Origin: Arthrobacter gandavensis
GTDB taxonomy: Bacteria > Actinomycetota > Actinomycetes > Actinomycetales > Micrococcaceae
Direction of reading: 5' to 3'
DNA length: 64,000 nucleotides
NCBI RefSeq assembly: GCF_009192735.1
Contig: NZ_VTFU01000001.1
Coordinates: forward strand, 1,178,001 to 1,242,000
The notes beneath the pieces were generated by a model. That model did no database searches and had not been told where the DNA came from. It was given only the letters and a program-made list of their open reading frames with translations. Positions 1-64,000 of this stretch are shown here, piece after piece. A program made the translations under genes and the position numbers. Each line of letters starts with the position of its first letter. Position 1 is the stretch's first letter.

Positions 1-244
1 CCGGGACTTCGTCGGAGGCTCCGGACAAAAAGACTCGAATATAGTCCCGTGCCTGACGCGAGGAAAGCGGAGCTTCCCGCATCTGCTCGTGGACCCGTTC
101 GAATTCCTTCTGGCTGAACACGTAGATGCATCGTTCCTGGCCCCTTGTCAGGACCAGTCCCTCCGCCAGTTCCTCACGGAACTTGGCCGGCAGGATGAGC
201 CGCCCCTTTTCGTCCAGGCGAGGTGAATGTGTCCCGAGGAACAT
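1..244 (-). CDS. mraZ: Transcriptional regulator MraZ (partial, C-terminus beyond window)
   Basis: Reading leftward from the ATG at 244 gives [20 protein letters not shown] and then KFREEL, the first SpoVT/AbrB-like half of MraZ with its DEKGR..LPAKFR signature. About 81 codons are present; the rest lies off the left edge. MraZ is a ring-forming DNA-binding protein that autoregulates the division and cell-wall (dcw) cluster, which would lie further left on this strand. The start is supported by the family N-terminus and by a purine-rich GGGTGGTGACTG just upstream. Three GTGGAG repeats lie about 60 nt upstream, as expected for its own binding site. Identity is very likely; only the truncation limits it. 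Confidence 0.95.
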
Positions 245-296
245 CAGTCACCACCCGTCTGATTGGAAGAAGTTCCTCCTGCGCTGCCCCTACCCT

Positions 297-336
297 CTTA
301 TAGCCTCCACTTTACTCCACTTCCCTCCACAGTCAA
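297..336 (-). promoter_or_regulatory. mraZ promoter with three MraZ boxes
   Basis: On the minus strand GTGGAG occurs three times at an exact 10-bp period (complement of 305-310, 315-320 and 325-330). It is followed by TATAAG (297-302), a good -10 hexamer, and preceded by TTGACT (331-336). Regularly spaced GTGG-type repeats are the known MraZ operator architecture. The boxes occupy the -35 side of the presumed promoter, so MraZ binding would repress. The motif is seen directly; its function is inferred from the family. Confidence 0.8.
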
Positions 337-462
337 CGCTAGTGCCTGCCGTTTTCCGGCGCGCCGCGCCTTTTCTTCCGCGGAATGGCGCGGATGGAGC
401 GTGGTGGAGGGAGATCGGCGGAAAAGGCTGGCCGGAGTTCGTCCGGGGCGGTCGTTAACGAC

Positions 463-490
463 AAAAAGACCCGCCGCAGCGGGTCTTTTT
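463..490. terminator. Bidirectional intrinsic terminator
   Basis: The sequence AAAAAGACCCGC-CGCA-GCGGGTCTTTTT forms a perfect stem with an A-tract and a T-tract on either side, so it can work on both strands. It lies 40 bp beyond the stop of the minus-strand DUF3040 gene and separates it from mraZ. Confidence 0.85.
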
Positions 491-530
491 CCGAGTCTGT
501 GAACCGGTGGAGGAAAGTTGGGCGCCTGGC

Positions 531-914
531 TTACTGGTCGCGCTTGCGCTCATCCCATTTGTTTTCGAGATTGCTCATGAAGTTCTTCGGGGAGCTTGCT
601 TCGCGTTCCTTCTTGCGGGCCGGAGAGCTGACCTGCGCTCCGCGCTTGCCGCGGGTGGTCGCGTAGTACACGCCCGATCCCATCACCAGGAATCCAAGGA
701 CGCCCAGAATGAGGCTGACCGGCATCTCCATGGAGACCCCTCGGAGGAGCAGCGCTATGCCCGCAACTGCGACAAGGGCTCCGATCACTATCCGCCGGGT
801 AGAGATACCGCCGCTGGACGGCGTCGCCATCGAATTCGCAAATTTGGGGTCCTCGGCGTGTAATTGCTGCTCCAACTGGTCCAGCAAGCGCTGCTCGTGT
901 TCCGAGAGTGCCAT
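531..914 (-). CDS. DUF3040 domain membrane protein
   Basis: A 127-residue protein starting MALSEHEQRLLDQLEQQL, the typical start of DUF3040 proteins found beside mraZ in Actinobacteria. An N-terminal amphipathic Glu/Gln-rich helix is followed by two membrane segments at about residues 41-60 and 64-83, then a basic, charged cytoplasmic tail ending in KWDERKRDQ. The start at 914 is chosen because AAGGAGG lies 6 nt upstream; the open frame continues further upstream without family similarity. Its role is unknown, but its constant position next to the dcw cluster suggests a link to growth or division. Confidence 0.88.
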   Translation of the reverse strand: MALSEHEQRLLDQLEQQLHAEDPKFANSMATPSSGGISTRRIVIGALVAVAGIALLLRGVSMEMPVSLILGVLGFLVMGSGVYYATTRGKRGAQVSSPARKKEREASSPKNFMSNLENKWDERKRDQ

Positions 915-1145
915 TACTGCCTCCTTGCGGTCCGAAATTCTCTGTAACCCAACCAACGATCCCGGTACCGGGGCGGTTCCCGCCACTGAACCCCGGATAA
1001 CTGCGGAGCCCCCGCAAAAAGCTGGGGATCCACCAGGACCCATAACCCGGACAGAACGCTTGTTGTGCCTACGTCTTAGGATAGGTGGCATTCTGATCGG
1101 GGGAAAGCGGTGGCGGCGCTGCGGGCGTTGCTTTCCGCCTAGGGC

Positions 1146-2393
1146 TTACTCTTCGGCCTGGTCAGGCGTAACAGGGGGCGCAGCCCCGCGGCCGGAGCGG
1201 CCCCGGCGGGACGGATCCAGGAGACGCGCCGGCATCACTCCAAGCTCGCCGAACCGGGCGTTGATCTTGTCCAGGGCGTCTTCGGCTGACCGCCAGTTGT
1301 CATCCCTGCCGTCGAGGGTCAGCTGGACCGCCGCTCCATCCGCCGGCTCCAGCCTTTCGGTCCGGAGGCCGATCAGGCGCACGCTCATGCGGCGCGGCCC
1401 CAGGGCGGTAAGCAGGGCACGGGTTTCCTCGTAGATTAACTGGGCGCTGTCCACCGGTTCGCGCAGCGTCCGGGTGCGGGTAAGGGTGGAGAAGTCCGCG
1501 TAGCGCAGTTTCAGGGAGACGGCGCGGCACTGCAGTCCCGCTGCCCGCAGCCGGGCAGCTGTCTTGTGCGCCAGGCGCAGCAGTTCCGTGTGCAGTGTCT
1601 CATCGTCGGAAACATCCCGCGCGAAGGTTTCCTCAGCTCCGATGCTCTTTTCCCGACGCACCGGAGTCACGCTCCGCGGGTCCCGCCCCCAAGCGAGCTC
1701 ATACACATGCTCCCCGGTGGCGCCGAGCAGCCTTTTGAGCACGGAGACCGGCGTGCGGGCTACGTCTTCCACCGAGGAGATACCGACCCGGGCCAGGGTC
1801 TCGCGCGTCTTGGCGCCCACACCCCACAGCGCCGATACATCCAGCGTATGCAGATAGGGAACGGTCTCACTGCGCGGGATCAGGAGCAGCCCGTTCGGTT
1901 TGGACCGGGTGGAAGCAATCTTGGCGACAAATTTGGTGGCCGCAATGCCCACGCTCGCCGTAATCCCCAGCTCGGACGCAACGCGTTTGCGGATCAGCTC
2001 CCCGATGGCGCGCGGGGGTCCGAGCAGGCGCATGGCACCGGAAATATCCAGGAACGCTTCGTCCACGCTGAGCGGTTCCACCAGCGGAGTAATGGATTCG
2101 AAGATGGCCATGAGCCGCCCCGACACTTCGCGGTAGTCCTCTTGGTGCGGTTCCAGGATGACTGCCTGGGGGCACTGCCGGTAAGCGGCCGACATGGGCA
2201 TGGCGGAGTGGACGCCGAAGCGGCGGGCCTCGTAGGAAGCCGACAGCACAACGCTCCTGCCGCCGAGGCCGCCCACGATGATTGGACGGCCCGCCAGCTC
2301 CGGGCGCTTGAGCAGCTCCACCGAGACGTAAAAGGCATCCATGTCCACGTGCATGATGGTGCAGTCGCGGTTTTCGCTGGGGCCGTTGGTCAC
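1146..2393 (-). CDS. dinB: DNA polymerase IV (Y-family, translesion)
   Basis: An error-prone Y-family polymerase of about 415 residues. The catalytic palm motifs are visible: HVDMDAFYVSVE near the N-terminus (first metal-binding Asp) and SVDEAFLD (the Asp-Glu pair). They are followed by the helix-hairpin-helix segment around LWGVGAKTRETLARVGI and the little-finger domain. The GTG at 2393 begins about 13 residues before HVDMDAF and has AAGGAG directly abutting it; an ATG at 2354 would start immediately at HVDMDAF but has no Shine-Dalgarno. The longer open frame reaching 2837 is antisense to the divergent lipoprotein gene and is not coding. The function, bypass of DNA lesions, follows from the family. 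Confidence 0.93.
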   Translation of the reverse strand: MTNGPSENRDCTIMHVDMDAFYVSVELLKRPELAGRPIIVGGLGGRSVVLSASYEARRFGVHSAMPMSAAYRQCPQAVILEPHQEDYREVSGRLMAIFESITPLVEPLSVDEAFLDISGAMRLLGPPRAIGELIRKRVASELGITASVGIAATKFVAKIASTRSKPNGLLLIPRSETVPYLHTLDVSALWGVGAKTRETLARVGISSVEDVARTPVSVLKRLLGATGEHVYELAWGRDPRSVTPVRREKSIGAEETFARDVSDDETLHTELLRLAHKTAARLRAAGLQCRAVSLKLRYADFSTLTRTRTLREPVDSAQLIYEETRALLTALGPRRMSVRLIGLRTERLEPADGAAVQLTLDGRDDNWRSAEDALDKINARFGELGVMPARLLDPSRRGRSGRGAAPPVTPDQAEE

Positions 2394-2466
2394 TCCTTCA
2401 TGGTAGACAACGGGTCCGACGTTTTCGTTTCGCCTAGACTGGGGACCAGTTCCTGACCCCCACAAG

Positions 2467-3045
2467 ATGCGGACACCCATGAAGAAGCCCCTGATCGCAC
2501 TGACCGCCGCAGCCCTGCTGCTGACTGCCTCCGGCTGCACCACGGACACCGAATCCACTGACGCCTCCACCACCGGATCCCAGTCCCCGGCTGCGTCGCC
2601 GTCGTCATCCGCCGCTTCTCCGTCAGCGTCCCCGTCGGCCCCGGCCTCCGCGTCGTCCAGCCCCTCGGCATCCCCTGACAGTTCGGCCAGCCCATCCGCA
2701 ACACCCGGCAGCTCCGCCGTCGCTGAAGGGTTTCCCACGGACATCATTTCAGTGATGCCGGGCTCGACCCCGCTGTCCACGAGCTTCGAGGAAACGGCTG
2801 AGCTGTACACCGCGTCGCTGACGGCTTCCACCAGCACTCCCCCGGCGGAGATTCTGGCCTACTACGCCGCAAGGTTCGAGGGCCAGGGTTTCACCGCCGG
2901 AAAGCCGGAAACCCAGGGAGCCGCAACCCTGCAGCAGTTCGTCCGCGCCGGCGGCGATGACACAGCCAATGTGACCGTGGTCCCCGGCGACGGCGGCAAC
3001 ACCTTTACCGCCAGTATTAATACGCTTCCAGAGTCAGCCAAGTAG
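2467..3045 (+). CDS. Ser/Ala/Pro-rich lipoprotein, unknown function
   Basis: The N-terminus MRTPMKKPLIALTAAALLL is a signal peptide ending in a lipobox (LTASGC), so the mature protein starts with a lipidated Cys at about residue 24. About 50 residues of low-complexity Ser/Ala/Pro follow, likely an extended wall-spanning linker. A compact C-terminal domain of roughly 110 residues comes after it (from FPTDIISVMPGSTP to the end). An alternative start at 2479 (MKKPL) would give the same mature protein. The gene is divergent from dinB and ends 6 bp before the prenyl synthase gene, so the two may be cotranscribed. I do not recognise the C-terminal domain. Confidence 0.8.
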   Translation: MRTPMKKPLIALTAAALLLTASGCTTDTESTDASTTGSQSPAASPSSSAASPSASPSAPASASSSPSASPDSSASPSATPGSSAVAEGFPTDIISVMPGSTPLSTSFEETAELYTASLTASTSTPPAEILAYYAARFEGQGFTAGKPETQGAATLQQFVRAGGDDTANVTVVPGDGGNTFTASINTLPESAK

Positions 3046-3051
3046 CCGGGC

Positions 3052-4161
3052 ATGGAGATGATCCTTCCCGCCGCCGCGGCAGCCGCCACACAGGAGCAGG
3101 CGGAGTACCGGACGCTGCTGGGCAGCGAAATGGACGCCTTCCTCAACGAGCAGCAGGCAGTGCTCCAGGATGTGTCGATGGAAGCCCTCCCGCTCCTGGA
3201 CGCCGTCTCGTCCCTGGCCCAGGGCGGTAAAAGGCTTCGGGCCCTGCTCAGTTACTGGGGCTGGCGCGGTGCCGGCGGACCGGCCCTGAGCCAGACGGCC
3301 GTGCGGGCAGGCGTCGCCCTGGAACTGTTCCAGAGCGCGGCACTGATCCACGACGACATCATCGACCGGTCCGACACGCGCCGCGGCGGACCCAGCGTCC
3401 ACCGGCGCTTCACCACCGCCCACAGCGAGGCCGACTGGCACTTGGACGGAACCCACTTCGGTTCTTCCGCGGCCATCCTGGCCGGCGACCTCTGCCTGTC
3501 CCTGAGCGAGGAGATGTTCTCAGCCGTCGGCGCCCAGGCAGCGCATGGAACCCCGGCACGGCGGATCTTCAACCGGATGCGGACCGAGGTGATGGCCGGC
3601 CAGTACCTGGACATCCTTGAAGAGGTGGTCGGACCCACGTATGAGCCCGAGCGGGCCGTGGTGCGGGCGCGGAACATCCTGCGCTTCAAGTCGGCCAAGT
3701 ACACGACCGAGCATCCTCTGACCCTGGGCGGAGCGTTGGCCGGCGCATCGGATGACCTGCTCGATTGGTACTCACGTTTCGCGCTTCCCCTCGGAGAGGC
3801 CTTCCAGCTCCGCGACGACGTCCTGGGAGTGTTCGGCGACCCCGCGCAAACCGGCAAACCGGCTGGTGATGACCTGCGCGAGGGCAAGCGCACCGTGTTG
3901 ATTGCCTACGCGCTGGCGCTGGGCGGGCCGTCCGCCCGGGACATGATCGCTTCCGCGCTGGGCCGGGAGGACCTTGACGACGACGGCGTGGCGAAACTCC
4001 GGGGGCTGATCGAGGAATCCGGCGCCCTGGCCGCCACCGAGACGCTCATTGAGGGCCACACCCGCGCGGCATTCGATGCTCTGCGTCAGATGCCGGTTGA
4101 TGACACTGCCCGGGCGGCCCTGGACTCCTTGGCCCACGCCGCTGTAACCCGCACGGCCTGA
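3052..4161 (+). CDS. Polyprenyl (geranylgeranyl-type) diphosphate synthase
   Basis: A trans-isoprenyl diphosphate synthase of 369 residues. It has the first Asp-rich motif DDIID (in LIHDDIIDRSDTRRG) and a second Asp motif FQLRDDVLGVFGD, which bind the Mg-diphosphate of the allylic and isopentenyl substrates. It also has GGKRLRALL near residue 60 for isopentenyl diphosphate binding. The product chain length cannot be read reliably. Its position next to an Rv2175c-like gene, a PknL-like kinase and class II aroG matches idsA2 (Rv2173) in Mycobacterium tuberculosis. It probably supplies prenyl chains for quinones, carotenoids or lipid carriers. Confidence 0.92.
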   Translation: MEMILPAAAAAATQEQAEYRTLLGSEMDAFLNEQQAVLQDVSMEALPLLDAVSSLAQGGKRLRALLSYWGWRGAGGPALSQTAVRAGVALELFQSAALIHDDIIDRSDTRRGGPSVHRRFTTAHSEADWHLDGTHFGSSAAILAGDLCLSLSEEMFSAVGAQAAHGTPARRIFNRMRTEVMAGQYLDILEEVVGPTYEPERAVVRARNILRFKSAKYTTEHPLTLGGALAGASDDLLDWYSRFALPLGEAFQLRDDVLGVFGDPAQTGKPAGDDLREGKRTVLIAYALALGGPSARDMIASALGREDLDDDGVAKLRGLIEESGALAATETLIEGHTRAAFDALRQMPVDDTARAALDSLAHAAVTRTA

Positions 4162-4200
4162 GACAGGCAGCTGATACAGCAGGAATTACAGGTGTTAAAA

Positions 4201-4237
4201 GAAGCAGCGGCTCCCGTTGGACGGGGGCCGCTGCTTC
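4201..4237. terminator. Terminator between convergent genes
   Basis: A perfect 11-bp stem GAAGCAGCGGC / GCCGCTGCTTC (4201-4211 with 4227-4237). On the minus strand it is followed by TTTT and on the plus strand by CTTT. It serves the prenyl synthase gene and the convergent Rv2175c-like gene. Confidence 0.85.
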
Positions 4238-4274
4238 CTTTAGCTGGTCATACGGTAATAAGCAGTACGGTGCG

Positions 4275-4628
4275 TTACCAGCCCAGGGCCTGCGCCCGGC
4301 GCCGGATTTCGGTCTTCCGGCCCTCGCGCAGCGCATCCACCGGACGTCCCGGCAGCGAGTCATCCGCGGTGAAAAGCCAGCGGATCATTTCCTCGTCGTT
4401 GTAGCCGGCGTCAATCAGCACGGAGATGGTGCCCTTCAAGCTGTCCAGGACAGCTCCGTCGGAGACGAAGGCAGCCGGGATGCTGCGGATTTTCCGCTCA
4501 CCGAGCCGCACGGCCACCAGCGCACGCTCTTCGAGCATGCTGTGCACCTTGGTAATGGAAACATTCAGTTGTTCAGCCACATCGGGCAGGGTCAGCCAGT
4601 CGGAAACAAGTTCCTCAAGTTCAGTCAC
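4275..4628 (-). CDS. Rv2175c-like winged-helix DNA-binding protein
   Basis: A 117-residue protein with an N-terminal helix-turn-helix (LPDVAEQLNVSITKVHSMLE) and a C-terminal four-helix part. The family carries DNA-binding regulators whose M. tuberculosis member Rv2175c is phosphorylated by the kinase PknL. Here the PASTA kinase at 6295 is the nearby candidate partner, with only the LysM protein gene in between. The start at 4628 is the family N-terminus (MTELEELVSDWLTLPD). Targets are unknown. Confidence 0.88.
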   Translation of the reverse strand: MTELEELVSDWLTLPDVAEQLNVSITKVHSMLEERALVAVRLGERKIRSIPAAFVSDGAVLDSLKGTISVLIDAGYNDEEMIRWLFTADDSLPGRPVDALREGRKTEIRRRAQALGW

Positions 4629-4857
4629 ACCCCTAGGTTCCCACGAGAACCACGTTCAGGGCCACTTTAGGCTCGTTGCACAACTGGAATTGATCTCCCT
4701 TATGTACTCAGGTATGGCCGAATACCCTCAGTAGTGTAAATTCGCTTACGTCACAGAAATCACTTCTGTCACGCTCGCACCAATACTTGCTACTGGCTAC
4801 TGGTTAAACGAGTTGCGGTAAAGGCCGCGCCGTCTACAGATGAGGAAACAACCCTTT

Positions 4858-6204
4858 ATGACTGCTCAGTCGATTCAGGGGAGCAATTCCCCGCGTTCCA
4901 GCTCAAAGGGAATGCCCCGCAAACTGAGTGTTGCGGTGACAACCGCAGCGATCCCTGCCGTCATGATGTCCGCGCTCGCTCTTGCGGAGCCTGCACAGGC
5001 AGCTCCGGTGGGGCCGAACGCGACGCTCTTCCCCCAGCTCCCGCTCCAGGCCATCAAGAACCTGACCGCTGGAACCACCAATGTTGTTGCCCCGTCGCAG
5101 CTGGCCACCCAGATGCCCGTGACCATTGCCGCGGAGTCCAGCGCCCCCGCCGTTCACCGCATCGAGGCCGGTGACACCGTCAGCTCCATCGCAGCACGCT
5201 ACGGGTTGTCCCTGGACGAGGTGCTGCGCGTGAACAATCTCCAGAGAAGATCACTGATCTTCGCCGGCGAAGAACTGCGGCTGCCCACTGGAGGAACCTC
5301 CGCTCCCGAAGCTGCTCCCTCCGCACCGTCCGGCACCTACACCGTGCAGGCCGGCGACACCCTCAGTGGCATTGCGGCCTCCCACGGCGTAAGCCTTGAC
5401 AGCGTCCTGGCGGCTAACAGCCTGACCCTCACCTCGATCATCCGACCGGGGCAGGAAATCACGCTCTCCGGCGGATCCGCCGCCTCCGCACCCGCCGCGG
5501 CTGCGCCCGCTTCAGCCGGCCCCGCGGCCGGCCACACCGTTGCGGCAGGTGACACCCTCACCGGCATTGCCGCCAGCCACGGTGTCAGCCTCACGGACCT
5601 TATGTCCGCCAACGGCATGGATGACAGCTCCGTCCTGTACCCGGGCGACGTCGTTGTCCTCCCCGGTGCCGGGGTAACAACCCTGTCCTCCGCCCCGGTT
5701 GAATCCGCTCCCGCCGACCTGGTGCCCAGTACGTTCCTGCACTACACGTATCCGGACCATGTGGTGGCGGACGCCAACGTTAACAAGCACGCGCTGAACG
5801 CAGCGTCCGTGCCGAGCCGCGCGGACATGCAGCAGATTGTTGCGCAGACCGCGGTCCAGATGGGCGTTGACCCGGCCCTGGCCATGGCCTTCTCTTTCCA
5901 GGAGTCAGGCTTCGATCAGCGCGCGGTGTCCCCCGCCAACGCCATTGGCGCCATGCAGGTCATTCCGAGCTCCGGCGAATGGGCTTCCGACCTGGTGGGG
6001 CGTCAGCTGAATCTGCTCGACCCTTACGACAACGCCACTGCCGGCGTAGCGATCATCCGTTCCCTGATCCGCACCAGCGACAGCCTGGAGACCGCCGTCG
6101 CCTCCTACTACCAGGGCCAGTACTCGGTGACGACCCAGGGCATGTACGAGGACACCCGCGGCTACGTTGCGTCGGTGCTGGCCCACCGCCAGTCCTTCTC
6201 CTAG
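4858..6204 (+). CDS. LysM-repeat lytic transglycosylase, secreted
   Basis: A cell-wall enzyme of 448 residues. A signal peptide ending near ALAEPAQAAP is followed by three LysM peptidoglycan-binding repeats (about residues 98-142, 159-203 and 224-268; each with a GDT(V/L)..IA core) joined by Ala/Pro linkers. A C-terminal SLT/lysozyme-like domain follows (about 320-448), with the catalytic Glu349 in FQESGF and the AIGAMQVIP motif. It would bind and cleave glycan strands. The start at 4858 is chosen because GAGGAAAC precedes it; an ATG at 4840 lacks a ribosome site. It sits directly before the PASTA kinase, linking wall remodelling and wall sensing. Confidence 0.92.
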   Translation: MTAQSIQGSNSPRSSSKGMPRKLSVAVTTAAIPAVMMSALALAEPAQAAPVGPNATLFPQLPLQAIKNLTAGTTNVVAPSQLATQMPVTIAAESSAPAVHRIEAGDTVSSIAARYGLSLDEVLRVNNLQRRSLIFAGEELRLPTGGTSAPEAAPSAPSGTYTVQAGDTLSGIAASHGVSLDSVLAANSLTLTSIIRPGQEITLSGGSAASAPAAAAPASAGPAAGHTVAAGDTLTGIAASHGVSLTDLMSANGMDDSSVLYPGDVVVLPGAGVTTLSSAPVESAPADLVPSTFLHYTYPDHVVADANVNKHALNAASVPSRADMQQIVAQTAVQMGVDPALAMAFSFQESGFDQRAVSPANAIGAMQVIPSSGEWASDLVGRQLNLLDPYDNATAGVAIIRSLIRTSDSLETAVASYYQGQYSVTTQGMYEDTRGYVASVLAHRQSFS

Positions 6205-6232
6205 CGGGAGCCGCAGCCAATCAGCAGTTGGA

Positions 6233-6271
6233 GGGCAGGGCCCGGATCGGGTGTCGATCCGGGCCCTGCCC
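6233..6271 (+). terminator. Strong hairpin after the LysM gene
   Basis: A perfect 16-bp stem, GGGCAGGGCCCGGATC paired with its complement (6233-6248 with 6256-6271), followed by a short TTCT. It lies 29 bp after the LysM stop and 24 bp before the kinase start, so the kinase probably has its own promoter or depends on read-through. Confidence 0.75.
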
Positions 6272-6294
6272 TTCTGCGCACGTAGGATCGTAGA

Positions 6295-8481
6295 GTGCAT
6301 GAATCCGGAAATGACCCCCTAGTAGGCACCGTGGTGGACGAGCGCTACCGCGTGCTCTCCCGTATTGCCCGCGGAGGAATGTCCACCGTCTACCTGGCCA
6401 CTGACCTGCGGCTGGACCGCGACGTCGCCCTCAAGGTCCTCTATCCGCACCTGGCCGCGGACCGCGGCTTCCTTGACCGGTTCGAGCGGGAGGCAAAGTC
6501 AGCCGCCCGCCTGTCCCACCCGCACGTCGTCGGCGTCCTGGACCAGGGCTTTGCGGACAACCTCGCGTACCTGGTGATGGAGTATGTTCCCGGCAAGACA
6601 CTGCGTGAGCTGCTGGAGGCGCGCACCAGGCTCACCCCGCGGCTGGCGCTGGCCCTGCTGGATGCTGTGGTGGAAGGCCTGGCGGAAGCGCACGACGCCG
6701 GAATGATCCACCGTGACGTGAAGCCGGAGAACGTGCTGCTGGCCGACAACGGCAGCATCAAGATCGCCGACTTTGGCCTCGCCCGCGCCGTCTCCACGAG
6801 CACCAACACCGGGACGCTCGTGGGAACCGTTGCCTACCTCGCGCCCGAGCTGGTGACCGGCACCGGCGCCGATGAACGAAGCGATGTCTATTCGGCCGGC
6901 ATCATGCTCTACGAAATGCTCACCGGGAGCCAGCCCTTTACGGGAACAGCACCGATCCAGATTGCCTTCCAGCACGTCCATTCCACCGTTCCCGCGCCGT
7001 CGGCAGCCTGCCCCGGCCTGGCGGCGGACCTTGATGAACTGGTCCGCTGGTGCACAGACCCTGACCCGGACAACCGTCCCGTCGACGGCAAGGCCCTTCT
7101 CGGCGAACTGCGCCACATCCGGACCTCGCTGAGCGACGAACAGCTTGATTTCCACTGCCCCGAGCCGGGGAAGCAGCCTTCATCCACGCCAGCCGCGTCC
7201 GGTGCCCCGTCCATATCCGGGGCCACCGAAGCTCTTGACCCCAACGCCACCACCGCGCTTCCCCCGCCTCCGTCCGGAGCAACGGAGGTGATCTCCACGG
7301 CCGGAGCTGCGGCTGCGGGCGGCGGCGGGGCTTATCCCACCGAAGTCATTCGACGCGCGGACAACGCCACCACTGTGTTCCCCGCCGGTGCGCGCGGAGC
7401 CGGAAGCGGCGGGTTTCAACCCGAGGCCGGGGAATACGACGGGAATGAAAGCCCGGACGACCACGCCGCGGAGCCGCGCGAACCCGGATCCCGCGCCGAA
7501 CGGCGCCAGGCCCGCCGCGAGGCCAAAGCAGCCGACCGGCAGTCCAACCGTGAGGCGCACCGGCCCGAGGTTACGCTCCGCCGGGGAAAACCGCGGCGAC
7601 GCGGAGCCCTGCTGCTCGTGCTCGCCGTCCTGCTCGTGGCCGCTGCGCTCTTCACCGGCTGGTTCTTTGGCCGGGGACCGGGCGCCGTCGTCACCGTCCC
7701 TGACGTAGCCAACGTTTCGCAGGAGGCGGCGGCGGCAATGCTGCGCGGCGAGGGCCTGCAGTACTCCACCAGCGAGATCCATGACGAGATCGTTGCCGCC
7801 GGGCTGGCGGTCGGGACTGATCCGGATGCGCCGGCGGAGATCCGGCGCTTCCGGCCGGTGACGCTGCTCATCAGCAAAGGGCCGGAGCTGTTCGACGTGC
7901 CCAACGTAGTACAGCGGACCACCGAAGCCGCAACCGAAAACATCACCGATGCCGGGCTCACCGTGGGAGCGGTCACCGAGGAATACAACGAAACCATCGA
8001 GGCTGGAAAGGTCATCAGCCAATTTCCCGCTCCCGACACTCAGCTGCGGCGGGACACCGCGGTAAACCTGGTGGTCTCCTTGGGACCGGCCCCGGTGGAG
8101 GTTCCGTCAGTTGTCGGGAAATCCGAGCAGGAGGCAATCCAGCTCCTCGAAGACGCCGGGCTGACTGCTCAGGTATCCCCCGACCAGGTCAACAGCCGGG
8201 ACATTCCCGCAGGTTCCGTGGCTGTCCAGGCACCGGCTTCCGGGCTGCTCGAGCGCGGTTCGGCGGTGACGCTGACGATCTCGAAGGGACCTGTCATGGT
8301 GCAGGTGCCGAACGTGGTCCGCCAGTCCCCGGAGGATGCCCGGGCCCAGCTGGAAGGCCTGGGCTTCCAGGTCCAGATCAACGAACTGCTCGGCGGACTC
8401 CTTGGCATTGTCCAGTCCCAGGACCCCGCTGGAGGTTCCATGGCGCCCGAAGGATCAGTCATCACCCTCAGGGTCGTCTGA
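6295..8481 (+). CDS. pknL: PASTA-domain serine/threonine protein kinase (PknL-like)
   Basis: A 728-residue receptor kinase. The cytoplasmic kinase domain covers about residues 17-275, with RGGMSTVY, Lys47 (VALKVL), HRDVKPEN with Asp141, DFG Asp159, and a Ser/Thr-rich activation loop before YLAPE. A long Pro/Ala-rich acidic juxtamembrane region and one membrane helix (about 437-458) follow. Four extracellular PASTA repeats (from about 463, 532, 601 and 667) bind peptidoglycan or muropeptides in this family. The start is GTG at 6295, the only in-frame option before the kinase fold. The neighbours (Rv2175c-like gene, aroG) mirror pknL of mycobacteria and corynebacteria. Confidence 0.9.
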   Translation: MHESGNDPLVGTVVDERYRVLSRIARGGMSTVYLATDLRLDRDVALKVLYPHLAADRGFLDRFEREAKSAARLSHPHVVGVLDQGFADNLAYLVMEYVPGKTLRELLEARTRLTPRLALALLDAVVEGLAEAHDAGMIHRDVKPENVLLADNGSIKIADFGLARAVSTSTNTGTLVGTVAYLAPELVTGTGADERSDVYSAGIMLYEMLTGSQPFTGTAPIQIAFQHVHSTVPAPSAACPGLAADLDELVRWCTDPDPDNRPVDGKALLGELRHIRTSLSDEQLDFHCPEPGKQPSSTPAASGAPSISGATEALDPNATTALPPPPSGATEVISTAGAAAAGGGGAYPTEVIRRADNATTVFPAGARGAGSGGFQPEAGEYDGNESPDDHAAEPREPGSRAERRQARREAKAADRQSNREAHRPEVTLRRGKPRRRGALLLVLAVLLVAAALFTGWFFGRGPGAVVTVPDVANVSQEAAAAMLRGEGLQYSTSEIHDEIVAAGLAVGTDPDAPAEIRRFRPVTLLISKGPELFDVPNVVQRTTEAATENITDAGLTVGAVTEEYNETIEAGKVISQFPAPDTQLRRDTAVNLVVSLGPAPVEVPSVVGKSEQEAIQLLEDAGLTAQVSPDQVNSRDIPAGSVAVQAPASGLLERGSAVTLTISKGPVMVQVPNVVRQSPEDARAQLEGLGFQVQINELLGGLLGIVQSQDPAGGSMAPEGSVITLRVV

Positions 8482-8507
8482 GCCGCGCACCAAAAGCCCG
8501 CCCACGG

Positions 8508-8547
8508 CAGAGGGGACGGTCCGGGAAATCCCGAACCGTCCCCTCTG
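8508..8547. terminator. Terminator between convergent kinase and aroG
   Basis: CAGAGGGGACGGT (8508-8520) pairs exactly with 8535-8547, with an inner TCCGGGAAATCCCGA loop. It stands between the stops of two convergent genes and can serve both strands. Confidence 0.75.
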
Positions 8548-8560
8548 TGCGCCGGCTGTC

Positions 8561-9955
8561 CTAGCCTTGGCGGGACAGCGCCCCGGCCACGAGGAACGCC
8601 ATCTCCAGCGACTGCATATGGTTCAGGCGCGGGTCACAGACGGACTCGTAGCCTTCCACAAACGCTTCCTGATCAATGGGGTCGGCTCCGCCCAGGCATT
8701 CGGCGACGTCGTCGCCCGTCATTTCCACGTGCAGGCCGCCCGGGAAGGTGCCCAGTGAATTATGCACCTCGAAGAAGCCCCGGACTTCGTCCATGACGTC
8801 GTCGAAATTGCGGGTCTTGTACCCGTTGGGTGAGGTGACGGTGTTGCCGTGCATCGGGTCGGTTACCCACAGCACCTGGGCGCCGGAGGCGGTGACGCGT
8901 TCCACCAGCGGCGGCAGCTTCTCCCGGATGTTTTGCGCACCCATACGCGTAATGAAGGTCAGCCGGCCCGGTTCGCGTTCCGGATCCAGCTTGTCGATCA
9001 GCGCCAGGGCATCTTCGGGCTTGGTGTTCGGGCCAAGCTTGACGCCGATCGGGTTGCGGACCTTGGACAGGAACTCCACGTGGGCCGAGTCGAGGTCCCG
9101 GGTCCGTTCTCCGATCCACAGGAAATGCCCCGAAGTGTCATAAGGCCGGCCCGTGCGGGAATCGATGCGGGTCAGCGCCCGCTCGTAGTCCAGGAGCAGG
9201 GCCTCGTGGCTGGCGAAGAACTCGACGCGCTTGAGCGCTTCGAAGTCCGCTCCGCAGGCATCCATGAACCGCACGGCCCGGTCGATCTCGCGGGCCAGCG
9301 ATTCGTAGCGCGAATGTGCGGGGTTGGCGGTGAAGCCCTTGTTCCAGTGGTGCACCAGGCGCAGGTCGGCAAACCCTCCCTGCGTGAACGCACGGATGAG
9401 GTTCAGCGTGGAAGCGGACGTATGGTAGGCCCGGACCATCCGCGCCGGGTTGTGCTCGCGGGACTCCGGTGTGAAGTCGTAGCCGTTGACCATGTCGCCG
9501 CGGTATGCGGGGAGCGTCACGCCGGCCCGTGTTTCATCGTTCGAGGACCGCGGCTTGGCGAACTGCCCGGCCATGCGGCCCATCTTGATGACCGGCAGCG
9601 ATGCGCCGTAGGTCAGGACAACGGCCATCTGAAGGATGGTCTTTACGCGGGCACTGATCTTGTCCGCAGTCGCGCCGTCGAAGGTTTCCGCGCAGTCCCC
9701 GCCCTGGAGCAGGAATGCCTTGCCCTGTGCTGCCGCCGCCAGACGCTCCCGGAGGATGTCGACTTCCCCGGCGAAGACGAGCGGAGGGACCATGGACAGT
9801 TCCGCAACAGCGGCCGGATACCCCGGGTGGTCCTTCCACGTCGGCTGCTGGAGAGCCGGAAGGGAGCGCCAGTCGTCGAGGCCGGGATAGTCCGCGGCAC
9901 CCGGCTGGGGGGCAGTGGAAGAATCTGACACGTTGTCTACAGGAGTGTAAGTCAC
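8561..9955 (-). CDS. aroG: Class II 3-deoxy-7-phosphoheptulonate (DAHP) synthase
   Basis: The 464-residue plant-type (class II) enzyme condenses phosphoenolpyruvate and erythrose 4-phosphate in the first step of the shikimate pathway. Family signatures visible include LQGGDCAETFDG with the metal-binding Cys, KMGRMAGQFAKPRS, GVKLGPNTKPE, WVTDPMHGNT and GGLHVEMTGDDVAECLGG. The start is GTG at 9955, with AAAGG just upstream; a GTG at about residue 9 is the alternative. It is followed on the same strand, 128 bp upstream, by an acyltransferase gene. The position beside a PknL-like kinase matches the M. tuberculosis order. Confidence 0.96.
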   Translation of the reverse strand: MTYTPVDNVSDSSTAPQPGAADYPGLDDWRSLPALQQPTWKDHPGYPAAVAELSMVPPLVFAGEVDILRERLAAAAQGKAFLLQGGDCAETFDGATADKISARVKTILQMAVVLTYGASLPVIKMGRMAGQFAKPRSSNDETRAGVTLPAYRGDMVNGYDFTPESREHNPARMVRAYHTSASTLNLIRAFTQGGFADLRLVHHWNKGFTANPAHSRYESLAREIDRAVRFMDACGADFEALKRVEFFASHEALLLDYERALTRIDSRTGRPYDTSGHFLWIGERTRDLDSAHVEFLSKVRNPIGVKLGPNTKPEDALALIDKLDPEREPGRLTFITRMGAQNIREKLPPLVERVTASGAQVLWVTDPMHGNTVTSPNGYKTRNFDDVMDEVRGFFEVHNSLGTFPGGLHVEMTGDDVAECLGGADPIDQEAFVEGYESVCDPRLNHMQSLEMAFLVAGALSRQG

Positions 9956-10083
9956 GCCTTTAAGCGTACTGTCTGCGCCCTCCGGGACCGAAGCCGGAGC
10001 CCCGCGGGCGTAACCTGGGTCCCCGGGTGCGCAACACTGCCGGCCGCGGCAAGCCGTCCATCATGCCGGCGGCCCCCCGCGTC

Positions 10084-11169
10084 CTATGCGCTGTGGGGTT
10101 CCGTGTCCTCGGGTTCCACTCCTCCGGCCGGGGCCTGGCCGGCGGGAGGAGTCTTTTTCCGGCGGCCGATAATCGTGACTGTGCCCGGCTTCCGCACTGA
10201 CTTGCGGGAGTCACCGTCCACCGCACCGGACGGAGTTGCCGCAGCCATCTGCCCCGGTTCCTCAGCGCCGGAAGCTGCCGCTGCGCCGTCGGCCGCATTC
10301 GCGTCTTTGGAACTGTCTTCCGCGGAACCGCCGGTGCCGGCGTTGCCGCCGGTGGACGGGTGGGTGCGGCCGCCGGGTTCCGCGGGCCGGGTACCTGCGG
10401 CCCCGGCTGAACCGGCATGGGGGGCTGTCCCCGGCTCGGGAAGGCGCACCGCCGCGTTGCGGGCTTCCGCCCCTTTCGAGAGCTTCCGGGCGGCTGCCTG
10501 CTTTTCCTTCATGGTGCTCGCGTAGACGTCCACGTACTCCTGGCCGGACAGGCGCATCAGTTCGTACATGATTTCGTCGGTGACCGAGCGCTGAATGAAC
10601 CGGTCGTTCTCCATGCCCGCATACCGGGAGAAGTCCAGGGGCTCGCCGACAATGATGCCGATCCGGCGGATGTTGGGAATCTTACGGCCGATGGGCTGGA
10701 CCTTGTCCGTGCCGATCATCGCCACCGGGATGACCGGAACGCCGGTTTTCAGCACCAGTTTGGCCACACCGGTCTTGCCACGGTAGAGGCGGCCGTCCGG
10801 GCTGCGGGTGCCCTCGGGATAGATGCCCAGCAGCCCGCCGTTTTCCAGGACATCCACGCCGGCGCTCAGCGAGCTGGCGGACGCCGCACCGCCGGAACGG
10901 TCCATCGGCAGCTGGTTCGTCAGCCGGAAGAAGGCCGCGGTGAGTTTGCCTTTGAGGCCCTTGCCCGTGAAGTACTCGGACTTCGCCAGGAAACTTACCG
11001 GCCGCGGCACGGCCAGCGGCAGAAAGATCGAATCGGAGAAGGACAAGTGGTTGCTCACCAGCACAGCCGGCCCCGTCTCGGGCACGTTGTTCATGCCTTT
11101 GACCCAGGGCCTGAAGAGCAGATTGACCACCGGCCCGATGAAAATGGTCTTCATCACCCAATAGAACAC
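10084..11169 (-). CDS. 1-acyl-sn-glycerol-3-phosphate acyltransferase (PlsC family)
   Basis: The PlsC-type acyltransferase domain fills about residues 1-225. It has the catalytic NHLSFSD (HX4D motif) near residue 40 and the substrate-binding YPEGTRS near 117. The product would be phosphatidic acid or a related acylated lipid at the inner membrane. After about residue 235 the protein continues as a roughly 120-residue Ala/Gly/Pro-rich, probably disordered tail ending in a basic KKTPPAGQ stretch; this is not needed for catalysis. The start is GTG at 11169 with GGGAGAG about 9 nt upstream; an ATG lies five codons later. Confidence 0.9.
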   Translation of the reverse strand: MFYWVMKTIFIGPVVNLLFRPWVKGMNNVPETGPAVLVSNHLSFSDSIFLPLAVPRPVSFLAKSEYFTGKGLKGKLTAAFFRLTNQLPMDRSGGAASASSLSAGVDVLENGGLLGIYPEGTRSPDGRLYRGKTGVAKLVLKTGVPVIPVAMIGTDKVQPIGRKIPNIRRIGIIVGEPLDFSRYAGMENDRFIQRSVTDEIMYELMRLSGQEYVDVYASTMKEKQAAARKLSKGAEARNAAVRLPEPGTAPHAGSAGAAGTRPAEPGGRTHPSTGGNAGTGGSAEDSSKDANAADGAAAASGAEEPGQMAAATPSGAVDGDSRKSVRKPGTVTIIGRRKKTPPAGQAPAGGVEPEDTEPHSA

Positions 11170-11337
11170 GTAAGCCAGCTCTCCCGTCCGGACAAGACAA
11201 AACCAGGGACCCGGTTTGGAATCCCTGCTCCTACTCTATGCGCCAGTCCGGCCGCGTTGAATTTCGGACTTCCGGAGCGTCGCAACTTTGGGCGCTGCAG
11301 GGGTGGAAAACCGGCTGCCGGATGCAACCATAGTGTT

Positions 11338-12099
11338 ATGACTTCCCCTCTGGGCGCAGGCGCCCACACCAGCGGCGGGCACGGCGCCAACGCCGCGACC
11401 GGAGTGCTGCTGAGCCATGGTTTCACCGGCTCCCCCGTCAGCCTTGCCGGGTGGGCCCGGCATCTCAGCGACCAGGGGTACGCAGTGAGCATGCCGCTGC
11501 TTCCCGGACACGGGACCACCTGGCAGGAACTGGCACGGACGCCGTGGGAACGTTGGTATGACGCCTACGACCAGGCATACCAGGAGCTGCAGGAGCGCAC
11601 CGACCGGGTGGTTGCCGCCGGGCTGTCCATGGGCGGGACCCTGGCCCTGCGCCTCGCCGCCCACCGGCCGGTATCCGGCGTGGCCGTGGTGAATCCCGGA
11701 CTGACGATCGATGACCCGCGGGCCCGGTACTCGCGCCTGCTCAAGTACGTCATGCCGTCAGTGCCGGCAATTGCCAACAGCATCAAACTGGAAGGCCAGG
11801 ATGAAGGCGCGTACCTGCGCACTCCCGTGGGCGGGGTACATCAGCTGATGCGGCTGTTCAGGGACACGACGTCGGTGCTGCCGCGGATCACCGCACCGGT
11901 CCTCGTCTTCCGGTCCACCGTGGATCCGGTTGTTCCGGAGTCCAGCATGGATGTCCTGCGCAGGCACCTGGGCAGCGAACTGGAGGTGGTTTCGCTGGAG
12001 AACAGCTACCATGTGGCCACCATGGACCATGACGCACCCTTGATTTTTGACCGCTCCCATCACTTCATCCAGAGGATCAGCGCAGGTGCTGCAGCATGA
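11338..12099 (+). CDS. Alpha/beta hydrolase (carboxylesterase/monoacylglycerol lipase type)
   Basis: A 253-residue alpha/beta hydrolase like the Est30 and monoglyceride-lipase families. It has the oxyanion-side LLSHGFTGSP, the nucleophile elbow GLSMGG, an acid Asp in RSTVDPVVP and a His in YHVATMDHD. The ATG at 11338 is the first codon fitting the family; the frame open upstream to 10417 is antisense to the acyltransferase gene. It overlaps the following gene by the 4-bp ATGA, so the two are translationally coupled. It likely acts on short- to medium-chain esters in the cytoplasm. Confidence 0.9.
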   Translation: MTSPLGAGAHTSGGHGANAATGVLLSHGFTGSPVSLAGWARHLSDQGYAVSMPLLPGHGTTWQELARTPWERWYDAYDQAYQELQERTDRVVAAGLSMGGTLALRLAAHRPVSGVAVVNPGLTIDDPRARYSRLLKYVMPSVPAIANSIKLEGQDEGAYLRTPVGGVHQLMRLFRDTTSVLPRITAPVLVFRSTVDPVVPESSMDVLRRHLGSELEVVSLENSYHVATMDHDAPLIFDRSHHFIQRISAGAAA

Positions 12100-12728
12100 A
12101 AGAACGCGAACCGGAACGCAACGAATCCACCGATGATTCGGTGTGGCAGGATTTGGTCGCACGGCTGGAGAACATGCCGGCTGACGAAACGCATGGCGGA
12201 CGGGACGTGCCCGGCGGCAACGGCGGTGACGGGTCCCGGCTCAAGGCCGCGGATTCAGGAACGGCCACCGGCCCTTCCGCAGGCTCACCGGCCCCGGATC
12301 CGGACGGCCGCGGAGAGAACGGCAATCCGTCAGCCACCGGGGCAACGCCGCAGCAGGGTCCCGGCGCTTCGCCGAGTGATCCCGCAGGCAGCTCCGCCGC
12401 GGAACGGACCCGTGCCATCTTCGAGAACCAGCCCTTCCGCGCCGGTCCGCCGCGGGGGCCCCGCGACTATGACGAGCCGGAGGAGCTCGAGTCGGAAGGA
12501 GAGTTCGTGCCGCCCGAGCCGCCGCCCTTCAGCACGGGTGAGCCGCTGGTGGTCCTGGCGTGGATCGGTGCCCTTGGCGGCCCGCTCCTGCTCCTGCTGT
12601 TTGCCATGTTCTGGCGCGGGGCTCCCGTTCCCGTCATCCTCGGCGTCATAGCCCTCTTTGGGGCGGCGGCCGCATATCTGCTCTTCCGGCTGCCGCAGCA
12701 CCGCGACGACGACGGCGCCGCCGTCTAG
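12096..12728 (+). CDS. Membrane protein with long acidic disordered N-terminus
   Basis: A 210-residue protein. The first 140 residues are charged and Gly/Ala/Pro-rich with no fold visible. Two C-terminal membrane segments follow (about 146-168 and 172-193), then a short acidic tail. The ATG overlaps the stop of the hydrolase gene (ATGA), indicating coupled translation. I do not recognise a named domain; actinobacterial genomes often carry such a coupled protein after this esterase. Confidence 0.82.
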   Translation: MKEREPERNESTDDSVWQDLVARLENMPADETHGGRDVPGGNGGDGSRLKAADSGTATGPSAGSPAPDPDGRGENGNPSATGATPQQGPGASPSDPAGSSAAERTRAIFENQPFRAGPPRGPRDYDEPEELESEGEFVPPEPPPFSTGEPLVVLAWIGALGGPLLLLLFAMFWRGAPVPVILGVIALFGAAAAYLLFRLPQHRDDDGAAV

Positions 12729-12785
12729 GGCAGGCGCCCTTTCAGGATAGGCACCTCTCGGGAAGCACCTCGCGCACTTCGGGCG

Positions 12786-13766
12786 TCAGCGCCGGGCAGC
12801 TATCCGTGAGAGGTCCGCTGCACCAATCATTCCAGCCCCCGGGCCAAGCGCAGCCAGTTCAAGGCGTGCCGCGGGCCGGAATCCGCGGCCGGTCAGGTTC
12901 CGGGCGAAAGCCCTGCGGGCGGGTTCAAGCAGCAGGTCACCGGCGGCGCTCAAACCGCCGCCGACAACGAACATGCCCGGGTCCAGGGCAGCTGCCAAGT
13001 TGGCCAGGCCAAGCCCAAGCCACTGCCCCACCTCGTCAAGCAGTTCCACGGACGCCTGGTCGCCCTCCAGGGCCATCCGGGTCACCACCGCACCGGTAAT
13101 CGCGCTGATGTCACCGTCCACGGCCCGCAGCAATTCCTGCGCCACGGGAGAATTGGCGGCGGCCAGTTCCCGGGCCTCCCTGCCCAGGGCATTTCCGGAC
13201 GCGTACTGCTCCCAGCAGCCGCGGTTTCCGCACTCGCACCGCTGGCCGGACGGCATGATGATTTGGTGGCCGAACTCCCCCGCCACGCCAAACCGTCCCC
13301 GCTCCAGCCGGCCGTCCATGATCATGGCACCGCCGATGCCGGTGCCGAGCGTCACGCAGACCATCCGGCTCTGGCCCAGGCCGGAACCGAAGCGCCACTC
13401 AGCCCAGGCAGCGCCGTCGGCGTCGTTAACCAGGTACACGCGGCGGCGCAGCAGCCGCTCGAGATTCTCGCGCAGGGGTTCGTTCCGCCACGCCAGGTGG
13501 GGGCTGAACAGCACGGTGCTGCCGGCGAGATCCATCCAGCCGGCGGCGCCGATCCCCACGGACCACACATGGTGGTTGGCGGAAAGCTCCCGGACCAGGT
13601 CCACAATGACCGATTCCACTTCACGCGGATCCTGCCCCGGGGTGGAGCGGCGGGCCTCCGCGATGACACGGCCGTCGCCGTCGACCAGCCCGGCCGCCAC
13701 CTTGGTGCCGCCAATATCGATGCCGATGGCCAATCCGCGCCGGCGCATCCGGTTCGGCAGCCTCAT
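12786..13766 (-). CDS. glk: ROK-family glucokinase
   Basis: A polyphosphate/ATP-type glucokinase of the ROK family. It has GIDIGGTKVAAGLVD (phosphate loop), LGTGIGGAMIMDGR, GEFGHQIIMPSG and the zinc-binding CECGNRGCWEQYASG motif of ROK proteins. It phosphorylates glucose and feeds glycolysis, and may affect carbon repression. The start is uncertain: in-frame ATGs occur at 13856, 13793, 13766 and 13748, none with a clear ribosome site. 13766 gives 326 residues, near the family length. Confidence 0.88.
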   Translation of the reverse strand: MRLPNRMRRRGLAIGIDIGGTKVAAGLVDGDGRVIAEARRSTPGQDPREVESVIVDLVRELSANHHVWSVGIGAAGWMDLAGSTVLFSPHLAWRNEPLRENLERLLRRRVYLVNDADGAAWAEWRFGSGLGQSRMVCVTLGTGIGGAMIMDGRLERGRFGVAGEFGHQIIMPSGQRCECGNRGCWEQYASGNALGREARELAAANSPVAQELLRAVDGDISAITGAVVTRMALEGDQASVELLDEVGQWLGLGLANLAAALDPGMFVVGGGLSAAGDLLLEPARRAFARNLTGRGFRPAARLELAALGPGAGMIGAADLSRIAARR

Positions 13767-14009
13767 GGGACGGCGTGCGGGAAAGGGCTCCATGGCGCGG
13801 CGCTGCCAAAGGATGGGAGAGGAACGGGGAACGGGCGCTGGGTTAACGGGACGCATCAGTTACCAAGTGTATTCACCGGCCGCGCCTGCCGCTAAAGCGT
13901 TATTCGTTCGAGAAGTTACTCACCGGTATATTTTGTGATCTACGTTATAGGCTTGGCGTTAATGTCTGCGCAAACGACTGCCGGCCAGCCGGATATCAAA
14001 GGAGCTATC

Positions 14010-15818
14010 GTGCGTGAATACAGTGTTCCCCCTCTGGTGGAATCACCGTTGGAGACCAACATCACCGATCTGTTACTGGAGCAGGCCGCCAAGGCGTCCA
14101 ATCCGGCGCTGTTCTCTGTTCGGGGAACGGACGGTGCGTGGGCACCCGTTACCGCCACTGAGTTCCTCAAGGATGTCCGGCTGATCGCCAAGGGCTTCGC
14201 CGCCGCCGGCGTCCAGCCCGGCGACCGGGTGGGCATCATGGCCCGCACCCGGTACGAGTGGACCCTGGTGGACTTTGCGCTGTGGTTCGCCGGTGCCGTG
14301 TCCGTGCCGATCTACGAAACGTCGTCGCCGTCCCAGGTGGCATGGATCCTCAGCGATTCCGGAGCCGTGGGAGTGGTGGTCGAAGCCGCACGCCACGAGA
14401 ACGTGGTCCGGCAGGCAGCCGTTGAGGAAGACCTCGGGGCTGTGGAAAATGTGTGGCAGATCGACGGCCGGGGACTGGATGAACTCCGCTCTGCCGGCGC
14501 CTCCGTTCCCGACGCCGAGCTGGAATCCCGCCGTTCCAGGGCCACGCTGGAGGACACCGCCACCATCATCTACACCTCGGGAACCACCGGCCGGCCCAAG
14601 GGCTGCGAGCTGACACACGGCAATTTCGTGAACCTCTCCCGCAACGCCGCCGCAGCCCAGCCTGAAGTGTGCCGCGAAGGTGCGCAAACGATCATGTTCC
14701 TGCCGCTGGCCCATGTGTTCGCGCGCTTCATTTCCGTGCTGTGCGTTACCTCCGGCGCCACCGTGGCGCACACTCCCGACGTCAAGAACCTCCTTCCGGA
14801 CCTGCAAAGCTTCAAGCCGGACTTCCTGCTCGTTGTCCCCCGTGTCTTCGAGAAGGTCTACAACTCCTCCATGCTCAAGGCGGAAGACGGCGGCAAGGGC
14901 AAGATCTTCCACGCCGGCGCAAAGACGGCCATTGCCTGGTCCAAGGCGCAGGAAGCCGGCAAGGTCCCGCTGGGCCTGAAGGTCAAGCACGCCGTCTTCG
15001 ACCGGCTTCTCTACGGCAAGATCCGCACCGCCATGGGTGGGCGCGTCAAGTACGCGATTTCCGGGGGCGCACCCTTAGGCGACCGCCTGGGCCATTTCTT
15101 CCATGGCATTGGCGTTACGGTCCTGGAAGGCTACGGCCTCACCGAGACCACGGCACCGGTCACCGTGAATACCCCCAAACTGACCAAGATCGGCACCGTT
15201 GGGGCACCGCTGCCGGGCAACGCGGTGAAAATCGGGGACGACGGCGAGATCCTGGCCAAGGGCGTCAGCGTGATGAAGGGCTACTACAACCGCCCGGACC
15301 TGACCGCCGAAAACTTCACGGACGGGTGGTTCCACACCGGAGACATTGGCCAGCTCGACAGCGACGGCTTCCTGAAAATCACCGGCCGCAAGAAGGAAAT
15401 CATTGTCACCGCCAGCGGCAAGAACGTGATTCCGGCGGTGCTGGAAGACAGCATCCGCGCCGACGCCATTGTGTCCCAGTGCGTGGTGGTGGGCGACCAG
15501 CGGCCGTTCATCTCGGCCCTGATCACGCTGGACGAGGAAGCCCTTCCGGGCTGGCTCGAGCGGCACAAGCTGCCGGCCGGCACGTCGGTGGCCGAAGCGG
15601 GCCAGTCGGAGCAGCTGCAGCAGGAAATCCAGGCCCTGGTCGATTCCGCCAATAAGTCGGTGTCCCAGGCCGAGGCCATCAAGGTTTTCCGCGTGGTTCC
15701 CTCGGACTTCACCGAAGCCAGCGGACACCTGACGCCGTCGCTGAAGATCAAGCGCGCACAGGTCCTGAAGGACTTCTCCGCCGTGGTGGAGGATATCTAC
15801 AGCGGCCAGAAGGTCTAG
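14010..15818 (+). CDS. fadD: Long-chain fatty acid-CoA ligase
   Basis: An AMP-forming acyl-CoA synthetase of 602 residues (FadD15-like). It has the P-loop-like TIIYTSGTTGRPKGCELTH, the A5 motif EGYGLTETTAP, WFHTGDIGQLDSDGFLKITG and the C-terminal GRKKEIIVTASGKNV. It activates long-chain fatty acids for lipid synthesis or beta-oxidation. The GTG at 14010 (MREYSVPPLVE) is chosen because AAAGGAG lies 5 nt upstream; earlier in-frame starts at 13935 and 13962 lack one. Confidence 0.93.
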   Translation: MREYSVPPLVESPLETNITDLLLEQAAKASNPALFSVRGTDGAWAPVTATEFLKDVRLIAKGFAAAGVQPGDRVGIMARTRYEWTLVDFALWFAGAVSVPIYETSSPSQVAWILSDSGAVGVVVEAARHENVVRQAAVEEDLGAVENVWQIDGRGLDELRSAGASVPDAELESRRSRATLEDTATIIYTSGTTGRPKGCELTHGNFVNLSRNAAAAQPEVCREGAQTIMFLPLAHVFARFISVLCVTSGATVAHTPDVKNLLPDLQSFKPDFLLVVPRVFEKVYNSSMLKAEDGGKGKIFHAGAKTAIAWSKAQEAGKVPLGLKVKHAVFDRLLYGKIRTAMGGRVKYAISGGAPLGDRLGHFFHGIGVTVLEGYGLTETTAPVTVNTPKLTKIGTVGAPLPGNAVKIGDDGEILAKGVSVMKGYYNRPDLTAENFTDGWFHTGDIGQLDSDGFLKITGRKKEIIVTASGKNVIPAVLEDSIRADAIVSQCVVVGDQRPFISALITLDEEALPGWLERHKLPAGTSVAEAGQSEQLQQEIQALVDSANKSVSQAEAIKVFRVVPSDFTEASGHLTPSLKIKRAQVLKDFSAVVEDIYSGQKV

Positions 15819-15859
15819 CAGCGGCCCGGGGGTTCAACCGGCTGCGCAGGCCGAAACAA

Positions 15860-15891
15860 AAGGGCGGGTCCGGAGTTCCGGGCCCGCCCTT
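15860..15891. terminator. Terminator between convergent fadD and mtr
   Basis: AAGGGCGGGTCCGG pairs with CCGGGCCCGCCCTT around an AGTT loop, with one G-T pair. It lies between two convergent stops. Confidence 0.8.
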
Positions 15892-15907
15892 CCGCTGCCG
15901 CCTGCGG

Positions 15908-17329
15908 TTATCCTGCGGTTCCAGCCGTTCCGGTCCGCAGCGAAAGGAGCGCGTTCTCGACCACCTCGGTCAGGGCCGGATGGATCCAGTACTGTCCGGA
16001 GGCCATGGTTGCCGCGTCCAGTCCGAAGGACATGGCCTGGATCAGCGGCTGGATCAGCATGGACGCCTCATGGCCCATGATGTGCGCGCCGAGCAGCTTG
16101 CCGGTCTCCTTCTCGGCCAGCACCTTCACGAATCCCGTGGTGTCTTCCATGGCCCAGCCGTATGCGGTGGAGCCGTATTCCTGAACCGCGACAGCGAGCT
16201 CAACTCCGCGGGCTTCGGTGTCCCGGCATGCTTCTTCCTCGGTCATCCCCACTGAGGCGATCTGCGGGCTGCTGAAGACCGCCGAGGGGACAAACCTGTG
16301 GTCGCTCGCCCGGAGGTTGCCGGGATTCACGAGGTTATGCGATACGGTCCGCGCCTCATGGTTGGCAACATGCTTGAGCTGGAAGTCGCTGCTGATGTCG
16401 CCAAGTCCCCAGACGCCGTCGACCGGTTTGCCGTCCTTCAGCACGCGCTGGAAGTCATCGACGGCCAGCCGTCCGTCCGGACGCAGGTCAAACCCTGCCG
16501 CGTCAATGCCGAGCCGATCGGTGTTGGGGACCCGCCCGGTGGCCACCAGCACCAGGTCGACGTCGAGTCCGGACTCGCCGTCCGGCCCCCGTAGCTGCGC
16601 CCGGACGGAACCGTCAGGGTTTTCGACCAGGGCCGTGACCTGGGTATTCAGCCGCACGTCCCACTGCTTTGAGGCCGCCTCCGTGAAGCGCTCGGAGACG
16701 GTGTCGTCCATGGCGCGCAGCAGCGGGCCTGATCTGGCTGCCATGGTGACCTTGGCTCCGAACGCCGAAAACACAAAACCAAACTCGGCGGCAATGTAGC
16801 CGCCGCCGATGACGAGGATGCGCCCGGGCAGGTCGGGGATGCGCATGACCGTATCGGAGGTGTGCACCTGCGGCAGATCCATGCCGGGGATGTCAGGCAG
16901 CACCGGACGGGAGCCTGCGGCCACCACGATTTGGTCTGCGGTGATCCGCTGCCCGTCATCCGTTTCCAGGGCGTGCTCGCTGACGAAGCGGACGTGCTTC
17001 TCATAGAGCGTGACGTTGTCCAGTTCCTCAGCGCGGTAACGGCGTCCGCCTTCGGAGATGGAATCGATGCGGGTGAAGATCCGGTCGCGGATGTCCCGCC
17101 AGTGGACCTTCTCGAGGGTTTGATCGACGCCCAAGCGGGCGGCGTCTTCACCGGCGGCCGCCAGCTGGGCCGGATAGACGAACATCTTGGTGGGGATGCA
17201 GCCCACGTTCAGGCAGGTGCCCCCAAAGGTGCCCCCGTCGATGACGGCAACGTTCTTGCCGTCCCAGTCGGGGGTGATCAGTGAGTTGCCGGAGCCCGAG
17301 CCGATAATGGCCAAATCAAAGTGAGTCAC
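15908..17329 (-). CDS. mtr: Mycothione reductase
   Basis: A 473-residue pyridine nucleotide-disulphide oxidoreductase. It has the N-terminal FAD motif IIGSGSGNS, the redox pair GGTCLNVGCIPTKM, a second NAD(P)H-binding GGGYIAAEFG, and a C-terminal HPALTE segment carrying the active-site His-Glu. It keeps mycothiol, the actinobacterial glutathione substitute, reduced with NADPH. The GSGSGNS variant and the length match mycothione reductases rather than lipoamide dehydrogenases. The start at 17329 fits the family. This gene supports the actinobacterial assignment and connects to the arsenate reductase at the right edge. Confidence 0.93.
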   Translation of the reverse strand: MTHFDLAIIGSGSGNSLITPDWDGKNVAVIDGGTFGGTCLNVGCIPTKMFVYPAQLAAAGEDAARLGVDQTLEKVHWRDIRDRIFTRIDSISEGGRRYRAEELDNVTLYEKHVRFVSEHALETDDGQRITADQIVVAAGSRPVLPDIPGMDLPQVHTSDTVMRIPDLPGRILVIGGGYIAAEFGFVFSAFGAKVTMAARSGPLLRAMDDTVSERFTEAASKQWDVRLNTQVTALVENPDGSVRAQLRGPDGESGLDVDLVLVATGRVPNTDRLGIDAAGFDLRPDGRLAVDDFQRVLKDGKPVDGVWGLGDISSDFQLKHVANHEARTVSHNLVNPGNLRASDHRFVPSAVFSSPQIASVGMTEEEACRDTEARGVELAVAVQEYGSTAYGWAMEDTTGFVKVLAEKETGKLLGAHIMGHEASMLIQPLIQAMSFGLDAATMASGQYWIHPALTEVVENALLSLRTGTAGTAG

Positions 17330-17348
17330 TCTTCCAGTCTAGAGCCGC

Positions 17349-17421
17349 GGAGGGCCCCGGGATCCGCTGCCGGATTCCGGGGCCTTCCATCTGCGTTCCG
17401 CCGCCCAGTGGGCGGCGGAAC
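17349..17421 (-). terminator. Two tandem hairpins after pyc
   Basis: Directly beyond the pyc stop lies a perfect 12-bp stem with a 3-nt loop (17395-17406 with 17410-17421). It is followed by an 18-bp stem with two mismatches and a CTGC loop (17349-17366 with 17371-17388). Neither has a clear T-tract. They probably terminate pyc or insulate it from mtr. Confidence 0.6.
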
Positions 17422-17425
17422 GGAA

Positions 17426-20400
17426 CTAGCTGCCCGCGGGATCGATCGCCACCAGCAGATCCCCGCCCTGCACCTGCTCGACGGCGGAAATCGCCACGCG
17501 CGACACCTTGCCGGCCACAGGAGCCGTGATGGATGCTTCCATCTTCATGGCCTCGATGGTGGCGACGGTTTCGCCGGCGGCCACTTCCGCGCCTTCCTGA
17601 ACCGTGATGGTGACGGCGCCGGCAAAGGGTGCCGCAACGTGGCCCGGGTTGCCGGGATCGGCCTGCTCGGCAACCTTGACCTGGGACTGCACGCTGCGGT
17701 CCCGGACCATCACGGGGCGCATTTGCCCGTTCAGGGTGGTCATGACCTGCCGCATGCCCTTTTCATCCGGCTCCCCCACGGCTTCCAGCGTTGCGATCAG
17801 CCGCACGCCCTTTTCAAGTTCCACCACATGCTCAGCCCCGCGCTGCAGCCCGTATAGGTAATCGCGGGTGTCCAGCACTGACACGTCGCCGTAGGTCTCG
17901 CGGACCGTGGCGAATTCCTTGGCCGGGCCGGGGAAGAGAAGGCGGTTCAGCGTTTCCCTCCGGGTGGCCGAGTCGCCGGCCAGACCGGCGCGGTCCACCT
18001 CGGTGAGTTCGGCGTCGCGCACCTTCACCTTGCGTCCCTGCAGCGCCTTGGTCCGGAAGGGCTCGGGCCAGCCACCGGGCGGGTTGCCGAGCTCGCCGCT
18101 GAGGAAGCCGATGACGGAATCCGGGATGTCGTGGTTCTGCGGGTTTTCCTCGAAGTCCTCCGGAGAGACGTTGCTGCCCACGAGCTGCAGGGCGAGGTCG
18201 CCGACCACCTTGGATGACGGCGTGACCTTGACGAGCCGGCCCAGGATGCGGTCCGCGGCGGTGTACATGTCCTCGATGGCTTCAAAGCGCTCCCCCAGGC
18301 CCAGGGCAATGGCCTGCTGGCGCAGGTTTGAGAGCTGGCCGCCGGGGATTTCGTGCTGGTAGACCCGGCCGGTGGGACCGGCAAGGCCGGACTCGAAGGG
18401 AGCGTACACTCGGCGCACGGCCTCCCAATACGGCTCCATCGCACTGACGGCGTCCAGGTCCAGGCCGGTGTCGCGTTCGGTGTGTGCCAGTGAGGCCACC
18501 AGCGATGACGCCGACGGCTGGCTGGTGGTGCCGGCCAGCGAGGCACTGGCCACGTCCACGGCGTCCACTCCGGCCTCCGCGGCAGCAAGCAGCGTGGCCA
18601 GCTGGCCGCCGGCGGTGTCGTGGGTGTGCAGGTGCACGGGCAGGTCAAAGCGGTCCCGCAGCGCGGCAACCAGCTTGGCGGCGGCGGCCGGGCGGAGCAG
18701 GCCCGCCATGTCCTTGATCGCCAGGATGTGTGCCCCGGCGTCGACCATCTTCTGGGCCAGGTCCAGGTAGTAGTCCAGCGTGTACAGCTTCTCGTTGGGG
18801 TCCATCATGTCCGCCGTGTAGCACAGGGCCACTTCGGCGACGGCGGTGCCGGTCGCCCGCACCGCACGGATGGCGGGTTCCATCTGCTCGACGTCGTTCA
18901 GCGCATCGAAGATCCGGAAGATATCCACGCCGGATTCGGCCGCTTCCTGGATGAAGGCTTCGGCCACTTCGGTGGGGTACGGGGTGTAGCCCACGGTGTT
19001 GCGGCCGCGCAGGAGCATTTGGATGCAGATGTTGGGCATCGCCTTGCGGAGTGATGCGAGCCGCTCCCAGGGGTCTTCACCGAGGAAGCGCAGGGCAACG
19101 TCATAGGTTGCGCCGCCCCAGGCCTCGACCGACAGAAGCTGCGGCGTCAGTGCAGCCACTGCCGGTGCTGCCAAAAGCAGGTCGCGGGTGCGGACGCGGG
19201 TCGCCAGCAGCGACTGGTGGGCGTCACGGAAGGTGGTGTCGGTGACGGCCAGCGCCTGCTGCGCGCGAAGCTCCGCGGCAAACCGCTCCGGGCCCAGTTC
19301 CTGCAGCCGCTGGCGCGAGCCGGGGCGCACTTCGGGCAGATCGGTGGGGAGCTTGTCAGCCGGGTTGACGTGCACGGTCAGCTCGCCGTGCGGCTTGTTG
19401 ACGGTGGTGTCGGCCAGCCAGTTCAGCAGCCGTGACCCGCGGTCGGCGGAACCACGCGCGTTGAGCAGCTCGGGGCGCTCCTCGATGAAGGAGGTGGCGA
19501 CGTCGCCGGCAATAAAGTCCGGGTCGTCCAGCACGGCCTGCAGGAAGGAAATATTCGAGGACACTCCACGGATGCGGAACTCGGCCAGGGCACGCCGGGC
19601 ACGGTTGACCGCTGCGGGATAGGTCCGGCCGCGGCAGGTCAGCTTCACCAGCATGGAGTCGAAGTGAGGGCTGATGTCGGCACCGGCGTACACGGTTCCG
19701 CCGTCGAGCCGCACACCGGCACCGCCAGCGGAGCGGTAACCGGTGATCTTGCCGACGTCGGGCCGGAAACCGTTGGCCGGGTCCTCGGTGGTGATGCGGC
19801 ACTGCAGCGCAGCGCCGCGCACCTGCAGCTCATCCTGGCGGAGGCCCAGGTCCTCCAGGGTCTCGCCGGCCGCGATCCGCAGCTGGGACTGGACGAGGTC
19901 GACGTCGGTGATTTCCTCGGTGACCGTGTGCTCAACCTGGATGCGCGGATTCATTTCAATGAAGACGTGCTGTCCGGCGCGTTCTCCGACGGTATCCACC
20001 AGGAACTCCACCGTGCCGGCGTTCTCATACTTCAGCGCCTTCGCGAATTTGACGGCGTCCCGGTACAGGGCCTGCCGGATCTCTTCGTCCAGGTTCGGCG
20101 CGGGGGCAATTTCGATGACCTTCTGGTGGCGCCGCTGCAGGGAGCAGTCACGCTCGAAGAGGTGGATGACATTGCCCTCGCCGTCGGCCAGGATCTGGAC
20201 CTCGATGTGGCGGGGCCGCAGCACCGCCTGCTCAAGGAAGACTGTGGGATCGCCAAAGGCGGTGTCCGCCTCGCGCATGGCGGCGTTCAGCGCCTCGGGG
20301 AGGTCCTTTGCAGTGTCGACACGGCGCATGCCGCGTCCACCGCCGCCGGCCACCGCCTTGACGAAGATGGGGAAGCCGATCTCCTCGGCTTCAGCCAGCA

Positions 20401-20830
20401 GCGTCTCGGGATCCGAACTCGGCTGCGTGGAGCGCAGAACCGGTATCCCGGCTTTCCGCGCGGCATCAAGGGCGTGGACCTTATGGCCGGCCAGCTCCAG
20501 GATGTCGGCGGCGGGGCCCACGAACGTTATGCCGGCTTCCCTGGCTGCCCGGGCAAGCTGCGGGTTTTCGGACAGGAACCCGTACCCCGGGTAAATGGCG
20601 TCGCAGCCCGATTCCTTGGCGACCCGGATAATCTCGTCCACGTCCAGGTACGCGCGGACGGGATGGCCTTCCTCGCCTATCAGGTAGGCTTCGTCGGCTT
20701 TCTGGCGGTGGATGGAGTTGCGGTCCTCATAAGGGAACACCGCAACGGTTTTCACACCCAGCTCATAGGCCGCCCTGAAGGCGCGGATGGCGATTTCTCC
20801 GCGGTTGGCTACCAATATCTTCGAGAACAT
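17426..20830 (-). CDS. pyc: Pyruvate carboxylase
   Basis: A single-chain biotin enzyme of 1134 residues converting pyruvate, ATP and bicarbonate to oxaloacetate. Domain order: biotin carboxylase (about 1-450; ANRGEIAIRAFRAA, the GGGGRGMR ATP loop, EMNPRIQVEHTVTEE); carboxyltransferase (about 530-820; TDTTFRDAHQSLLATRVRT, HTHDTAGGQLATL); and a C-terminal biotinyl domain with the biotinylated Lys in EAMKMEA. Length and order are typical. The start at 20830 has AGGAG 5 nt upstream. The minus strand carries TAGAAT near 20888-20893, a plausible -10. It replenishes the TCA cycle. Confidence 0.97.
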   Translation of the reverse strand: MFSKILVANRGEIAIRAFRAAYELGVKTVAVFPYEDRNSIHRQKADEAYLIGEEGHPVRAYLDVDEIIRVAKESGCDAIYPGYGFLSENPQLARAAREAGITFVGPAADILELAGHKVHALDAARKAGIPVLRSTQPSSDPETLLAEAEEIGFPIFVKAVAGGGGRGMRRVDTAKDLPEALNAAMREADTAFGDPTVFLEQAVLRPRHIEVQILADGEGNVIHLFERDCSLQRRHQKVIEIAPAPNLDEEIRQALYRDAVKFAKALKYENAGTVEFLVDTVGERAGQHVFIEMNPRIQVEHTVTEEITDVDLVQSQLRIAAGETLEDLGLRQDELQVRGAALQCRITTEDPANGFRPDVGKITGYRSAGGAGVRLDGGTVYAGADISPHFDSMLVKLTCRGRTYPAAVNRARRALAEFRIRGVSSNISFLQAVLDDPDFIAGDVATSFIEERPELLNARGSADRGSRLLNWLADTTVNKPHGELTVHVNPADKLPTDLPEVRPGSRQRLQELGPERFAAELRAQQALAVTDTTFRDAHQSLLATRVRTRDLLLAAPAVAALTPQLLSVEAWGGATYDVALRFLGEDPWERLASLRKAMPNICIQMLLRGRNTVGYTPYPTEVAEAFIQEAAESGVDIFRIFDALNDVEQMEPAIRAVRATGTAVAEVALCYTADMMDPNEKLYTLDYYLDLAQKMVDAGAHILAIKDMAGLLRPAAAAKLVAALRDRFDLPVHLHTHDTAGGQLATLLAAAEAGVDAVDVASASLAGTTSQPSASSLVASLAHTERDTGLDLDAVSAMEPYWEAVRRVYAPFESGLAGPTGRVYQHEIPGGQLSNLRQQAIALGLGERFEAIEDMYTAADRILGRLVKVTPSSKVVGDLALQLVGSNVSPEDFEENPQNHDIPDSVIGFLSGELGNPPGGWPEPFRTKALQGRKVKVRDAELTEVDRAGLAGDSATRRETLNRLLFPGPAKEFATVRETYGDVSVLDTRDYLYGLQRGAEHVVELEKGVRLIATLEAVGEPDEKGMRQVMTTLNGQMRPVMVRDRSVQSQVKVAEQADPGNPGHVAAPFAGAVTITVQEGAEVAAGETVATIEAMKMEASITAPVAGKVSRVAISAVEQVQGGDLLVAIDPAGS

Positions 20831-21068
20831 TGCTCTCCTGCATCGTTGCGGGGCTGAGGACAGCCGGGGTACCGCCATCCTCATCGGATTCTAGTCCAGA
20901 CTATTTCACGCGGTGGATCCCCAATGGCCAGGACATAACGTTTCTTATCGTTACCCCTGCGCGCCACCCCTGCAAACTCCCGGCTGCAGGAGTTACCACC
21001 GGGCGTCACATAGAATGAACCTGCAGCCTCACAAAGGCCCCGCTCGTGATCCCTAGACACGTTAGGTT

Positions 21069-21920
21069 TTGGTTCAACAAGTGCAAGTAGTGAGCATCAG
21101 CAGTCTTAAGGGCGGCGTGGGCAAGACTTCCGTGACGCTTGGACTGGCATCGGCTGCACTGGCAGCAGGAATCCCCACCCTGGTAGTGGATTTGGACCCG
21201 CATGCGGACGCCACCACGGGGTTGGGCGTCACCGCTGCCGACAAACCCGGCATCGGCGAGATGCTCAAGAATTCCCGCCGTGCCCAGCTGGCGGAAAACG
21301 TGGTGGCCAGCGGCTGGGTTGCCAATGACCGCCGCACCCGTACTCACGATCCCAAGCGCCAGCCCGTTCTCGACGTCGCCATGGGCTCTGCGTTTTCCGG
21401 CATCTACGACCGTCCCGACCTCGGCAAGCGTGACCTCAAGCGGCTCTCCACCCTGCTTGGCCGCGTCAGCGGCTACGGGCTGGTCCTGATCGACTGCCCT
21501 CCCTCGCTTAACGGGCTCACCCGCATTGCATGGACGGCCAGCAACCGCGTCCTGCTGGTTGCCGAACCCGGCCTTTTTTCAGTGGCCGGGACCGAACGCA
21601 CCATGCGGGCATTGGAATTGTTCCGCAAGGAATTCGCGCCCAATCTCGCTCCGGCGGGAATTATCGCCAACCGGGTCCGCTCCGGTTCGAACGAGCACAC
21701 GTTCCGGCTGGCGGAAATGAAGCAGATGTTCGGAAAGCTGCTCCTGGCCCCCACCATTGCCGAGCAGGCCAACTGGCAGCAGATCCAGGGCGCAGCCCAT
21801 TCGGTGCATCACTGGCCCGGAGAATCAGCCAAGCAGGCGGCGTCCACTTTTGATGCACTTCTGAAGAACCTCGTGGAGACCGGCAGCGTCCGCAACCGGG
21901 TGATCCGCCGCGCGGGATAG
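21069..21920 (+). CDS. ParA/MinD-family ATPase
   Basis: A deviant-Walker ATPase of 283 residues with SSLKGGVGKTSVTLGLA (Walker A), VVDLDPHADATTG and VLIDCPPSL. It lacks an obvious ParB partner next door, so it is an orphan ParA; the chromosomal segregation ParA-like gene is a different one at 54813. The listed start is TTG at 21069 with TTAGG just before it; GTG codons at 21081 and 21090 are alternatives, the latter giving MSISSLKGG. Its role, possibly positioning of a cell-wall or chromosome component, is not shown by the sequence. Confidence 0.85.
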   Translation: MVQQVQVVSISSLKGGVGKTSVTLGLASAALAAGIPTLVVDLDPHADATTGLGVTAADKPGIGEMLKNSRRAQLAENVVASGWVANDRRTRTHDPKRQPVLDVAMGSAFSGIYDRPDLGKRDLKRLSTLLGRVSGYGLVLIDCPPSLNGLTRIAWTASNRVLLVAEPGLFSVAGTERTMRALELFRKEFAPNLAPAGIIANRVRSGSNEHTFRLAEMKQMFGKLLLAPTIAEQANWQQIQGAAHSVHHWPGESAKQAASTFDALLKNLVETGSVRNRVIRRAG

Positions 21921-21941
21921 CGCCCCTTCCCCGGAACGCAT

Positions 21942-21982
21942 AAAGAACTGCAGGCAACGGATTCCGTTGCCTGCAGTTCTTT
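21942..21982. terminator. Strong bidirectional terminator
   Basis: AAAGAACTGCAGGCAACGG (21942-21960) pairs perfectly with 21964-21982 around a 3-nt loop and ends in TTT. It separates the ParA gene from the convergent merR gene. Confidence 0.9.
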
Positions 21983-22032
21983 ATGTATAGGGTGCTAAAT
22001 AACTTTGCCTGCGTTAGCTGATTTTGTCTGCG

Positions 22033-22617
22033 TTAGCTGATTTTGCGGGCAATCCGCCGCTGGCTCAGCTCATCGCCGGGAAACGTGTGCTCTCCCACCC
22101 GTTCGCTGGGCAGCTGTGCGAGGCTTCCCTCGACTTCGCGCCACACACGGCCGACGGCGATTCCGAAGACGCCCTGTCCGCCCTGGACCAGGTCGATGAC
22201 CTCGTCTGCGGAGGTGCACTCGTACACGCTGGCGCCGTCACTCATCAGGGTGATCTGGGCCAGGTCTTCGACACCGCGCTCACGCAGGTGCTCAACGGCC
22301 GTGCGGATCTGCTGCAGGGACACACCGGTGTCGAGCAGGCGTTTGACCACTTTGAGGACCAGGATGTCGCGGAAGCTGTAAAGCCGCTGCGTTCCGGACC
22401 CTGATGCTCCGCGGACAGCAGGCTCGACCAAACCCGTGCGGGCCCAGTAGTCGAGCTGGCGGTAGGTGATTCCCGCCGCTTTGCAGGCTGTTGGACCTCG
22501 GTAGCCGGCGTCCTCGTCAAGAACGGGCAGATCCTCGGTGAACAGCAAGCCCTGGGCTCCGGCTTTACCCGGCGCAGCGGCGTGGTTATGCTCGCCGGCA
22601 TCGCCTTTGGGACTCAC
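22033..22617 (-). CDS. MerR-family regulator, Rv1830 (ResR/McdR)-like
   Basis: A 194-residue protein with a disordered N-terminus, then a MerR-type winged helix (RGPTACKAAGITYRQLDYWAR and LYSFRDILVLKVVKRLLDTG). The length, the YWARTGLV motif and the position downstream of the nuclease and ftsR genes match Rv1830, a regulator tied to growth and division. The start is GTG at 22617 with AGGAGG 6 nt upstream. The 255-bp gap to the nuclease gene suggests its own promoter. The C-terminal half would bind a ligand or another subunit. Confidence 0.87.
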   Translation of the reverse strand: MSPKGDAGEHNHAAAPGKAGAQGLLFTEDLPVLDEDAGYRGPTACKAAGITYRQLDYWARTGLVEPAVRGASGSGTQRLYSFRDILVLKVVKRLLDTGVSLQQIRTAVEHLRERGVEDLAQITLMSDGASVYECTSADEVIDLVQGGQGVFGIAVGRVWREVEGSLAQLPSERVGEHTFPGDELSQRRIARKIS

Positions 22618-22872
22618 TTGTGCCTCCTAGTAGCGGTTCCCTGGGGGGGGTGCGCGCGGGATCAGGATGTCAGGGTCGACTTCCTTCAGTGTGCCCCGCG
22701 GAGCCTCTCAGGGGAAGGACCCTGCAAGGAGCAGATCCTGGAAGGACCAGCCCTGGAGGAATAACCTGGAGGAACAGCGGAGAACCGTGCAGCGGGAACT
22801 CTATGCTTCGACGTTAGATCTGAGCCGGTCCAAGGTCAAAGATGCAGGACCTTTTTCTGCAGGCGTGTCGAA

Positions 22873-23373
22873 TCAGCGCTCAAAGTCTTCGGGTTCAACA
22901 TCGGCCAGGAACTCGCGGAACTGGCGCAGTTCGCGTTCGGCGTTCTCCTGGTCTTCCTCGTCTTCATCTTCATCGTCGGCTTCGGCAATCCGGACACCGG
23001 CCTCGTCCAGGACTGCGTCCGCGCAGAGGATGGGACAGGGCGCCCTCAGCGCCACCGCGATGGCGTCCGACGCCCGGGAACTCACCGTGACTCCATTGTC
23101 GAAAACGAGCTCGGCATAGAAGACCGTGTCCTCGACGGAGACCAGCCGCACCTCGCTGACGCTGCGCCCGAGGGCGCTCACCACGGAGGCCAGCAGGTCG
23201 TGGGTCATGGGCCGGGGCGGAACGATGCCCTGCTGGACAAAAGCGATGGCGCTGGCTTCGGGGGCGCCAATCCAGATTGGCAGATGACGTTCACCGTTGA
23301 TTTCTTTGAGCAGGACCAGCGGCTGATTGGACGGCAACTCAATGCGGACACCGACCACTTCGACTTCACGCAT
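22873..23373 (-). CDS. Bifunctional nuclease family protein (DUF151), Rv1829-like
   Basis: A 166-residue protein starting MREVEVVGVRIELPSNQPLV, the family N-terminus. The conserved core includes LPIWIGAPEASAIAF and SRASDAIAVALR. The C-terminus adds an acidic tract (DDEDEDEEDQE) before a short helix. Members have reported RNase/DNase activity, but the physiological role is unclear. The start at 23373 is preceded by GAGGAG. The gene lies 5 bp after ftsR and is surely cotranscribed with it. Confidence 0.9.
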   Translation of the reverse strand: MREVEVVGVRIELPSNQPLVLLKEINGERHLPIWIGAPEASAIAFVQQGIVPPRPMTHDLLASVVSALGRSVSEVRLVSVEDTVFYAELVFDNGVTVSSRASDAIAVALRAPCPILCADAVLDEAGVRIAEADDEDEDEEDQENAERELRQFREFLADVEPEDFER

Positions 23374-23378
23374 GCTCC

Positions 23379-24149
23379 TCAGCCTTCCATTCGTGCGATA
23401 TGCCCGTTCACCAGGGCACTGTGCAGGTTCAGGCACAGATCGCTGATCTCCCGCGCCGTCTCGGCGGCCCTTGCCTTGGAAGCGACGTCGCGGCGCGATG
23501 CAAGAGGTGCCACAACGCTTTCCACCAGGCCCAGCTCCCGGTCCGCCGCGGCGCGGAACGGCCGCAGGTGACGCGGTTCAATTCCATGAGCCTGAAGTTT
23601 GGCACAGGCTTTGGCAACCCGCAGCGCATGTTCGTCAAAAACGCCCTGCCCGGCACCATTGTCGGTGGAAGCGATGAGGCCGTAGCCGGCCAGGTTACGC
23701 ACCAAATCAGCAGTGGCACCGGATTCCCGGACCAGTTCGTTGAAGGTCAGGGCACGGGCAAAGGTGCGGGCCGACAGCTCCCCGGCCAACTGCTCGGATA
23801 CTGCCCGGGGCGTCAGCGACATCCCGCCGGGCAGCGATTCCGGACGCTCCCCGCGGTCGATCGCGTCCAAGTAATCCTTGATGATTTTCAGCGGAAGATA
23901 CTGATCCCGCTGCAGCGCCAGGACAAAACGCAGCCGCTCGACGTCGGCGGATGAGTACTTCCGGTAGCCTGCCGCCGTCCGCTGCGGAGTGACCAGGCCC
24001 TTTTCCTCCAAAAATCGGATCTTGGAAGCGCTGATACCGGGAAAGTCGGTGCTGAGTTCGCCCAGCACCTCTCCGATATTGAGCACACGGCCGCGCAGGC
24101 GCTCGTTCCCCGTTCCCAGGGTCCGCCTGACGGGCTGTGTTGCTGCCAT
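23379..24149 (-). CDS. ftsR: MerR-family regulator FtsR (Rv1828-like)
   Basis: A 256-residue protein. A winged-helix MerR domain (about 22-95: LNIGEVLGELSTDFPGIS, KIRFLEEKGLVTPQRT, GYRKYSSADVERLRFVLALQ) is followed by a helical C-terminal domain. The insertion TDFPGIS between the HTH helices is typical of FtsR/Rv1828. In Corynebacterium this protein activates ftsZ. Its place between garA and the DUF151 nuclease is the conserved actinobacterial order. The start is ATG at 24149. Confidence 0.9.
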   Translation of the reverse strand: MAATQPVRRTLGTGNERLRGRVLNIGEVLGELSTDFPGISASKIRFLEEKGLVTPQRTAAGYRKYSSADVERLRFVLALQRDQYLPLKIIKDYLDAIDRGERPESLPGGMSLTPRAVSEQLAGELSARTFARALTFNELVRESGATADLVRNLAGYGLIASTDNGAGQGVFDEHALRVAKACAKLQAHGIEPRHLRPFRAAADRELGLVESVVAPLASRRDVASKARAAETAREISDLCLNLHSALVNGHIARMEG

Positions 24150-24215
24150 ACCTAGTACCTGTTTTCCCTCAGTGATCCCGCGGATGTCCGGCAGGATCGT
24201 CCTGTGTCCGTTTTA

Positions 24216-24686
24216 CTATGCCCGTGCGGCTGTCGGCCGGGCAGCGTAGAAGGTCAGACGGAATTTGCCAATCTGGACTTCGTTGCCGGTCCGCAGGAGC
24301 AAAGTGTCCACGCGGTCGTTGTTCACATACGTGCCGTTCAGGCTCATGGAATCGACCACGCGGAAGCCCTCGGCAGTACGCCGGAACTCCACATGCTTGC
24401 GGGACACTGTCACGTCGTCAAGGAACACATCGGCGTTCGGATGACGGCCGGCCGTGGTCACGTCCTGGTCCAAGAGGAACCGGGCACCGCTGTTCGGTCC
24501 GGAATGGGCGATCAGCAGAGCCGACCCTGCGGGCAGAGCCGCAACAGCCGCCCTCTCATCAGCGCTGAGCTTGGGCTCCACCGAAGTCGCTTCGCTCTGG
24601 GGCGGCAGACTGATCGATGTGGTGTCCTCCACGCCCATCTCACGCCGATGTTCGGCCTGTCCGGCGTTGTAGTCCTCGCGCGCCAT
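24216..24686 (-). CDS. garA: FHA-domain signalling protein GarA/OdhI
   Basis: A 156-residue protein. The short N-terminal tail carries VEDTTSISLPP, with Thr22-Thr23 matching the phosphorylated Thr pair (ETTS in mycobacteria) that kinases such as PknB and PknG target. An FHA domain follows (about 65-150: TTAGRHPNADVFLDD, VSRKHVEFR, SLNGTYVNN). In this family the unphosphorylated protein inhibits 2-oxoglutarate dehydrogenase and controls glutamate metabolism; phosphorylation makes the FHA domain bind its own tail. The start at 24686 has GGGAGG about 10 nt upstream; the frame open to 24746 lacks family similarity. Confidence 0.94.
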   Translation of the reverse strand: MAREDYNAGQAEHRREMGVEDTTSISLPPQSEATSVEPKLSADERAAVAALPAGSALLIAHSGPNSGARFLLDQDVTTAGRHPNADVFLDDVTVSRKHVEFRRTAEGFRVVDSMSLNGTYVNNDRVDTLLLRTGNEVQIGKFRLTFYAARPTAARA

Positions 24687-24996
24687 GGTGTTACATCCTC
24701 CCCAAAAGATGCGGCCAACCAATCGACATTCTGGCTGGCCGCACAATTCCTGCTGACAAATCTTGCCTACCGGCTGTCCTAGCCTACCTGTTGGAGGGCC
24801 TTCCCGGCACTGAGCGTACTACGGGCCTTTGGCGGCCCGGCTGCGTTGCCCACTTCCTGTCATAGCTGCATGCCAGGGCCACCAACTGCTGATTGGCCCC
24901 CTGCCGTTCCCCTGGGCACTGTGGAAGCATAATAAATCCGGCGTGCACCCAATTCCCTGGGCCCAAGAGGAGATCTTTGGACCCGGGGAACTCCCG
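24687..24996. other. Intergenic region upstream of garA, no gene seen
   Basis: The 310 bp between garA and the end of the GH3 gene contain no convincing open frame. It should hold the garA promoter. An inverted repeat GCGGCCA / TGGCCGC (24711-24717 with 24736-24742) lies in the likely garA leader. Near 24955-24985 an imperfect pairing around CCCAAGAGGAGATCTTTGG could end the GH3 transcript, but it is weak. This is also the junction between core genes and the accessory sugar locus; I see no tRNA, integrase or direct repeat marking it. Confidence 0.5.
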
Positions 24997-27333
24997 TTAG
25001 GAGAGAGATTCGGCGGTTGACCAGGGGGTGCGCAGGGCGCGCTCCCCAAGCACCCGCCGCTTGCCGACGATGCTCACCTCGGCCGTTACGCCGGCGTCGG
25101 CGGCCGACGGGCCGGCGATGAGCCGCAGCGGTCCGGGATCAACTCCCAGTGTGCCGTCTTCGCCCGTAACCGCCAGCCGGCCGGCATCCACTTGGAAGTG
25201 CACCGTCAATGATTGACCGGCTGCGACCGGGACCCGGGCGAATCCGATGAGCTGCACCCGCGGGCGGACCACCGGGGCCGTGGGGAACGCGGCGTACAAC
25301 TGGACCACCTCAACCGTGTCGCCGCCGTCATTGCGTATGGTCACGGCCGCGTCCAGCGAACCTCCCGTGCTGAGGCTTGCTGCGGCTGTGATTCCTTCAT
25401 AGACGACCGCGCCACGAGTGAGCCCGAATCCAAACGGGTACAGGGGCGTGTTATCCAGTGCCGTGATTCCGGGATTTGAGAGTCCAAGCGCCGGCTGCAG
25501 GTACGTCGTTGAGGCGGAAGGGTGGCGGGGGATCTGCACCGGCAGGCGCCCGGTTGCTCCTACCCGGCCGGAGAGCACCCCCGCCACCGCAGCGGCACCG
25601 TCCGCGCCGGGGAAAAACGCCTGGATGATGCCGCGCGCCTTCTCATAGGCCCCGAGGGCATACGGGCGGCCGGACAGTATGACCAGAATGGTCGGCACTC
25701 CCGTTTCAAGGACCGCGCTGACGAGCGCGTCCTGCCCGCCCGGCAGCCGAAGGTCCTCAGCGTCGCACCCTTCGCCTGACGTGCCGTCACCAAACAACCC
25801 TGCAATGTCACCAACGGCCACGACGGCCACATCGCTGCCGCGGGCGAGCGCGGCAGCATCAGCCACTCGTTCGGTTCCGCCGGAGGTAATCCCGGCACCT
25901 GCTTCGAAGCGCACCCGCTCCGCCCCAAATTCGTCACGGATCGCCGACAGGAGTGTCGGAATCCTGATGCCCGGGTCATGCCCGGGGTACTTGGAAAGCA
26001 CATGGTTGGGGAATGCGTAGCATCCGATGAGGCTGCGGAACTGATCCGCCGCCGGCCCCAGAACCGCGATCGTTCCGGAGCCCAGAAGCGCGAGCGCATC
26101 CTCATCCCGCAACAGCACCACCGATTCCTCCGCGATACGGGACGAAATCTCCCGGTTGCGGCTGCTGTCGAGGTCTACGTCTTCTGCGTTGACCGGCACC
26201 ACGGGTTCGCCGTCGAGCAGCCCGGCCTCGAACTTGTGGCGGAGGTGGCGCTGCACGGAGCGGTCGAGTTCGCCCTCAGGGACGATGCCCTCCCGGACCA
26301 GGCGCGGCAACTCGTGGTAGGCCGCCGTTTGCGGAAGTTCGACATCGACTCCCGCGTGCAGTGCCAAGCGGCCGGCTTCCGCCGTGTCATGGGCGACGTG
26401 GTGCATCGCAGAGAGGAACGGCACCGCCCAGTAGTCGGCCACGACGGTGCCTTCGAATCCCCACCGTTCGCGCAGCAGTGTCGTCAGCAGATAACGGCTC
26501 GAGGTGCACGGCACACCATCTATATCCGTATAAGAGGTCATGACGCTGCGGGCGCGTCCCTGTCTAAGCGCGGCCTCGAACGGCGGCAGCACGGTGTCCG
26601 CGAACTCGCGCGCACCCATGCTGACGGGGCCGTGGTTGCGGGCGCCGCGCGAGGCCGCGTAGCCGGCGAAGTGCTTCAGCGTCGCTATAATTCCCTCGCT
26701 TTCCAGTCCCGCCACGTAGGCGGCACCGAGCTGTGAAACGACGTAGGGGTCTTCCCCGAAGGTCTCCTCCACGCGGCCCCAGCGGTAGTCCTTGACCACA
26801 TCCACTACGGGGGCGAGTCCCTGGTGGATGCCCAGGGACCGCATGTCGGAGCCTATCGCTTCCGCCATTGCGCGGATCAGGTCCTCGTCGAAGGTTGCCG
26901 CCCAGGCCAGGGGTGTGGGGAACGCTGTGGCACCGTAGGCGGCAAGACCGGTGAGGCACTCCTCATGGGCAATGGCCGGGATGCCGAGCCGGTTGGACGC
27001 GGCAACACGCTCCTGCAACTCGCGCAGGCGCCGCACCCCCTCGGCAACGGTGACCGGTTCCGTGCCGAAGACCCGGGTGAGCTGCCCGAGCCCGTTACCG
27101 ATTGGATCGACGGCGGAGCCGGGGCCGTGCTCCAGTTTGGGAGCGAAGTCGCCTGCGGCGTCAGTGAGCCAAAGGGACCCGAGTTGGGCCGCTTTCTCTT
27201 CGAGGGTCAGTTCGGCGGTTAACAGACGGGCACGTTCGGCGGGAGGCAGTGACTGATCCCGCCACCTCCCTTCGGGACTGTCACCCTGGACGGTTGGGGA
27301 TTGAACCGTTGGGGTTGGGTTCTCGCTCAGCAT
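24997..27333 (-). CDS. Glycoside hydrolase family 3 enzyme, cytoplasmic
   Basis: A 778-residue GH3 protein. The N-terminal TIM-barrel has IPAIAHEECLTGL and LAPVVDVVKDYRWGRVEETFGEDP; the predicted nucleophile is Asp300 in TVVADYWAV. The second alpha/beta domain contains AVVAVGDIAGLFGDGTSGEG, and the C-terminus has a fibronectin-III-like segment. HEECLTG is common in beta-xylosidase/arabinosidase-like GH3 members, but beta-glucosidase or beta-galactosidase activity is equally possible. No signal peptide. The ATG at 27333 overlaps the upstream permease stop (TGATG); the frame open to 27627 is antisense. It is the last gene of the importer operon. Confidence 0.92.
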   Translation of the reverse strand: MLSENPTPTVQSPTVQGDSPEGRWRDQSLPPAERARLLTAELTLEEKAAQLGSLWLTDAAGDFAPKLEHGPGSAVDPIGNGLGQLTRVFGTEPVTVAEGVRRLRELQERVAASNRLGIPAIAHEECLTGLAAYGATAFPTPLAWAATFDEDLIRAMAEAIGSDMRSLGIHQGLAPVVDVVKDYRWGRVEETFGEDPYVVSQLGAAYVAGLESEGIIATLKHFAGYAASRGARNHGPVSMGAREFADTVLPPFEAALRQGRARSVMTSYTDIDGVPCTSSRYLLTTLLRERWGFEGTVVADYWAVPFLSAMHHVAHDTAEAGRLALHAGVDVELPQTAAYHELPRLVREGIVPEGELDRSVQRHLRHKFEAGLLDGEPVVPVNAEDVDLDSSRNREISSRIAEESVVLLRDEDALALLGSGTIAVLGPAADQFRSLIGCYAFPNHVLSKYPGHDPGIRIPTLLSAIRDEFGAERVRFEAGAGITSGGTERVADAAALARGSDVAVVAVGDIAGLFGDGTSGEGCDAEDLRLPGGQDALVSAVLETGVPTILVILSGRPYALGAYEKARGIIQAFFPGADGAAAVAGVLSGRVGATGRLPVQIPRHPSASTTYLQPALGLSNPGITALDNTPLYPFGFGLTRGAVVYEGITAAASLSTGGSLDAAVTIRNDGGDTVEVVQLYAAFPTAPVVRPRVQLIGFARVPVAAGQSLTVHFQVDAGRLAVTGEDGTLGVDPGPLRLIAGPSAADAGVTAEVSIVGKRRVLGERALRTPWSTAESLS

Positions 27334-28238
27334 CAGCCCTTGAACGCTCCATCCATGATCCCGGAGACCATGCGGCGGCCCACAAAGAAGAACACGATCA
27401 GCAACGGCAGGGTTGCCAGGAATGAACCGCCCATGGCCAGGGCCACGTCGATGGTACGGTTTGCCTGCAGCTGCTTGAGCGCGATCTGCACGGTGAACAG
27501 TTCCGGGGACTTCAGGACGATGAACGGCCACATAAAGTCGTTCCACACGCTGGTGAACGTAATCAGTCCAAGAACGAATGCTGCGGGACGCACGACCGGG
27601 AACGCGATCCCCCAAAACATCTGCCATGAATTGGCACCGTCAAGGGTTGCCGCCTGGATGAGTTCGTCACTGACCGTGGTGGACATGTGCTGGCGCATCC
27701 AGAAGATGCCGAATGCGCTGGCAAGTCCGGGCACGATGATGGCCTGCAGCGTATCGACCCATCCCAGCTGGGAAATGATCAGGTACTGCGGGATCACGCT
27801 GAGCTGGGCAGGGACGGTCATCGTCAGGATCACGATAAGGAACAGGGTGTTTCGACCGGGGAACTGCAGTTTGGCGAAGGCGAATCCGGCCATCGCGCAC
27901 ATGATCGAGGACACGACTGCGACTGTGAGCGAGACGAACACGCTGTTCATCAGGGCGGCGAAGAACGGGACGGTGTCAAACACCTTCGCGGTGACTTCAA
28001 AGAACTGGGTGCCCGGATACAGCCGCGGCGGGAGCGAGGTAACGGCCGACGCCCCTGCGGACGCAATGACGAACATGTAATACAGCGGGAACACCGACAC
28101 GGCGACGGCGATGCCGAGAAAGATGTACGCGGACCGGCTGACACTGCCGCCCCTGCCGCGCCGCTTGGGGGTGCGGGCCGGCTTCGTCTTCGGTGCCGGC
28201 AGCACCTGCGGGATGGCCTGATCGATCGCATCCGACAT
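27333..28238 (-). CDS. ABC sugar transporter permease, MalG type
   Basis: A 301-residue CUT1-family inner-membrane permease with about six membrane segments. The cytoplasmic EAA loop reads ELIQAATLDGANSWQMFWGIAFP, and the C-terminus RRMVSGIMDGAFKG is typical of MalG-like subunits. It overlaps the MalF-like gene by one base (TGATG) and the GH3 gene by the same arrangement, so all are coupled. It pairs with the other permease to import an oligosaccharide delivered by the binding protein at 29264. No ATPase gene is nearby. Confidence 0.93.
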   Translation of the reverse strand: MSDAIDQAIPQVLPAPKTKPARTPKRRGRGGSVSRSAYIFLGIAVAVSVFPLYYMFVIASAGASAVTSLPPRLYPGTQFFEVTAKVFDTVPFFAALMNSVFVSLTVAVVSSIMCAMAGFAFAKLQFPGRNTLFLIVILTMTVPAQLSVIPQYLIISQLGWVDTLQAIIVPGLASAFGIFWMRQHMSTTVSDELIQAATLDGANSWQMFWGIAFPVVRPAAFVLGLITFTSVWNDFMWPFIVLKSPELFTVQIALKQLQANRTIDVALAMGGSFLATLPLLIVFFFVGRRMVSGIMDGAFKG

Positions 28239-29194
28239 CAGTTCGCCTTTCTCGTACGGGTGGACAGGTAGAAGTTGAGAAGGGACACGAGAACCACGAT
28301 CACGAACAGGACGACGCCGATCGCGGAGCCGTAGCCGAACTGGAATTGGCCGAACCCCTGTTCATAGAGGAAGAGAGCCAGCGTCTGGCACTGCCGCCCG
28401 GCGCCGCAGGTGAGGCCCGATTCAGGCGACACCAGCAGCGGTTCCGTGAAGATCTGCAGACCACCGATGGTGGACATGATGACGGTGAAGATGATGACGG
28501 GGCGCAGTGCGGGAATTGTCAGATGACGGAACTGCTGCCAGCTCGATGCTCCGTCGACGGAGGCTGCCTCGAACATTTCCCGGGGCAGCGACTGCAGCCC
28601 GGCAAGGTAGAGCAAGGTGTTGTATCCAAACCAGCGCCACATGACCATCGCCGAAATGAGGATCCAGGATCCATAGTTCGTGGCCAGGAAGTTCACGGAG
28701 GGCAGCCCGAACACCCCCAGCAGCCAGTTGATGAACCCGAAGTTCTTATCGAAGATCTGGGCAAAGACAATCGCGGTGGCCGCAACGGAGGTGATGTAGG
28801 GAACCAGGAGCGCCATGCGGAAGAAATTTGCCCAGCGCAACCGCGCGTGGTTCAGCAGGTGGGCAAGGAAGAGCGCCAGAAGCAGCTGCGGGATCGTCGA
28901 GATCAGGAAGATCCCGAACGTGTTAAGCAGCGCATTCCAAAACCGCCCGTCGGCGAACAGCCGTTCGAAGTTCCCGAAACCGATGAAGGTTTGTTCTCCG
29001 ATGGGATTCCACTCGAACATCGAGACGTAGAAGGTGAAGAGAAGGGGAAAAAGTCCGAAGATCAGGAAGATGATGAAAAAAGGAGCTACGTAAGCGTAGG
29101 GCGCGATCCGCTCGGCGAGCGAGTGTTGGATTCGCGGTTTCCGGACCGGGGTTTTGCGCTTGGCGCGCGAAGGGGTGGCTGTCGCCGTTGACAC
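28238..29194 (-). CDS. ABC sugar transporter permease, MalF type
   Basis: A 318-residue CUT1 permease. A basic N-terminus is followed by a first helix (YAYVAPFFIIFLIFGLFP) and further membrane segments. The EAA loop EMFEAASVDGASSWQQFRHLTIP contacts the ATPase. A periplasm-side loop carries two Cys (GLTCGAGRQC) that might form a disulphide, which is unusual. The start is GTG at 29194 with GGAGGT 7 nt upstream. It follows the binding-protein gene after a 69-bp gap containing a strong hairpin. Confidence 0.93.
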   Translation of the reverse strand: MSTATATPSRAKRKTPVRKPRIQHSLAERIAPYAYVAPFFIIFLIFGLFPLLFTFYVSMFEWNPIGEQTFIGFGNFERLFADGRFWNALLNTFGIFLISTIPQLLLALFLAHLLNHARLRWANFFRMALLVPYITSVAATAIVFAQIFDKNFGFINWLLGVFGLPSVNFLATNYGSWILISAMVMWRWFGYNTLLYLAGLQSLPREMFEAASVDGASSWQQFRHLTIPALRPVIIFTVIMSTIGGLQIFTEPLLVSPESGLTCGAGRQCQTLALFLYEQGFGQFQFGYGSAIGVVLFVIVVLVSLLNFYLSTRTRKAN

Positions 29195-29214
29195 AGGAAT
29201 ACCTCCGTCGAGAG

Positions 29215-29246
29215 GTGGCCCCGGCGCGTTTCCGCGCCGGGGCCAC
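29215..29246 (-). other. Intercistronic stem-loop between binding protein and permease genes
   Basis: A perfect 14-bp GC-rich stem, GTGGCCCCGGCGCG (29215-29228) with 29233-29246, closes a TTTC loop. There is no T-tract. Such structures after a binding-protein gene usually protect the upstream mRNA or cause partial termination, giving more binding protein than permease. Confidence 0.75.
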
Positions 29247-29263
29247 TCGGTTGGATGGGACGA

Positions 29264-30538
29264 TCAGCCGCCGATGGCCTGTTTGGCCGAGTCGAGGGCG
29301 GTTTCCCAAGCCTCACCCGAGGGGACATTGCCAGACTCCACCTCGATGAGGGTGTTGAGGAGGGCCGCGTTGATCGGACTTGTGTCAGGGCCGTTGTAGA
29401 ACGAGGGGAACTTCTGGACCGAGGTCGCCATGACCTCGCCAATCTTTGAGTCTCCAAAGAACGGGTCGGTGTAGTCCAGGACCACCTGGCTTTCGACGGC
29501 GGATGTCGCTGCCGGGAAGGTGCCGGACTTCACGAAGTGATCCTCCTGGCCCTCTGCCGAGAGCATCGTCTTGATGTACTGCCATGCGGCCTCGGGGTTC
29601 TCGGCGCGTGCCGGAATAGCAATGACGCTGCCGCCCCAGTTGCCGCCGACACCCGGAACGCTGGCGATGCGCCAGTCCCCCGCGGTGTCGGGAGCATCGG
29701 TCTTGATCCCCGAGAGGATCCAGGACGGCGCGACGGTTACGGCAAAGGCACCGTTCGCGCGGCCCGGGGCCCAGCCCGAGGACCATGCGGCGATACCTGC
29801 GCTGATGCCGGCCTCGTGGGTGTCGAGGGCCACTTGGAACGCGTCCTTCACCTGTGGGTTGGTGTCGTAGACAAGTTCGCCCTCCGGCGAGTAGTACTTT
29901 TCGCTGACCTGGTTAACGGTTGAAAAGAAGACGCTGGTCTCGATGTTGTCGACGAAGGGCTTACCGGTGGCCGCCGTGTACTTCTCACCCATGGCGATGA
30001 AGGCGGGCCAGTCATTCCACGCGGCGGCAACCTCGTCGGGCTCGGACGGCAGGCCGGCAGCCTCGAAGAGGTCGGCGCGGTAGGCGAAGCCCAGCCCGCC
30101 GACGTCGGTCGGGATGCCGATAACGGATCCGTCCTCAGCGGTGGCCGCGTCCGCCGCCCACTCCAGGTAGTCCGTGGCGATATCGTCCCCGCCCAAGGTG
30201 CGCAGGTCCAGGAAGTTGGAGCTGTTCTCGACGAACTTCGGCAGGTCATCATTCTGGATCATGATGAGGTCCGGCACTTTACCGCCGGCCAGGGCTGCGG
30301 TGAGGGCGGTGGCGGTTTCCGTTGTGCTGCCAACCTCGGTGAGCTTGATTTTCGCGTCCGGCACCTTCTTGAGGTACTCAGCAACGTTGTCCTTCGCATT
30401 GACCCCCGTGAAGGACCAGAAGGAGGCCTCCGCGTTGGGGTCATCCGATGTGCTGCCACCGCTGTTGGAACCACATCCGCTTAGGGCCAGGGTCAGTGCT
30501 GCTGCTGTGGCTGCTATCGCCGTCAGGCTTCTTTTCAC
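29264..30538 (-). CDS. Sugar ABC transporter substrate-binding lipoprotein
   Basis: A 424-residue family-1 solute-binding protein. The N-terminus MKRSLTAIAATAAALTLAL leads to the lipobox ALSGCGS, so it is anchored outside the membrane. The body shows the family pattern (GGKVPDLIMIQNDDLPKFVE, GIPTDVGGLGFAYRADLFEAAGLP, PSWILSGI, NPEAAWQYIKTML). The start is GTG at 30538 with AGAGGAA about 6 nt upstream. The ligand is probably an oligosaccharide, judged from the hydrolases around it. It is the first gene of the operon; a promoter and operator lie just upstream. Confidence 0.93.
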   Translation of the reverse strand: MKRSLTAIAATAAALTLALSGCGSNSGGSTSDDPNAEASFWSFTGVNAKDNVAEYLKKVPDAKIKLTEVGSTTETATALTAALAGGKVPDLIMIQNDDLPKFVENSSNFLDLRTLGGDDIATDYLEWAADAATAEDGSVIGIPTDVGGLGFAYRADLFEAAGLPSEPDEVAAAWNDWPAFIAMGEKYTAATGKPFVDNIETSVFFSTVNQVSEKYYSPEGELVYDTNPQVKDAFQVALDTHEAGISAGIAAWSSGWAPGRANGAFAVTVAPSWILSGIKTDAPDTAGDWRIASVPGVGGNWGGSVIAIPARAENPEAAWQYIKTMLSAEGQEDHFVKSGTFPAATSAVESQVVLDYTDPFFGDSKIGEVMATSVQKFPSFYNGPDTSPINAALLNTLIEVESGNVPSGEAWETALDSAKQAIGG

Positions 30539-30595
30539 GACAATTCCTCTTCTTTGGGGACTCGCATGCGATCTCGGAGCGTTCGACTCCGGCTG

Positions 30596-30644
30596 AGAGA
30601 ACGATCTCTGCGCATAACGTAACCTGCGTGGTGGTGGCACGCAA
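30596..30644 (-). promoter_or_regulatory. Promoter and operator of the importer operon
   Basis: On the minus strand TTGCGT (complement of 30639-30644) and TACGTT (30616-30621) are spaced by 17 bp. The palindrome-like AGAGATCGTTCTCT (30596-30609) follows, placed about where transcription would start. Its centre is CG, as in many LacI-family operators, and it differs by one base from the perfect palindrome found at 37693. A bound repressor here would block the promoter. Confidence 0.65.
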
Positions 30645-30673
30645 GAGCCAATTTGCGATACTTGCCCCGGATA

Positions 30674-30687
30674 AGATATCGATCTCA
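30674..30687. promoter_or_regulatory. Second, weaker operator-like site before lacI
   Basis: AGATATCGATCTCA has the same CG centre and 4 of 6 symmetric positions matching the AGAGAT half-site. It lies between the divergent importer operon and the lacI gene. Further GAGATCG half-sites occur at 30569-30575 (reverse) and 30763-30769. These may help autoregulation. Confidence 0.4.
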
Positions 30688-30829
30688 CACTCAGCCTGTG
30701 ACAAGAAAGGTTTCGAAGTGCGTGCGGCCGTAACGTCCAGCCCCACTTCCCGTGGCAACCTAGAGATCGAAGTCCAGGGTCGCACGGTCAGCCGTTTCGA
30801 TCCGTCCGTTTACCAAGAAAGAATGCACA

Positions 30830-31831
30830 ATGACACGACCCACGTTGGTGGATGTTGCCCGGCTTGCAGGGGTTTCCCGAGCCACGGCAGCGCGGGTAAT
30901 GGCGGGCGAGACGCAAGTCGACCCCAGGATGGCTGCCGCCGTCCGGCACGCCGCCAAGGAGCTGGGCTACGAGGCGAACAGTGCCGCCCGGGTGCTGCGC
31001 GGCGGACGGTCGGGGTCAATTGCGCTGATCCTTGCCTTCAATGAGCTGGACAGCCTGAGGGGAACGTTCTTCACCTCGGTCCTCAAGGGCGCCGCCAAGG
31101 GCCTCTACGCCGGCGAGATTCAACCCGTGCTTTTGCCGGCGGACAACGACGACGGCGACCGCATTCCAAGGTTCCTGCGCTCGGGAGCAGTGGACGGGGC
31201 AATCGTCATCCTGCAGCACGAGATCACCCACCTCGCGCGGGCCCTCGCCGACTCCCCCGTACCGATCGCGTGGGTGGGCCGGCCCCGCGTCGACCTCCCA
31301 CCGGACGCCATTGTGGTCGACTCTGACAATTACGGCGGCGGCAGGCTTGCGGCGCGGGCACTGGTCGAGGCCGGCCGGCGGCGGCTGGGCATTATCGCGG
31401 GCCCGCGCGACATGGAGCCCGCCCGCGACCGTGTCAGGGGATGGCGTGACGAGCTCACCGAGCTCGGCATTGACCGGACCCCCATCGTGCACGGTGATTT
31501 CACGCTGGTCAGTGGTTCCGCCGCCATGGCGCGCCTCCTCCAGCGGCACCCGGACCTCGACGGCGTCTTCGCATCCTCCGACCTGATGGCCAGCGGCGCG
31601 ATCCAGGTCCTCCAGGCGGCCGGCCACGAGATCCCGACCGACGTCGCCGTTGTTGGATTCGACGACGTCGTCATCGCAGCCACAATGAATCCAACGCTGA
31701 CGACCGTGCGCCAGCCGCTGGAGGACATGGGCCGCGTCGCCGCGGAGACCATCCTCGCCGTCGTTAAAGGAGGCACGGTCAATCGCCAGCCCATCCTCGA
31801 GACCGTCCTCGTCCAGCGGGAGTCCGCGTGA
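30830..31831 (+). CDS. LacI-family transcriptional regulator of the glycan locus
   Basis: A 333-residue regulator. The N-terminal HTH reads TLVDVARLAGVSRATAARVM with a hinge region (LGYEANSAARVLRGGRSG). The effector-binding periplasmic-protein-like core ends with GVFASSDLMASGAIQVLQA and VVGFDDVVIAATMNP. Divergent from the importer operon and first in an operon with the oxidoreductase and GH95-like genes, it is the obvious local repressor. I infer that it binds the AGAGATCGATCTCT palindromes. The inducer is likely a mono- or disaccharide product. The stop overlaps the next start (GTGA). Confidence 0.92.
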   Translation: MTRPTLVDVARLAGVSRATAARVMAGETQVDPRMAAAVRHAAKELGYEANSAARVLRGGRSGSIALILAFNELDSLRGTFFTSVLKGAAKGLYAGEIQPVLLPADNDDGDRIPRFLRSGAVDGAIVILQHEITHLARALADSPVPIAWVGRPRVDLPPDAIVVDSDNYGGGRLAARALVEAGRRRLGIIAGPRDMEPARDRVRGWRDELTELGIDRTPIVHGDFTLVSGSAAMARLLQRHPDLDGVFASSDLMASGAIQVLQAAGHEIPTDVAVVGFDDVVIAATMNPTLTTVRQPLEDMGRVAAETILAVVKGGTVNRQPILETVLVQRESA

Positions 31832-32961
31832 CGACACCCGCCGCCGGCATCCCGGCAACCCGCCCGCTGACGTCCCCCGTAAGGATCGTTCAGGTCGGTG
31901 CCGGCGCCATGGGCCGGGCGTGGATCCGAAACCTGCGGGACTCCCCCGATGTCGATCTGGTCGGCCTCGTCGACCTGGATGTCGGACTCGCACGGCGCGC
32001 CGCCGAGGATGAAGGAGTTTTGCCCCTTGCTGTCGGAGCATCCGTTGCGGACGTCGCCTCACGGTCAGGCGCCGACGCGGTCGTCAATGTGACCGTCCCC
32101 GGCGCCCACCTGCCGGTGAGCTCCGAAGCGTTGTTCGCAGGCCTGCCGGTGCTGTGCGAGAAGCCCATCGCGCCGACCGTCGCTGAGGCGCTCCTTCTCG
32201 CCGCGGCCGCGGAGGCTTCCGGACGCCTCCTGATGACCAGCCAGTCACGGCGCTACTATCCCTCGATCACCGCGTTCCGTGAACAAATCGCCGGCCTTGG
32301 GCAGTTGGGAACGGCGTCAGTCGAATTTGCGAAGGCACCCCGTTTCGGTGGTTTCCGCGACGAGATGTCACACGTGCTCCTCCTCGACATGGCGATCCAC
32401 GCTTTTGACGCTGCCCGCTATGTCCTGGACCGCGACCCTGTTGCTGTGTACTGCGAGGAATACAACCCGGGCTGGAGTTGGTATGCGGACGGCGCAGCTG
32501 CGGCCGCCATCTTCGAGTTCGCCGGCGGAGTGCGTTTGACCTACAGCGGAAGCTGGTGTGCTGACGGATTGGAAACCTCCTGGAACGGTGTCTGGCGCGT
32601 CAACGGCGCCGGAGGGACTGCACGGTGGGACGGCGAGGCCCCCCCGGAATGGCAAGCCCGGGAATCCGGCGAAGTGCTGCGGGCGCACCCTGCGCCGGCA
32701 CAGCAGGAAATCGCGGGATCACTGGCCGAATTCATCGGCGCCCTCCGCACCGGCCACACTCCGTCAGGGGAGGTCCACTCCAACGTCCTGAGCCTGGCGA
32801 TGGTGGAGGCAGCTGTGCTTTCCTCAACCCGCGGCACGCGGGTACTCATCCACGATGTTCTCGAGGACGGCTATTCGACGGCGGTCGCAGCGGCGCGCGA
32901 CGAGCGGGTCCGTGCGGCACTCACCTCCTGGGGCACGGTCCACGAGGGCCTCGCCCGCTGA
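31828..32961 (+). CDS. Gfo/Idh/MocA-family NAD(P)-dependent oxidoreductase
   Basis: A 377-residue protein with an N-terminal Rossmann fold (IVQVGAGAMGRAWIRNL) and the family EKP motif (LCEKPIAPTVAEA), whose Lys is catalytic. The C-terminal alpha/beta domain contains LLLDMAIHAFDAARYVL, where His and Asp positions typical of sugar dehydrogenases occur. It overlaps lacI by GTGA and precedes the GH95-like gene by 20 bp, so it belongs to the sugar pathway. It may oxidise a released sugar or take part in NAD-assisted glycoside cleavage; the substrate cannot be read. Confidence 0.9.
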   Translation: MTTPAAGIPATRPLTSPVRIVQVGAGAMGRAWIRNLRDSPDVDLVGLVDLDVGLARRAAEDEGVLPLAVGASVADVASRSGADAVVNVTVPGAHLPVSSEALFAGLPVLCEKPIAPTVAEALLLAAAAEASGRLLMTSQSRRYYPSITAFREQIAGLGQLGTASVEFAKAPRFGGFRDEMSHVLLLDMAIHAFDAARYVLDRDPVAVYCEEYNPGWSWYADGAAAAAIFEFAGGVRLTYSGSWCADGLETSWNGVWRVNGAGGTARWDGEAPPEWQARESGEVLRAHPAPAQQEIAGSLAEFIGALRTGHTPSGEVHSNVLSLAMVEAAVLSSTRGTRVLIHDVLEDGYSTAVAAARDERVRAALTSWGTVHEGLAR

Positions 32962-32981
32962 TCAAAGAAGCGGAGCACACC

Positions 32982-35339
32982 ATGGCTGAGCACGTGTTCG
33001 AGACATCCAGCGCCGCCGCCTCTTGGGAGGACGGACTCATCATCGGCAGCGGCCGGGTTGGCGCCGTCGTTTACGGTCCGGCGGACGCGATCAGCGTTTC
33101 CCTCGCGCACGAGCGCTACTTCCTCCCCCTCCACCCGCGCCCGGACGCACCCGACCTCGCTCAGGTGAGGACGCGCATGCGGGCGGCCCTGCTCGCCGGT
33201 GATGCCGAGGAGGCGGGCGCCGCGCTGGGTCAGGGCAGCCGGGCGTCCGGGTACGGCGACAGTTTGATCTGGACGGATCCGCTCGGCCTCTGCGCAACGC
33301 TCACGGTCCGGACCCCGGGCGGCGTTGCCGAGTCACGGCGGATCATTGACCCGCTGCTTGGCGAGGCGGCAGTCGAGTGGACCGATCTCGCGCTGCGGCG
33401 GCACGCCCTTCGGCTCATCGCCCCTTATGGAAGCGAGTCCGTGCTGATCACCCTCGAGGCAGACTCCGAGAGCACAGCTGTCGTCGAACTCGGGCTTGGC
33501 GCCGGCGGCGCCACACCTTTGGACACCGGTGTTCCCGACGGTTCCGCCGCGGTCACGGCAAGCGTGGAGGGCGGGGACCGCGGCATCCTTGAGGCCGCTG
33601 CCGGCTTCGGTTCGACCGGTGCCCGCGCGGTCATTACGGTCTCCACCGGGACAACGTGGGAGGTCCATGACGACATCACGCGGTCCGACGTGACGACCGG
33701 GCCCGGGGCCCCGCGGATGATACGAGTCGACGTCAGGATGCCTGCCGGCGAGCCCGGCACCGCGCGGTCCGGACCCCTGCCGGCTTCCTGGAACGACGTC
33801 CGCCTCGGGGAGAGGCGTGCCCGGGAACCCCTGACCCACGCCTCGCTGCTGGATCTGGCCGGCACTTCGGCGGGCACGAGGACTGAAGACCTGTGGTCCC
33901 AGGCCCGGGCCGGCGACGAAGGTTCCCGCCGCCGTGTAGTGGAGGCAGCCTACCTGAGCGGCCGGGCAAACATCATCGCCTCCACCGGCACCCTGCCACC
34001 CACGCTGCAGGGCGTCTGGCAGGGCACCTGGCGCCCCGCTTGGTCGGCGGACTACACCTTGAACGGCAATGTGCAGAACGGTGCGCTGGCAGGACTGGCC
34101 GTGACAGGCACTCCTGAACTTGCCCTGTCACTCCTGAATCTTGTCCTTCCGCACCTGGACGACTACCGCGATAACGCCCGCCTCATCTTCGGTGCCGAGG
34201 GGATGCTCCTGCCCTCCCGGATGTCCACTCACGGCCGGGCGAGCCACTTCTCAGAGGACTACCCCCATGTGTTTTGGACCGGATGCGGCGGATGGGTTCT
34301 GCGGATCCTGGCCGACGTTGTCGCCACGACCGGAGAAAGATCGATCGTTGATGACCGGGTCTGGGAACTGACGGAGGGAGTCCTCCGCTTCGCCGAGACC
34401 GCGTTATTCGACGTCGACGGCGTCAGCCGGATTATTCCGTCCTACTCCCCCGAGAACACGCCCGGCGGCGCCCGGGTGCCCCTCGCAACGGATGCGACCG
34501 TCGACGTCGCCATTCTCCGTGATGCCGCCCGGGCAACGGCGCTCCTTGGACGGGCGCGGGGAGATGACTCCCTGGATGCACGCTGGGCACGCGTTCTCGA
34601 GAATCTGCCGCCTTACCGCGTCGCCGCTGACGGCACCCTCGCAGAATGGCTTTCCGGCCCGTGGTCCGAAAACATCGCGCACCGCCATGCTTCCCAGCTT
34701 TACCCGCTGTGGTACGAAATTGATCCGGCCTTCGAGGGTGACGGCGAGGAGGCGGCCCGGTTGCGCGCAGCAGCCTCCGCGACGGTCCGGGAGAAGATCG
34801 CGTGGCGTGCAGCTGCGCCGTCGGCACCACCGGGCCGGATGGAGATGGCTTTCGGTCTGGTGCAGGTGGGGATGGCGGCAGCGGCGCTCGGGGACGCGGC
34901 GGCGGCTGAGGCGTGCGTTAATTGGCTGGCGCTCGAGCACTGGAGCCCGGCCCTGACAACAACGCACGATGCCGGCACGATCTTCAACCTTGATGCCAGC
35001 GGCGGACTTCCCGGACTCGTTGCGTCGATGTTGCTGGGCTCCAGCACCGACTCATTGTCGGTGCTTCCCGCCCTGCCGGCCGCGTGGCCGAGCGGACGCG
35101 TGACGGGGCTGCGCGCCCGCGGCGGCGTCGTCATCGACCAGCTCGAATGGCATCCAGGCGGCGCCGCGTTCACGGTGCGCCGGCTCCCTGGAGCCGCATG
35201 GCTGGCCCCCTGCGCGGGCACGCTGCTCCGCCTTCCCCGCGCCTCCGCTCTCCTCGTGGACGGCATTCCGGCAAAGACCGGCCGGTTCGGCATCGGGCCA
35301 CGGCCCCTGCGCGTCGAGATCCAATGGCTGCAAGGCTAG
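32982..35339 (+). CDS. GH95-like glycoside hydrolase (alpha-L-fucosidase/alpha-L-galactosidase family)
   Basis: A 785-residue protein with GH95 layout. An N-terminal beta-sandwich (ASWEDGLIIGSGRVGAVVYG) leads into an (alpha/alpha)6 barrel starting around LPPTLQGVWQGTWRPAWSAD. The Asn-x-Asn pair that assists catalysis is present as LNGNVQNG, and the Glu general acid is expected in PSYSPENTPGG. HRHASQLYPLW resembles the later conserved His segment. No signal peptide, so it acts on imported sugars. Sequence around LNGNVQNG differs from the usual LNINxxMNYW, so specificity may be shifted. The ATG at 32982 follows AAGCGGAG. Confidence 0.82.
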   Translation: MAEHVFETSSAAASWEDGLIIGSGRVGAVVYGPADAISVSLAHERYFLPLHPRPDAPDLAQVRTRMRAALLAGDAEEAGAALGQGSRASGYGDSLIWTDPLGLCATLTVRTPGGVAESRRIIDPLLGEAAVEWTDLALRRHALRLIAPYGSESVLITLEADSESTAVVELGLGAGGATPLDTGVPDGSAAVTASVEGGDRGILEAAAGFGSTGARAVITVSTGTTWEVHDDITRSDVTTGPGAPRMIRVDVRMPAGEPGTARSGPLPASWNDVRLGERRAREPLTHASLLDLAGTSAGTRTEDLWSQARAGDEGSRRRVVEAAYLSGRANIIASTGTLPPTLQGVWQGTWRPAWSADYTLNGNVQNGALAGLAVTGTPELALSLLNLVLPHLDDYRDNARLIFGAEGMLLPSRMSTHGRASHFSEDYPHVFWTGCGGWVLRILADVVATTGERSIVDDRVWELTEGVLRFAETALFDVDGVSRIIPSYSPENTPGGARVPLATDATVDVAILRDAARATALLGRARGDDSLDARWARVLENLPPYRVAADGTLAEWLSGPWSENIAHRHASQLYPLWYEIDPAFEGDGEEAARLRAAASATVREKIAWRAAAPSAPPGRMEMAFGLVQVGMAAAALGDAAAAEACVNWLALEHWSPALTTTHDAGTIFNLDASGGLPGLVASMLLGSSTDSLSVLPALPAAWPSGRVTGLRARGGVVIDQLEWHPGGAAFTVRRLPGAAWLAPCAGTLLRLPRASALLVDGIPAKTGRFGIGPRPLRVEIQWLQG

Positions 35340-35396
35340 ACCGCCCCGGCTGCGCCGGAGTCGAAGAGGTTCGGAACAGACGAGCATCGTCTCTTT

Positions 35397-37223
35397 TCAC
35401 TTGTTGCGTGATTTGATCGGGAAATAGAGCGAGTACGGCTCGTCGACGATTTCATGCACGGGGCGGAAGCGGATCGCGGTGGATTGACCAACGGTGCGGT
35501 ATCCGCGGAGCCATTCGGTCCACTGGCGCTCGTTGTCCGGTGCGAGAAGGGAGGCGGCCGAAGACGCATCGCCGTCCAGGCTCACCTCGCGGTCCACGAG
35601 TCCGGCCAGCACCACCGGCCCCTCTGCGAAGGCGACCGTAGCCGGCTCATCGGGGATTGGCACGGCCCGAAGGGCAAACGGGAACGCAATGTCAACGCTG
35701 GTCCGAACGCCGGGATGGTTGATGATGAGGGCACCCTCCACGTGCTCCACCCGGTCGTCCCCCGACAGCATGGGCTCCGCGGCGCTCCACTCCGGGACCC
35801 TGATCCGCACGCTCAGCGCGGCTCCTTCGTTCGAAGTGATCTCGATGCGGATCCGGACAGCGGAAGGCCTGTGGGCATCGCCGGCACCGCCTGCATTCGA
35901 ATCCGGACCGACGTAGCCGGCGTCGTCAAGAACCTTGACCCGCACGTCGGCGTCACCGTTGGTGGCAGCGACCCTCGCCCGCGCCGAAATGTGCTGGGCA
36001 ACCGTCAGCACGCCGTCCTCCCCCAGATAGAAGATCAGGCCGGAATGCCGGGTGTGGGCCTGCACCAGGGTGCCATGGCAGCACCAAAAGTCCTCTGTTG
36101 GAGTTCCCCAGTTCTTGCGGCCGCCGCCCTCAAGCGGGAGGAAGTAGGCGACCATGCCGGTGCGCGGATTCTGCTGGGCAAGGATTCCGTTGTAAAGGTT
36201 CTGCTCAATGTAGTCGGCGTATGAGAGATCCCCCGTCCACCGCATCAGGGTGTCCGCGAGGCGGATCATGTTGTAGACACTGCAATGCTCCTGCGTCTTT
36301 TCGCCCCGGCGTGAGGCGAACTCGAACGGAGGCGTCCAAATCTCGCCGGAGGTCTGGCCCCCCGTGCAGAACGTGCCTCGGCTGGTGACGGCCTGGTCCC
36401 AGTACGCCTCAACGATGCGGCGCCAGCGGTCTTCACCCGTGACTTCATAGGCACGGGCAGCACCGAGGACTTCTGGAATGGTGGTGTTGGCATGCATGTT
36501 GGTCAGCATGTCCCGCCCCGCAAGCAGCCCGTCGAAAAGGGAACGGTGGTAGTAGCGTTCGAGCAGTTCCAAGTAGATGCTGTCTCCGGTAAGAGCGAAA
36601 AGATCAGCCCACACTTCGATCATTCCCCCGGTCTCGACCTCCAGGATTGTTTGGAATGCATCGTCGTCGAACCCCCGCGCCCATTCGAGGATCGGTGTGG
36701 TCGCGTTTCGGGCCAACCGCAGTGCCCGCTCATCGCCGAGATCCGAGTGGACATCCACGAGTCCCATCAGAGTTTTGTGCATCGCGTACTGCGGCGCCCA
36801 CACGGGCCGGCCATCCGCGAGTCGGCGAAGGAAAGCCGGCGGAACAGCCCAAATCCACCCTCCCCCGTTCTCAAGCTGACAGCGCTCAAGTCCGTCGAGG
36901 ACTGAGCCGATCCGCGCACGGAGCAGGCTGTCCCCCGTCACCGCAACTTCCCGGGCCGCGGCCGACAGCCAATGGCCGAGAAAATGGCCGCGCAGGAGCG
37001 CGCCGGGTGTCTCCCAGCCCCAATGGCGCTCCAAGCCGCGGGCCGCGTCCCGGGAGGACTGGAGATGCCAGGCCTGGTCGCCGATCCCGGCTTCAAGGAA
37101 GAAGTTCTGCAGCAGTGCGTCGTCTTGCAGCGACAGGAGGTAGGCCCGGTTCAACCGGCGGCGGTCATCGAAGATGCCACCCTCGAGACGGCTGCCGTCC
37201 GGTGCCAACTGGGCCAGCTTCAT
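35397..37223 (-). CDS. GH127-type beta-L-arabinofuranosidase (DUF1680)
   Basis: A 608-residue (alpha/alpha)6-barrel enzyme followed by a beta-sandwich. The zinc-binding Cys3-Glu set of GH127/GH146 is visible: Glu312 and Cys314 in QEHCSVYN, and Cys381-Cys382 in DFWCCHGT. One of these Cys is the unusual cysteine nucleophile known in HypBA1. It would release L-arabinose from beta-L-arabinofuranosides such as those on hydroxyproline-rich plant glycoproteins. No signal peptide. The start has GAGGAG 6 nt upstream, and an operator palindrome lies 17 bp upstream. Its 3' end converges on the GH95-like gene. Confidence 0.9.
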   Translation of the reverse strand: MKLAQLAPDGSRLEGGIFDDRRRLNRAYLLSLQDDALLQNFFLEAGIGDQAWHLQSSRDAARGLERHWGWETPGALLRGHFLGHWLSAAAREVAVTGDSLLRARIGSVLDGLERCQLENGGGWIWAVPPAFLRRLADGRPVWAPQYAMHKTLMGLVDVHSDLGDERALRLARNATTPILEWARGFDDDAFQTILEVETGGMIEVWADLFALTGDSIYLELLERYYHRSLFDGLLAGRDMLTNMHANTTIPEVLGAARAYEVTGEDRWRRIVEAYWDQAVTSRGTFCTGGQTSGEIWTPPFEFASRRGEKTQEHCSVYNMIRLADTLMRWTGDLSYADYIEQNLYNGILAQQNPRTGMVAYFLPLEGGGRKNWGTPTEDFWCCHGTLVQAHTRHSGLIFYLGEDGVLTVAQHISARARVAATNGDADVRVKVLDDAGYVGPDSNAGGAGDAHRPSAVRIRIEITSNEGAALSVRIRVPEWSAAEPMLSGDDRVEHVEGALIINHPGVRTSVDIAFPFALRAVPIPDEPATVAFAEGPVVLAGLVDREVSLDGDASSAASLLAPDNERQWTEWLRGYRTVGQSTAIRFRPVHEIVDEPYSLYFPIKSRNK

Positions 37224-37239
37224 AAATGCTCCTCTTCTT

Positions 37240-37253
37240 TGAGATCGATCTCT
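37240..37253. promoter_or_regulatory. Operator palindrome between divergent GH127 and GH36 genes
   Basis: TGAGATCGATCTCT contains a perfect 12-bp palindrome GAGATCGATCTC (37241-37252), CG-centred, in the 59-bp gap between two divergent hydrolase genes. It matches the site upstream of the importer operon and the copy inside GH36. The likely ligand is the LacI-family protein at 30830. Confidence 0.7.
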
Positions 37254-37282
37254 GTTACTTTACTCACTTATGGAATGACGGT

Positions 37283-39487
37283 ATGAATATCCGTATGGAA
37301 TTTCCGCGGGTTATTCACCTCTTCGCTGAGGACGTGTCAGTCCTGCTCACCCAGGCCGCAGGTGCTCCACCGGCGATCGTTCACTGGGGCCCACGGATCA
37401 ACGCGGACGATCACGAGCTTGTGGACTACGCGCGGACCAGCTTTCGGCCGGGCATCGGCAACCAGTCCGACGTTCCCTATGAAGCCGGGATCCTGCCTGA
37501 ACACTCTTACGGCTGGAGTGGCTTGCCCGGAATCCGGGCCCACCGCACAGGCGCGGCGTGGTCCCCCCGGTTGGAGGTCAGCTCGGTCACCGTGGACGGT
37601 GAAACCCTGGCAGAGGGCTGCGTCGCGCAATGCCCGGGGGGCCTCGTGGCCATTAGTGCCCACGACGAATGGGCTAAAATTCACGTCGAGATAGAGATCG
37701 ATCTCTCGCCCCGTGGATTACTGCGCACCAGGACCAGCGTGCGCAATGACGGCACTGGTTCCAATCATCTCGAAGTGATCGGCGTCGATCCTTCTCTGCG
37801 TCTGCCGTTGGACGCCCGCGAAATCCTTGATTTCTCGGGTCGGTGGGGCACCGAGAAGATTCCGCAGCGTCACCCCGTCGTGGTGGGAACCCATGCACGG
37901 GAGTCCCGCCGCGGGCGCACCGGTCTGGACGCCACGACAGTCGTCGCGATTGGAACACCGGGCTTTGATGCCGGGTCCGGCCGCGTGTGGCTCTGTCACG
38001 TCGGCATCGGCGGTAACCACGAGCACGCTGTCGAACGCAGCGACGGGTATCTGGCTTTTCGCGGCGGCGAACTTCTCCTGCCCGGTGAAGTGCGTCTTGC
38101 AAGTGGCGAAAGATACGTCTCCCCCTGGGTTTACGGCAGCTTAGGGATTGGACTGGATTCCGCCTCGGCACGTTACCACGACTTCTTACGGGACCGTTCG
38201 CTTTCCTCCCACCGTCCCCGCCCCGTCACGCTCAATGTGTGGGAGGCCGTGTACTTCGATCAGGACTTCGAGACACTGGCGGACCTTGCGACGCGTGCCG
38301 CGGACCTCGGAGTCGAGCGCTATGTCCTCGATGACGGGTGGTTCCAAGGCCGTTCTGACGACACCGCGGGGTTGGGCGACTGGATTCCCGACGAGAAGTC
38401 CTGGCCGGACGGTCTCGCGCCCCTCGCCGAGCATGTCCGCGGCCTCGGGATGGAGTTTGGTTTGTGGGTCGAGCCGGAAATGGTCAATGAGGACTCCGAC
38501 CTCGCCCGCGCGCACCCCGACTGGCTTCTCCGGGCGCGCGCGGAACTGCCACCTCGTTTCCGCAATCAGCAGGTCCTGGACCTGACGAATCCAGAGGCCT
38601 TTGCGCACATTCTCGGCGTCCTCGATGGCCTGGTCAGCGACCTCGGCGTCGCCTGCCTCAAGTGGGACCACAACCGCGACCTGATCGATGCCGGCCATCC
38701 CGGTACAGGGACGCCCGCTGTCCACGACCAAACCCTCGCCGTCTACGAACTGATCGATCAGCTGCGGTCCCGACACCCCGGGCTGGAGATCGAGAGCTGC
38801 GCTTCGGGCGGCGGCCGGGTCGACCTGGGCATTCTCCAGCGCACTGACCGCGTGCATACCTCCGACAATCAGGATCCCCTCGACCGCGCCCGGATGCTGC
38901 GGTGGACCGGACTCCTGGTCCCACCCGAAATGCTCGGATCACACGTCGCTTCAGCTGTCTCCTCCGTCACCGGGCGCACGAGCGATCTTCATACCCGCTG
39001 CGCGATCGCTTTCCTCGGTCATTTCGGCATCGAATGGGATATTCGCGAATTGAGCAGCGAGGACAGCGCCACCCTGTCCCGCTGGATTGCCGCTTACCAG
39101 CAGCATCGGGAACTGATCAGCACCGGCAGGGTCGTCGCCAACGGAGACTTTGACCCTGATGCCCCGGCCCTGCGCGGTGTCGTCGCCGCCGACGGTTCCG
39201 AGGCCATCTACACCTTGGTAACGCCGCCGCTGTCCGCGGACTCACGGCGCAGGGTCCGGCTGCCGGGGCTCCTCTCCGATGCCAGCTACCGTATCGAGTC
39301 TGCCCGCCCCGAGTCGCTCGGACCATGGTGGCTGAATCCGTCCTGGTTGGACTCAACCTCCGATCTCGATTCTGTAGCTGAGGCTCCGTCCTACTCGGGG
39401 AGCCTGCTCCGGGAGGCTGGACTCGACCTGCCCACCTTCCACCCCGACAGGGCACTGGTATTGCGGCTGGTCCGCATCGATGCCTGA
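37283..39487 (+). CDS. GH36 alpha-galactosidase
   Basis: A 734-residue GH36 enzyme: N-terminal beta-sandwich, central TIM barrel and C-terminal beta domain. The nucleophile is predicted as Asp462 in LKWDHNRD and the acid/base as Asp528 in SDNQDPLDR; LDDGWFQGR, SCASGGGRVD and LWVEPEMVNEDSDL are typical substrate-binding motifs. No signal peptide. The ATG at 37283 is chosen over the frame opening at 37226, because the earlier part contains the operator and does not resemble the family. It heads an operon with GH51 and GH27 and carries a perfect copy of the operator within its coding sequence. Confidence 0.93.
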   Translation: MNIRMEFPRVIHLFAEDVSVLLTQAAGAPPAIVHWGPRINADDHELVDYARTSFRPGIGNQSDVPYEAGILPEHSYGWSGLPGIRAHRTGAAWSPRLEVSSVTVDGETLAEGCVAQCPGGLVAISAHDEWAKIHVEIEIDLSPRGLLRTRTSVRNDGTGSNHLEVIGVDPSLRLPLDAREILDFSGRWGTEKIPQRHPVVVGTHARESRRGRTGLDATTVVAIGTPGFDAGSGRVWLCHVGIGGNHEHAVERSDGYLAFRGGELLLPGEVRLASGERYVSPWVYGSLGIGLDSASARYHDFLRDRSLSSHRPRPVTLNVWEAVYFDQDFETLADLATRAADLGVERYVLDDGWFQGRSDDTAGLGDWIPDEKSWPDGLAPLAEHVRGLGMEFGLWVEPEMVNEDSDLARAHPDWLLRARAELPPRFRNQQVLDLTNPEAFAHILGVLDGLVSDLGVACLKWDHNRDLIDAGHPGTGTPAVHDQTLAVYELIDQLRSRHPGLEIESCASGGGRVDLGILQRTDRVHTSDNQDPLDRARMLRWTGLLVPPEMLGSHVASAVSSVTGRTSDLHTRCAIAFLGHFGIEWDIRELSSEDSATLSRWIAAYQQHRELISTGRVVANGDFDPDAPALRGVVAADGSEAIYTLVTPPLSADSRRRVRLPGLLSDASYRIESARPESLGPWWLNPSWLDSTSDLDSVAEAPSYSGSLLREAGLDLPTFHPDRALVLRLVRIDA
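37693..37706. promoter_or_regulatory. Perfect intragenic copy of the operator palindrome
   Basis: AGAGATCGATCTCT is a perfect 14-bp palindrome within the GH36 gene, 410 bp after its start, where it encodes part of VEIEIDLSPRG. It is the best match to the sites at 30596 and 37240. It could act as an auxiliary operator for looping or a roadblock. Confidence 0.55.
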
Positions 39488-39541
39488 TCCTCAGCGGTGC
39501 GCCGCGGCCCTCAGCCAACCCCAACCTCACTGGAGCCCTTC

Positions 39542-41071
39542 GTGAACACCACCAATACCACCGTCACCATAGATCTGGACCGGCCCGGCGCCACCATCAG
39601 CAAGCACCTCTACGGCCACTTCGCTGAGCACCTTGGGCGGTGCATTTATGACGGCTTCTGGGTTGGCGAGGACTCCCCGGTCCCGAATGTTGGGGGAATC
39701 CGGCTCGACGTGGTTGAGGCCCTGCGCGCCTTGGACATCCCGAACCTGCGTTGGCCTGGCGGCTGTTTCGCTGACCGCTACCACTGGACCGACGGCATTG
39801 GGCCCCGCGCGGACCGCCCGGGCCTTATCAACACGCTATGGGGAGGGGTCGCCGAGGACAACTCATTCGGGACCCACGAGTTCATGGCCCTCTGTGAACT
39901 GCTCGGAGCCGAGGCCTACATCTCGGGTAATGTCGGCTCAGGCACAGTGCAGGAAATGGCCGATTGGATCGAGTATCTGACCGGTGCCGGCACGTCCCCG
40001 ATGGCCGACCTTCGCCGCTCGCACGGGCGGGAGAAGCCTTGGACCGTAGCGTTCTGGGGACTCGGCAACGAAAGTTGGGGCTGCGGCGGCAACATGCGCG
40101 CCGGCGCGTACGCCGACCTGGCCCGTCAGTTCGGCACCTTCTGCCAAAGCGGGAACGAAACGCCTCTCTATCGCATCGCGGCTGGAGCGGACGGCGCCGA
40201 TACCGCCTGGACGAAGACCCTGATGGAGGTTATCCCCGAGATAGGCGCGCACCCCTTCTCCTCTGTGCCGTGGGAAGGTGTCTCGGTGCATTACTACACG
40301 ATCGGCGGAAGCTGGTCCGCGAAGGGAAGTGCAACAGAGTTCGATGACGCTTCCTATTGGAGCACCATCGTGGCAGCGCAAGGCATCGAGGAGCTGCTTC
40401 GCTCGCATGCCGCCGTCATGGATGTCTACGACCCCGAGAAGAAGTACGGGATGGTCCTGGATGAGTGGGGCACGTGGTGGGATGTCGAGCCAGGGACCCA
40501 CCCCGGGTTCCTCTTTCAACAGAACACCATGCGCGACGCCATGGTGGCCGCCTGGCACTTTGACGTCTTTCACGGCTTCGCCGACCGCCTCAGGATGGCG
40601 AACATCGCACAGACGGTCAATGTGCTGCAGGCGATGCTGCTGACTGATCCCGACGGGGGCGGGATGGTTCGAACGCCCACCTACCATGTGTTCGAAATGA
40701 ACAAGGGCCACCACGACGCCACGGTGCTCCCCACGGCCGTTACCGGCCCCACCCACACTGTGGACGGCCGAGACTTCCCTGTCGCATCCGCATCCGCGAG
40801 CACGAAAGACGGCAGGGTTCTGGTCTCCCTCACGAATGTCAGCCTGGACTCCCCGCTCCACATCAACCTGGCGTTCCGCGGCGGCACGGTCAGCGGCGGC
40901 GCCGGACGCCTCCTCACTTCCACCCGTCCCGATGCACACAACCGCCCGGGCGCAGCCGACGTCGTAAGTCCCGTCGAGCTTAAGGGCTTCGAGGCCACCC
41001 CCACGGGTCTGCGCCTCACCCTTCCCCCGCACTCCTTCGCCACTGTGACCGTTGATGCCGATGTCCTTTGA
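39542..41071 (+). CDS. GH51 alpha-L-arabinofuranosidase
   Basis: A 509-residue intracellular GH51 enzyme. The acid/base is Glu177 in WGLGNESWGCGG and the nucleophile Glu308 in MVLDEWGTWW. The start region ISKHLYGHFAEHLGRCIYDGFWVG and NLRWPGGCFADRYHW are diagnostic. It removes terminal alpha-L-arabinofuranosyl units from oligosaccharides. The start is GTG at 39542 with GGAG 6 nt upstream. It sits 54 bp after GH36, and its stop lies 34 bp before the chosen GH27 start (11 bp past the alternative start at 41061). Confidence 0.96.
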   Translation: MNTTNTTVTIDLDRPGATISKHLYGHFAEHLGRCIYDGFWVGEDSPVPNVGGIRLDVVEALRALDIPNLRWPGGCFADRYHWTDGIGPRADRPGLINTLWGGVAEDNSFGTHEFMALCELLGAEAYISGNVGSGTVQEMADWIEYLTGAGTSPMADLRRSHGREKPWTVAFWGLGNESWGCGGNMRAGAYADLARQFGTFCQSGNETPLYRIAAGADGADTAWTKTLMEVIPEIGAHPFSSVPWEGVSVHYYTIGGSWSAKGSATEFDDASYWSTIVAAQGIEELLRSHAAVMDVYDPEKKYGMVLDEWGTWWDVEPGTHPGFLFQQNTMRDAMVAAWHFDVFHGFADRLRMANIAQTVNVLQAMLLTDPDGGGMVRTPTYHVFEMNKGHHDATVLPTAVTGPTHTVDGRDFPVASASASTKDGRVLVSLTNVSLDSPLHINLAFRGGTVSGGAGRLLTSTRPDAHNRPGAADVVSPVELKGFEATPTGLRLTLPPHSFATVTVDADVL

Positions 41072-41105
41072 CCCGCGTCCGCACCCTGCGGCCGGAACGG
41101 ACCGC

Positions 41106-42374
41106 ATGACTGCGGAACGTTCAGCACTGGCCGCAAGACCACCGATGGGCTGGAACAGCTGGGACTGCTTCGGCGCCTCCGTCACGGAGGCTGAGGTGCT
41201 CGCGAATGCGCGGTACATGGCGGAGCACTTGCTTCCCTACGGGTGGGATACGGTCGTCGTGGACATCCAGTGGTACGAGCCGGACCCCGGCACGAGTGAC
41301 TACCGCACCGTCTCGGCACCGGTCCTCGATGGCTGGGGCAGGCCGCAGCCCGCGCGCAGCCGGTTCCCCTCGGCGAAACGCGACGGCTTCACGGAATTGG
41401 CTGAACAGGTCCATGCGCTCGGTCTCCGCTTTGGCGTGCACCTGATGCGAGGGGTGCCCCGCCGCGCCGCCGACGAGCACCTCCCGGTTCTCGGTTCCCC
41501 GGCCACCTGTGCTGACATCGCCGACCGGACAAACGTCTGCTCCTGGAATCCGGACAATTACGGCGTCAACATGGAAGCGCCGGGAGCGCAGGCCTACTAC
41601 GACTCAGTCCTGGCGCAGCTGGCCTCGTGGGGCGTCGACTTCATTAAGCTCGACGATGTCCTGTACCCGCCCATCCAAACCGACGAGATCGCAGCGATTT
41701 CGCGTGCGATCGATGCTGCCGGCCGGCCGATGGTCCTGAGCCTCTCTCCCGGCAAACAACTGTCACTGAAAAACCTCGACCTGCTGCGCGAAACAGCACA
41801 AATGTGGCGGATCTCCGACGATTTCTGGGATGAATGGGCGCATCTCCACGAACAGTTCCAGCGGGCTGCGCGCTGGGCTCCCCACCAGCGTCCAGGGGCT
41901 TGGGCAGACGCTGACATGCTTCCCCTTGGCCGAATCGGCATTCGTGCGCACGTGGGCGACGACCGCCAAAGCCGATTCACGCCAGCGGAACAGCGCACAC
42001 TGATGACGTTGTGGTGCCTTATGCGTTCGCCTCTGATGTTCGGCGGACACCTTCCGGATTCCTCCCGGGAAACGTTGGCGATGCTGACAAATGATGAGGT
42101 GCTGGCACTCCTGGAGTGTGACTCGAGCCGTGAGACCGTGCGTGACGGCAATTTGGTCATCTGGGCGGCCGAGCGCGACGGCGCCCAATGGCGCGCGGTG
42201 TTTTGGCTCGGATCCGAGGCAACAACGTACAAGGCACACCTCGCGGACCTGGGGTGCTCTCATTGGGACGAAGCGCGCGATGCGTGGGGGCGCGAACCGC
42301 TGACGGCCACCAACGGATCCATCACTCTGGACGTGGAGCCTCATGGAGTTCGGCTGCTGCGGTTCGGGGACTGA
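41106..42374 (+). CDS. GH27-type alpha-galactosidase or beta-L-arabinopyranosidase
   Basis: A 422-residue clan GH-D protein beginning RPPMGWNSWDCFGASVTEAE. The predicted nucleophile is Asp183 or Asp184 in FIKLDDVLYPP and the acid/base Asp238 or Asp239 in WRISDDFWD. In place of the usual NIDDCW at the third strand it has VVDIQWYEP, so the substrate pocket differs from standard alpha-galactosidases; GH27 also contains beta-L-arabinopyranosidases and an Arthrobacter isomaltodextranase. No signal peptide. ATGs at 41055 and 41061 overlap the GH51 stop and are alternative, translation-coupled starts; 41106 has GGAACGGA upstream and fits the family. Confidence 0.85.
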   Translation: MTAERSALAARPPMGWNSWDCFGASVTEAEVLANARYMAEHLLPYGWDTVVVDIQWYEPDPGTSDYRTVSAPVLDGWGRPQPARSRFPSAKRDGFTELAEQVHALGLRFGVHLMRGVPRRAADEHLPVLGSPATCADIADRTNVCSWNPDNYGVNMEAPGAQAYYDSVLAQLASWGVDFIKLDDVLYPPIQTDEIAAISRAIDAAGRPMVLSLSPGKQLSLKNLDLLRETAQMWRISDDFWDEWAHLHEQFQRAARWAPHQRPGAWADADMLPLGRIGIRAHVGDDRQSRFTPAEQRTLMTLWCLMRSPLMFGGHLPDSSRETLAMLTNDEVLALLECDSSRETVRDGNLVIWAAERDGAQWRAVFWLGSEATTYKAHLADLGCSHWDEARDAWGREPLTATNGSITLDVEPHGVRLLRFGD

Positions 42375-42401
42375 CGGCCGGGCATCCCCACCGGCGGCAC
42401 G

Positions 42402-42783
42402 TCACACCCACTGCACCAGCTGGACAATCAGCCCGTTCGGATCGCGGTACTGGGCAAAGCGCTCGCCCCAGCCCTCCGTTTCCGGCGGGATGACAACGTC
42501 GACGCCGCGAGCTTCCAGTTCCCGGTGATAACCATCCAGATCCATTACCACCAGCACCAGCAGCAGCCCGTCTCCGGCGCTGCCCGCCGCTTCGGGCGGC
42601 TTGAAGGTCTGCAGACCGGTTCGGAGAAAGATGATGTTCGATCCGCCGTCCGGTGCGAAGGGACGAGAAACCGTCACTGCTCATTTGGACTTTGTAGTTA
42701 AAGTGCTCCGTCAGAAAGCGCGCCGATGCTTTAGGCTCCGGCACGTTCAAAGAAATGGCGAAGGCACTGACCGCGTGCTCCAT
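42402..42783 (-). pseudogene. VOC/glyoxalase-family protein gene, frameshifted
   Basis: The ATG at 42783 (with GAGAGGGG upstream) opens a VOC domain: SLNVPEPKASARFLTEHF and YKVQMSSDGFSSL. Near 42660 the reading frame shifts by one base and the rest (APDGGSNIIFLRTGLQTFKP and GERFAQYRDPNGLIVQLVQW) continues in another frame to the stop at 42402. Joined, the two parts make a typical VOC protein of about 126 residues. It is the last gene of the rox operon, 54 bp after rox. Either a real loss-of-function mutation or a sequencing error at a C/G-rich site. Confidence 0.8.
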
Positions 42784-42837
42784 GCTGGTCCCCTCTCACC
42801 GGGAGTTTCCGTTGCCGCTCCCGTGTTTTCCGGCTGG

Positions 42838-44912
<2,075 letters not shown>

Positions 44913-44931
44913 TGTTCCTCCTTGTGCCGGA

Positions 44932-46050
44932 TCAGCCGCTCTCGTCCAGGCGCAGAATCCGGTCATCGTCTTCTCCGGGCCGGCCCCGGCCGTCCGTGTT
45001 GTTGGTGAGCACCCACACTGTGCCGTCCGGGGCGGTGACGGCGTCGCGCAGCCGCCCGTACTCACCTGTCAGCGCGTCGGCGGAGGTCCGGAGATCATCC
45101 AGCGGCACCGTCCGCAGCCGTTCCCCGCGCAGATTGGCGATGTACACGAAGTTTCCCGCCACCGTAATGCCGCTGGGGCTTGCCTCCGACGGATCCCACT
45201 GCTGAACCGGATCAATGAAGCCGTCCCCGCCGGCGATCCCCTCCACATCGGGCCAGCCGTAATTGCCGCCGGGTTCAATCACGTTGAGTTCGTCCCAGGT
45301 GTTCTGCCCAAATTCACTCGAATAGAGGGTTCCCTCCGCGTCCCAGGCGAGGCCCTGCGGATTGCGGTGTCCGAAGCTGTAGACAAGCGAGCCGGGAAAC
45401 GGGTTGTCCTCCGGGGCGCCGCCTTCCGGAGTCATCCGCAGGATCTTTCCGGAGAGGGATTGTGTGTCCTGGGCGCTGTCACGGTTTCCGGCGTCTCCGG
45501 TGCTGGCGTAGAGCATTCCGTCCGGCCCGAACGCGAGGCGTCCACCGTTGTGGATGGGGCCCGCCTCGATCCCCGCCACAATGGTCTCGGAGCTGCCCAG
45601 CCCCAGGGAACCGGCGCCGCCCGTCAGTTCCCGCCGCTCGATGCGGTTCTCATCGCCCGCGGTCAAGTAGCTGTAGAGGTATCCGTCCCGCACGGTGATG
45701 CCCAGCAGGCCGCCCTCCCCGCTGCTCCCTCCCCCACCGGCTGCGCTGCTGATGATGATGCCGACCTCGCGGGGGTTTCCCTGGGCGTCCAGTTCGAGGA
45801 TCCGGGCGGAATCGCGTTCGCTGACCAACGGGGTGCCGCCGTGGAAGGTGATGGACCACGGTGCTTCAAGTCCGGTTGTGACCGTTTGCGGGGAAGCGGC
45901 GTCAGCGGCAGGGTTGTCCCCGCCGGCGGCCGCCGGGTCCCGGCCGGCGGATTCGTAACTGCACGCCGTCACCATGGCCAGGCACACGGAAGCAGCCACG
46001 GCTGCGGCCGTTCGGCGTCGTCGTCGTTCCATGGCGGGTCCACGTTCCAT
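44932..46050 (-). CDS. PQQ-type glucose/sorbosone dehydrogenase-like lipoprotein
   Basis: A 372-residue secreted protein: Arg-rich N-terminus, hydrophobic segment and lipobox (MVTACS), then a six-bladed beta-propeller. Family motifs: LEAPWSITFHGG, EGGLLGITV, HNGGRLAFGPDGMLYASTGD, SFGHRNPQGLAWD, SEFGQNTWDELN and NYGWPDVEG. Members oxidise aldoses with PQQ, but many actinobacterial ones are uncharacterised. Starts at 46050 and 46032 are both possible; 46050 has AGGAA about 11 nt upstream. It is the first gene of the operon leading to rox. Confidence 0.88.
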   Translation of the reverse strand: MERGPAMERRRRRTAAAVAASVCLAMVTACSYESAGRDPAAAGGDNPAADAASPQTVTTGLEAPWSITFHGGTPLVSERDSARILELDAQGNPREVGIIISSAAGGGGSSGEGGLLGITVRDGYLYSYLTAGDENRIERRELTGGAGSLGLGSSETIVAGIEAGPIHNGGRLAFGPDGMLYASTGDAGNRDSAQDTQSLSGKILRMTPEGGAPEDNPFPGSLVYSFGHRNPQGLAWDAEGTLYSSEFGQNTWDELNVIEPGGNYGWPDVEGIAGGDGFIDPVQQWDPSEASPSGITVAGNFVYIANLRGERLRTVPLDDLRTSADALTGEYGRLRDAVTAPDGTVWVLTNNTDGRGRPGEDDDRILRLDESG

Positions 46051-46178
46051 CTGTCGGGCATTCCTGGGGTGGGGGTGTTCCCAAGGGTAAGGGGCCGTGC
46101 GGTCCCAGACGAGACCCTGACTGCGCATTGTTATGCTCGGCGGCACCACCGTTCTGCACGTTGAGACAAGGAGCTTTT

Positions 46179-46262
46179 ATGATCGGGATCCTTCCGGCCA
46201 CCACCAGCCGCATCCGTGATGTCTTGGTGCCATGGCTCCTGCGCAGAGATTTGGCGGCCTAG
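46179..46262 (+). CDS. Small ORF of 27 residues upstream of the HAD gene
   Basis: AAGGAG lies 5 nt before the ATG at 46179. The frame encodes a 27-residue peptide rich in Arg and Leu (MIGILPATTSRIRDVL then VPWLLRRDLAA) and its TAG is followed immediately by the ATG of the HAD gene. The strong ribosome site here and the absence of one directly before the HAD start suggest coupled translation. It could be a leader peptide or a remnant of an older N-terminus. Function unknown. Confidence 0.5.
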   Translation: MIGILPATTSRIRDVLVPWLLRRDLAA

Positions 46263-46885
46263 ATGAGCCGGCTGTCCCGCCCCGGCCTGTGGTACCTCTT
46301 CGACTACGGCATGGTGATCTCCACGGCACCCGAGCAAGCGGACTGGCGGGCCCTGCGTCAGGCCACCGGGCTGGATCTTCAGCCGGCCGGAAGTCCCTAT
46401 TGGAGCCGCCGCGATGCCTTCGACGCCGGAACAGCGGACCCCGCACAGTACTGGACGGCAGTCCTGGGCCGGGCGCCAACCCCGGAAGAGCTGTGTGAGC
46501 TGGAAGCCCTCGACGCGGCCCAGTGGTCCCACCTCAATCCCAACACCCTGGCCGTCCTGGACACGCTCAGGGAGGAGGGTGCCTCCCTGGCGCTGCTGTC
46601 GAACATGCCCGCGGCGATGTCGCGCCGCTACGCCGCCAAGGCTGTGTGGCCGCGGTATTTTTCGCGCCTGTACTTCAGCGGGCAGCTGGGGATGATGAAA
46701 CCCGATCCGCGGATCTTCGGCCATTCGGCCATGTGGCCACTGACCTGAAAGCGCGGCCGGCAGACATTGTCTTCATTGATGACAACGCCCTGAACATAGC
46801 CGCCGCGAAGGAACAGGGGTTTCAAACGGTGCTGCACACCGGCACCATGGATCTGCGGGCGGAGCTGGCCCGGCTCGCCCGGTAA
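46263..46885 (+). pseudogene. HAD-family hydrolase gene, frameshifted by an 8-bp duplication
   Basis: The ATG at 46263 opens a HAD domain: YLFDYGMVIS (motif I), LLSNMPAAM (motif II) and MMKPDPRIFGH (motif III). The frame then ends early at 46748. The final motif IV, IVFIDDNALNIAAAKEQG, follows in another frame to 46885. Removing one copy of the tandem TCGGCCAT at 46717-46732 restores a continuous frame of about 204 residues. Members are phosphatases of sugar phosphates or nucleotides (YihX-like). As read, the product lacks motif IV and is probably inactive. Confidence 0.85.
46717..46732 (+). repeat. 8-bp perfect tandem duplication TCGGCCAT
   Basis: Two exact adjacent copies (46717-46724 and 46725-46732) lie within the HAD gene at the precise point where its reading frame is lost. 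A duplication of this size is typical of replication slippage and could revert by deletion of one copy. Confidence 0.9.
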
Positions 46886-46934
46886 CAAGCGGCCCTGCAG
46901 CAATCGGCGCCGCAGCCGGCAGGAAGGAGAATCC

Positions 46935-47456
46935 ATGGAGATCCTGTTCGTTCACGGGGCCGGAGGATGGCTGGACGACCAGCTGATGGCCGCAGATCTG
47001 CGCAGCATGCCGGGCGCTGAGGTGCTGGCACCCCGGTTTCCCGACGAGGACATGTCGGCCGCAGCCTGGCGCCGCGAACTGAGCCGGCAGCTCCGGAACA
47101 TCGGCCCGGAACCGGTCGTCGTCGCCCATTCCTTCGGCGCATCCATGGTCCTCCTGCAGTACGCGGATGACCCCGTGGAACCCCTGCCCCGCGGGCTGGT
47201 CCTGTTGGCGATGCCGTTCTGGGGCTCTGAAGGCTGGCAGGCGGAGTACTCCCTGCCCGGGGATGCCGAACTGCCGGCGGATCTGCCGCTGTTCCTCCAC
47301 CAGTGCATGGACGACGACGTCGTGCCGGCTGATCATGTGGACCGCCACGCGTCCCGGCTTCCGCAGGCCGTCATCCGCCGCCATGACAGCGGCGGACACC
47401 AGTTTCAGGGGCGGATGGGCGAAGTCCTCCAAGATGTCAGGATGCTGGGACACTGA
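46935..47456 (+). CDS. RBBP9/YdeN-family serine hydrolase
   Basis: A 173-residue small alpha/beta hydrolase. It starts MEILFVHGAGGWLDDQ and has the nucleophile elbow VVAHSFGAS, the acid region CMDDDVVPADH and the terminal His in DSGGHQFQGR. RBBP9/YdeN proteins are esterase/amidase-like with unclear substrates. The ATG at 46935 has GGAAGGAG 6 nt upstream. It lies 49 bp after the HAD gene on the same strand and may be cotranscribed. Confidence 0.87.
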   Translation: MEILFVHGAGGWLDDQLMAADLRSMPGAEVLAPRFPDEDMSAAAWRRELSRQLRNIGPEPVVVAHSFGASMVLLQYADDPVEPLPRGLVLLAMPFWGSEGWQAEYSLPGDAELPADLPLFLHQCMDDDVVPADHVDRHASRLPQAVIRRHDSGGHQFQGRMGEVLQDVRMLGH

Positions 47457-47468
47457 GCTCTCCGGGCG

Positions 47469-48020
47469 TCAACCGCTGAGCAGGAATGCCCCGCTTTCCA
47501 CGGCTTCCCGGACTCTTGCCAGCGTCATCTCCGGGGTATCCGCGGAGGTGTCGATCGCATGCCGGTTCAGGGCTCCCAGATCCGCGAACTGATCCCACAT
47601 CGCGGTGACGGGCCCTTCTTCGACGAGTGCCCCGGGCAATGTCCTGGCCAGCGCCCGCCGCAGGGCTTCCTCCCGGCTCGGGCGCAGCACTATCCAGTGC
47701 ACCCTGGGTGTTCCGGCGCCTGCCCCGGCGGCAGTCCAGCGGAAGTGGGCCAGCATCCAGGGGCCGATGATGCCGTCGACAACAGTCACGAAGCCGCCCC
47801 CGGCATACGTCCTGGCGGCTCCCTGGATGACGCTCATCACCGTTTGATTCTGGGCATCCGACGCGGACAGGTACGGCGGGATGTGTCCGGCTGCTATGTA
47901 ATGCCAGAAATCGTCAGTCTGCAGGTGCACAGCCTTGGGATAGGTCCGGGCGAGACGTCCGGCGGTTGTGCTCTTGCCGACCCCCGGAGGCCCGGTCAGG
48001 AGGATGACGTCCGCTGCCAT
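47469..48020 (-). CDS. P-loop small-molecule kinase (AAA_33-like)
   Basis: A 183-residue protein with LLTGPPGVGKSTTAGRLA (Walker A), HLQTDDFWHYI (Asp pair after the second strand) and a lid-like Arg-rich helix (RPSREEALRRALAR). It resembles kinases of the shikimate/gluconate/chloramphenicol-phosphotransferase type. The substrate is not evident. The start is ATG at 48020; GTG at 48029 is possible, neither with a clear ribosome site. It converges with the serine hydrolase gene 12 bp away. Confidence 0.8.
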   Translation of the reverse strand: MAADVILLTGPPGVGKSTTAGRLARTYPKAVHLQTDDFWHYIAAGHIPPYLSASDAQNQTVMSVIQGAARTYAGGGFVTVVDGIIGPWMLAHFRWTAAGAGAGTPRVHWIVLRPSREEALRRALARTLPGALVEEGPVTAMWDQFADLGALNRHAIDTSADTPEMTLARVREAVESGAFLLSG

Positions 48021-48080
48021 GGCGTTCACAGTACCGCTTCGGTTTGAGGGACGGGGTTTCAGGGAAGCGGCAGTTCGCGG

Positions 48081-48118
48081 AGAACTAGGACAGGCCGGGG
48101 AGAACGGGACAGGCCGGG
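48081..48118. repeat. Short imperfect direct repeat
   Basis: AGAACT-A-GGACAGGCCGGG (48081-48099) recurs as AGAACGGGACAGGCCGGG (48101-48118). It lies in the spacer between the kinase gene and the tRNA; no function is apparent. Confidence 0.5.
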
Positions 48119-48162
48119 CACCTGTACACAAACCGGGAAACCGCAAAAACGCGCTTTAACGA

Positions 48163-48198
48163 CAAAAGACCCAATGAAACTTTCGTTCCATCAGGCCC
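48163..48198 (-). terminator. Terminator of the tRNA-Pro gene
   Basis: On the minus strand GGGCCTGATGGAAC pairs over 14 positions (several G-T) with GTTTCATTGGGTCT around a GAAA tetraloop, followed by TTTTG. It starts 6 nt after the tRNA 3' end. Confidence 0.85.
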
Positions 48199-48203
48199 AA
48201 TTG

Positions 48204-48277
48204 TCGGGTTGACAGGATTTGAACCTGCGACCCCCTGACCCCCAGTCAGGTGCGCTACCAAGCTGCGCCACAACCCG
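48204..48277 (-). tRNA. tRNA-Pro (anticodon GGG)
   Basis: The minus strand folds as a standard cloverleaf of 74 nt: acceptor stem CGGGTTG/CAACCCG with discriminator A, D-loop GCAGCTTGGTAGCGC, anticodon stem CCTGA/TCAGG with loop CTGGGGG (anticodon GGG, proline), and T-arm GCAGGTTCAAATCCTGT. The CCA end is not encoded. It would read CCC and CCU codons. Confidence 0.96.
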
Positions 48278-48393
48278 TTACCCAGCCGGTTTGTTTCCGG
48301 CCGAACCAACTCGAATACTCTACATCATTGCCGGTGCTTTTCCCGAATCGGGAAACCCCGAAGGCCTCAGCAGCCTCCGGGGCACCACAATGT

Positions 48394-49947
48394 CTAGCGG
48401 TTCTTGCCGCGCTTTTCGCGCACGCGCATGTTGACTTCGATGGGCGTGCCCTCGAAACCGAACGTCTCACGCAGGCGGCGGGTGATGAACCGGCGGTAGC
48501 CCGGATCCAGGAACCCGGTGGTGAACAGGACAAACTTCGGCGGGCGGGACGATGCCTGCGTGCCGAAGAGGATGCGGGGCTGCTTGCCGCCGCGCACCGG
48601 GTGCGGATGCGCCGCAACAAGCTCACCCAGGAAGGCATTGAGCTTGCCGGTGGGGATGCGCTTGTCCCAGCTCTCCAGGGCCTTGTCCAGCGCCGGAACG
48701 AGCTTGTCCTTGTGCCAGCCGGTCTTGGCTGAGATGTTCACGCTCGGGGCCCACTCCACGTGGGCCAGGTCGCGCTCGATCTCGATCTGCAGGTAGCGGC
48801 GGCGTTCGTCGTCGAGCAGATCCCACTTGTTGAAGGCCAGCACCAGGGCACGGCCGGACTCGATGGCGAGCTGCAGGATGCGGACGTCCTGTTCGCTGAG
48901 GACTTCGTCCACGGCCAGGAGCACGACGGCGACCTCGGCCTTTTCCAGCGCGGACTGGGTCCGGAGCGAAGCGTAGAAGTCGGCGCCCTGTGCCATGTGC
49001 TGGCGGCGGCGGATACCGGCGGTGTCCACGAAGCGCCAGGTGCGCCCGCCGAGTTCGATGAGCTCATCAACCGGGTCGCGGGTGGTGCCGGCGGTGTCGT
49101 CAACAACAACGCGCTCGGTGCCGGCCAGCTTGTTCAGCAGCGAGGACTTGCCCACGTTCGGACGTCCAATCAGGGCGATGCGGCGCGGCCCGCCGGACTT
49201 GTCCAGTCCGCCGTAGGCCGAGTACTCGGGCAGCACCTCCATGACGGCGTCGAGCATGTCGGCGGTGCCGCGGCCGTGCAGGGCCGAAACCGGGTACGGT
49301 TCGCCGAACCCAAGGCCCCAGAGCTGGGAAGCGTCGGCTTCGTTCTGGATGTCGTCCACCTTGTTGGCAACAACGATGACCGGCTTCTTCTTGCCGCGGA
49401 GCATCCGCACCACGGCTTCATCCGTGGCGGTGATGCCAACGGTGGCGTCAACCACAAGCATGACGGCGTCCGCGTGATCCACGGCCACCTCGGCCTGGCC
49501 TGCCACGCGGGCATGGATGCCGCGGGCGTCGTGCTCCCAGCCGCCGGTGTCAACGAGCGTGAAATTCACGCCGTTCCAGGTGGCGGGGTAGGAAACGCGG
49601 TCGCGGGTGACGCCGGGGGTGTCCTCGACAACTGCTTCGCGGCGGCCGAGGATACGGTTCACCAGGGTGGACTTGCCGACGTTCGGCCGTCCCACGATGG
49701 CGACGACGGGGTCCTGCAGGAGGGGCGCGTCTTCGTCGTACTCTTCGAAGCCGCCGGCCAGCAGGGCTGCGTCTTCTTCGTCGAGTTCATAGTCGTCCAG
49801 GCCGGCCCGCAGCGTCTCCGCGCGCAGCTCGGTCTCGGCGTCGTCCATTGTGGCCAGGCGTTCGTTAACCTGGTCCTCTCCGGCCGGAATGTACTCTTCC
49901 TGGCCCGTCTCGTCGCCGGCGCTGCCGGAATATGAGGAGTTCGTCAT
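48394..49947 (-). CDS. der: Ribosome assembly GTPase Der (EngA)
   Basis: A 517-residue protein with two tandem GTPase domains. Each has GRPNVGKS(T/S)L (G1), DTAG/DTGG-type G3 ([24 protein letters not shown]) and NKxD ([16 protein letters not shown]). A C-terminal KH-like domain follows. An acidic N-terminal extension of about 80 residues precedes the first domain, as in other Actinobacteria. Der acts in 50S subunit assembly. The start at 49947 has GGAAAG upstream. It ends the conserved parA-to-der run. Confidence 0.96.
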
Positions 49948-50079
49948 TTTTGCTTTCTTTCCGTTGAGGTCTGCAGCACTGCAAGCAGGCCGTCCCCGGA
50001 CAGTTCAGCCCGGTAAGTTTTGTGAGGGGTTCCGCGGGTGATGACACCGCAGTCCCACCTGTCCATTGAAACACGTGCG

Positions 50080-50110
50080 GCACCGGCAGGGCATTTGACC
50101 CTGCCGGTGC
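50080..50110 (-). terminator. Hairpin between cmk and der
   Basis: A perfect 12-bp stem, GCACCGGCAGGG (50080-50091) with 50099-50110, lies 29 bp beyond the cmk stop on the minus strand. There is no T-tract, so it may be a weak terminator or an mRNA-stability element. Confidence 0.55.
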
Positions 50111-50139
50111 ACGTCCGCATCGTTTGTCTCCGCAGAGAC

Positions 50140-50841
50140 CTAGTGTGTGCTGGAATACACCACGTCCAGCACGGCCTGCACGGTTTCTTCGAAGTCCAGG
50201 TCGGAGGAGTCGATGGTGACCACGCCGTCGGCCGCCTGCTGGAAGTTCACCACGGTGGAATCCTTGGCGTCGCGGGTCAGGACCTGTTCCTTGAGCGCCG
50301 CTGCGCTTTGGGTGCCGCCGAGCTGGACGCCGCGGCGCCGCATGCGGGCTTCCTCGGACGCGGTGAGGAGGATGCGCACCTCGGCCCGCGGTGCGACGAC
50401 GGTGGTGATGTCCCGGCCTTCGGCCACGATGCGCAGGCCGGAGTCGGCGATCATCTGCTGCTGGCGGCGGACCAGTTCAGCGCGCGCACCCAGTGTGGTG
50501 GCCACGGCGCTGACCGAGGAGGAGACCGACGGTTCACGGATAGCGTCCGTGACGTCGCGGCCGCTGACGCGGACCCATTCGGCATCCGGGGACGTGCTCA
50601 GCTCAATGTCGGCGTTGCGGGTGGCGGCTTCGACGGCCACGGCGTCCGTGAGGTCGATACCCGCTTCCATGCAGTAGAGCGTGACTGCCCGGTACATGGC
50701 CCCGGTGTCCAGGTATGCCGCGTGGAGCCGGCGTGCGGCTTCCCGGCTAATGCTGGACTTGCCGGATCCCGAGGGTCCGTCGATGGCCACCACAAGGGGC
50801 TTTCCCAGCCGAAACATGGCCGGATTACGTTCTTCAGTCAC
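50140..50841 (-). CDS. cmk: Cytidylate kinase
   Basis: A 233-residue nucleoside monophosphate kinase: VVAIDGPSGSGKSSISREAA (P-loop), YLDTGAMYRAVT (CMP-binding), AEGRDITTVV and RMRRRGVQLGG. It phosphorylates CMP and dCMP. The GTG at 50841 overlaps the tyrA stop by GTGA, a common coupled arrangement; the GTG at 50856 is the alternative. It belongs to the rluB-tyrA-cmk operon. Confidence 0.95.
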   Translation of the reverse strand: MTEERNPAMFRLGKPLVVAIDGPSGSGKSSISREAARRLHAAYLDTGAMYRAVTLYCMEAGIDLTDAVAVEAATRNADIELSTSPDAEWVRVSGRDVTDAIREPSVSSSVSAVATTLGARAELVRRQQQMIADSGLRIVAEGRDITTVVAPRAEVRILLTASEEARMRRRGVQLGGTQSAAALKEQVLTRDAKDSTVVNFQQAADGVVTIDSSDLDFEETVQAVLDVVYSSTH

Positions 50842-51947
50842 TCCACTACCTTCCACCCGCGGGCGCTCAATTCATCTACCAGGTTGTGCACGCGGCTGGG
50901 CAGGACAGAAATCTCCGCCCGCCCCACCTGCTGGCCGGAGGAATGCTCCAGCCGAAGATCTTCCAGGTTCACGCCGATCTCGCCGATCTCCGTGAGCAGC
51001 CGGGCGATCTGGCCCGGGGTGTCATCCACCAGGACGGTGAAGCTGACGAAGGACTGCGGCGGCGCTCCATGCTTGCCCGGGATGCGTGCCTGGCCGGTGT
51101 TGCCTTCGGAAATCAGCTGGGCCATGTCCAGCCGGGCTCCGTCCGCCACCGGGTCCTCCAGCGTGTTGATGAGCCGGTTGAGGTCCTCCCGCACGCCATA
51201 GAGGATTTCCACCAGCCGGGGGGCATTTCCGGAGAGGATCTGCACCCAGAGTTTGGGGTCGCTGGCGGCAATCCGGGTGACGTCCCGCAGGCCGTTGCCG
51301 GCCAGCGCCATGGCCTGCGCCGGTGTTTCCTGCAGCCGGCTGGCCACCAGTGAGGACATGATCTGCGGCAGGTGCGACACCAGGGCCACCGACTGGTCGT
51401 GGTCTTCGGCGCTCATGCGCGAGACCACTGCTCCGAGGTCGATGGCCAGCGCTTCGGCGACCTTGACGGCCTGCGGCGCGCTCTCCTCGCTGGCACAGAT
51501 GACCCACGGCATGGAGGTGAACAGCTCTCCCAGCGCAGCAACCGGACCGGATTTCTCCCGCCCCGCCATCGGGTGGGTGCCCACGTAGCGGCTGAGGTCG
51601 GCGCCGGAGTCGCGCAGATCCGACAGCACGGCACTCTTGACGCTGGCAATGTCCACGACGACGGCGTCGGGCCAATCCTTGAGCGCCTGCACCGCCAGGG
51701 ACGCGGTAACGTCCGGCGGTGCTGCGACGACCACGAGTTCGGGCGCGAAGCCCTCCTCCACCGTTTCCAGCAGGCGGCCGGCGCCAATGTCCCGGGCGAC
51801 CGCCGCCGTCGACGGCGAAATGTCGGACAACACAACGTCGACTCCCTGCCGGCGCAGCCCCAGGCCAATGCTGGTGCCGAGCAGGCCGGTGCCGATCACG
51901 AGGACCGGACCGGACAGATGCGTGGCGGAACCCTGTGCCGCGCCCAC
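50838..51947 (-). CDS. tyrA: Prephenate dehydrogenase with C-terminal ACT domain
   Basis: A 369-residue tyrosine-biosynthesis enzyme. It has an N-terminal NAD-binding fold (VLVIGTGLLGTSIGLGLRRQG), GTHPMAGREKSG in the catalytic region, DHDQSVALVSHLPQ with the conserved His, and a helical dimer domain. A C-terminal ACT domain (from about 290: SFTVLVDDTPGQIARLLTEI) probably gives tyrosine feedback. The start is GTG at 51947, 4 bp after the rluB stop. Confidence 0.95.
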   Translation of the reverse strand: MGAAQGSATHLSGPVLVIGTGLLGTSIGLGLRRQGVDVVLSDISPSTAAVARDIGAGRLLETVEEGFAPELVVVAAPPDVTASLAVQALKDWPDAVVVDIASVKSAVLSDLRDSGADLSRYVGTHPMAGREKSGPVAALGELFTSMPWVICASEESAPQAVKVAEALAIDLGAVVSRMSAEDHDQSVALVSHLPQIMSSLVASRLQETPAQAMALAGNGLRDVTRIAASDPKLWVQILSGNAPRLVEILYGVREDLNRLINTLEDPVADGARLDMAQLISEGNTGQARIPGKHGAPPQSFVSFTVLVDDTPGQIARLLTEIGEIGVNLEDLRLEHSSGQQVGRAEISVLPSRVHNLVDELSARGWKVVE

Positions 51948-51951
51948 TGCC

Positions 51952-53226
51952 TTAGAGGCCTACGGAGGCCAGGAGGTGGCCGACTTCGCCGCGGCCGAGT
52001 ACGCGGATGCTGCCCTGGCGCTGGTCGTTCACGCGGATCGGACCCACCTGAGTGCGGACCAGGCGTTCGACCGGGTGCCCGACCGCGTCGAACAGGCGGC
52101 GGACAATGCGGTTGCGGCCCGAGTGCAGGACAACCTCAACGAGGAGGTGACCCGGAGTGGAATCCACCAGCTTGAAGGAATCAACGCTGGCGAAGCCGTC
52201 CTCGAGTTCCATGCCTTCGCGCATCTGGGCGCCGACGCCATGTGCCATCGGCCCTCGGACCTGCACCAGGTAGGTCTTGGGAACCTCGTAGGACGGGTGC
52301 GTGAGGCGGTTGGCCAGCTCGCCGTCGTTGGTCAGCAGCAGCAGGCCCTCGGTGTTGGTGTCCAGGCGGCCGACGTGGAAGAGGCGCTCGTGCTTGTTGG
52401 TGCTCTTCAGGAAGTCGCTGATGCACGGACGGCCTTCGGGGTCGTCCATGGTGCAGACGACGCCGCTGGGCTTGTTGAAGACGTAGTACTTCAGGTTCTC
52501 GTCCAGCTGCAGCCGCATGCCGTCCACGTGGATGGCCACGTTCTGCGGATCAACGCGGACACCAACCTCGGTGACGACCTCGCCGTCGACCTCCACGCGG
52601 CCTTCACGGATCATGTCCTCGCAGACGCGGCGCGATGCCACGCCGGCCTGGGCCATGACCTTCTGCAGGCGGATGCCCTCGGGGTCGTGGTGCTCGGAGA
52701 TGGCGGGCTTGGCCGGACGGCGGGTGTTGGTCCGCTTGACGGCACCCAGGTTCTGGCCAAAGCGCTCGTTGCGGAACGCGCGGTCGCCGCTCTTGCGCTG
52801 GCCGGACTGGGGTCCGCCGGTGCGGGATGCGCCACCCTTGGTGCCGTACGGTTTGGCTGACTTGGCGCCGGCCTTGTAGCCCTCGGGCTTGAACTGGCCG
52901 GCTCCCGGCTTGGACGCACCGGAGCCGGACGGCTTGCCGCCCTTGCCGTCGAAGGCACGCGAAGCGGCCGAGCGGAACTTCTCGGGACGGCTTTCGCCGG
53001 ACTCGTCGCGGGGCTTGTAGCCGTTGGCGCGGAATTCTCCGGCGCTCATGCCGGCATCGCGGGCTCCGCCGGAACGGCCGGAGCGCGGGGCGCCGGCGCG
53101 GGGGCCGCCGGTGCGGGAGCCGGCAGGCTTGGAGCCCTTACCGAAGGACCTGCCGCCGGCTGCTCCCCCGCTGCTGCGCGGGTTGTTGCGGCCTGATCCG
53201 GATCCGGAGCGGGGTGCCTGTGTCAT
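51952..53226 (-). CDS. rluB: Pseudouridine synthase, RluB type, with long disordered N-terminus
   Basis: A 424-residue protein. Residues 1-180 are Gly/Ser/Arg/Lys-rich and disordered, with repeated GYKPR/GYKAG-like segments. An S4 RNA-binding domain follows (IRLQKVMAQAGVASRRVCEDMI) and then the catalytic domain with the active-site Asp in GRLDTNTEGLLLLTNDG. It modifies 23S rRNA uridine near position 2605 (E. coli numbering) in this family. The basic tail may bind rRNA. It follows scpB by 23 bp. Confidence 0.94.
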   Translation of the reverse strand: MTQAPRSGSGSGRNNPRSSGGAAGGRSFGKGSKPAGSRTGGPRAGAPRSGRSGGARDAGMSAGEFRANGYKPRDESGESRPEKFRSAASRAFDGKGGKPSGSGASKPGAGQFKPEGYKAGAKSAKPYGTKGGASRTGGPQSGQRKSGDRAFRNERFGQNLGAVKRTNTRRPAKPAISEHHDPEGIRLQKVMAQAGVASRRVCEDMIREGRVEVDGEVVTEVGVRVDPQNVAIHVDGMRLQLDENLKYYVFNKPSGVVCTMDDPEGRPCISDFLKSTNKHERLFHVGRLDTNTEGLLLLTNDGELANRLTHPSYEVPKTYLVQVRGPMAHGVGAQMREGMELEDGFASVDSFKLVDSTPGHLLVEVVLHSGRNRIVRRLFDAVGHPVERLVRTQVGPIRVNDQRQGSIRVLGRGEVGHLLASVGL

Positions 53227-53249
53227 GAAAAATCCTTCGGGTGTAGCGG

Positions 53250-53894
53250 TTAGTAAGTAGTGTCTTCAAATTCAGCCAGGTTTTCCAGCCCGGGCAGGTG
53301 CGGTGCAAGCCGCGGAAGTTCGTTGAGGTCGCCAAGCCCGAGCCGTTCCAGGAAGTACGGGGTGGTCCGGTACATCATTGAACCCGTCTCGGCTTCCACA
53401 CCGGCTTCGTCAATGAGTCCGCGCTGGACCAGGGTCCGGACGACGGAATCAACGTTGACGCCCCGGATGGCTGATACCCGCGCCCTGGAGACAGGTTGCC
53501 GGTAGGCAATCACCGCCAGGGTTTCCAGGGCCGCCTGAGTCAAACGTGAACTCTGGCCGCCCAGGACGAACTTCGAGACCACGGGTGCAAACTCGGCGCG
53601 GGAGTAGATCCGCCAGCCGCCGGCCACATCCCGCAGTTCAAAACCTCTTTTTGAAGTAAAACTACGTACTGTGCCACCGGGTCCTCCCCCAGTATAGCCG
53701 TCATACTCGCGCTGCAGTTCCGTGAGGATACCCTCCACCTCCGCTGCCGGCACTTCCAGGACTGCGGCCAGTTCGGCCGCGGTGACCGGTTCATCAACCA
53801 CCATGAGCACTGCCTCGACGGCTGCGCGGAGGTCCGGAGCATCCTCGGCCGGCTCCGGGGCTGGCTCAGGGTTAGTGGACGGGTTCGGCTGCAT
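53250..53894 (-). CDS. scpB: Segregation and condensation protein ScpB
   Basis: A 214-residue kleisin-associated protein with two winged helices: LRAAVEAVLMVVDEPVTAAE, RLTQAALETLAVIAYRQPV and GVNVDSVVRTLVQRGLIDE. With ScpA and SMC it forms bacterial condensin. The ATG at 53894 has GGAGGAAC just upstream and lies inside the 3' end of scpA (23-bp overlap), so translation is coupled. The longer frame to 54083 is an artefact. Confidence 0.95.
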   Translation of the reverse strand: MQPNPSTNPEPAPEPAEDAPDLRAAVEAVLMVVDEPVTAAELAAVLEVPAAEVEGILTELQREYDGYTGGGPGGTVRSFTSKRGFELRDVAGGWRIYSRAEFAPVVSKFVLGGQSSRLTQAALETLAVIAYRQPVSRARVSAIRGVNVDSVVRTLVQRGLIDEAGVEAETGSMMYRTTPYFLERLGLGDLNELPRLAPHLPGLENLAEFEDTTY

Positions 53895-54807
53895 GTTCCT
53901 CCAGGATGATGGGATTGCCGGCGGCTTCCGTGGCGCCGCCGTTTTCCCGGCGTGCCGGCGGCGGCCATGCACCCGGCGCCGCAGCCCAGCTGATGAGCAG
54001 CTGTCCCAGCGGATCCGGCTGGTCAAAGGCCACGGCTCCGTCACGGAACAGCTCCAGCAGGGCCAGGAAGCGGGCCACCGCAACCGGGCCGCCGGCGTCG
54101 TGGACCAGGGCGGTGAAGGTGAGTTCTCCGGCAGCCATCAGGCGGTCCGCCACAATGCCTGCCTGCTCCCGCACGCTCACTTTGGGTGTGTGCAGGTGGG
54201 CCAGCCCCACAGTGGTGGGCGCCGGTTCCCGGGGCGTGAGCGCCTTGGCCGCCATGGCCGCGAAGTCCTGGGAGCCGGTGCGCCAGATGAGGTCCGGAAG
54301 CATGGCTGCGAACTGAGGTTCGAGGGTGACCTGCCGGGGGAAGCGTTCGGCTTCCTCCTGCAGGCGCGAGTCGAGAATGGCGGCGATCTGCTTGAACGCC
54401 CGGTACTGGAGAAGCCGCGCGAACAGCAGGTCCCTCGCCTCGAGCAGTGCCACGTCCTCCGGATCCTCGACGTCGCCGGCCGGGAGCAGCCGGGCGGCCT
54501 TCAGATCCAGCAGGGTGGCGGCTATCACCAGGAATTCACTGGCTTCATCCAGTGCCCATGCCTGGCCGTCAGCACCAAGGTCCCGGATGTAACCGATGAA
54601 ATCGTCGGTGACGGCCGCCAGGGCAATTTCGGTGATGTCGAGTTCGTGCTTGGAGATCAGCCCCAGCAGGACGTCGAACGGTCCGGTGAAGTTCTGCAGC
54701 TTGACCCGGAAGCCGCGGACGGCCGGGCCGGACGACGGCTCGGCCGGCTCGCCTGGTTCGGTGCTGCCGGGCTCCGGGGCACCCGTTTCCGACTGGCCGC
54801 TATCCAC
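53872..54807 (-). CDS. scpA: Segregation and condensation protein ScpA
   Basis: A 311-residue kleisin. An acidic Pro/Gly-rich start is followed by FRVKLQNFTGPFDVLLGLIS and ELDITEIALAAVTDDFIGYI, the SMC-neck-binding helices, and a C-terminal winged helix. The start is GTG at 54807, 5 bp after the parA stop, without a clear ribosome site, again suggesting coupling. Confidence 0.94.
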   Translation of the reverse strand: MDSGQSETGAPEPGSTEPGEPAEPSSGPAVRGFRVKLQNFTGPFDVLLGLISKHELDITEIALAAVTDDFIGYIRDLGADGQAWALDEASEFLVIAATLLDLKAARLLPAGDVEDPEDVALLEARDLLFARLLQYRAFKQIAAILDSRLQEEAERFPRQVTLEPQFAAMLPDLIWRTGSQDFAAMAAKALTPREPAPTTVGLAHLHTPKVSVREQAGIVADRLMAAGELTFTALVHDAGGPVAVARFLALLELFRDGAVAFDQPDPLGQLLISWAAAPGAWPPPARRENGGATEAAGNPIILEEHAAEPVH

Positions 54808-54812
54808 CAGCG

Positions 54813-55724
54813 TTAGGGGGCACCGCCGCGGGAAATCAATTCCTTGGCCAGGCGGCGGTAAGAATCTGCCCCCGGGTGGGTGCCCGCATAGGTGGTGATC
54901 GGCTCGGCGGCAACCGTGGCGTCGGCGAACTTGATGGTGCGCTTGATGACGGTCTCGAAGACCTTGTCCCCGAATGCTTCCACGAGGCGTGAGATGACTT
55001 CGCGGCTGTGGAGGGTCCGTGCGTCGTACATGGTGGCCAGCACGCCGTCGATCTGCAGGCCCGGGTTCAGGCGGTCCTGGACCTTTTCGATGGTCTCCAC
55101 CAGCAGCGCCACGGCACGCAGGGCAAAGAACTCGCAGATGAGCGGAATGATCACGCCGTGCGCTGCGGTCAGCGCATTGACGGTCAGCAGCCCCAGGGAC
55201 GGCTGGCAGTCGATGAGGATGACGTCGTATTCGTCCGACACTTTGCGCAGTGCGCGTTCCAGGACCTGCTCGCGGGCAACTTCGTTGACCAGCTGCACTT
55301 CGGCGGCGGAAAGGTCGATGTTGGCTGGCAAAAGGTCGATATTCTCGATGCCTGTTTCATGGATGGCCTCGCGGATGTCCACCTTGCGGTCCATCAGCAC
55401 GTTGTACACGGTGAGGTCCAGCTCATGCGGATTGGTGCCCAGGCCTGCGGACAGGGCTCCCTGCGGGTCGAAGTCCACAAGGAGAACCTTGCGGCCGGCC
55501 TCAGCCAGTGCGGCGCCGAGGTTGATGGTGGACGTGGTCTTACCCACGCCACCCTTCTGGTTCACCATGGCGATAATCCTGGCGGGACCGTGGGAACTGA
55601 GCACCGGAGGTTCGGGGAAATCCGTCAGCGGGCGTCCGGTCGGCCCCATCACGGAATCGGCTGCGTCCTGTGTTGCGTCCTGCAGAGTTGTTGAACTCTG
55701 ATCGCTGCTCACGTAATAATCCAC
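54813..55724 (-). CDS. ParA-family chromosome partitioning ATPase
   Basis: A Soj/ParA-like ATPase of about 303 residues with MVNQKGGVGKTTSTINLGAALA (Walker A), VLLVDFDPQGALSAGLG and VILIDCQPSLGLLTVNAL. It has an N-terminal disordered extension of about 50 residues. Encoded at the head of the scpA-scpB operon, as in most Actinobacteria; it is not the parAB pair near the origin. Starts: GTG at 55724 with GGAAGC just before, or GTG at 55712. Confidence 0.92.
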   Translation of the reverse strand: MDYYVSSDQSSTTLQDATQDAADSVMGPTGRPLTDFPEPPVLSSHGPARIIAMVNQKGGVGKTTSTINLGAALAEAGRKVLLVDFDPQGALSAGLGTNPHELDLTVYNVLMDRKVDIREAIHETGIENIDLLPANIDLSAAEVQLVNEVAREQVLERALRKVSDEYDVILIDCQPSLGLLTVNALTAAHGVIIPLICEFFALRAVALLVETIEKVQDRLNPGLQIDGVLATMYDARTLHSREVISRLVEAFGDKVFETVIKRTIKFADATVAAEPITTYAGTHPGADSYRRLAKELISRGGAP

Positions 55725-55908
55725 GCTTCCGTCTCTAGCTGTCCTGCGGGCTGTCCCTGTCAAGATTACAGCCGTGCAACACCTATACCGCGAATCGGCG
55801 CCGCGGAGCGCCGCGAGCCTTGACTCTCAGCTAGAGGTCGAACCTTTCGGCGGCGGCATCCGGTGCCGCGGACGGCTTCCCCGTCAGATCGCAGCCCGGG
55901 AAACGCGA

Positions 55909-55942
55909 AAGGGCGCCCCGCAGTAACTGCGGGAGCGCCCTT
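55909..55942 (-). terminator. Terminator after dctA
   Basis: AAGGGCGC..CCGCAGT pairs with ACTGCGG..GCGCCCTT in one long stem with a small internal mismatch. It lies 57 bp beyond the dctA stop. Confidence 0.75.
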
Positions 55943-55998
55943 CAACCTAGCGGAAGGAAAGCGGAGCAACAGCTCCGGGACCGACCCAGGCCGAAACC

Positions 55999-57378
55999 CT
56001 AGCGGGTTGCCGTGGCTGCCAGTTCGGGCTCGGCGGCGGGAGCCTCGGGCTCGGCGCTGGCGTCGTCCATGGTGGATTCATCGAACGGGCGTTCGCGGTT
56101 CAGCACCGCATTGACCTGCTCCTTGTCGATTTCCTTGGTCCACGTACCGATCAGGACGGTGGCGACGGCGTTGCCGGTGAAGTTGGTCAGCGCACGAGCT
56201 TCGGACATGAAGCGGTCGATGCCGACGATCAGGCCGACACCCTCCACCAGGTCCGGGCGGTGCGACTGCAGGCCGCCGGCAAGCGTTGCCAGGCCTGCAC
56301 CCGTGACACCGGCGGCGCCCTTGGAAGCAATGATCATGAAGACCAGCAGCGAGATCTGCTCGCCAAGCTCCAGCGGCATGTTCATGGCCGAGGCCACGAA
56401 CAGCGCGGACATGGTGAGGTAGATGGCGGTGCCGTCGAGGTTGAACGAGTAACCCGTGGGCACGGTAACGCCCACCACGGGCTTGGACACGCCCAGGTGC
56501 TCCATCTTCGCGATCAGGCGCGGCAGGGCAACCTCGGAGGATGAGGTGGAGAAGATCAGGAGGTATTCCCGGCCCAGGTAGCGCATGAGCTTGAAGATGT
56601 TCACGCCGGTGCACAGTTTGAGCACTCCGCCCAGGATGACGGCGATGAACAGCGCGCAGGTGATGTAGAAGGCGATCATCAGCACGGCCATGCTCTTGAT
56701 GGCCTCCACGCCGGTTTCGCCAACGACGGCGGCAATGGCGCCGAAAGCGCCAATGGGCGCCAGCCACATGATCATGCCCAGGATGCGGAAGACCAGCTTC
56801 TGGATCTGCCCGATGAGGGTGAGGATCGGGGCCCCGGTGGAGCCCATCTTCTGCAGCGCGAATCCGACCAGCAGGGCCACGAAGAGGGTCTGCAGGATGC
56901 TCTCGCCCGTCAGCGAGGCCAGCAGCGTGGTGGGGATGATGCTGAGGAGGAAGCCTGCCATGCCCTCAGCGTCCTCGGCTACCTTCGGAGCGTCTCCGGC
57001 GCCGGCGGCAATGTTCAGGCCCTCTCCCGGGTGGATCAGGTTTCCGACAACGAGGCCGATGGCCAGCGCGAAGGTGGACATGAGGATGAAGTAGCCAAGG
57101 GCCAGCCCGCCGACCTTGCCCACCGTTGCTGCTTTGGCGATCGAGCCGATGCCGAGGACAATTGTGCAGAAGATGACCGGTGCGATCATCATCTTGATCA
57201 ATCCGATGAACGCGGTGCCAATGGGCTTCAGTCCTTTGGCGAATTCAGGCTGCACCAGGCCCAGCGTGGCGCCAAGCACCACCGCGAGAATTACGGCAAT
57301 GTACAAAAAGTGTGTTCTGTCCTTCTTGCGCGGGCTCTTCGGTGAGCCGGCGCCTCCGGGAAGGGTGGCAGATGCCAT
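55999..57378 (-). CDS. dctA: C4-dicarboxylate/cation symporter DctA type
   Basis: A 459-residue DAACS-family transporter. About eight membrane helices and two hairpin loops are suggested by IKMMIAPVIFCTIVLGIGS, FSTSSSEVALPRLI (the serine-rich HP1), GYSFNLDGTAIYLTMSALF (substrate/Na site) and SKGAAGVTGAGLATLA (HP2). It would import succinate, fumarate or malate with protons or sodium. The C-terminal tail is acidic. The start at 57378 has TAGGAG upstream. Divergent from a CitA/DcuS-type sensor, which probably controls it. Confidence 0.94.
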   Translation of the reverse strand: MASATLPGGAGSPKSPRKKDRTHFLYIAVILAVVLGATLGLVQPEFAKGLKPIGTAFIGLIKMMIAPVIFCTIVLGIGSIAKAATVGKVGGLALGYFILMSTFALAIGLVVGNLIHPGEGLNIAAGAGDAPKVAEDAEGMAGFLLSIIPTTLLASLTGESILQTLFVALLVGFALQKMGSTGAPILTLIGQIQKLVFRILGMIMWLAPIGAFGAIAAVVGETGVEAIKSMAVLMIAFYITCALFIAVILGGVLKLCTGVNIFKLMRYLGREYLLIFSTSSSEVALPRLIAKMEHLGVSKPVVGVTVPTGYSFNLDGTAIYLTMSALFVASAMNMPLELGEQISLLVFMIIASKGAAGVTGAGLATLAGGLQSHRPDLVEGVGLIVGIDRFMSEARALTNFTGNAVATVLIGTWTKEIDKEQVNAVLNRERPFDESTMDDASAEPEAPAAEPELAATATR

Positions 57379-57435
57379 GTGTGCTGCTCCTAGGCTGGGT
57401 TCATTGCGTTCCTGGGCGGCACCGAGACTGCGGTT

Positions 57436-57521
57436 CTCCGCTTTTCGCGGAGCCGTACGTGAATCGCCGGGAACGGAAGTTCGTCGTATACATCGTCATC
57501 CGGCCCTGTGACGGCTGTCAC
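57436..57521. promoter_or_regulatory. Inverted repeats in the dctA/sensor-kinase intergenic region
   Basis: Two inverted repeats lie in the 189-bp divergent region: CTCCGC-TTTTC-GCGGAG (57436-57452), nearer dctA, and GTGAC-GGCT-GTCAC (57508-57521), nearer the kinase. The second has the look of a response-regulator operator. CATACT about 12 bp beyond it could be a -10 element. Confidence 0.45.
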
Positions 57522-57567
57522 GATTGTGGTCATACTGTTCTCAAGTGCGTGAGTAAAAAGGAAAAAA

Positions 57568-59304
57568 TTGCGGAAGTGGAGTCTGGCCAGCCGGCTGTTT
57601 TTGGGGCAACTGGCTTTTCTCGTCTGCCTGTCCCTGGGGCTCGCGCTGGCGCTTTACCATCAGGCTGAGCGGAACAGCTACGAGGAGAGCGCGGAGCGGA
57701 TGCTCTCCGTCGCGGGAACCGTCGCCGCGGATCCCTTTGTGCTTGAGTCCACGACGGCCGCGGATCCGAGCAGTGTCCTGCAGCCGTTTGCACGGACCGT
57801 CATGGATGCGGCCGACCTAGATTTCCTGACCATCATGGCTCCGGACCGGACCCGGTTCACGCACCGGAGCGACGACGCGATTGGCAAGGCTTATCTCGGG
57901 TCCGTGGACCAGGCGCTGGCCGGAGAGTCCTTGACCGAAACCTACGCCGGCACCCTGGGACCGTCGGTCCGGGCCGTCGTCCCCATTCTTGACGCGGAGG
58001 GAGATGTGACCGCGCTCGTCGCAGCCGGCATCACTGTGGATCGGGTGGCGATCGCCCGCAACGCGGACCTGCCGGCCGTGTTCCTTTCAGTGCTGGGCGT
58101 GCTGCTGTGCGGAGCCCTCGCCTCCTACGTCCTGAGCCGCTATCTGCGGCGCACCACCCGGGACCGCCGGCCCGAAGAGCTGCTGGGCATGTTCACGTTT
58201 TACGATTCCGCCCTGCATTCCGTGCGCGAAGGCCTGCTGCTCCTGAACAACGAGGGAAAACTCGTCCTCTACAACGATCAGGCGGCGGCCCTGCTCGGTT
58301 TGCCACCCGACCACAGCGGCCAACTTACGGATGTCCGCTCCCTGGGGCTGCCGGGCCCGTTGGCCGACCTGCTGCACGGGGGCAGGAGCGCGGAGGACGA
58401 GTTTCACTTCGCTCGGGACCGCATCCTGGTGGTGAACCAGTCCCCCGCCGTCGCTCCGCCGGTACGCGACGGCGGCGTTCGGCGCCGCAGGGACGGCCGC
58501 GGCAAACGGACCGCTTCATTGCCCAAGCGCTTCGGCACGGTGACCACCCTGCGCGACCACACCGACATTGAAGCCATGACCGGAGAACTGCAGTCCATGC
58601 GCACCCTGACCGACGCCCTCCAGGCCCAGGCCCACGAACACGCCAACCGGCTCCACACCGTTGTGTCGCTGATTGAGCTGAACCGGCACGGCGAAGCACT
58701 GGAGTTTGCCACGCGCGATCTGGAGGAATCGCAGAGACTGGCCGACGACGTCGTCGCCTCCATCGGCGATCCGGCCCTGGCCGCACTGCTCACGGGGAAG
58801 TCCGCGCAGGCCCGGGAACGCGCCATTCGACTGACCGTTGATCTTGCGGACGCCGGCTCAGAAGTTCCCCTGGGTCTGGATTCGCGGGACCTGGTGACCA
58901 TCGCCGGCAATCTGATCGATAACGCCTTTGACGCCGTCCAGGGAATTCCCGATCCGGCGGTCCAGACCCGGTTTGCCCTGGATGACAACGATGACCGTGC
59001 GTGGTTCAGCATCACGGTCCAGGACAACGGCCCGGGCATTCCGGAACTGGATGCCGGGAAGATCTTTGACCAGGGGTTCAGCACCAAGGACCCGAAGGTG
59101 CTGCTGCCCTCCGGCACCGGCGCGACCGGCCGCGGCATTGGCCTGCCGCTCGTGCGCCAGGCGGTGCTGCGGCTGGGCGGAACACTGCAGGTGGATCCCG
59201 GCGGCACCGCCGGGTGCGGCGCGCGGTTCATCGTCCGGCTTCCCCTGCCCCGCCTGAACGTGCTCACCGCCGCACCCTCAGGCACGGGAACGGAGCAGCG
59301 GTGA
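57568..59304 (+). CDS. Sensor histidine kinase, CitA/DcuS type
   Basis: A 578-residue membrane kinase: first helix about 8-30, an extracellular PDC-type sensor domain, a second helix about 168-190, a cytoplasmic PAS-like domain, then the kinase core. The phospho-accepting His356 lies in HEHANRLHTVVSL, the CitA/DcuS-type H-box. The ATP site shows NLIDNAFDAV (N), DNGPGI (G1) and GTGATGRGIGLPLV (G2). It would sense a C4-dicarboxylate or citrate. The start is TTG at 57568 with AAGGA 6 nt upstream. It overlaps the regulator gene by GTGA. Confidence 0.92.
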   Translation: MRKWSLASRLFLGQLAFLVCLSLGLALALYHQAERNSYEESAERMLSVAGTVAADPFVLESTTAADPSSVLQPFARTVMDAADLDFLTIMAPDRTRFTHRSDDAIGKAYLGSVDQALAGESLTETYAGTLGPSVRAVVPILDAEGDVTALVAAGITVDRVAIARNADLPAVFLSVLGVLLCGALASYVLSRYLRRTTRDRRPEELLGMFTFYDSALHSVREGLLLLNNEGKLVLYNDQAAALLGLPPDHSGQLTDVRSLGLPGPLADLLHGGRSAEDEFHFARDRILVVNQSPAVAPPVRDGGVRRRRDGRGKRTASLPKRFGTVTTLRDHTDIEAMTGELQSMRTLTDALQAQAHEHANRLHTVVSLIELNRHGEALEFATRDLEESQRLADDVVASIGDPALAALLTGKSAQARERAIRLTVDLADAGSEVPLGLDSRDLVTIAGNLIDNAFDAVQGIPDPAVQTRFALDDNDDRAWFSITVQDNGPGIPELDAGKIFDQGFSTKDPKVLLPSGTGATGRGIGLPLVRQAVLRLGGTLQVDPGGTAGCGARFIVRLPLPRLNVLTAAPSGTGTEQR

Positions 59305-60068
59305 ACACCGAGCGCAACATCACCGTCCTCGTGGTGGAGGATGATCCGATTGTCGCCGAAGCCCATGCCGAATACGTGCGGCGCTCCAGCGGGTATGCCC
59401 TGGCCGGAGTCGTGAACTCCGGCACCGACGCGATCACCTTCCTCAATGCTTCCGCCACGCCTGGACCTGATGCCGGGACCACCGCCGGCCGCCCCGCGGC
59501 CGGCCCTGCCGGCCGCCCTGCGGCGGGACCGGCGGTTGACCTGATCCTGCTGGACATGAACCTGCCGGATCTGCACGGGCTCGATGTGCTCAGGCGCATC
59601 CGGGGCGCCGGCGTCCCGGCGGATGTCATTGCCATTACAGCGGTGCGCGATCTCGCCGTCGTCCGCAGTGCCATGTCCGCAGGCATAGCGCAGTATCTGA
59701 TCAAGCCGTTCACCTATTCGGCCTTCAGCGCCAAGCTCGCCGCCTACCGTGAATACCACCTGAATCTTGCCGGCCAGGGAAGCTCCGCGACCCAGTCGGA
59801 GGTGGACCGCGCCCTGGCCGCCCTGCGCCCCAATGTTCCTGCTGTGTTGCCCAAGGGGCTGTCCCCCGACACCCTGAAAGCCGTTTCGGAGCTGCTGAAG
59901 ACCGCTTCATCGCCGATGTCCGCCAGCGAGGTCTCGGCGGCGCTGACCATGTCCCGGATTACGGTCCGGCGGTATCTGGAGCATCTGGGCAACCAGCGCG
60001 CCGTGCTTCGGACTCCCCGGTACGGAACGCGCGGCCGGCCGGAGCTGGAATACAGCTGGCGGCGGTGA
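59301..60068 (+). CDS. Response regulator, CitB/DcuR type
   Basis: A 255-residue regulator. The receiver starts ITVLVVEDDPIVAEAH; the phospho-Asp lies in LILLDMNLPDLHG, and the Lys in QYLIKPF. A C-terminal helix-turn-helix is seen in MSASEVSAALTMSRITVRRYLEHL. Between the second helix and the third strand of the receiver is an insertion of about 26 residues rich in Gly/Pro/Ala, including GRPAAGPA twice; receivers normally have no such loop. The start is GTG overlapping the kinase stop. The likely target is the divergent dctA. Confidence 0.92.
   Translation: MNTERNITVLVVEDDPIVAEAHAEYVRRSSGYALAGVVNSGTDAITFLNASATPGPDAGTTAGRPAAGPAGRPAAGPAVDLILLDMNLPDLHGLDVLRRIRGAGVPADVIAITAVRDLAVVRSAMSAGIAQYLIKPFTYSAFSAKLAAYREYHLNLAGQGSSATQSEVDRALAALRPNVPAVLPKGLSPDTLKAVSELLKTASSPMSASEVSAALTMSRITVRRYLEHLGNQRAVLRTPRYGTRGRPELEYSWRR
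59487..59534 (+). repeat. 24-bp tandem repeat inside the response regulator
   Basis: Two adjacent 24-bp units (59487-59510 and 59511-59534) both encode GRPAAGPA, with synonymous differences. Whole-codon units keep the frame, so copy number could vary without breaking the gene. Confidence 0.8.
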
Positions 60069-60086
60069 CCCGCTCATGCCGGCCAA

Positions 60087-61064
60087 TCAGGCGCCGGCAG
60101 GCGCGCGGACAAGCAGGGGGATGAGCCGCACGAACACCACCATGCCGACCAGTTCAACGAGGGTCTGCGTGACGACGACGACGGGAACCAGCGCCAGCGG
60201 CGCCGGCAGGGCGAGCGCCAGGGGCAACACCACCAGGGAGTTCCGCGTGGCGCCGCTGAAGATCGCGGCGCGTGTTCCGGGCACATCAAGGCGGGCCGCG
60301 CGGGCCGTCAGCAGCCCCACAGGAACCATGATGACCAGGAAAGCGGCGTACAGCGGGACAACAGCAGCCAGCAACGACAGCTGCCCGCCGACGCCGCTGA
60401 TCTGGGACCCGACCACTACGGCCAGCGTCAGCATCATGAGCGGCACCATCAGCCCCTGCATCAGCCGCATCAGCCCGCCGGCGGCGGCCAAACGCCGTGC
60501 CGCCGCCTGCGTCAGCGCCGCCAGCCCCATCGGCACCAGAATGAGGAACACCAGGGCCTCGGCAAAGGGGCCGGGCTCAATGGCGGCAACAACCCCGGGT
60601 CCGGTGAACGCCAGCAAATATCCGGGCAGCAGGAGCATTTGCAGCAGCATCAGGATCGGCGCAGCCGCGAGCAGCCGCTCGCTTGCCCCGCCGGCCAGCC
60701 CGGAAAAGACGATCACGTAGTCAATACAGGGAGTCAGCAGCACCATCACGACACCCACCAGGAGCGCTTCCTCGCCGGCCACAAAGCGTGAAAGCGCAAA
60801 GACCACAACCGGAACCAGCACAAAATTCAGGACCAGGACGGAGGCCATGAACCTGCCATCCTTAAGCGCCCGGGTCAGGCGGCCGAACGGAATGCCCAGG
60901 AACGTGGCGAACAGCAGCGCACCAAGGACCGGGTTGATGGCGGTTTCCATCGGTGGTCCGGCCCCGGGAACCAGCCATCCCAGCGCTCCCCCGGCCAACA
61001 GCGCCGCGAGGTACAGCACAATCTGGTGGCGTTCCAAGCGGACGACGGCGGCGGTTGGGGTCAT
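60087..61064 (-). CDS. BASS/ACR3-like arsenite efflux permease
   Basis: A 325-residue membrane protein with about ten hydrophobic segments of the bile acid:sodium symporter superfamily. The TM4 region has LLTPCIDYVIVFSGLAGG with the Cys that is functionally important in ACR3 arsenite exporters, and TM9 has FSGATRNSLVVLPLALALP. Its place as last gene of an operon with arsC and ArsO-like flavoproteins supports arsenite efflux. The start at 61064 has GGATGGGGGA upstream. Another anion is possible. Confidence 0.82.
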   Translation of the reverse strand: MTPTAAVVRLERHQIVLYLAALLAGGALGWLVPGAGPPMETAINPVLGALLFATFLGIPFGRLTRALKDGRFMASVLVLNFVLVPVVVFALSRFVAGEEALLVGVVMVLLTPCIDYVIVFSGLAGGASERLLAAAPILMLLQMLLLPGYLLAFTGPGVVAAIEPGPFAEALVFLILVPMGLAALTQAAARRLAAAGGLMRLMQGLMVPLMMLTLAVVVGSQISGVGGQLSLLAAVVPLYAAFLVIMVPVGLLTARAARLDVPGTRAAIFSGATRNSLVVLPLALALPAPLALVPVVVVTQTLVELVGMVVFVRLIPLLVRAPAGA

Positions 61065-61073
61065 TCCCCCATC

Positions 61074-62243
61074 CTACGAACTTGGTGCCTCCGCCCTGGC
61101 TTCGGCAGCCTGCGCAGCCGCTGCAGCTACGGTGTCCCGGGCTGTGGCGCCGACGCCGATGAGGGTGGCCGATGCCGGGCCGCACCAGTCGCCGTAACCC
61201 AGGAAGAACAGTCCCGGGCTGCCTGCCGAACGCGTTGCCGGGCGGGGTTCCGTTGCGGGAGATCCATTTTGGAGCTGCAGCGACAGGGGCTGCAGATGGA
61301 CCAGACTGGGCCGGAATCCGGTGCACCACAGAACAACGTGGGCTGCCGCTTGCTCGCCGTCGGGCCATTGGACTCCACCCGGGACGAAGCGTGAGAACAG
61401 CGGCCTGGCCTCCAGCAGGCCGGCGTCGCGCACCTTCCGCACTGCCGGCACCGCCACGATGTCACCGAGGGAGGCCGCGCTTCCGGGGCTGGGCTCGCCC
61501 GCCGCGAGAGCACGGACATGGCGGGTGGCAATCCGGAACAGTTCCGTGCCGTCCACGTCATCCGGGAGGTAGCGCGGGGGCTTCCGGGTCACCCAGGTGA
61601 CCGATGCCGCCGGGGCGAGGTCTGCGGCGATCTGCGCACCTGAGTTGCCGCCGCCCACCACAATCACGTTCAAGCCGGCGTAGGACTCGGGCCCCCGGTA
61701 ATCCACCGTATGCAGTTGCCGGCCCTGGAAGGATCCGGCCCCGGGCAGCTGCGGAAAGTACGGGGCGTCCCACGTCCCGGTGGCATTGATGACCACCCGG
61801 CTGGTCCACTGTCCCCGGCTGGTGTCCGTAAGGTATCCGCCGTCCGCGCCCGGGGATACGGCTGTGGCCCGCACCGGCCGGTGAACGGGGAGCTGGTACC
61901 GGGCCTCATAGCTGCTCAGGTAATCAGCAACGTGCCGGGCCGTCGGGTTGCCGTTCCCCGGCCAGGCCGGCATCTGGTGCCCGGGCAGGGAGCTGTGCGC
62001 GGCCGGGGAAAACAGCTCAAGGCTGGGCCAGTAGTGCTGCCAGGCGCCTCCCGGTTCAGAGTTGGCATCCAGGATCGCGAAGGTCGGGGCCGGCCCGGAC
62101 CTGCCGGTGGCCTCGTCCCGCCGCAGGCGGTTCAGGTAGTAGCCTGCGGCGAGACCGGCCTGGCCTCCGCCAATGACCAGGATGTCGACGTCGCCACCCG
62201 AGTCCCCGAGCGTTTCTTCCGCAGCTGTATCCGTTCCCTGCAT
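61074..62243 (-). CDS. arsO: ArsO-like flavin-dependent oxidoreductase
   Basis: A 389-residue NAD(P)H/FAD protein. FAD fold ILVIGGGQAGLAAGYYLNRL, then a second nucleotide-binding VIVVGGGNSGAQIAADLAP, and the late LFFLGYGDWCGPASATL. It resembles the ArsO class found in actinobacterial ars operons, whose reaction is not settled. The start at 62243 has AAGGAACC upstream and lies 20 bp after the preceding flavoprotein stop; the open frame to 62471 is antisense noise. Confidence 0.8.
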   Translation of the reverse strand: MQGTDTAAEETLGDSGGDVDILVIGGGQAGLAAGYYLNRLRRDEATGRSGPAPTFAILDANSEPGGAWQHYWPSLELFSPAAHSSLPGHQMPAWPGNGNPTARHVADYLSSYEARYQLPVHRPVRATAVSPGADGGYLTDTSRGQWTSRVVINATGTWDAPYFPQLPGAGSFQGRQLHTVDYRGPESYAGLNVIVVGGGNSGAQIAADLAPAASVTWVTRKPPRYLPDDVDGTELFRIATRHVRALAAGEPSPGSAASLGDIVAVPAVRKVRDAGLLEARPLFSRFVPGGVQWPDGEQAAAHVVLWCTGFRPSLVHLQPLSLQLQNGSPATEPRPATRSAGSPGLFFLGYGDWCGPASATLIGVGATARDTVAAAAAQAAEARAEAPSS

Positions 62244-62263
62244 GGTTCCTTCCCAGCCCCGGT

Positions 62264-63730
62264 CTAGTTCTCCCGCTCCGCGGAGCGGCCGTGGGCCAGG
62301 CCCGTGGGAATGCCGAGGAACGCCGGTTCCGGTGCTGAACAGCAGGAAGAGCCCGCTGCTTCGGCGGCGCCGGCGGCCGGAGCTGCCACGGGTACCGGTG
62401 CGCAGCAGGAGGATTCGCCCGGCCCAACCGCGGCATCGGTGTCGCAGCTGCCCCCGAGGTCCGTGGAGCACACGCCGGTTTCAGGCAGGACCAGCTGAAC
62501 GTCGTCGGCCGCTTCCTGGTCGCCGGCAAGGGCTGCGGCGATGGAGCGGACCTGTTCGTGGCCGGTGGCCATCAGGAAGGTGGGCGCGCGGCCGTAGGAC
62601 TTCATACCGGTGATATAGAAGTCCTTTTCCGGGTGGGACAGCAACCTGGCCCCGTGCGGCTCCACGGTTCCGCAGCTGTGGAACTCCGGGTCGATGAGTG
62701 GCCCCAGGGCCCGCGGTGCCTCTACGGCCGGATCCAGCTCGAGGCGGATTTCGCGGAGCATGTCCAGGTTCGGGCGGAACCCGGTGGCCGGGATCAGCAG
62801 GTCCACCTCCAGCTGCCCTTCGCCGGACGGCGTAGCCCCCTCTACGGTCAGCGTCTGTGCACTCTTGAAACCCGTAATGGTGAAGGAGGTGTGCAGGTCA
62901 ATGCGTCCATCCTCCACCAGGCCGCGCAGCCGGCCGCCGAGGGCTCCGCGGGCCGGCAGGCCGTCGAGGTCGCCTCCGCCGTAGACCCCGGCAGCGGAAG
63001 GACTCCGGATGGCCCAGCTGATCCGGGTGTCCGGTTCCTGCTCCGCCAGCTCCCCCAGCGCCAGCAGGGTGTTGGCGGCGGAGTGTCCGGCGCCGACCAC
63101 CAGGACATGTTTGCCGGCAAACCGGGCACGGCCCCGTCCGGTAATGTCGGGCAGCGGCGCGGTAATAAGGCCAGCAGCGTACGCCTCGGCTTCGCCCGGA
63201 GCCGCGAGTCCGGCCTGTCCGAGCGGGTTCGGAGTGCTCCAGGTGCCGGAGGCATCAATAACGGCGCGGGCGCGGTGGTCGGTGATCCCGCCGTCGGCGC
63301 CCCGGACCCGGACCAGGAACGGGGCCATATCCCGCCCGCCGGTGCGGGTCTTGTCCAGGCCCTCACGGCTGACGGCGAGGACTTCGCTGGAGGTGTGCAG
63401 GGCGGAGCGGATGGCCGGGACTGCGGCCAGCGGGCGCAGGTACTGCTCAACCAGCTCGGCGCCGGTGGGCAGGGCTTCAGCCTCCGGTTCCTGCCAGCCG
63501 GTGCCGGCGAGCAGCCGGCGCGCGGCGGCGTCGACGTCGTACTGCCACGGCGAGAACAGCCGAATATGCCCCCACGCGCTGACCGCGGCGGCCGGTGTGT
63601 CCCCGGCCTCGAAGATCACAGGGGTCAGGCCGCGTTCGAGCAGGTGCGCGGCTGCCGCCAGTCCAACGGGACCGGAGCCAATGACGGCGACGGGAAGTGG
63701 GGAAAGTCCGGTTTCAGTGTTCTCAGGCAT
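62264..63730 (-). CDS. Flavoprotein with Cys-rich C-terminal tail, arsenic operon
   Basis: A 488-residue FAD/NAD(P)-binding protein. FAD fold VAVIGSGPVGLAAAAHLLERG, then HVLVVGAGHSAANTLLALGEL and DLLIPATGFRPN. After about residue 415 comes a tail with four Cys clusters: GVCSTDLGGSC, then SSCCAP, then SSCCSAPEP. Such vicinal Cys pairs suit As(III) or other soft-metal binding. It starts at the ATG at 63730 with AAGAGA upstream, 26 bp after arsC. The reaction is unknown; oxidation or shuttling of trivalent arsenic is an inference. Confidence 0.82.
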   Translation of the reverse strand: MPENTETGLSPLPVAVIGSGPVGLAAAAHLLERGLTPVIFEAGDTPAAAVSAWGHIRLFSPWQYDVDAAARRLLAGTGWQEPEAEALPTGAELVEQYLRPLAAVPAIRSALHTSSEVLAVSREGLDKTRTGGRDMAPFLVRVRGADGGITDHRARAVIDASGTWSTPNPLGQAGLAAPGEAEAYAAGLITAPLPDITGRGRARFAGKHVLVVGAGHSAANTLLALGELAEQEPDTRISWAIRSPSAAGVYGGGDLDGLPARGALGGRLRGLVEDGRIDLHTSFTITGFKSAQTLTVEGATPSGEGQLEVDLLIPATGFRPNLDMLREIRLELDPAVEAPRALGPLIDPEFHSCGTVEPHGARLLSHPEKDFYITGMKSYGRAPTFLMATGHEQVRSIAAALAGDQEAADDVQLVLPETGVCSTDLGGSCDTDAAVGPGESSCCAPVPVAAPAAGAAEAAGSSCCSAPEPAFLGIPTGLAHGRSAEREN

Positions 63731-63756
63731 GTGGATCTCTTTCAACAAAGGGGGTG

Positions 63757-64000
63757 TTACCGGGCCGGCAGCAGGTCGGTGATCAGGTCCCGGATGCGGG
63801 CCTTGATGTCGTCGCGGATGGGGCGGACAGCGTCCAGGCCCTGGCCGGCCGGGTCATCGAGCTTCCAGTCCTCATAGCGTTTTCCCGGGAAGACCGGACA
63901 GGCGTCACCGCAGCCCATGGTGATCACGACGTCGGATTCCCTCACAGCCTCGGTGGTCAGGACCTTCGGCAGCTCGGCAGACATGTCAATGCCGTCCTCG
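63757..64000 (-). CDS. arsC: Arsenate reductase ArsC, low-molecular-weight phosphatase type (partial)
   Basis: The C-terminal 80 residues are present; the gene runs off the right edge. The stretch reads EDGIDMSAELPKVLT, VITMGCGDACPVFPGKRYEDW and DDPAGQGLDAVRPIRDDI. This is the second half of a LMW-phosphatase-fold arsenate reductase, with the GCGDACP Cys pair and the general-acid Asp segment. In Actinobacteria these work with mycothiol or thioredoxin; an mtr gene is present at 15908. It is the first visible gene of the ars operon. Confidence 0.93.
   Translation of the reverse strand, partial: EDGIDMSAELPKVLTTEAVRESDVVITMGCGDACPVFPGKRYEDWKLDDPAGQGLDAVRPIRDDIKARIRDLITDLLPAR

Follow-up and report, generated by a model that had tools for sequence, protein, structure and literature searches.

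Within the 64,000-nucleotide stretch of Arthrobacter gandavensis DNA analysed here (the window), we describe what is probably a horizontally acquired, self-regulated locus for importing short L-arabinose-containing oligosaccharides, most likely the capped side chains of type II arabinogalactan, which would be finished in the cytoplasm. We also think there is a reasonable case that one of its regulatory sites is a LacI-family operator inside the GH36 gene, conserved in Microbacteriaceae, in a Cellulomonas bin, and also in this bacterium, which belongs to another family. Such a site would have dictated GH36 residues and would provide lac O1/O2-like control without a tetramer helix.

The locus is an 18-kb insertion that is missing from the nearest relative inspected. 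A genome of the same genus (G131) aligns to window positions 21327-24841 and 42871-44645 with 84 bp between the two stretches, and the G685 alignment runs up to 24840 and resumes from 42401; no direct repeats at the insertion ends were seen by eye in the junction. The block of genes seems to have been acquired by this bacterium, and the nearest copies of the locus are those of Cryobacterium. The gene set reported for 24997..42374, comprising a CUT1 importer, a LacI regulator, an oxidoreductase, and six glycosidases, was confirmed in place, with the following features.

24842..42400, no strand: inserted block with the whole locus; right edge between about 42400 and 42870
24997..27333, minus: GH3 of the beta-xylosidase/alpha-L-arabinosidase type, 778 aa (Pfam GH3 N, C, and Fn3)
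27333..28238, minus: CUT1 permease, MalG side (PF00528)
28238..29194, minus: CUT1 permease, MalF side (PF00528)
29264..30538, minus: lipoprotein sugar-binding protein (SBP_bac_8 and SBP_bac_1; lipobox LALSGC)
30596..30609, plus: predicted operator O3, AGAGAACGATCTCT, a 14-bp palindrome between the importer and LacI genes
30674..30687, plus: predicted operator O4, AGATATCGATCTCA, a 14-bp palindrome between the importer and LacI genes
30830..31831, plus: LacI-family regulator, 333 aa (LacI and Peripla_BP_3)
31828..32961, plus: Gfo/Idh/MocA oxidoreductase (PF01408, PF22725)
32982..35339, plus: distant GH95 member of the L-fucosidase/L-galactosidase type (PF22124, 140.2 bits for the frame from 32958)
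35397..37223, minus: GH146-like beta-L-arabinofuranosidase, earlier labelled GH127, 608 aa (profile and predicted fold)
37240..37253, plus: predicted operator O1, TGAGATCGATCTCT, in the intergenic region flanked by the divergent GH146-like and GH36 genes
37283..39487, plus: GH36 of the alpha-galactosidase type (Pfam)
37693..37706, plus: predicted operator O2, AGAGATCGATCTCT, within the GH36 gene, coding E-I-D-L, 453 bp past O1
39497..41071, plus: GH51 alpha-L-arabinofuranosidase (PF06964)
41052..42374, plus: GH27 of the beta-L-arabinopyranosidase type (best PDB match 4nx0, Abp, 431.6 bits)

Neither the regulatory sites nor the insertion had figured in the initial annotation. Several gene starts were also revised. 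The GH3 frame as first given, 24997-27627, overruns the permease gene and was rejected for the ATG overlapping the permease stop. For the GH95-like gene, 32958 was rejected as a start (its codon is CTG), and the ATG at 32982, 20 bp past the oxidoreductase stop, is more likely; residue numbers, profile search, and structure model for this protein all refer to the longer frame. Comparison with Rathayibacter makes 37283 (MNIRMEF...) a more likely GH36 start than the first in-frame ATG, 37226, and the binding protein probably starts at the GTG at 30538 rather than at 30688, because the lipoprotein signal fits that start.

Parts of the locus are common to 23 examined actinobacterial loci. GH36 and GH51 genes occur in at least 17/23 each, each permease in 15/23, GH27 and the oxidoreductase in 13/23 each, the binding protein in 11/23, GH3 in 9/23, and the GH95-like and LacI genes in 7/23 each; all of these counts are lower bounds, since the compared flanks were mostly 10 kb. 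The enzyme set is incomplete in some of the related loci. Our literature search found no paper describing the gene set, or recognizable from its title and the start of its abstract as being on the locus. Among PDB chains, the binding protein best matches 5ixp and 8bfy, and the oxidoreductase has weak relatives only.

The intracellular degradation of imported L-arabinose-containing plant glycan fragments, as originally proposed, is well supported by the enzyme families, their kept catalytic residues, the dedicated regulator sites, and, elsewhere in the genome, an araB-araD-araA-like operon; an L-arabinose isomerase is present. The hydrolases had been described as free of signal peptides, and indeed a crude 12-residue hydropathy scan gave no glycosidase N-terminus as hydrophobic as that of the binding protein (maxima of 1.72 for GH95-like and 1.53 for GH36, the top glycosidases, and 2.11 for the lipoprotein). 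The reported absence of an endo-hydrolase is borne out for the locus itself; genome-wide, the search covered only a few families. In that search, GH10 and GH30_2 were not found, the only GH39 match (23.7 bits, short of the cut-off of 26) lay inside a GH51 gene, and GH43 was represented once, so the polymer would be attacked by other organisms or by families outside that search. L-Fucose isomerase was not found in the genome either.

Two of the enzyme assignments had to change. First, the supposed pair of alpha-galactosidase-type enzymes is reduced to GH36, whose best PDB match is AgaSK (286.7 bits). A BAD_1528-type beta-L-arabinopyranosidase function for GH36 is not favoured (101.5 bits versus a cut-off of 1100). 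The GH27 gene product is of the beta-L-arabinopyranosidase type by predicted activity. Its PDB ranking is led by 4nx0 (Abp) and by 3cc1 (404.0 bits), a putative alpha-N-acetylgalactosaminidase by annotation name only; the highest-placed chain bearing an alpha-galactosidase name is 1uas, at 92.4. The described mark of beta-L-arabinopyranosidases in GH27 is an Ile or Glu replacing the Asp of alpha-galactosidases, and this specificity Ile (DIQW aligned to Abp) is kept in the window and in 13/13 compared loci; the alpha-galactosidase label was rejected on these grounds. The catalytic Asp motifs and specificity Ile are shared with Abp from Geobacillus stearothermophilus, which GH27 matches over nearly its whole length, and, by description, with CpArap27 from Chitinophaga pinensis, whereas the present gene sits in an actinobacterial CUT1 locus.

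Second, the protein labelled GH127 falls on the GH146 side by profile (bit scores of 348 and 240 for the two structurally known GH146 enzymes, and no more than 79 for those of GH127) and by predicted fold, and a HypBA1-type closeness was not found. Structure alignments give 28% identity to BT0349 (5opj) and 24% to Bll3HypBA1 (8k7y), with which it shares the fold, the Zn-binding Glu/Cys residues, and the acid/base Glu (E294, E312, C314, C381, and C382, all unchanged across 39 rows). W142, likewise invariant, lines up with a Trp of BT0349, presumably the W162 of PMC10850190, and not with the Ile of Bll3HypBA1. With 608 aa, the protein probably has no room for a C-terminal jelly roll like that of BT0349.

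The GH95-like label held as to family and catalytic residues and can be refined to a distant GH95 clade. The best PDB matches are 8zbv, 7kmq, and 4ufc, and the GH95 catalytic set of Asn-x-Asn, acid Glu, and Asp (PMC4491172, PMC8245568) is kept as N-x-N, SPE, and D, with N369, N371, E499, and D679 invariant in 10 rows. The predicted structure is of poor quality, with a mean pLDDT of 62.9 and parts of the barrel below 50. A Thr/His rule was set aside as a guide to L-Gal versus L-Fuc: the protein does have the Thr, yet this position does not reveal specificity, the rule having been contradicted in print (PMC8245568). GH3 scores 895.5 bits against NF052329, below that model's 1050 cut-off, and its best PDB match is the beta-xylosidase 7zb3 (555.7 bits). 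GH51 best matches 2vrk (581.5 bits), a chain that we take to be TxAbf.

These families suggest the following scheme. The lipoprotein would bind the fragments and the two permeases would import them, powered by an ATPase presumably encoded elsewhere. In the cytoplasm, each of four enzymes would take off its own residue: alpha-galactose for GH36, beta-L-Arap for GH27, beta-L-Araf for the GH146-like enzyme, and an L-Fuc or L-Gal cap for GH95. GH51 and GH3 would take off remaining alpha-L-Ara or beta-Xyl units; freed L-arabinose would enter the isomerase pathway encoded elsewhere. We infer that these removable caps suit arabinogalactan-type fragments better than extensin. Gum arabic side chains carry beta-L-Arap-(1->3)-L-Araf and alpha-D-Gal-(1->3)-L-Araf as caps, and the beta-L-Arap cap is also reported from larch (PMC10688797); the reported sources of beta-L-Araf are arabinogalactan proteins as well as extensin, arabinan, and RG-II (PMC10850190).

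Side chains of complex, corn-bran-type glucuronoarabinoxylan are an unlikely alternative substrate, on which the GH95 enzyme would act as an L-galactosidase, GH36 as an alpha-galactosidase, GH3 as a beta-xylosidase, and GH51 as an arabinofuranosidase. A Bacteroides ovatus GH95 frees L-Gal from corn xylan, with a GH97 from the same locus acting on pNP-alpha-Gal (PMC4491172), and in another bacterium corn-fibre oligosaccharides are handled by GH95 and GH43 enzymes, with a proposed part for GH51 (PMC7176698). GH3 is nearest to beta-xylosidases; however, no GH10 xylanase turned up in the genome, GH10 being the xylanase family that the search covered. We also know of no role for GH27 and GH146 in glucuronoarabinoxylan, which counts against this substrate.

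The original proposal, extensin-like hydroxyproline-rich glycoproteins, is not favoured and now looks rather improbable, because it rested on GH127 and on two alpha-galactosidase-type enzymes, both since corrected. The GH146-like and GH51 enzymes would cut Hyp-linked arabinosides and GH36 Ser-linked galactose; GH36 and GH51 are both in the locus, GH146 includes enzymes able to cleave Araf-beta-Hyp and beta-1,2-arabinobiose (PMC10850190), and W142 is of the BT0349 type. Nevertheless, the second alpha-galactosidase is gone, and GH27 and GH95 are left unexplained. Equally doubtful is a pectic substrate, either arabinan or rhamnogalacturonan I/II fragments: BT0349 belongs to an RG-I locus (PMC10850190), some pectic arabinans are described as carrying terminal beta-L-Arap (PMC10688797), and a Chloroflexi bin (L068) has a GH146-like gene next to another, distant homologue, with two permease genes and a GH51-like gene also adjacent, but an arabinan-type locus (ArfA GH51, a GH43, and importer genes) lies elsewhere in the genome and no pectin-specific gene was recognized in the window locus.

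Several known systems come close to this locus. The bifidobacterial AAfase/GAfase clusters (PMC10688797) likewise combine a LacI regulator, binding protein, permeases, and an intracellular cap-removing glycosidase, and the Bifidobacterium pseudocatenulatum cluster, as described there, has no local ATPase, as here. Their GH39 enzyme releasing X-(1->3)-L-Ara has no counterpart in our locus, where beta-L-Arap is assigned to GH27 rather than GH36 and extra GH146-like, GH51, GH3, and GH95 genes are present. The bifidobacterial HypBA1/BauABC system (PMC5928203, PMC7263609) shares a LacI-controlled ABC importer and an intracellular beta-L-arabinofuranosidase, although the enzyme here is GH146-like rather than GH127 and more activities are encoded; no GH121 beta-arabinobiosidase, a feature of the HypBA1/HypBA2 system, was recognized within the locus. 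The likely substrate is corrected here for an actinobacterial locus present in several genera, with two well-defined enzyme clades for assay, the GH146-like and the divergent GH95.

O1 to O4 appear to be operators for the block's own LacI-family protein, the presumed repressor of the locus, which would repress both divergent promoter regions through these four near-identical palindromes. With at most one mismatch, the 14-bp palindrome occurs at exactly four places in the 3.72-Mb genome, all inside the locus, and no more than once in any of five same-genus genomes. Only 0.42 sites were expected in the window, and 0/100 shuffles reached four; promoter and terminator scans gave no excess over shuffles. 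O1 and O2 (at most 2 mismatches) are present in 17/17 complete GH36 genes, from the window and 16 loci, and O2 is present in 0/29 GH36 homologues outside such loci. Two loci with a GH146-like gene and no GH36 in the compared DNA (L054 and L057) have no site at all, and L056 has one only, with 2 mismatches, and none upstream of a locus gene.

Selection acting on the DNA seems to maintain O2. That it is not an operator, its bases being kept by chance or by a protein need for E-I-D-L, is very unlikely. With each gene's residues fixed, codon choice alone yields a site (at most 2 mismatches) in an average of 45% of draws, so the weaker copies weigh little singly (2 mismatches in L042, L043, and L046; 3 in L044, a truncated GH36 gene). 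Against this, third bases at O2 are identical in 17/17, the top rank for third-base identity among 702 GH36 windows; of 2,170 windows in four genes, just one other is fully identical, and it falls in a stretch where the protein is strongly conserved. Moreover, T persists as the third base even in copies coding Val, Gly, or Ala, and sites as good as those seen have a Fisher p of 5e-10 in the codon-draw test (11 representatives, nonindependent because they are related). Protein need is further opposed by E-L-E-L or E-V-E-L at this position in 19/29 outside homologues.

As an operator, O2, about 450 bp from O1, might support a repression loop or be a roadblock to polymerase. O1-O2 spacings across loci are 443-453, with one of 475, and no helical phasing was seen, which argues against a strict lac-like loop. 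An in-gene CebR site occurs in Streptomyces txtB. Both lac O1/O2 (PMC2553838) and the present arrangement have a LacI-family regulator, a promoter operator, and a second site within the first structural gene, 401 bp away in lac and conserved in the present loci; here, unlike in lac, the genes are divergent, the in-gene site seems to have set enzyme residues, and binding is predicted. The regulator also appears to lack the lac-type C-terminal tetramer helix, since its match to the LacI-type model NF007075 (6-330 of 358) stops at 330; this too weighs against a strict lac-like loop. Repressor roadblocks such as PurR at purB (PMC10310618) likewise involve a LacI-family regulator. The regions searched for regulon inference in PMC5928203 begin at -350 around gene starts, and sites deep in genes may thus be missed. 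With the in-gene site, nature provides a comparative test of how regulation and protein coding share one set of bases; GH36 residues there are mostly E-I-D-L in locus copies and differ in most outside homologues.

The gene set that the initial annotation placed at 24997-42374 is present: open reading frames, Pfam, and NCBIfam recover a CUT1 binding protein with two permeases, a LacI regulator, a Gfo/Idh/MocA oxidoreductase, and six glycosidases. Four start positions need correcting, those of GH3, of the binding protein, of the GH95-like gene, and of GH36. Within the locus, none of the genes was recognised as encoding an ATPase. The LacI gene runs into the start of the oxidoreductase gene, which ends 20 bp ahead of the GH95-like ATG, and the permease genes overlap, as does the GH3 start; because of these overlaps and the short gap, the genes likely form operons. 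With enzyme labels improved over the earlier ones (the gene first called GH127 is GH146-like), the cluster is a novel variation on known arabinoside-use loci. More surprising than the cluster is a conserved site inside its GH36 gene: support for it at the DNA level is good, and it is a putative regulator site.

A search of 295 family genomes for the GH146-like gene found a close copy in this genome only; matches in four others are at 32-37%. Among 394 genomes of the class, one additional genome (G399) has a close copy (65%), and the remaining 23 with a match are at ≤38%. A scan of one genome per species (84,980 species) yielded 60 loci. Comparing 23 actinobacterial loci (G399 from the class search; L039-L059 and L091 from the species-wide scan) at ≥45% identity over 100 residues, with flanks of mostly 10 kb that make all counts lower bounds, recovered GH146-like in 23, GH36 and GH51 in 17 each, each permease in 15, GH27 and the oxidoreductase in 13 each, the binding protein in 11, GH3 in 9, and GH95-like and LacI in 7 each. 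The remaining 39 loci of this comparison lack GH36, GH27, GH95-like, and the importer at the same threshold.

The palindrome WGAGATCGATCTCW is common to both divergent intergenic regions, and the window holds four sites at ≤2 mismatches against 0.42 expected. The sites and the genes around them are as follows:

30596-30609: palindrome site O3, binding protein/LacI intergenic region
30674-30687: palindrome site O4, same intergenic region
30830-31831, + strand: LacI-family protein, presumed repressor
35397-37223, - strand: GH146-like gene
37240-37253: palindrome site O1, GH146-like/GH36 intergenic region
37283-39487, + strand: GH36 gene
37693-37706: palindrome site O2, inside GH36

At ≤1 mismatch, the palindrome occurs in exactly four places in the whole 3.72-Mb genome, all within the locus; same-genus genomes have one place (G131, G213, and G249) or none (G685 and G159). 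From the site positions and this absence elsewhere in the genome, we infer that the LacI protein may bind all four. A LacI gene is seen in 7 other loci, and 6 of them (all but L046) also have a site upstream of the binding protein, as does L053; L054, whose binding protein is at 56%, has no site. O1 and O2 are both present at ≤2 mismatches in all 17 complete GH36 genes (the window and 16 loci), 443-453 bp apart in 16 and 475 bp apart in one. For L043, O1 was taken from a separate site scan, as the annotated start placed it beyond the limit of the spacing script. L052 has an additional weaker site 18 bp off. In L044, whose GH36 is cut by the contig end, O1 has 1 mismatch and O2 has 3 at a spacing of 475, and a variant right half is identical between the two.

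Third bases in the four codons of O2 are identical in 17/17 GH36 genes, ranking first of 702 windows (mean, 0.68), and the protein stretch around them is otherwise variable. The Asp codon is GAT in all 14 genes with Asp there, and the third base remains T where Val or Gly stands instead; at 24 invariant Asp columns of GH36, GAT is used in at most 5/17 genes. Only one other window among 2,170 in four genes is fully identical, and it sits in a strongly conserved stretch. Random codon draws that followed the usage of each gene reached a site of the observed quality with p = 0.002 to 0.13 per gene (Fisher p 5e-10 over 11 representatives, which share ancestry); a looser test was weak, with ≤2 mismatches in 45% of draws on average. 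As an outside control, we scanned 29 GH36 homologues (46-51% identity) from elsewhere in the order; of 396 genomes, 241 had a match, and the best of these supplied the homologues. None carried the site at ≤2 mismatches in the gene or its short flanks; the O2-aligned place reads E-L-E-L in 15 and E-V-E-L in 4, with 3 to 9 mismatches across all 29. A tree of 15 locus and 14 outside rows separates the two groups fully. Given the third-base and codon evidence, and the outside homologues that lack the site and mostly read E-L-E-L or E-V-E-L, some amino acids of the enzyme seem to have been dictated by the site.

How O2 might act can be compared with known systems. The lac operon has an auxiliary operator that lies 401 bp beyond O1 and aids a repression loop (PMC2553838), and roadblock action downstream of start sites is described for PurR, GalR, and CcpA (PMC10310618). 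Here, O2 could serve as a roadblock or support a loop via another contact. Unlike in lac, the regulator is without the C-terminal part of the LacI model and the O1-O2 spacings are out of helical phase, so either arrangement would be as likely as a lac-type loop.

In protein trees, the window adjoins Cryobacterium (GH146-like, 100/96; GH51, 81/80; GH36, 100/100). The six locus proteins available there are 79-89% identical; pyruvate carboxylase (Pfam assignment), the sole housekeeping protein compared, is 73% identical. Of the same-genus genomes, G131 has the closest flanking MerR protein (98%); there, counterparts of 24841 and 42871 lie 84 bp apart, and other genes occupy this place in G685 and G213. 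Based on these genome comparisons and the Cryobacterium similarity, the locus is an insertion that occupies a variable site and has related copies in another family.

The caps that the locus enzymes could remove fit arabinogalactan side chains. Fucose occurs on Araf of arabinogalactan-type glycans. Reported caps are alpha-D-Gal-(1->3)- and beta-L-Arap-(1->3)-alpha-L-Araf in gum arabic and beta-L-Arap-(1->3)-alpha-L-Araf in larch; a Bifidobacterium whose ABC importer cluster is LacI-associated uses the released disaccharide (PMC10688797). In the genome, araA is present next to genes for an FGGY kinase and a class II aldolase-type protein. Extensin, favoured by the initial annotation, is a possible substrate, as are corn-type arabinoxylan fragments. 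Family searches of the genome for GH10, GH30_2, fucose isomerase, GH39, and GH43 gave one GH43, no GH39 above cut-off, and none of the other three. A separate arabinan-type locus holds ArfA GH51, GH43, and importer genes; beside this GH43 is a 724-aa protein with no Pfam or NCBIfam match (L101 11459-13633; C4 of this genome, about 587.5-589.6 kb).

Other genes accompany related loci. L068, L071, and L072, which come from Chloroflexi and other bins, carry a second homologue, a distant one (23-24%), behind two permeases and upstream of the GH146-like gene; its distance from that gene is greater in L062. A protein of ~750 aa, possibly an unclassified glycosidase, is encoded near the GH146-like gene in L055 (7749-10004), L041 (12959-15301), L042, L043, and L058; two copies scanned gave only a 27-29 residue scrap to PF07944 in Pfam, and one gave no NCBIfam match. 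A ThuA-like gene stands beside the locus in L045 (13356-15913), with equivalents in L044, L046, L047, L049, L052, and G399; several of these loci also have further Gfo/Idh/MocA genes beside them. These additional genes often adjoin a second LacI gene.
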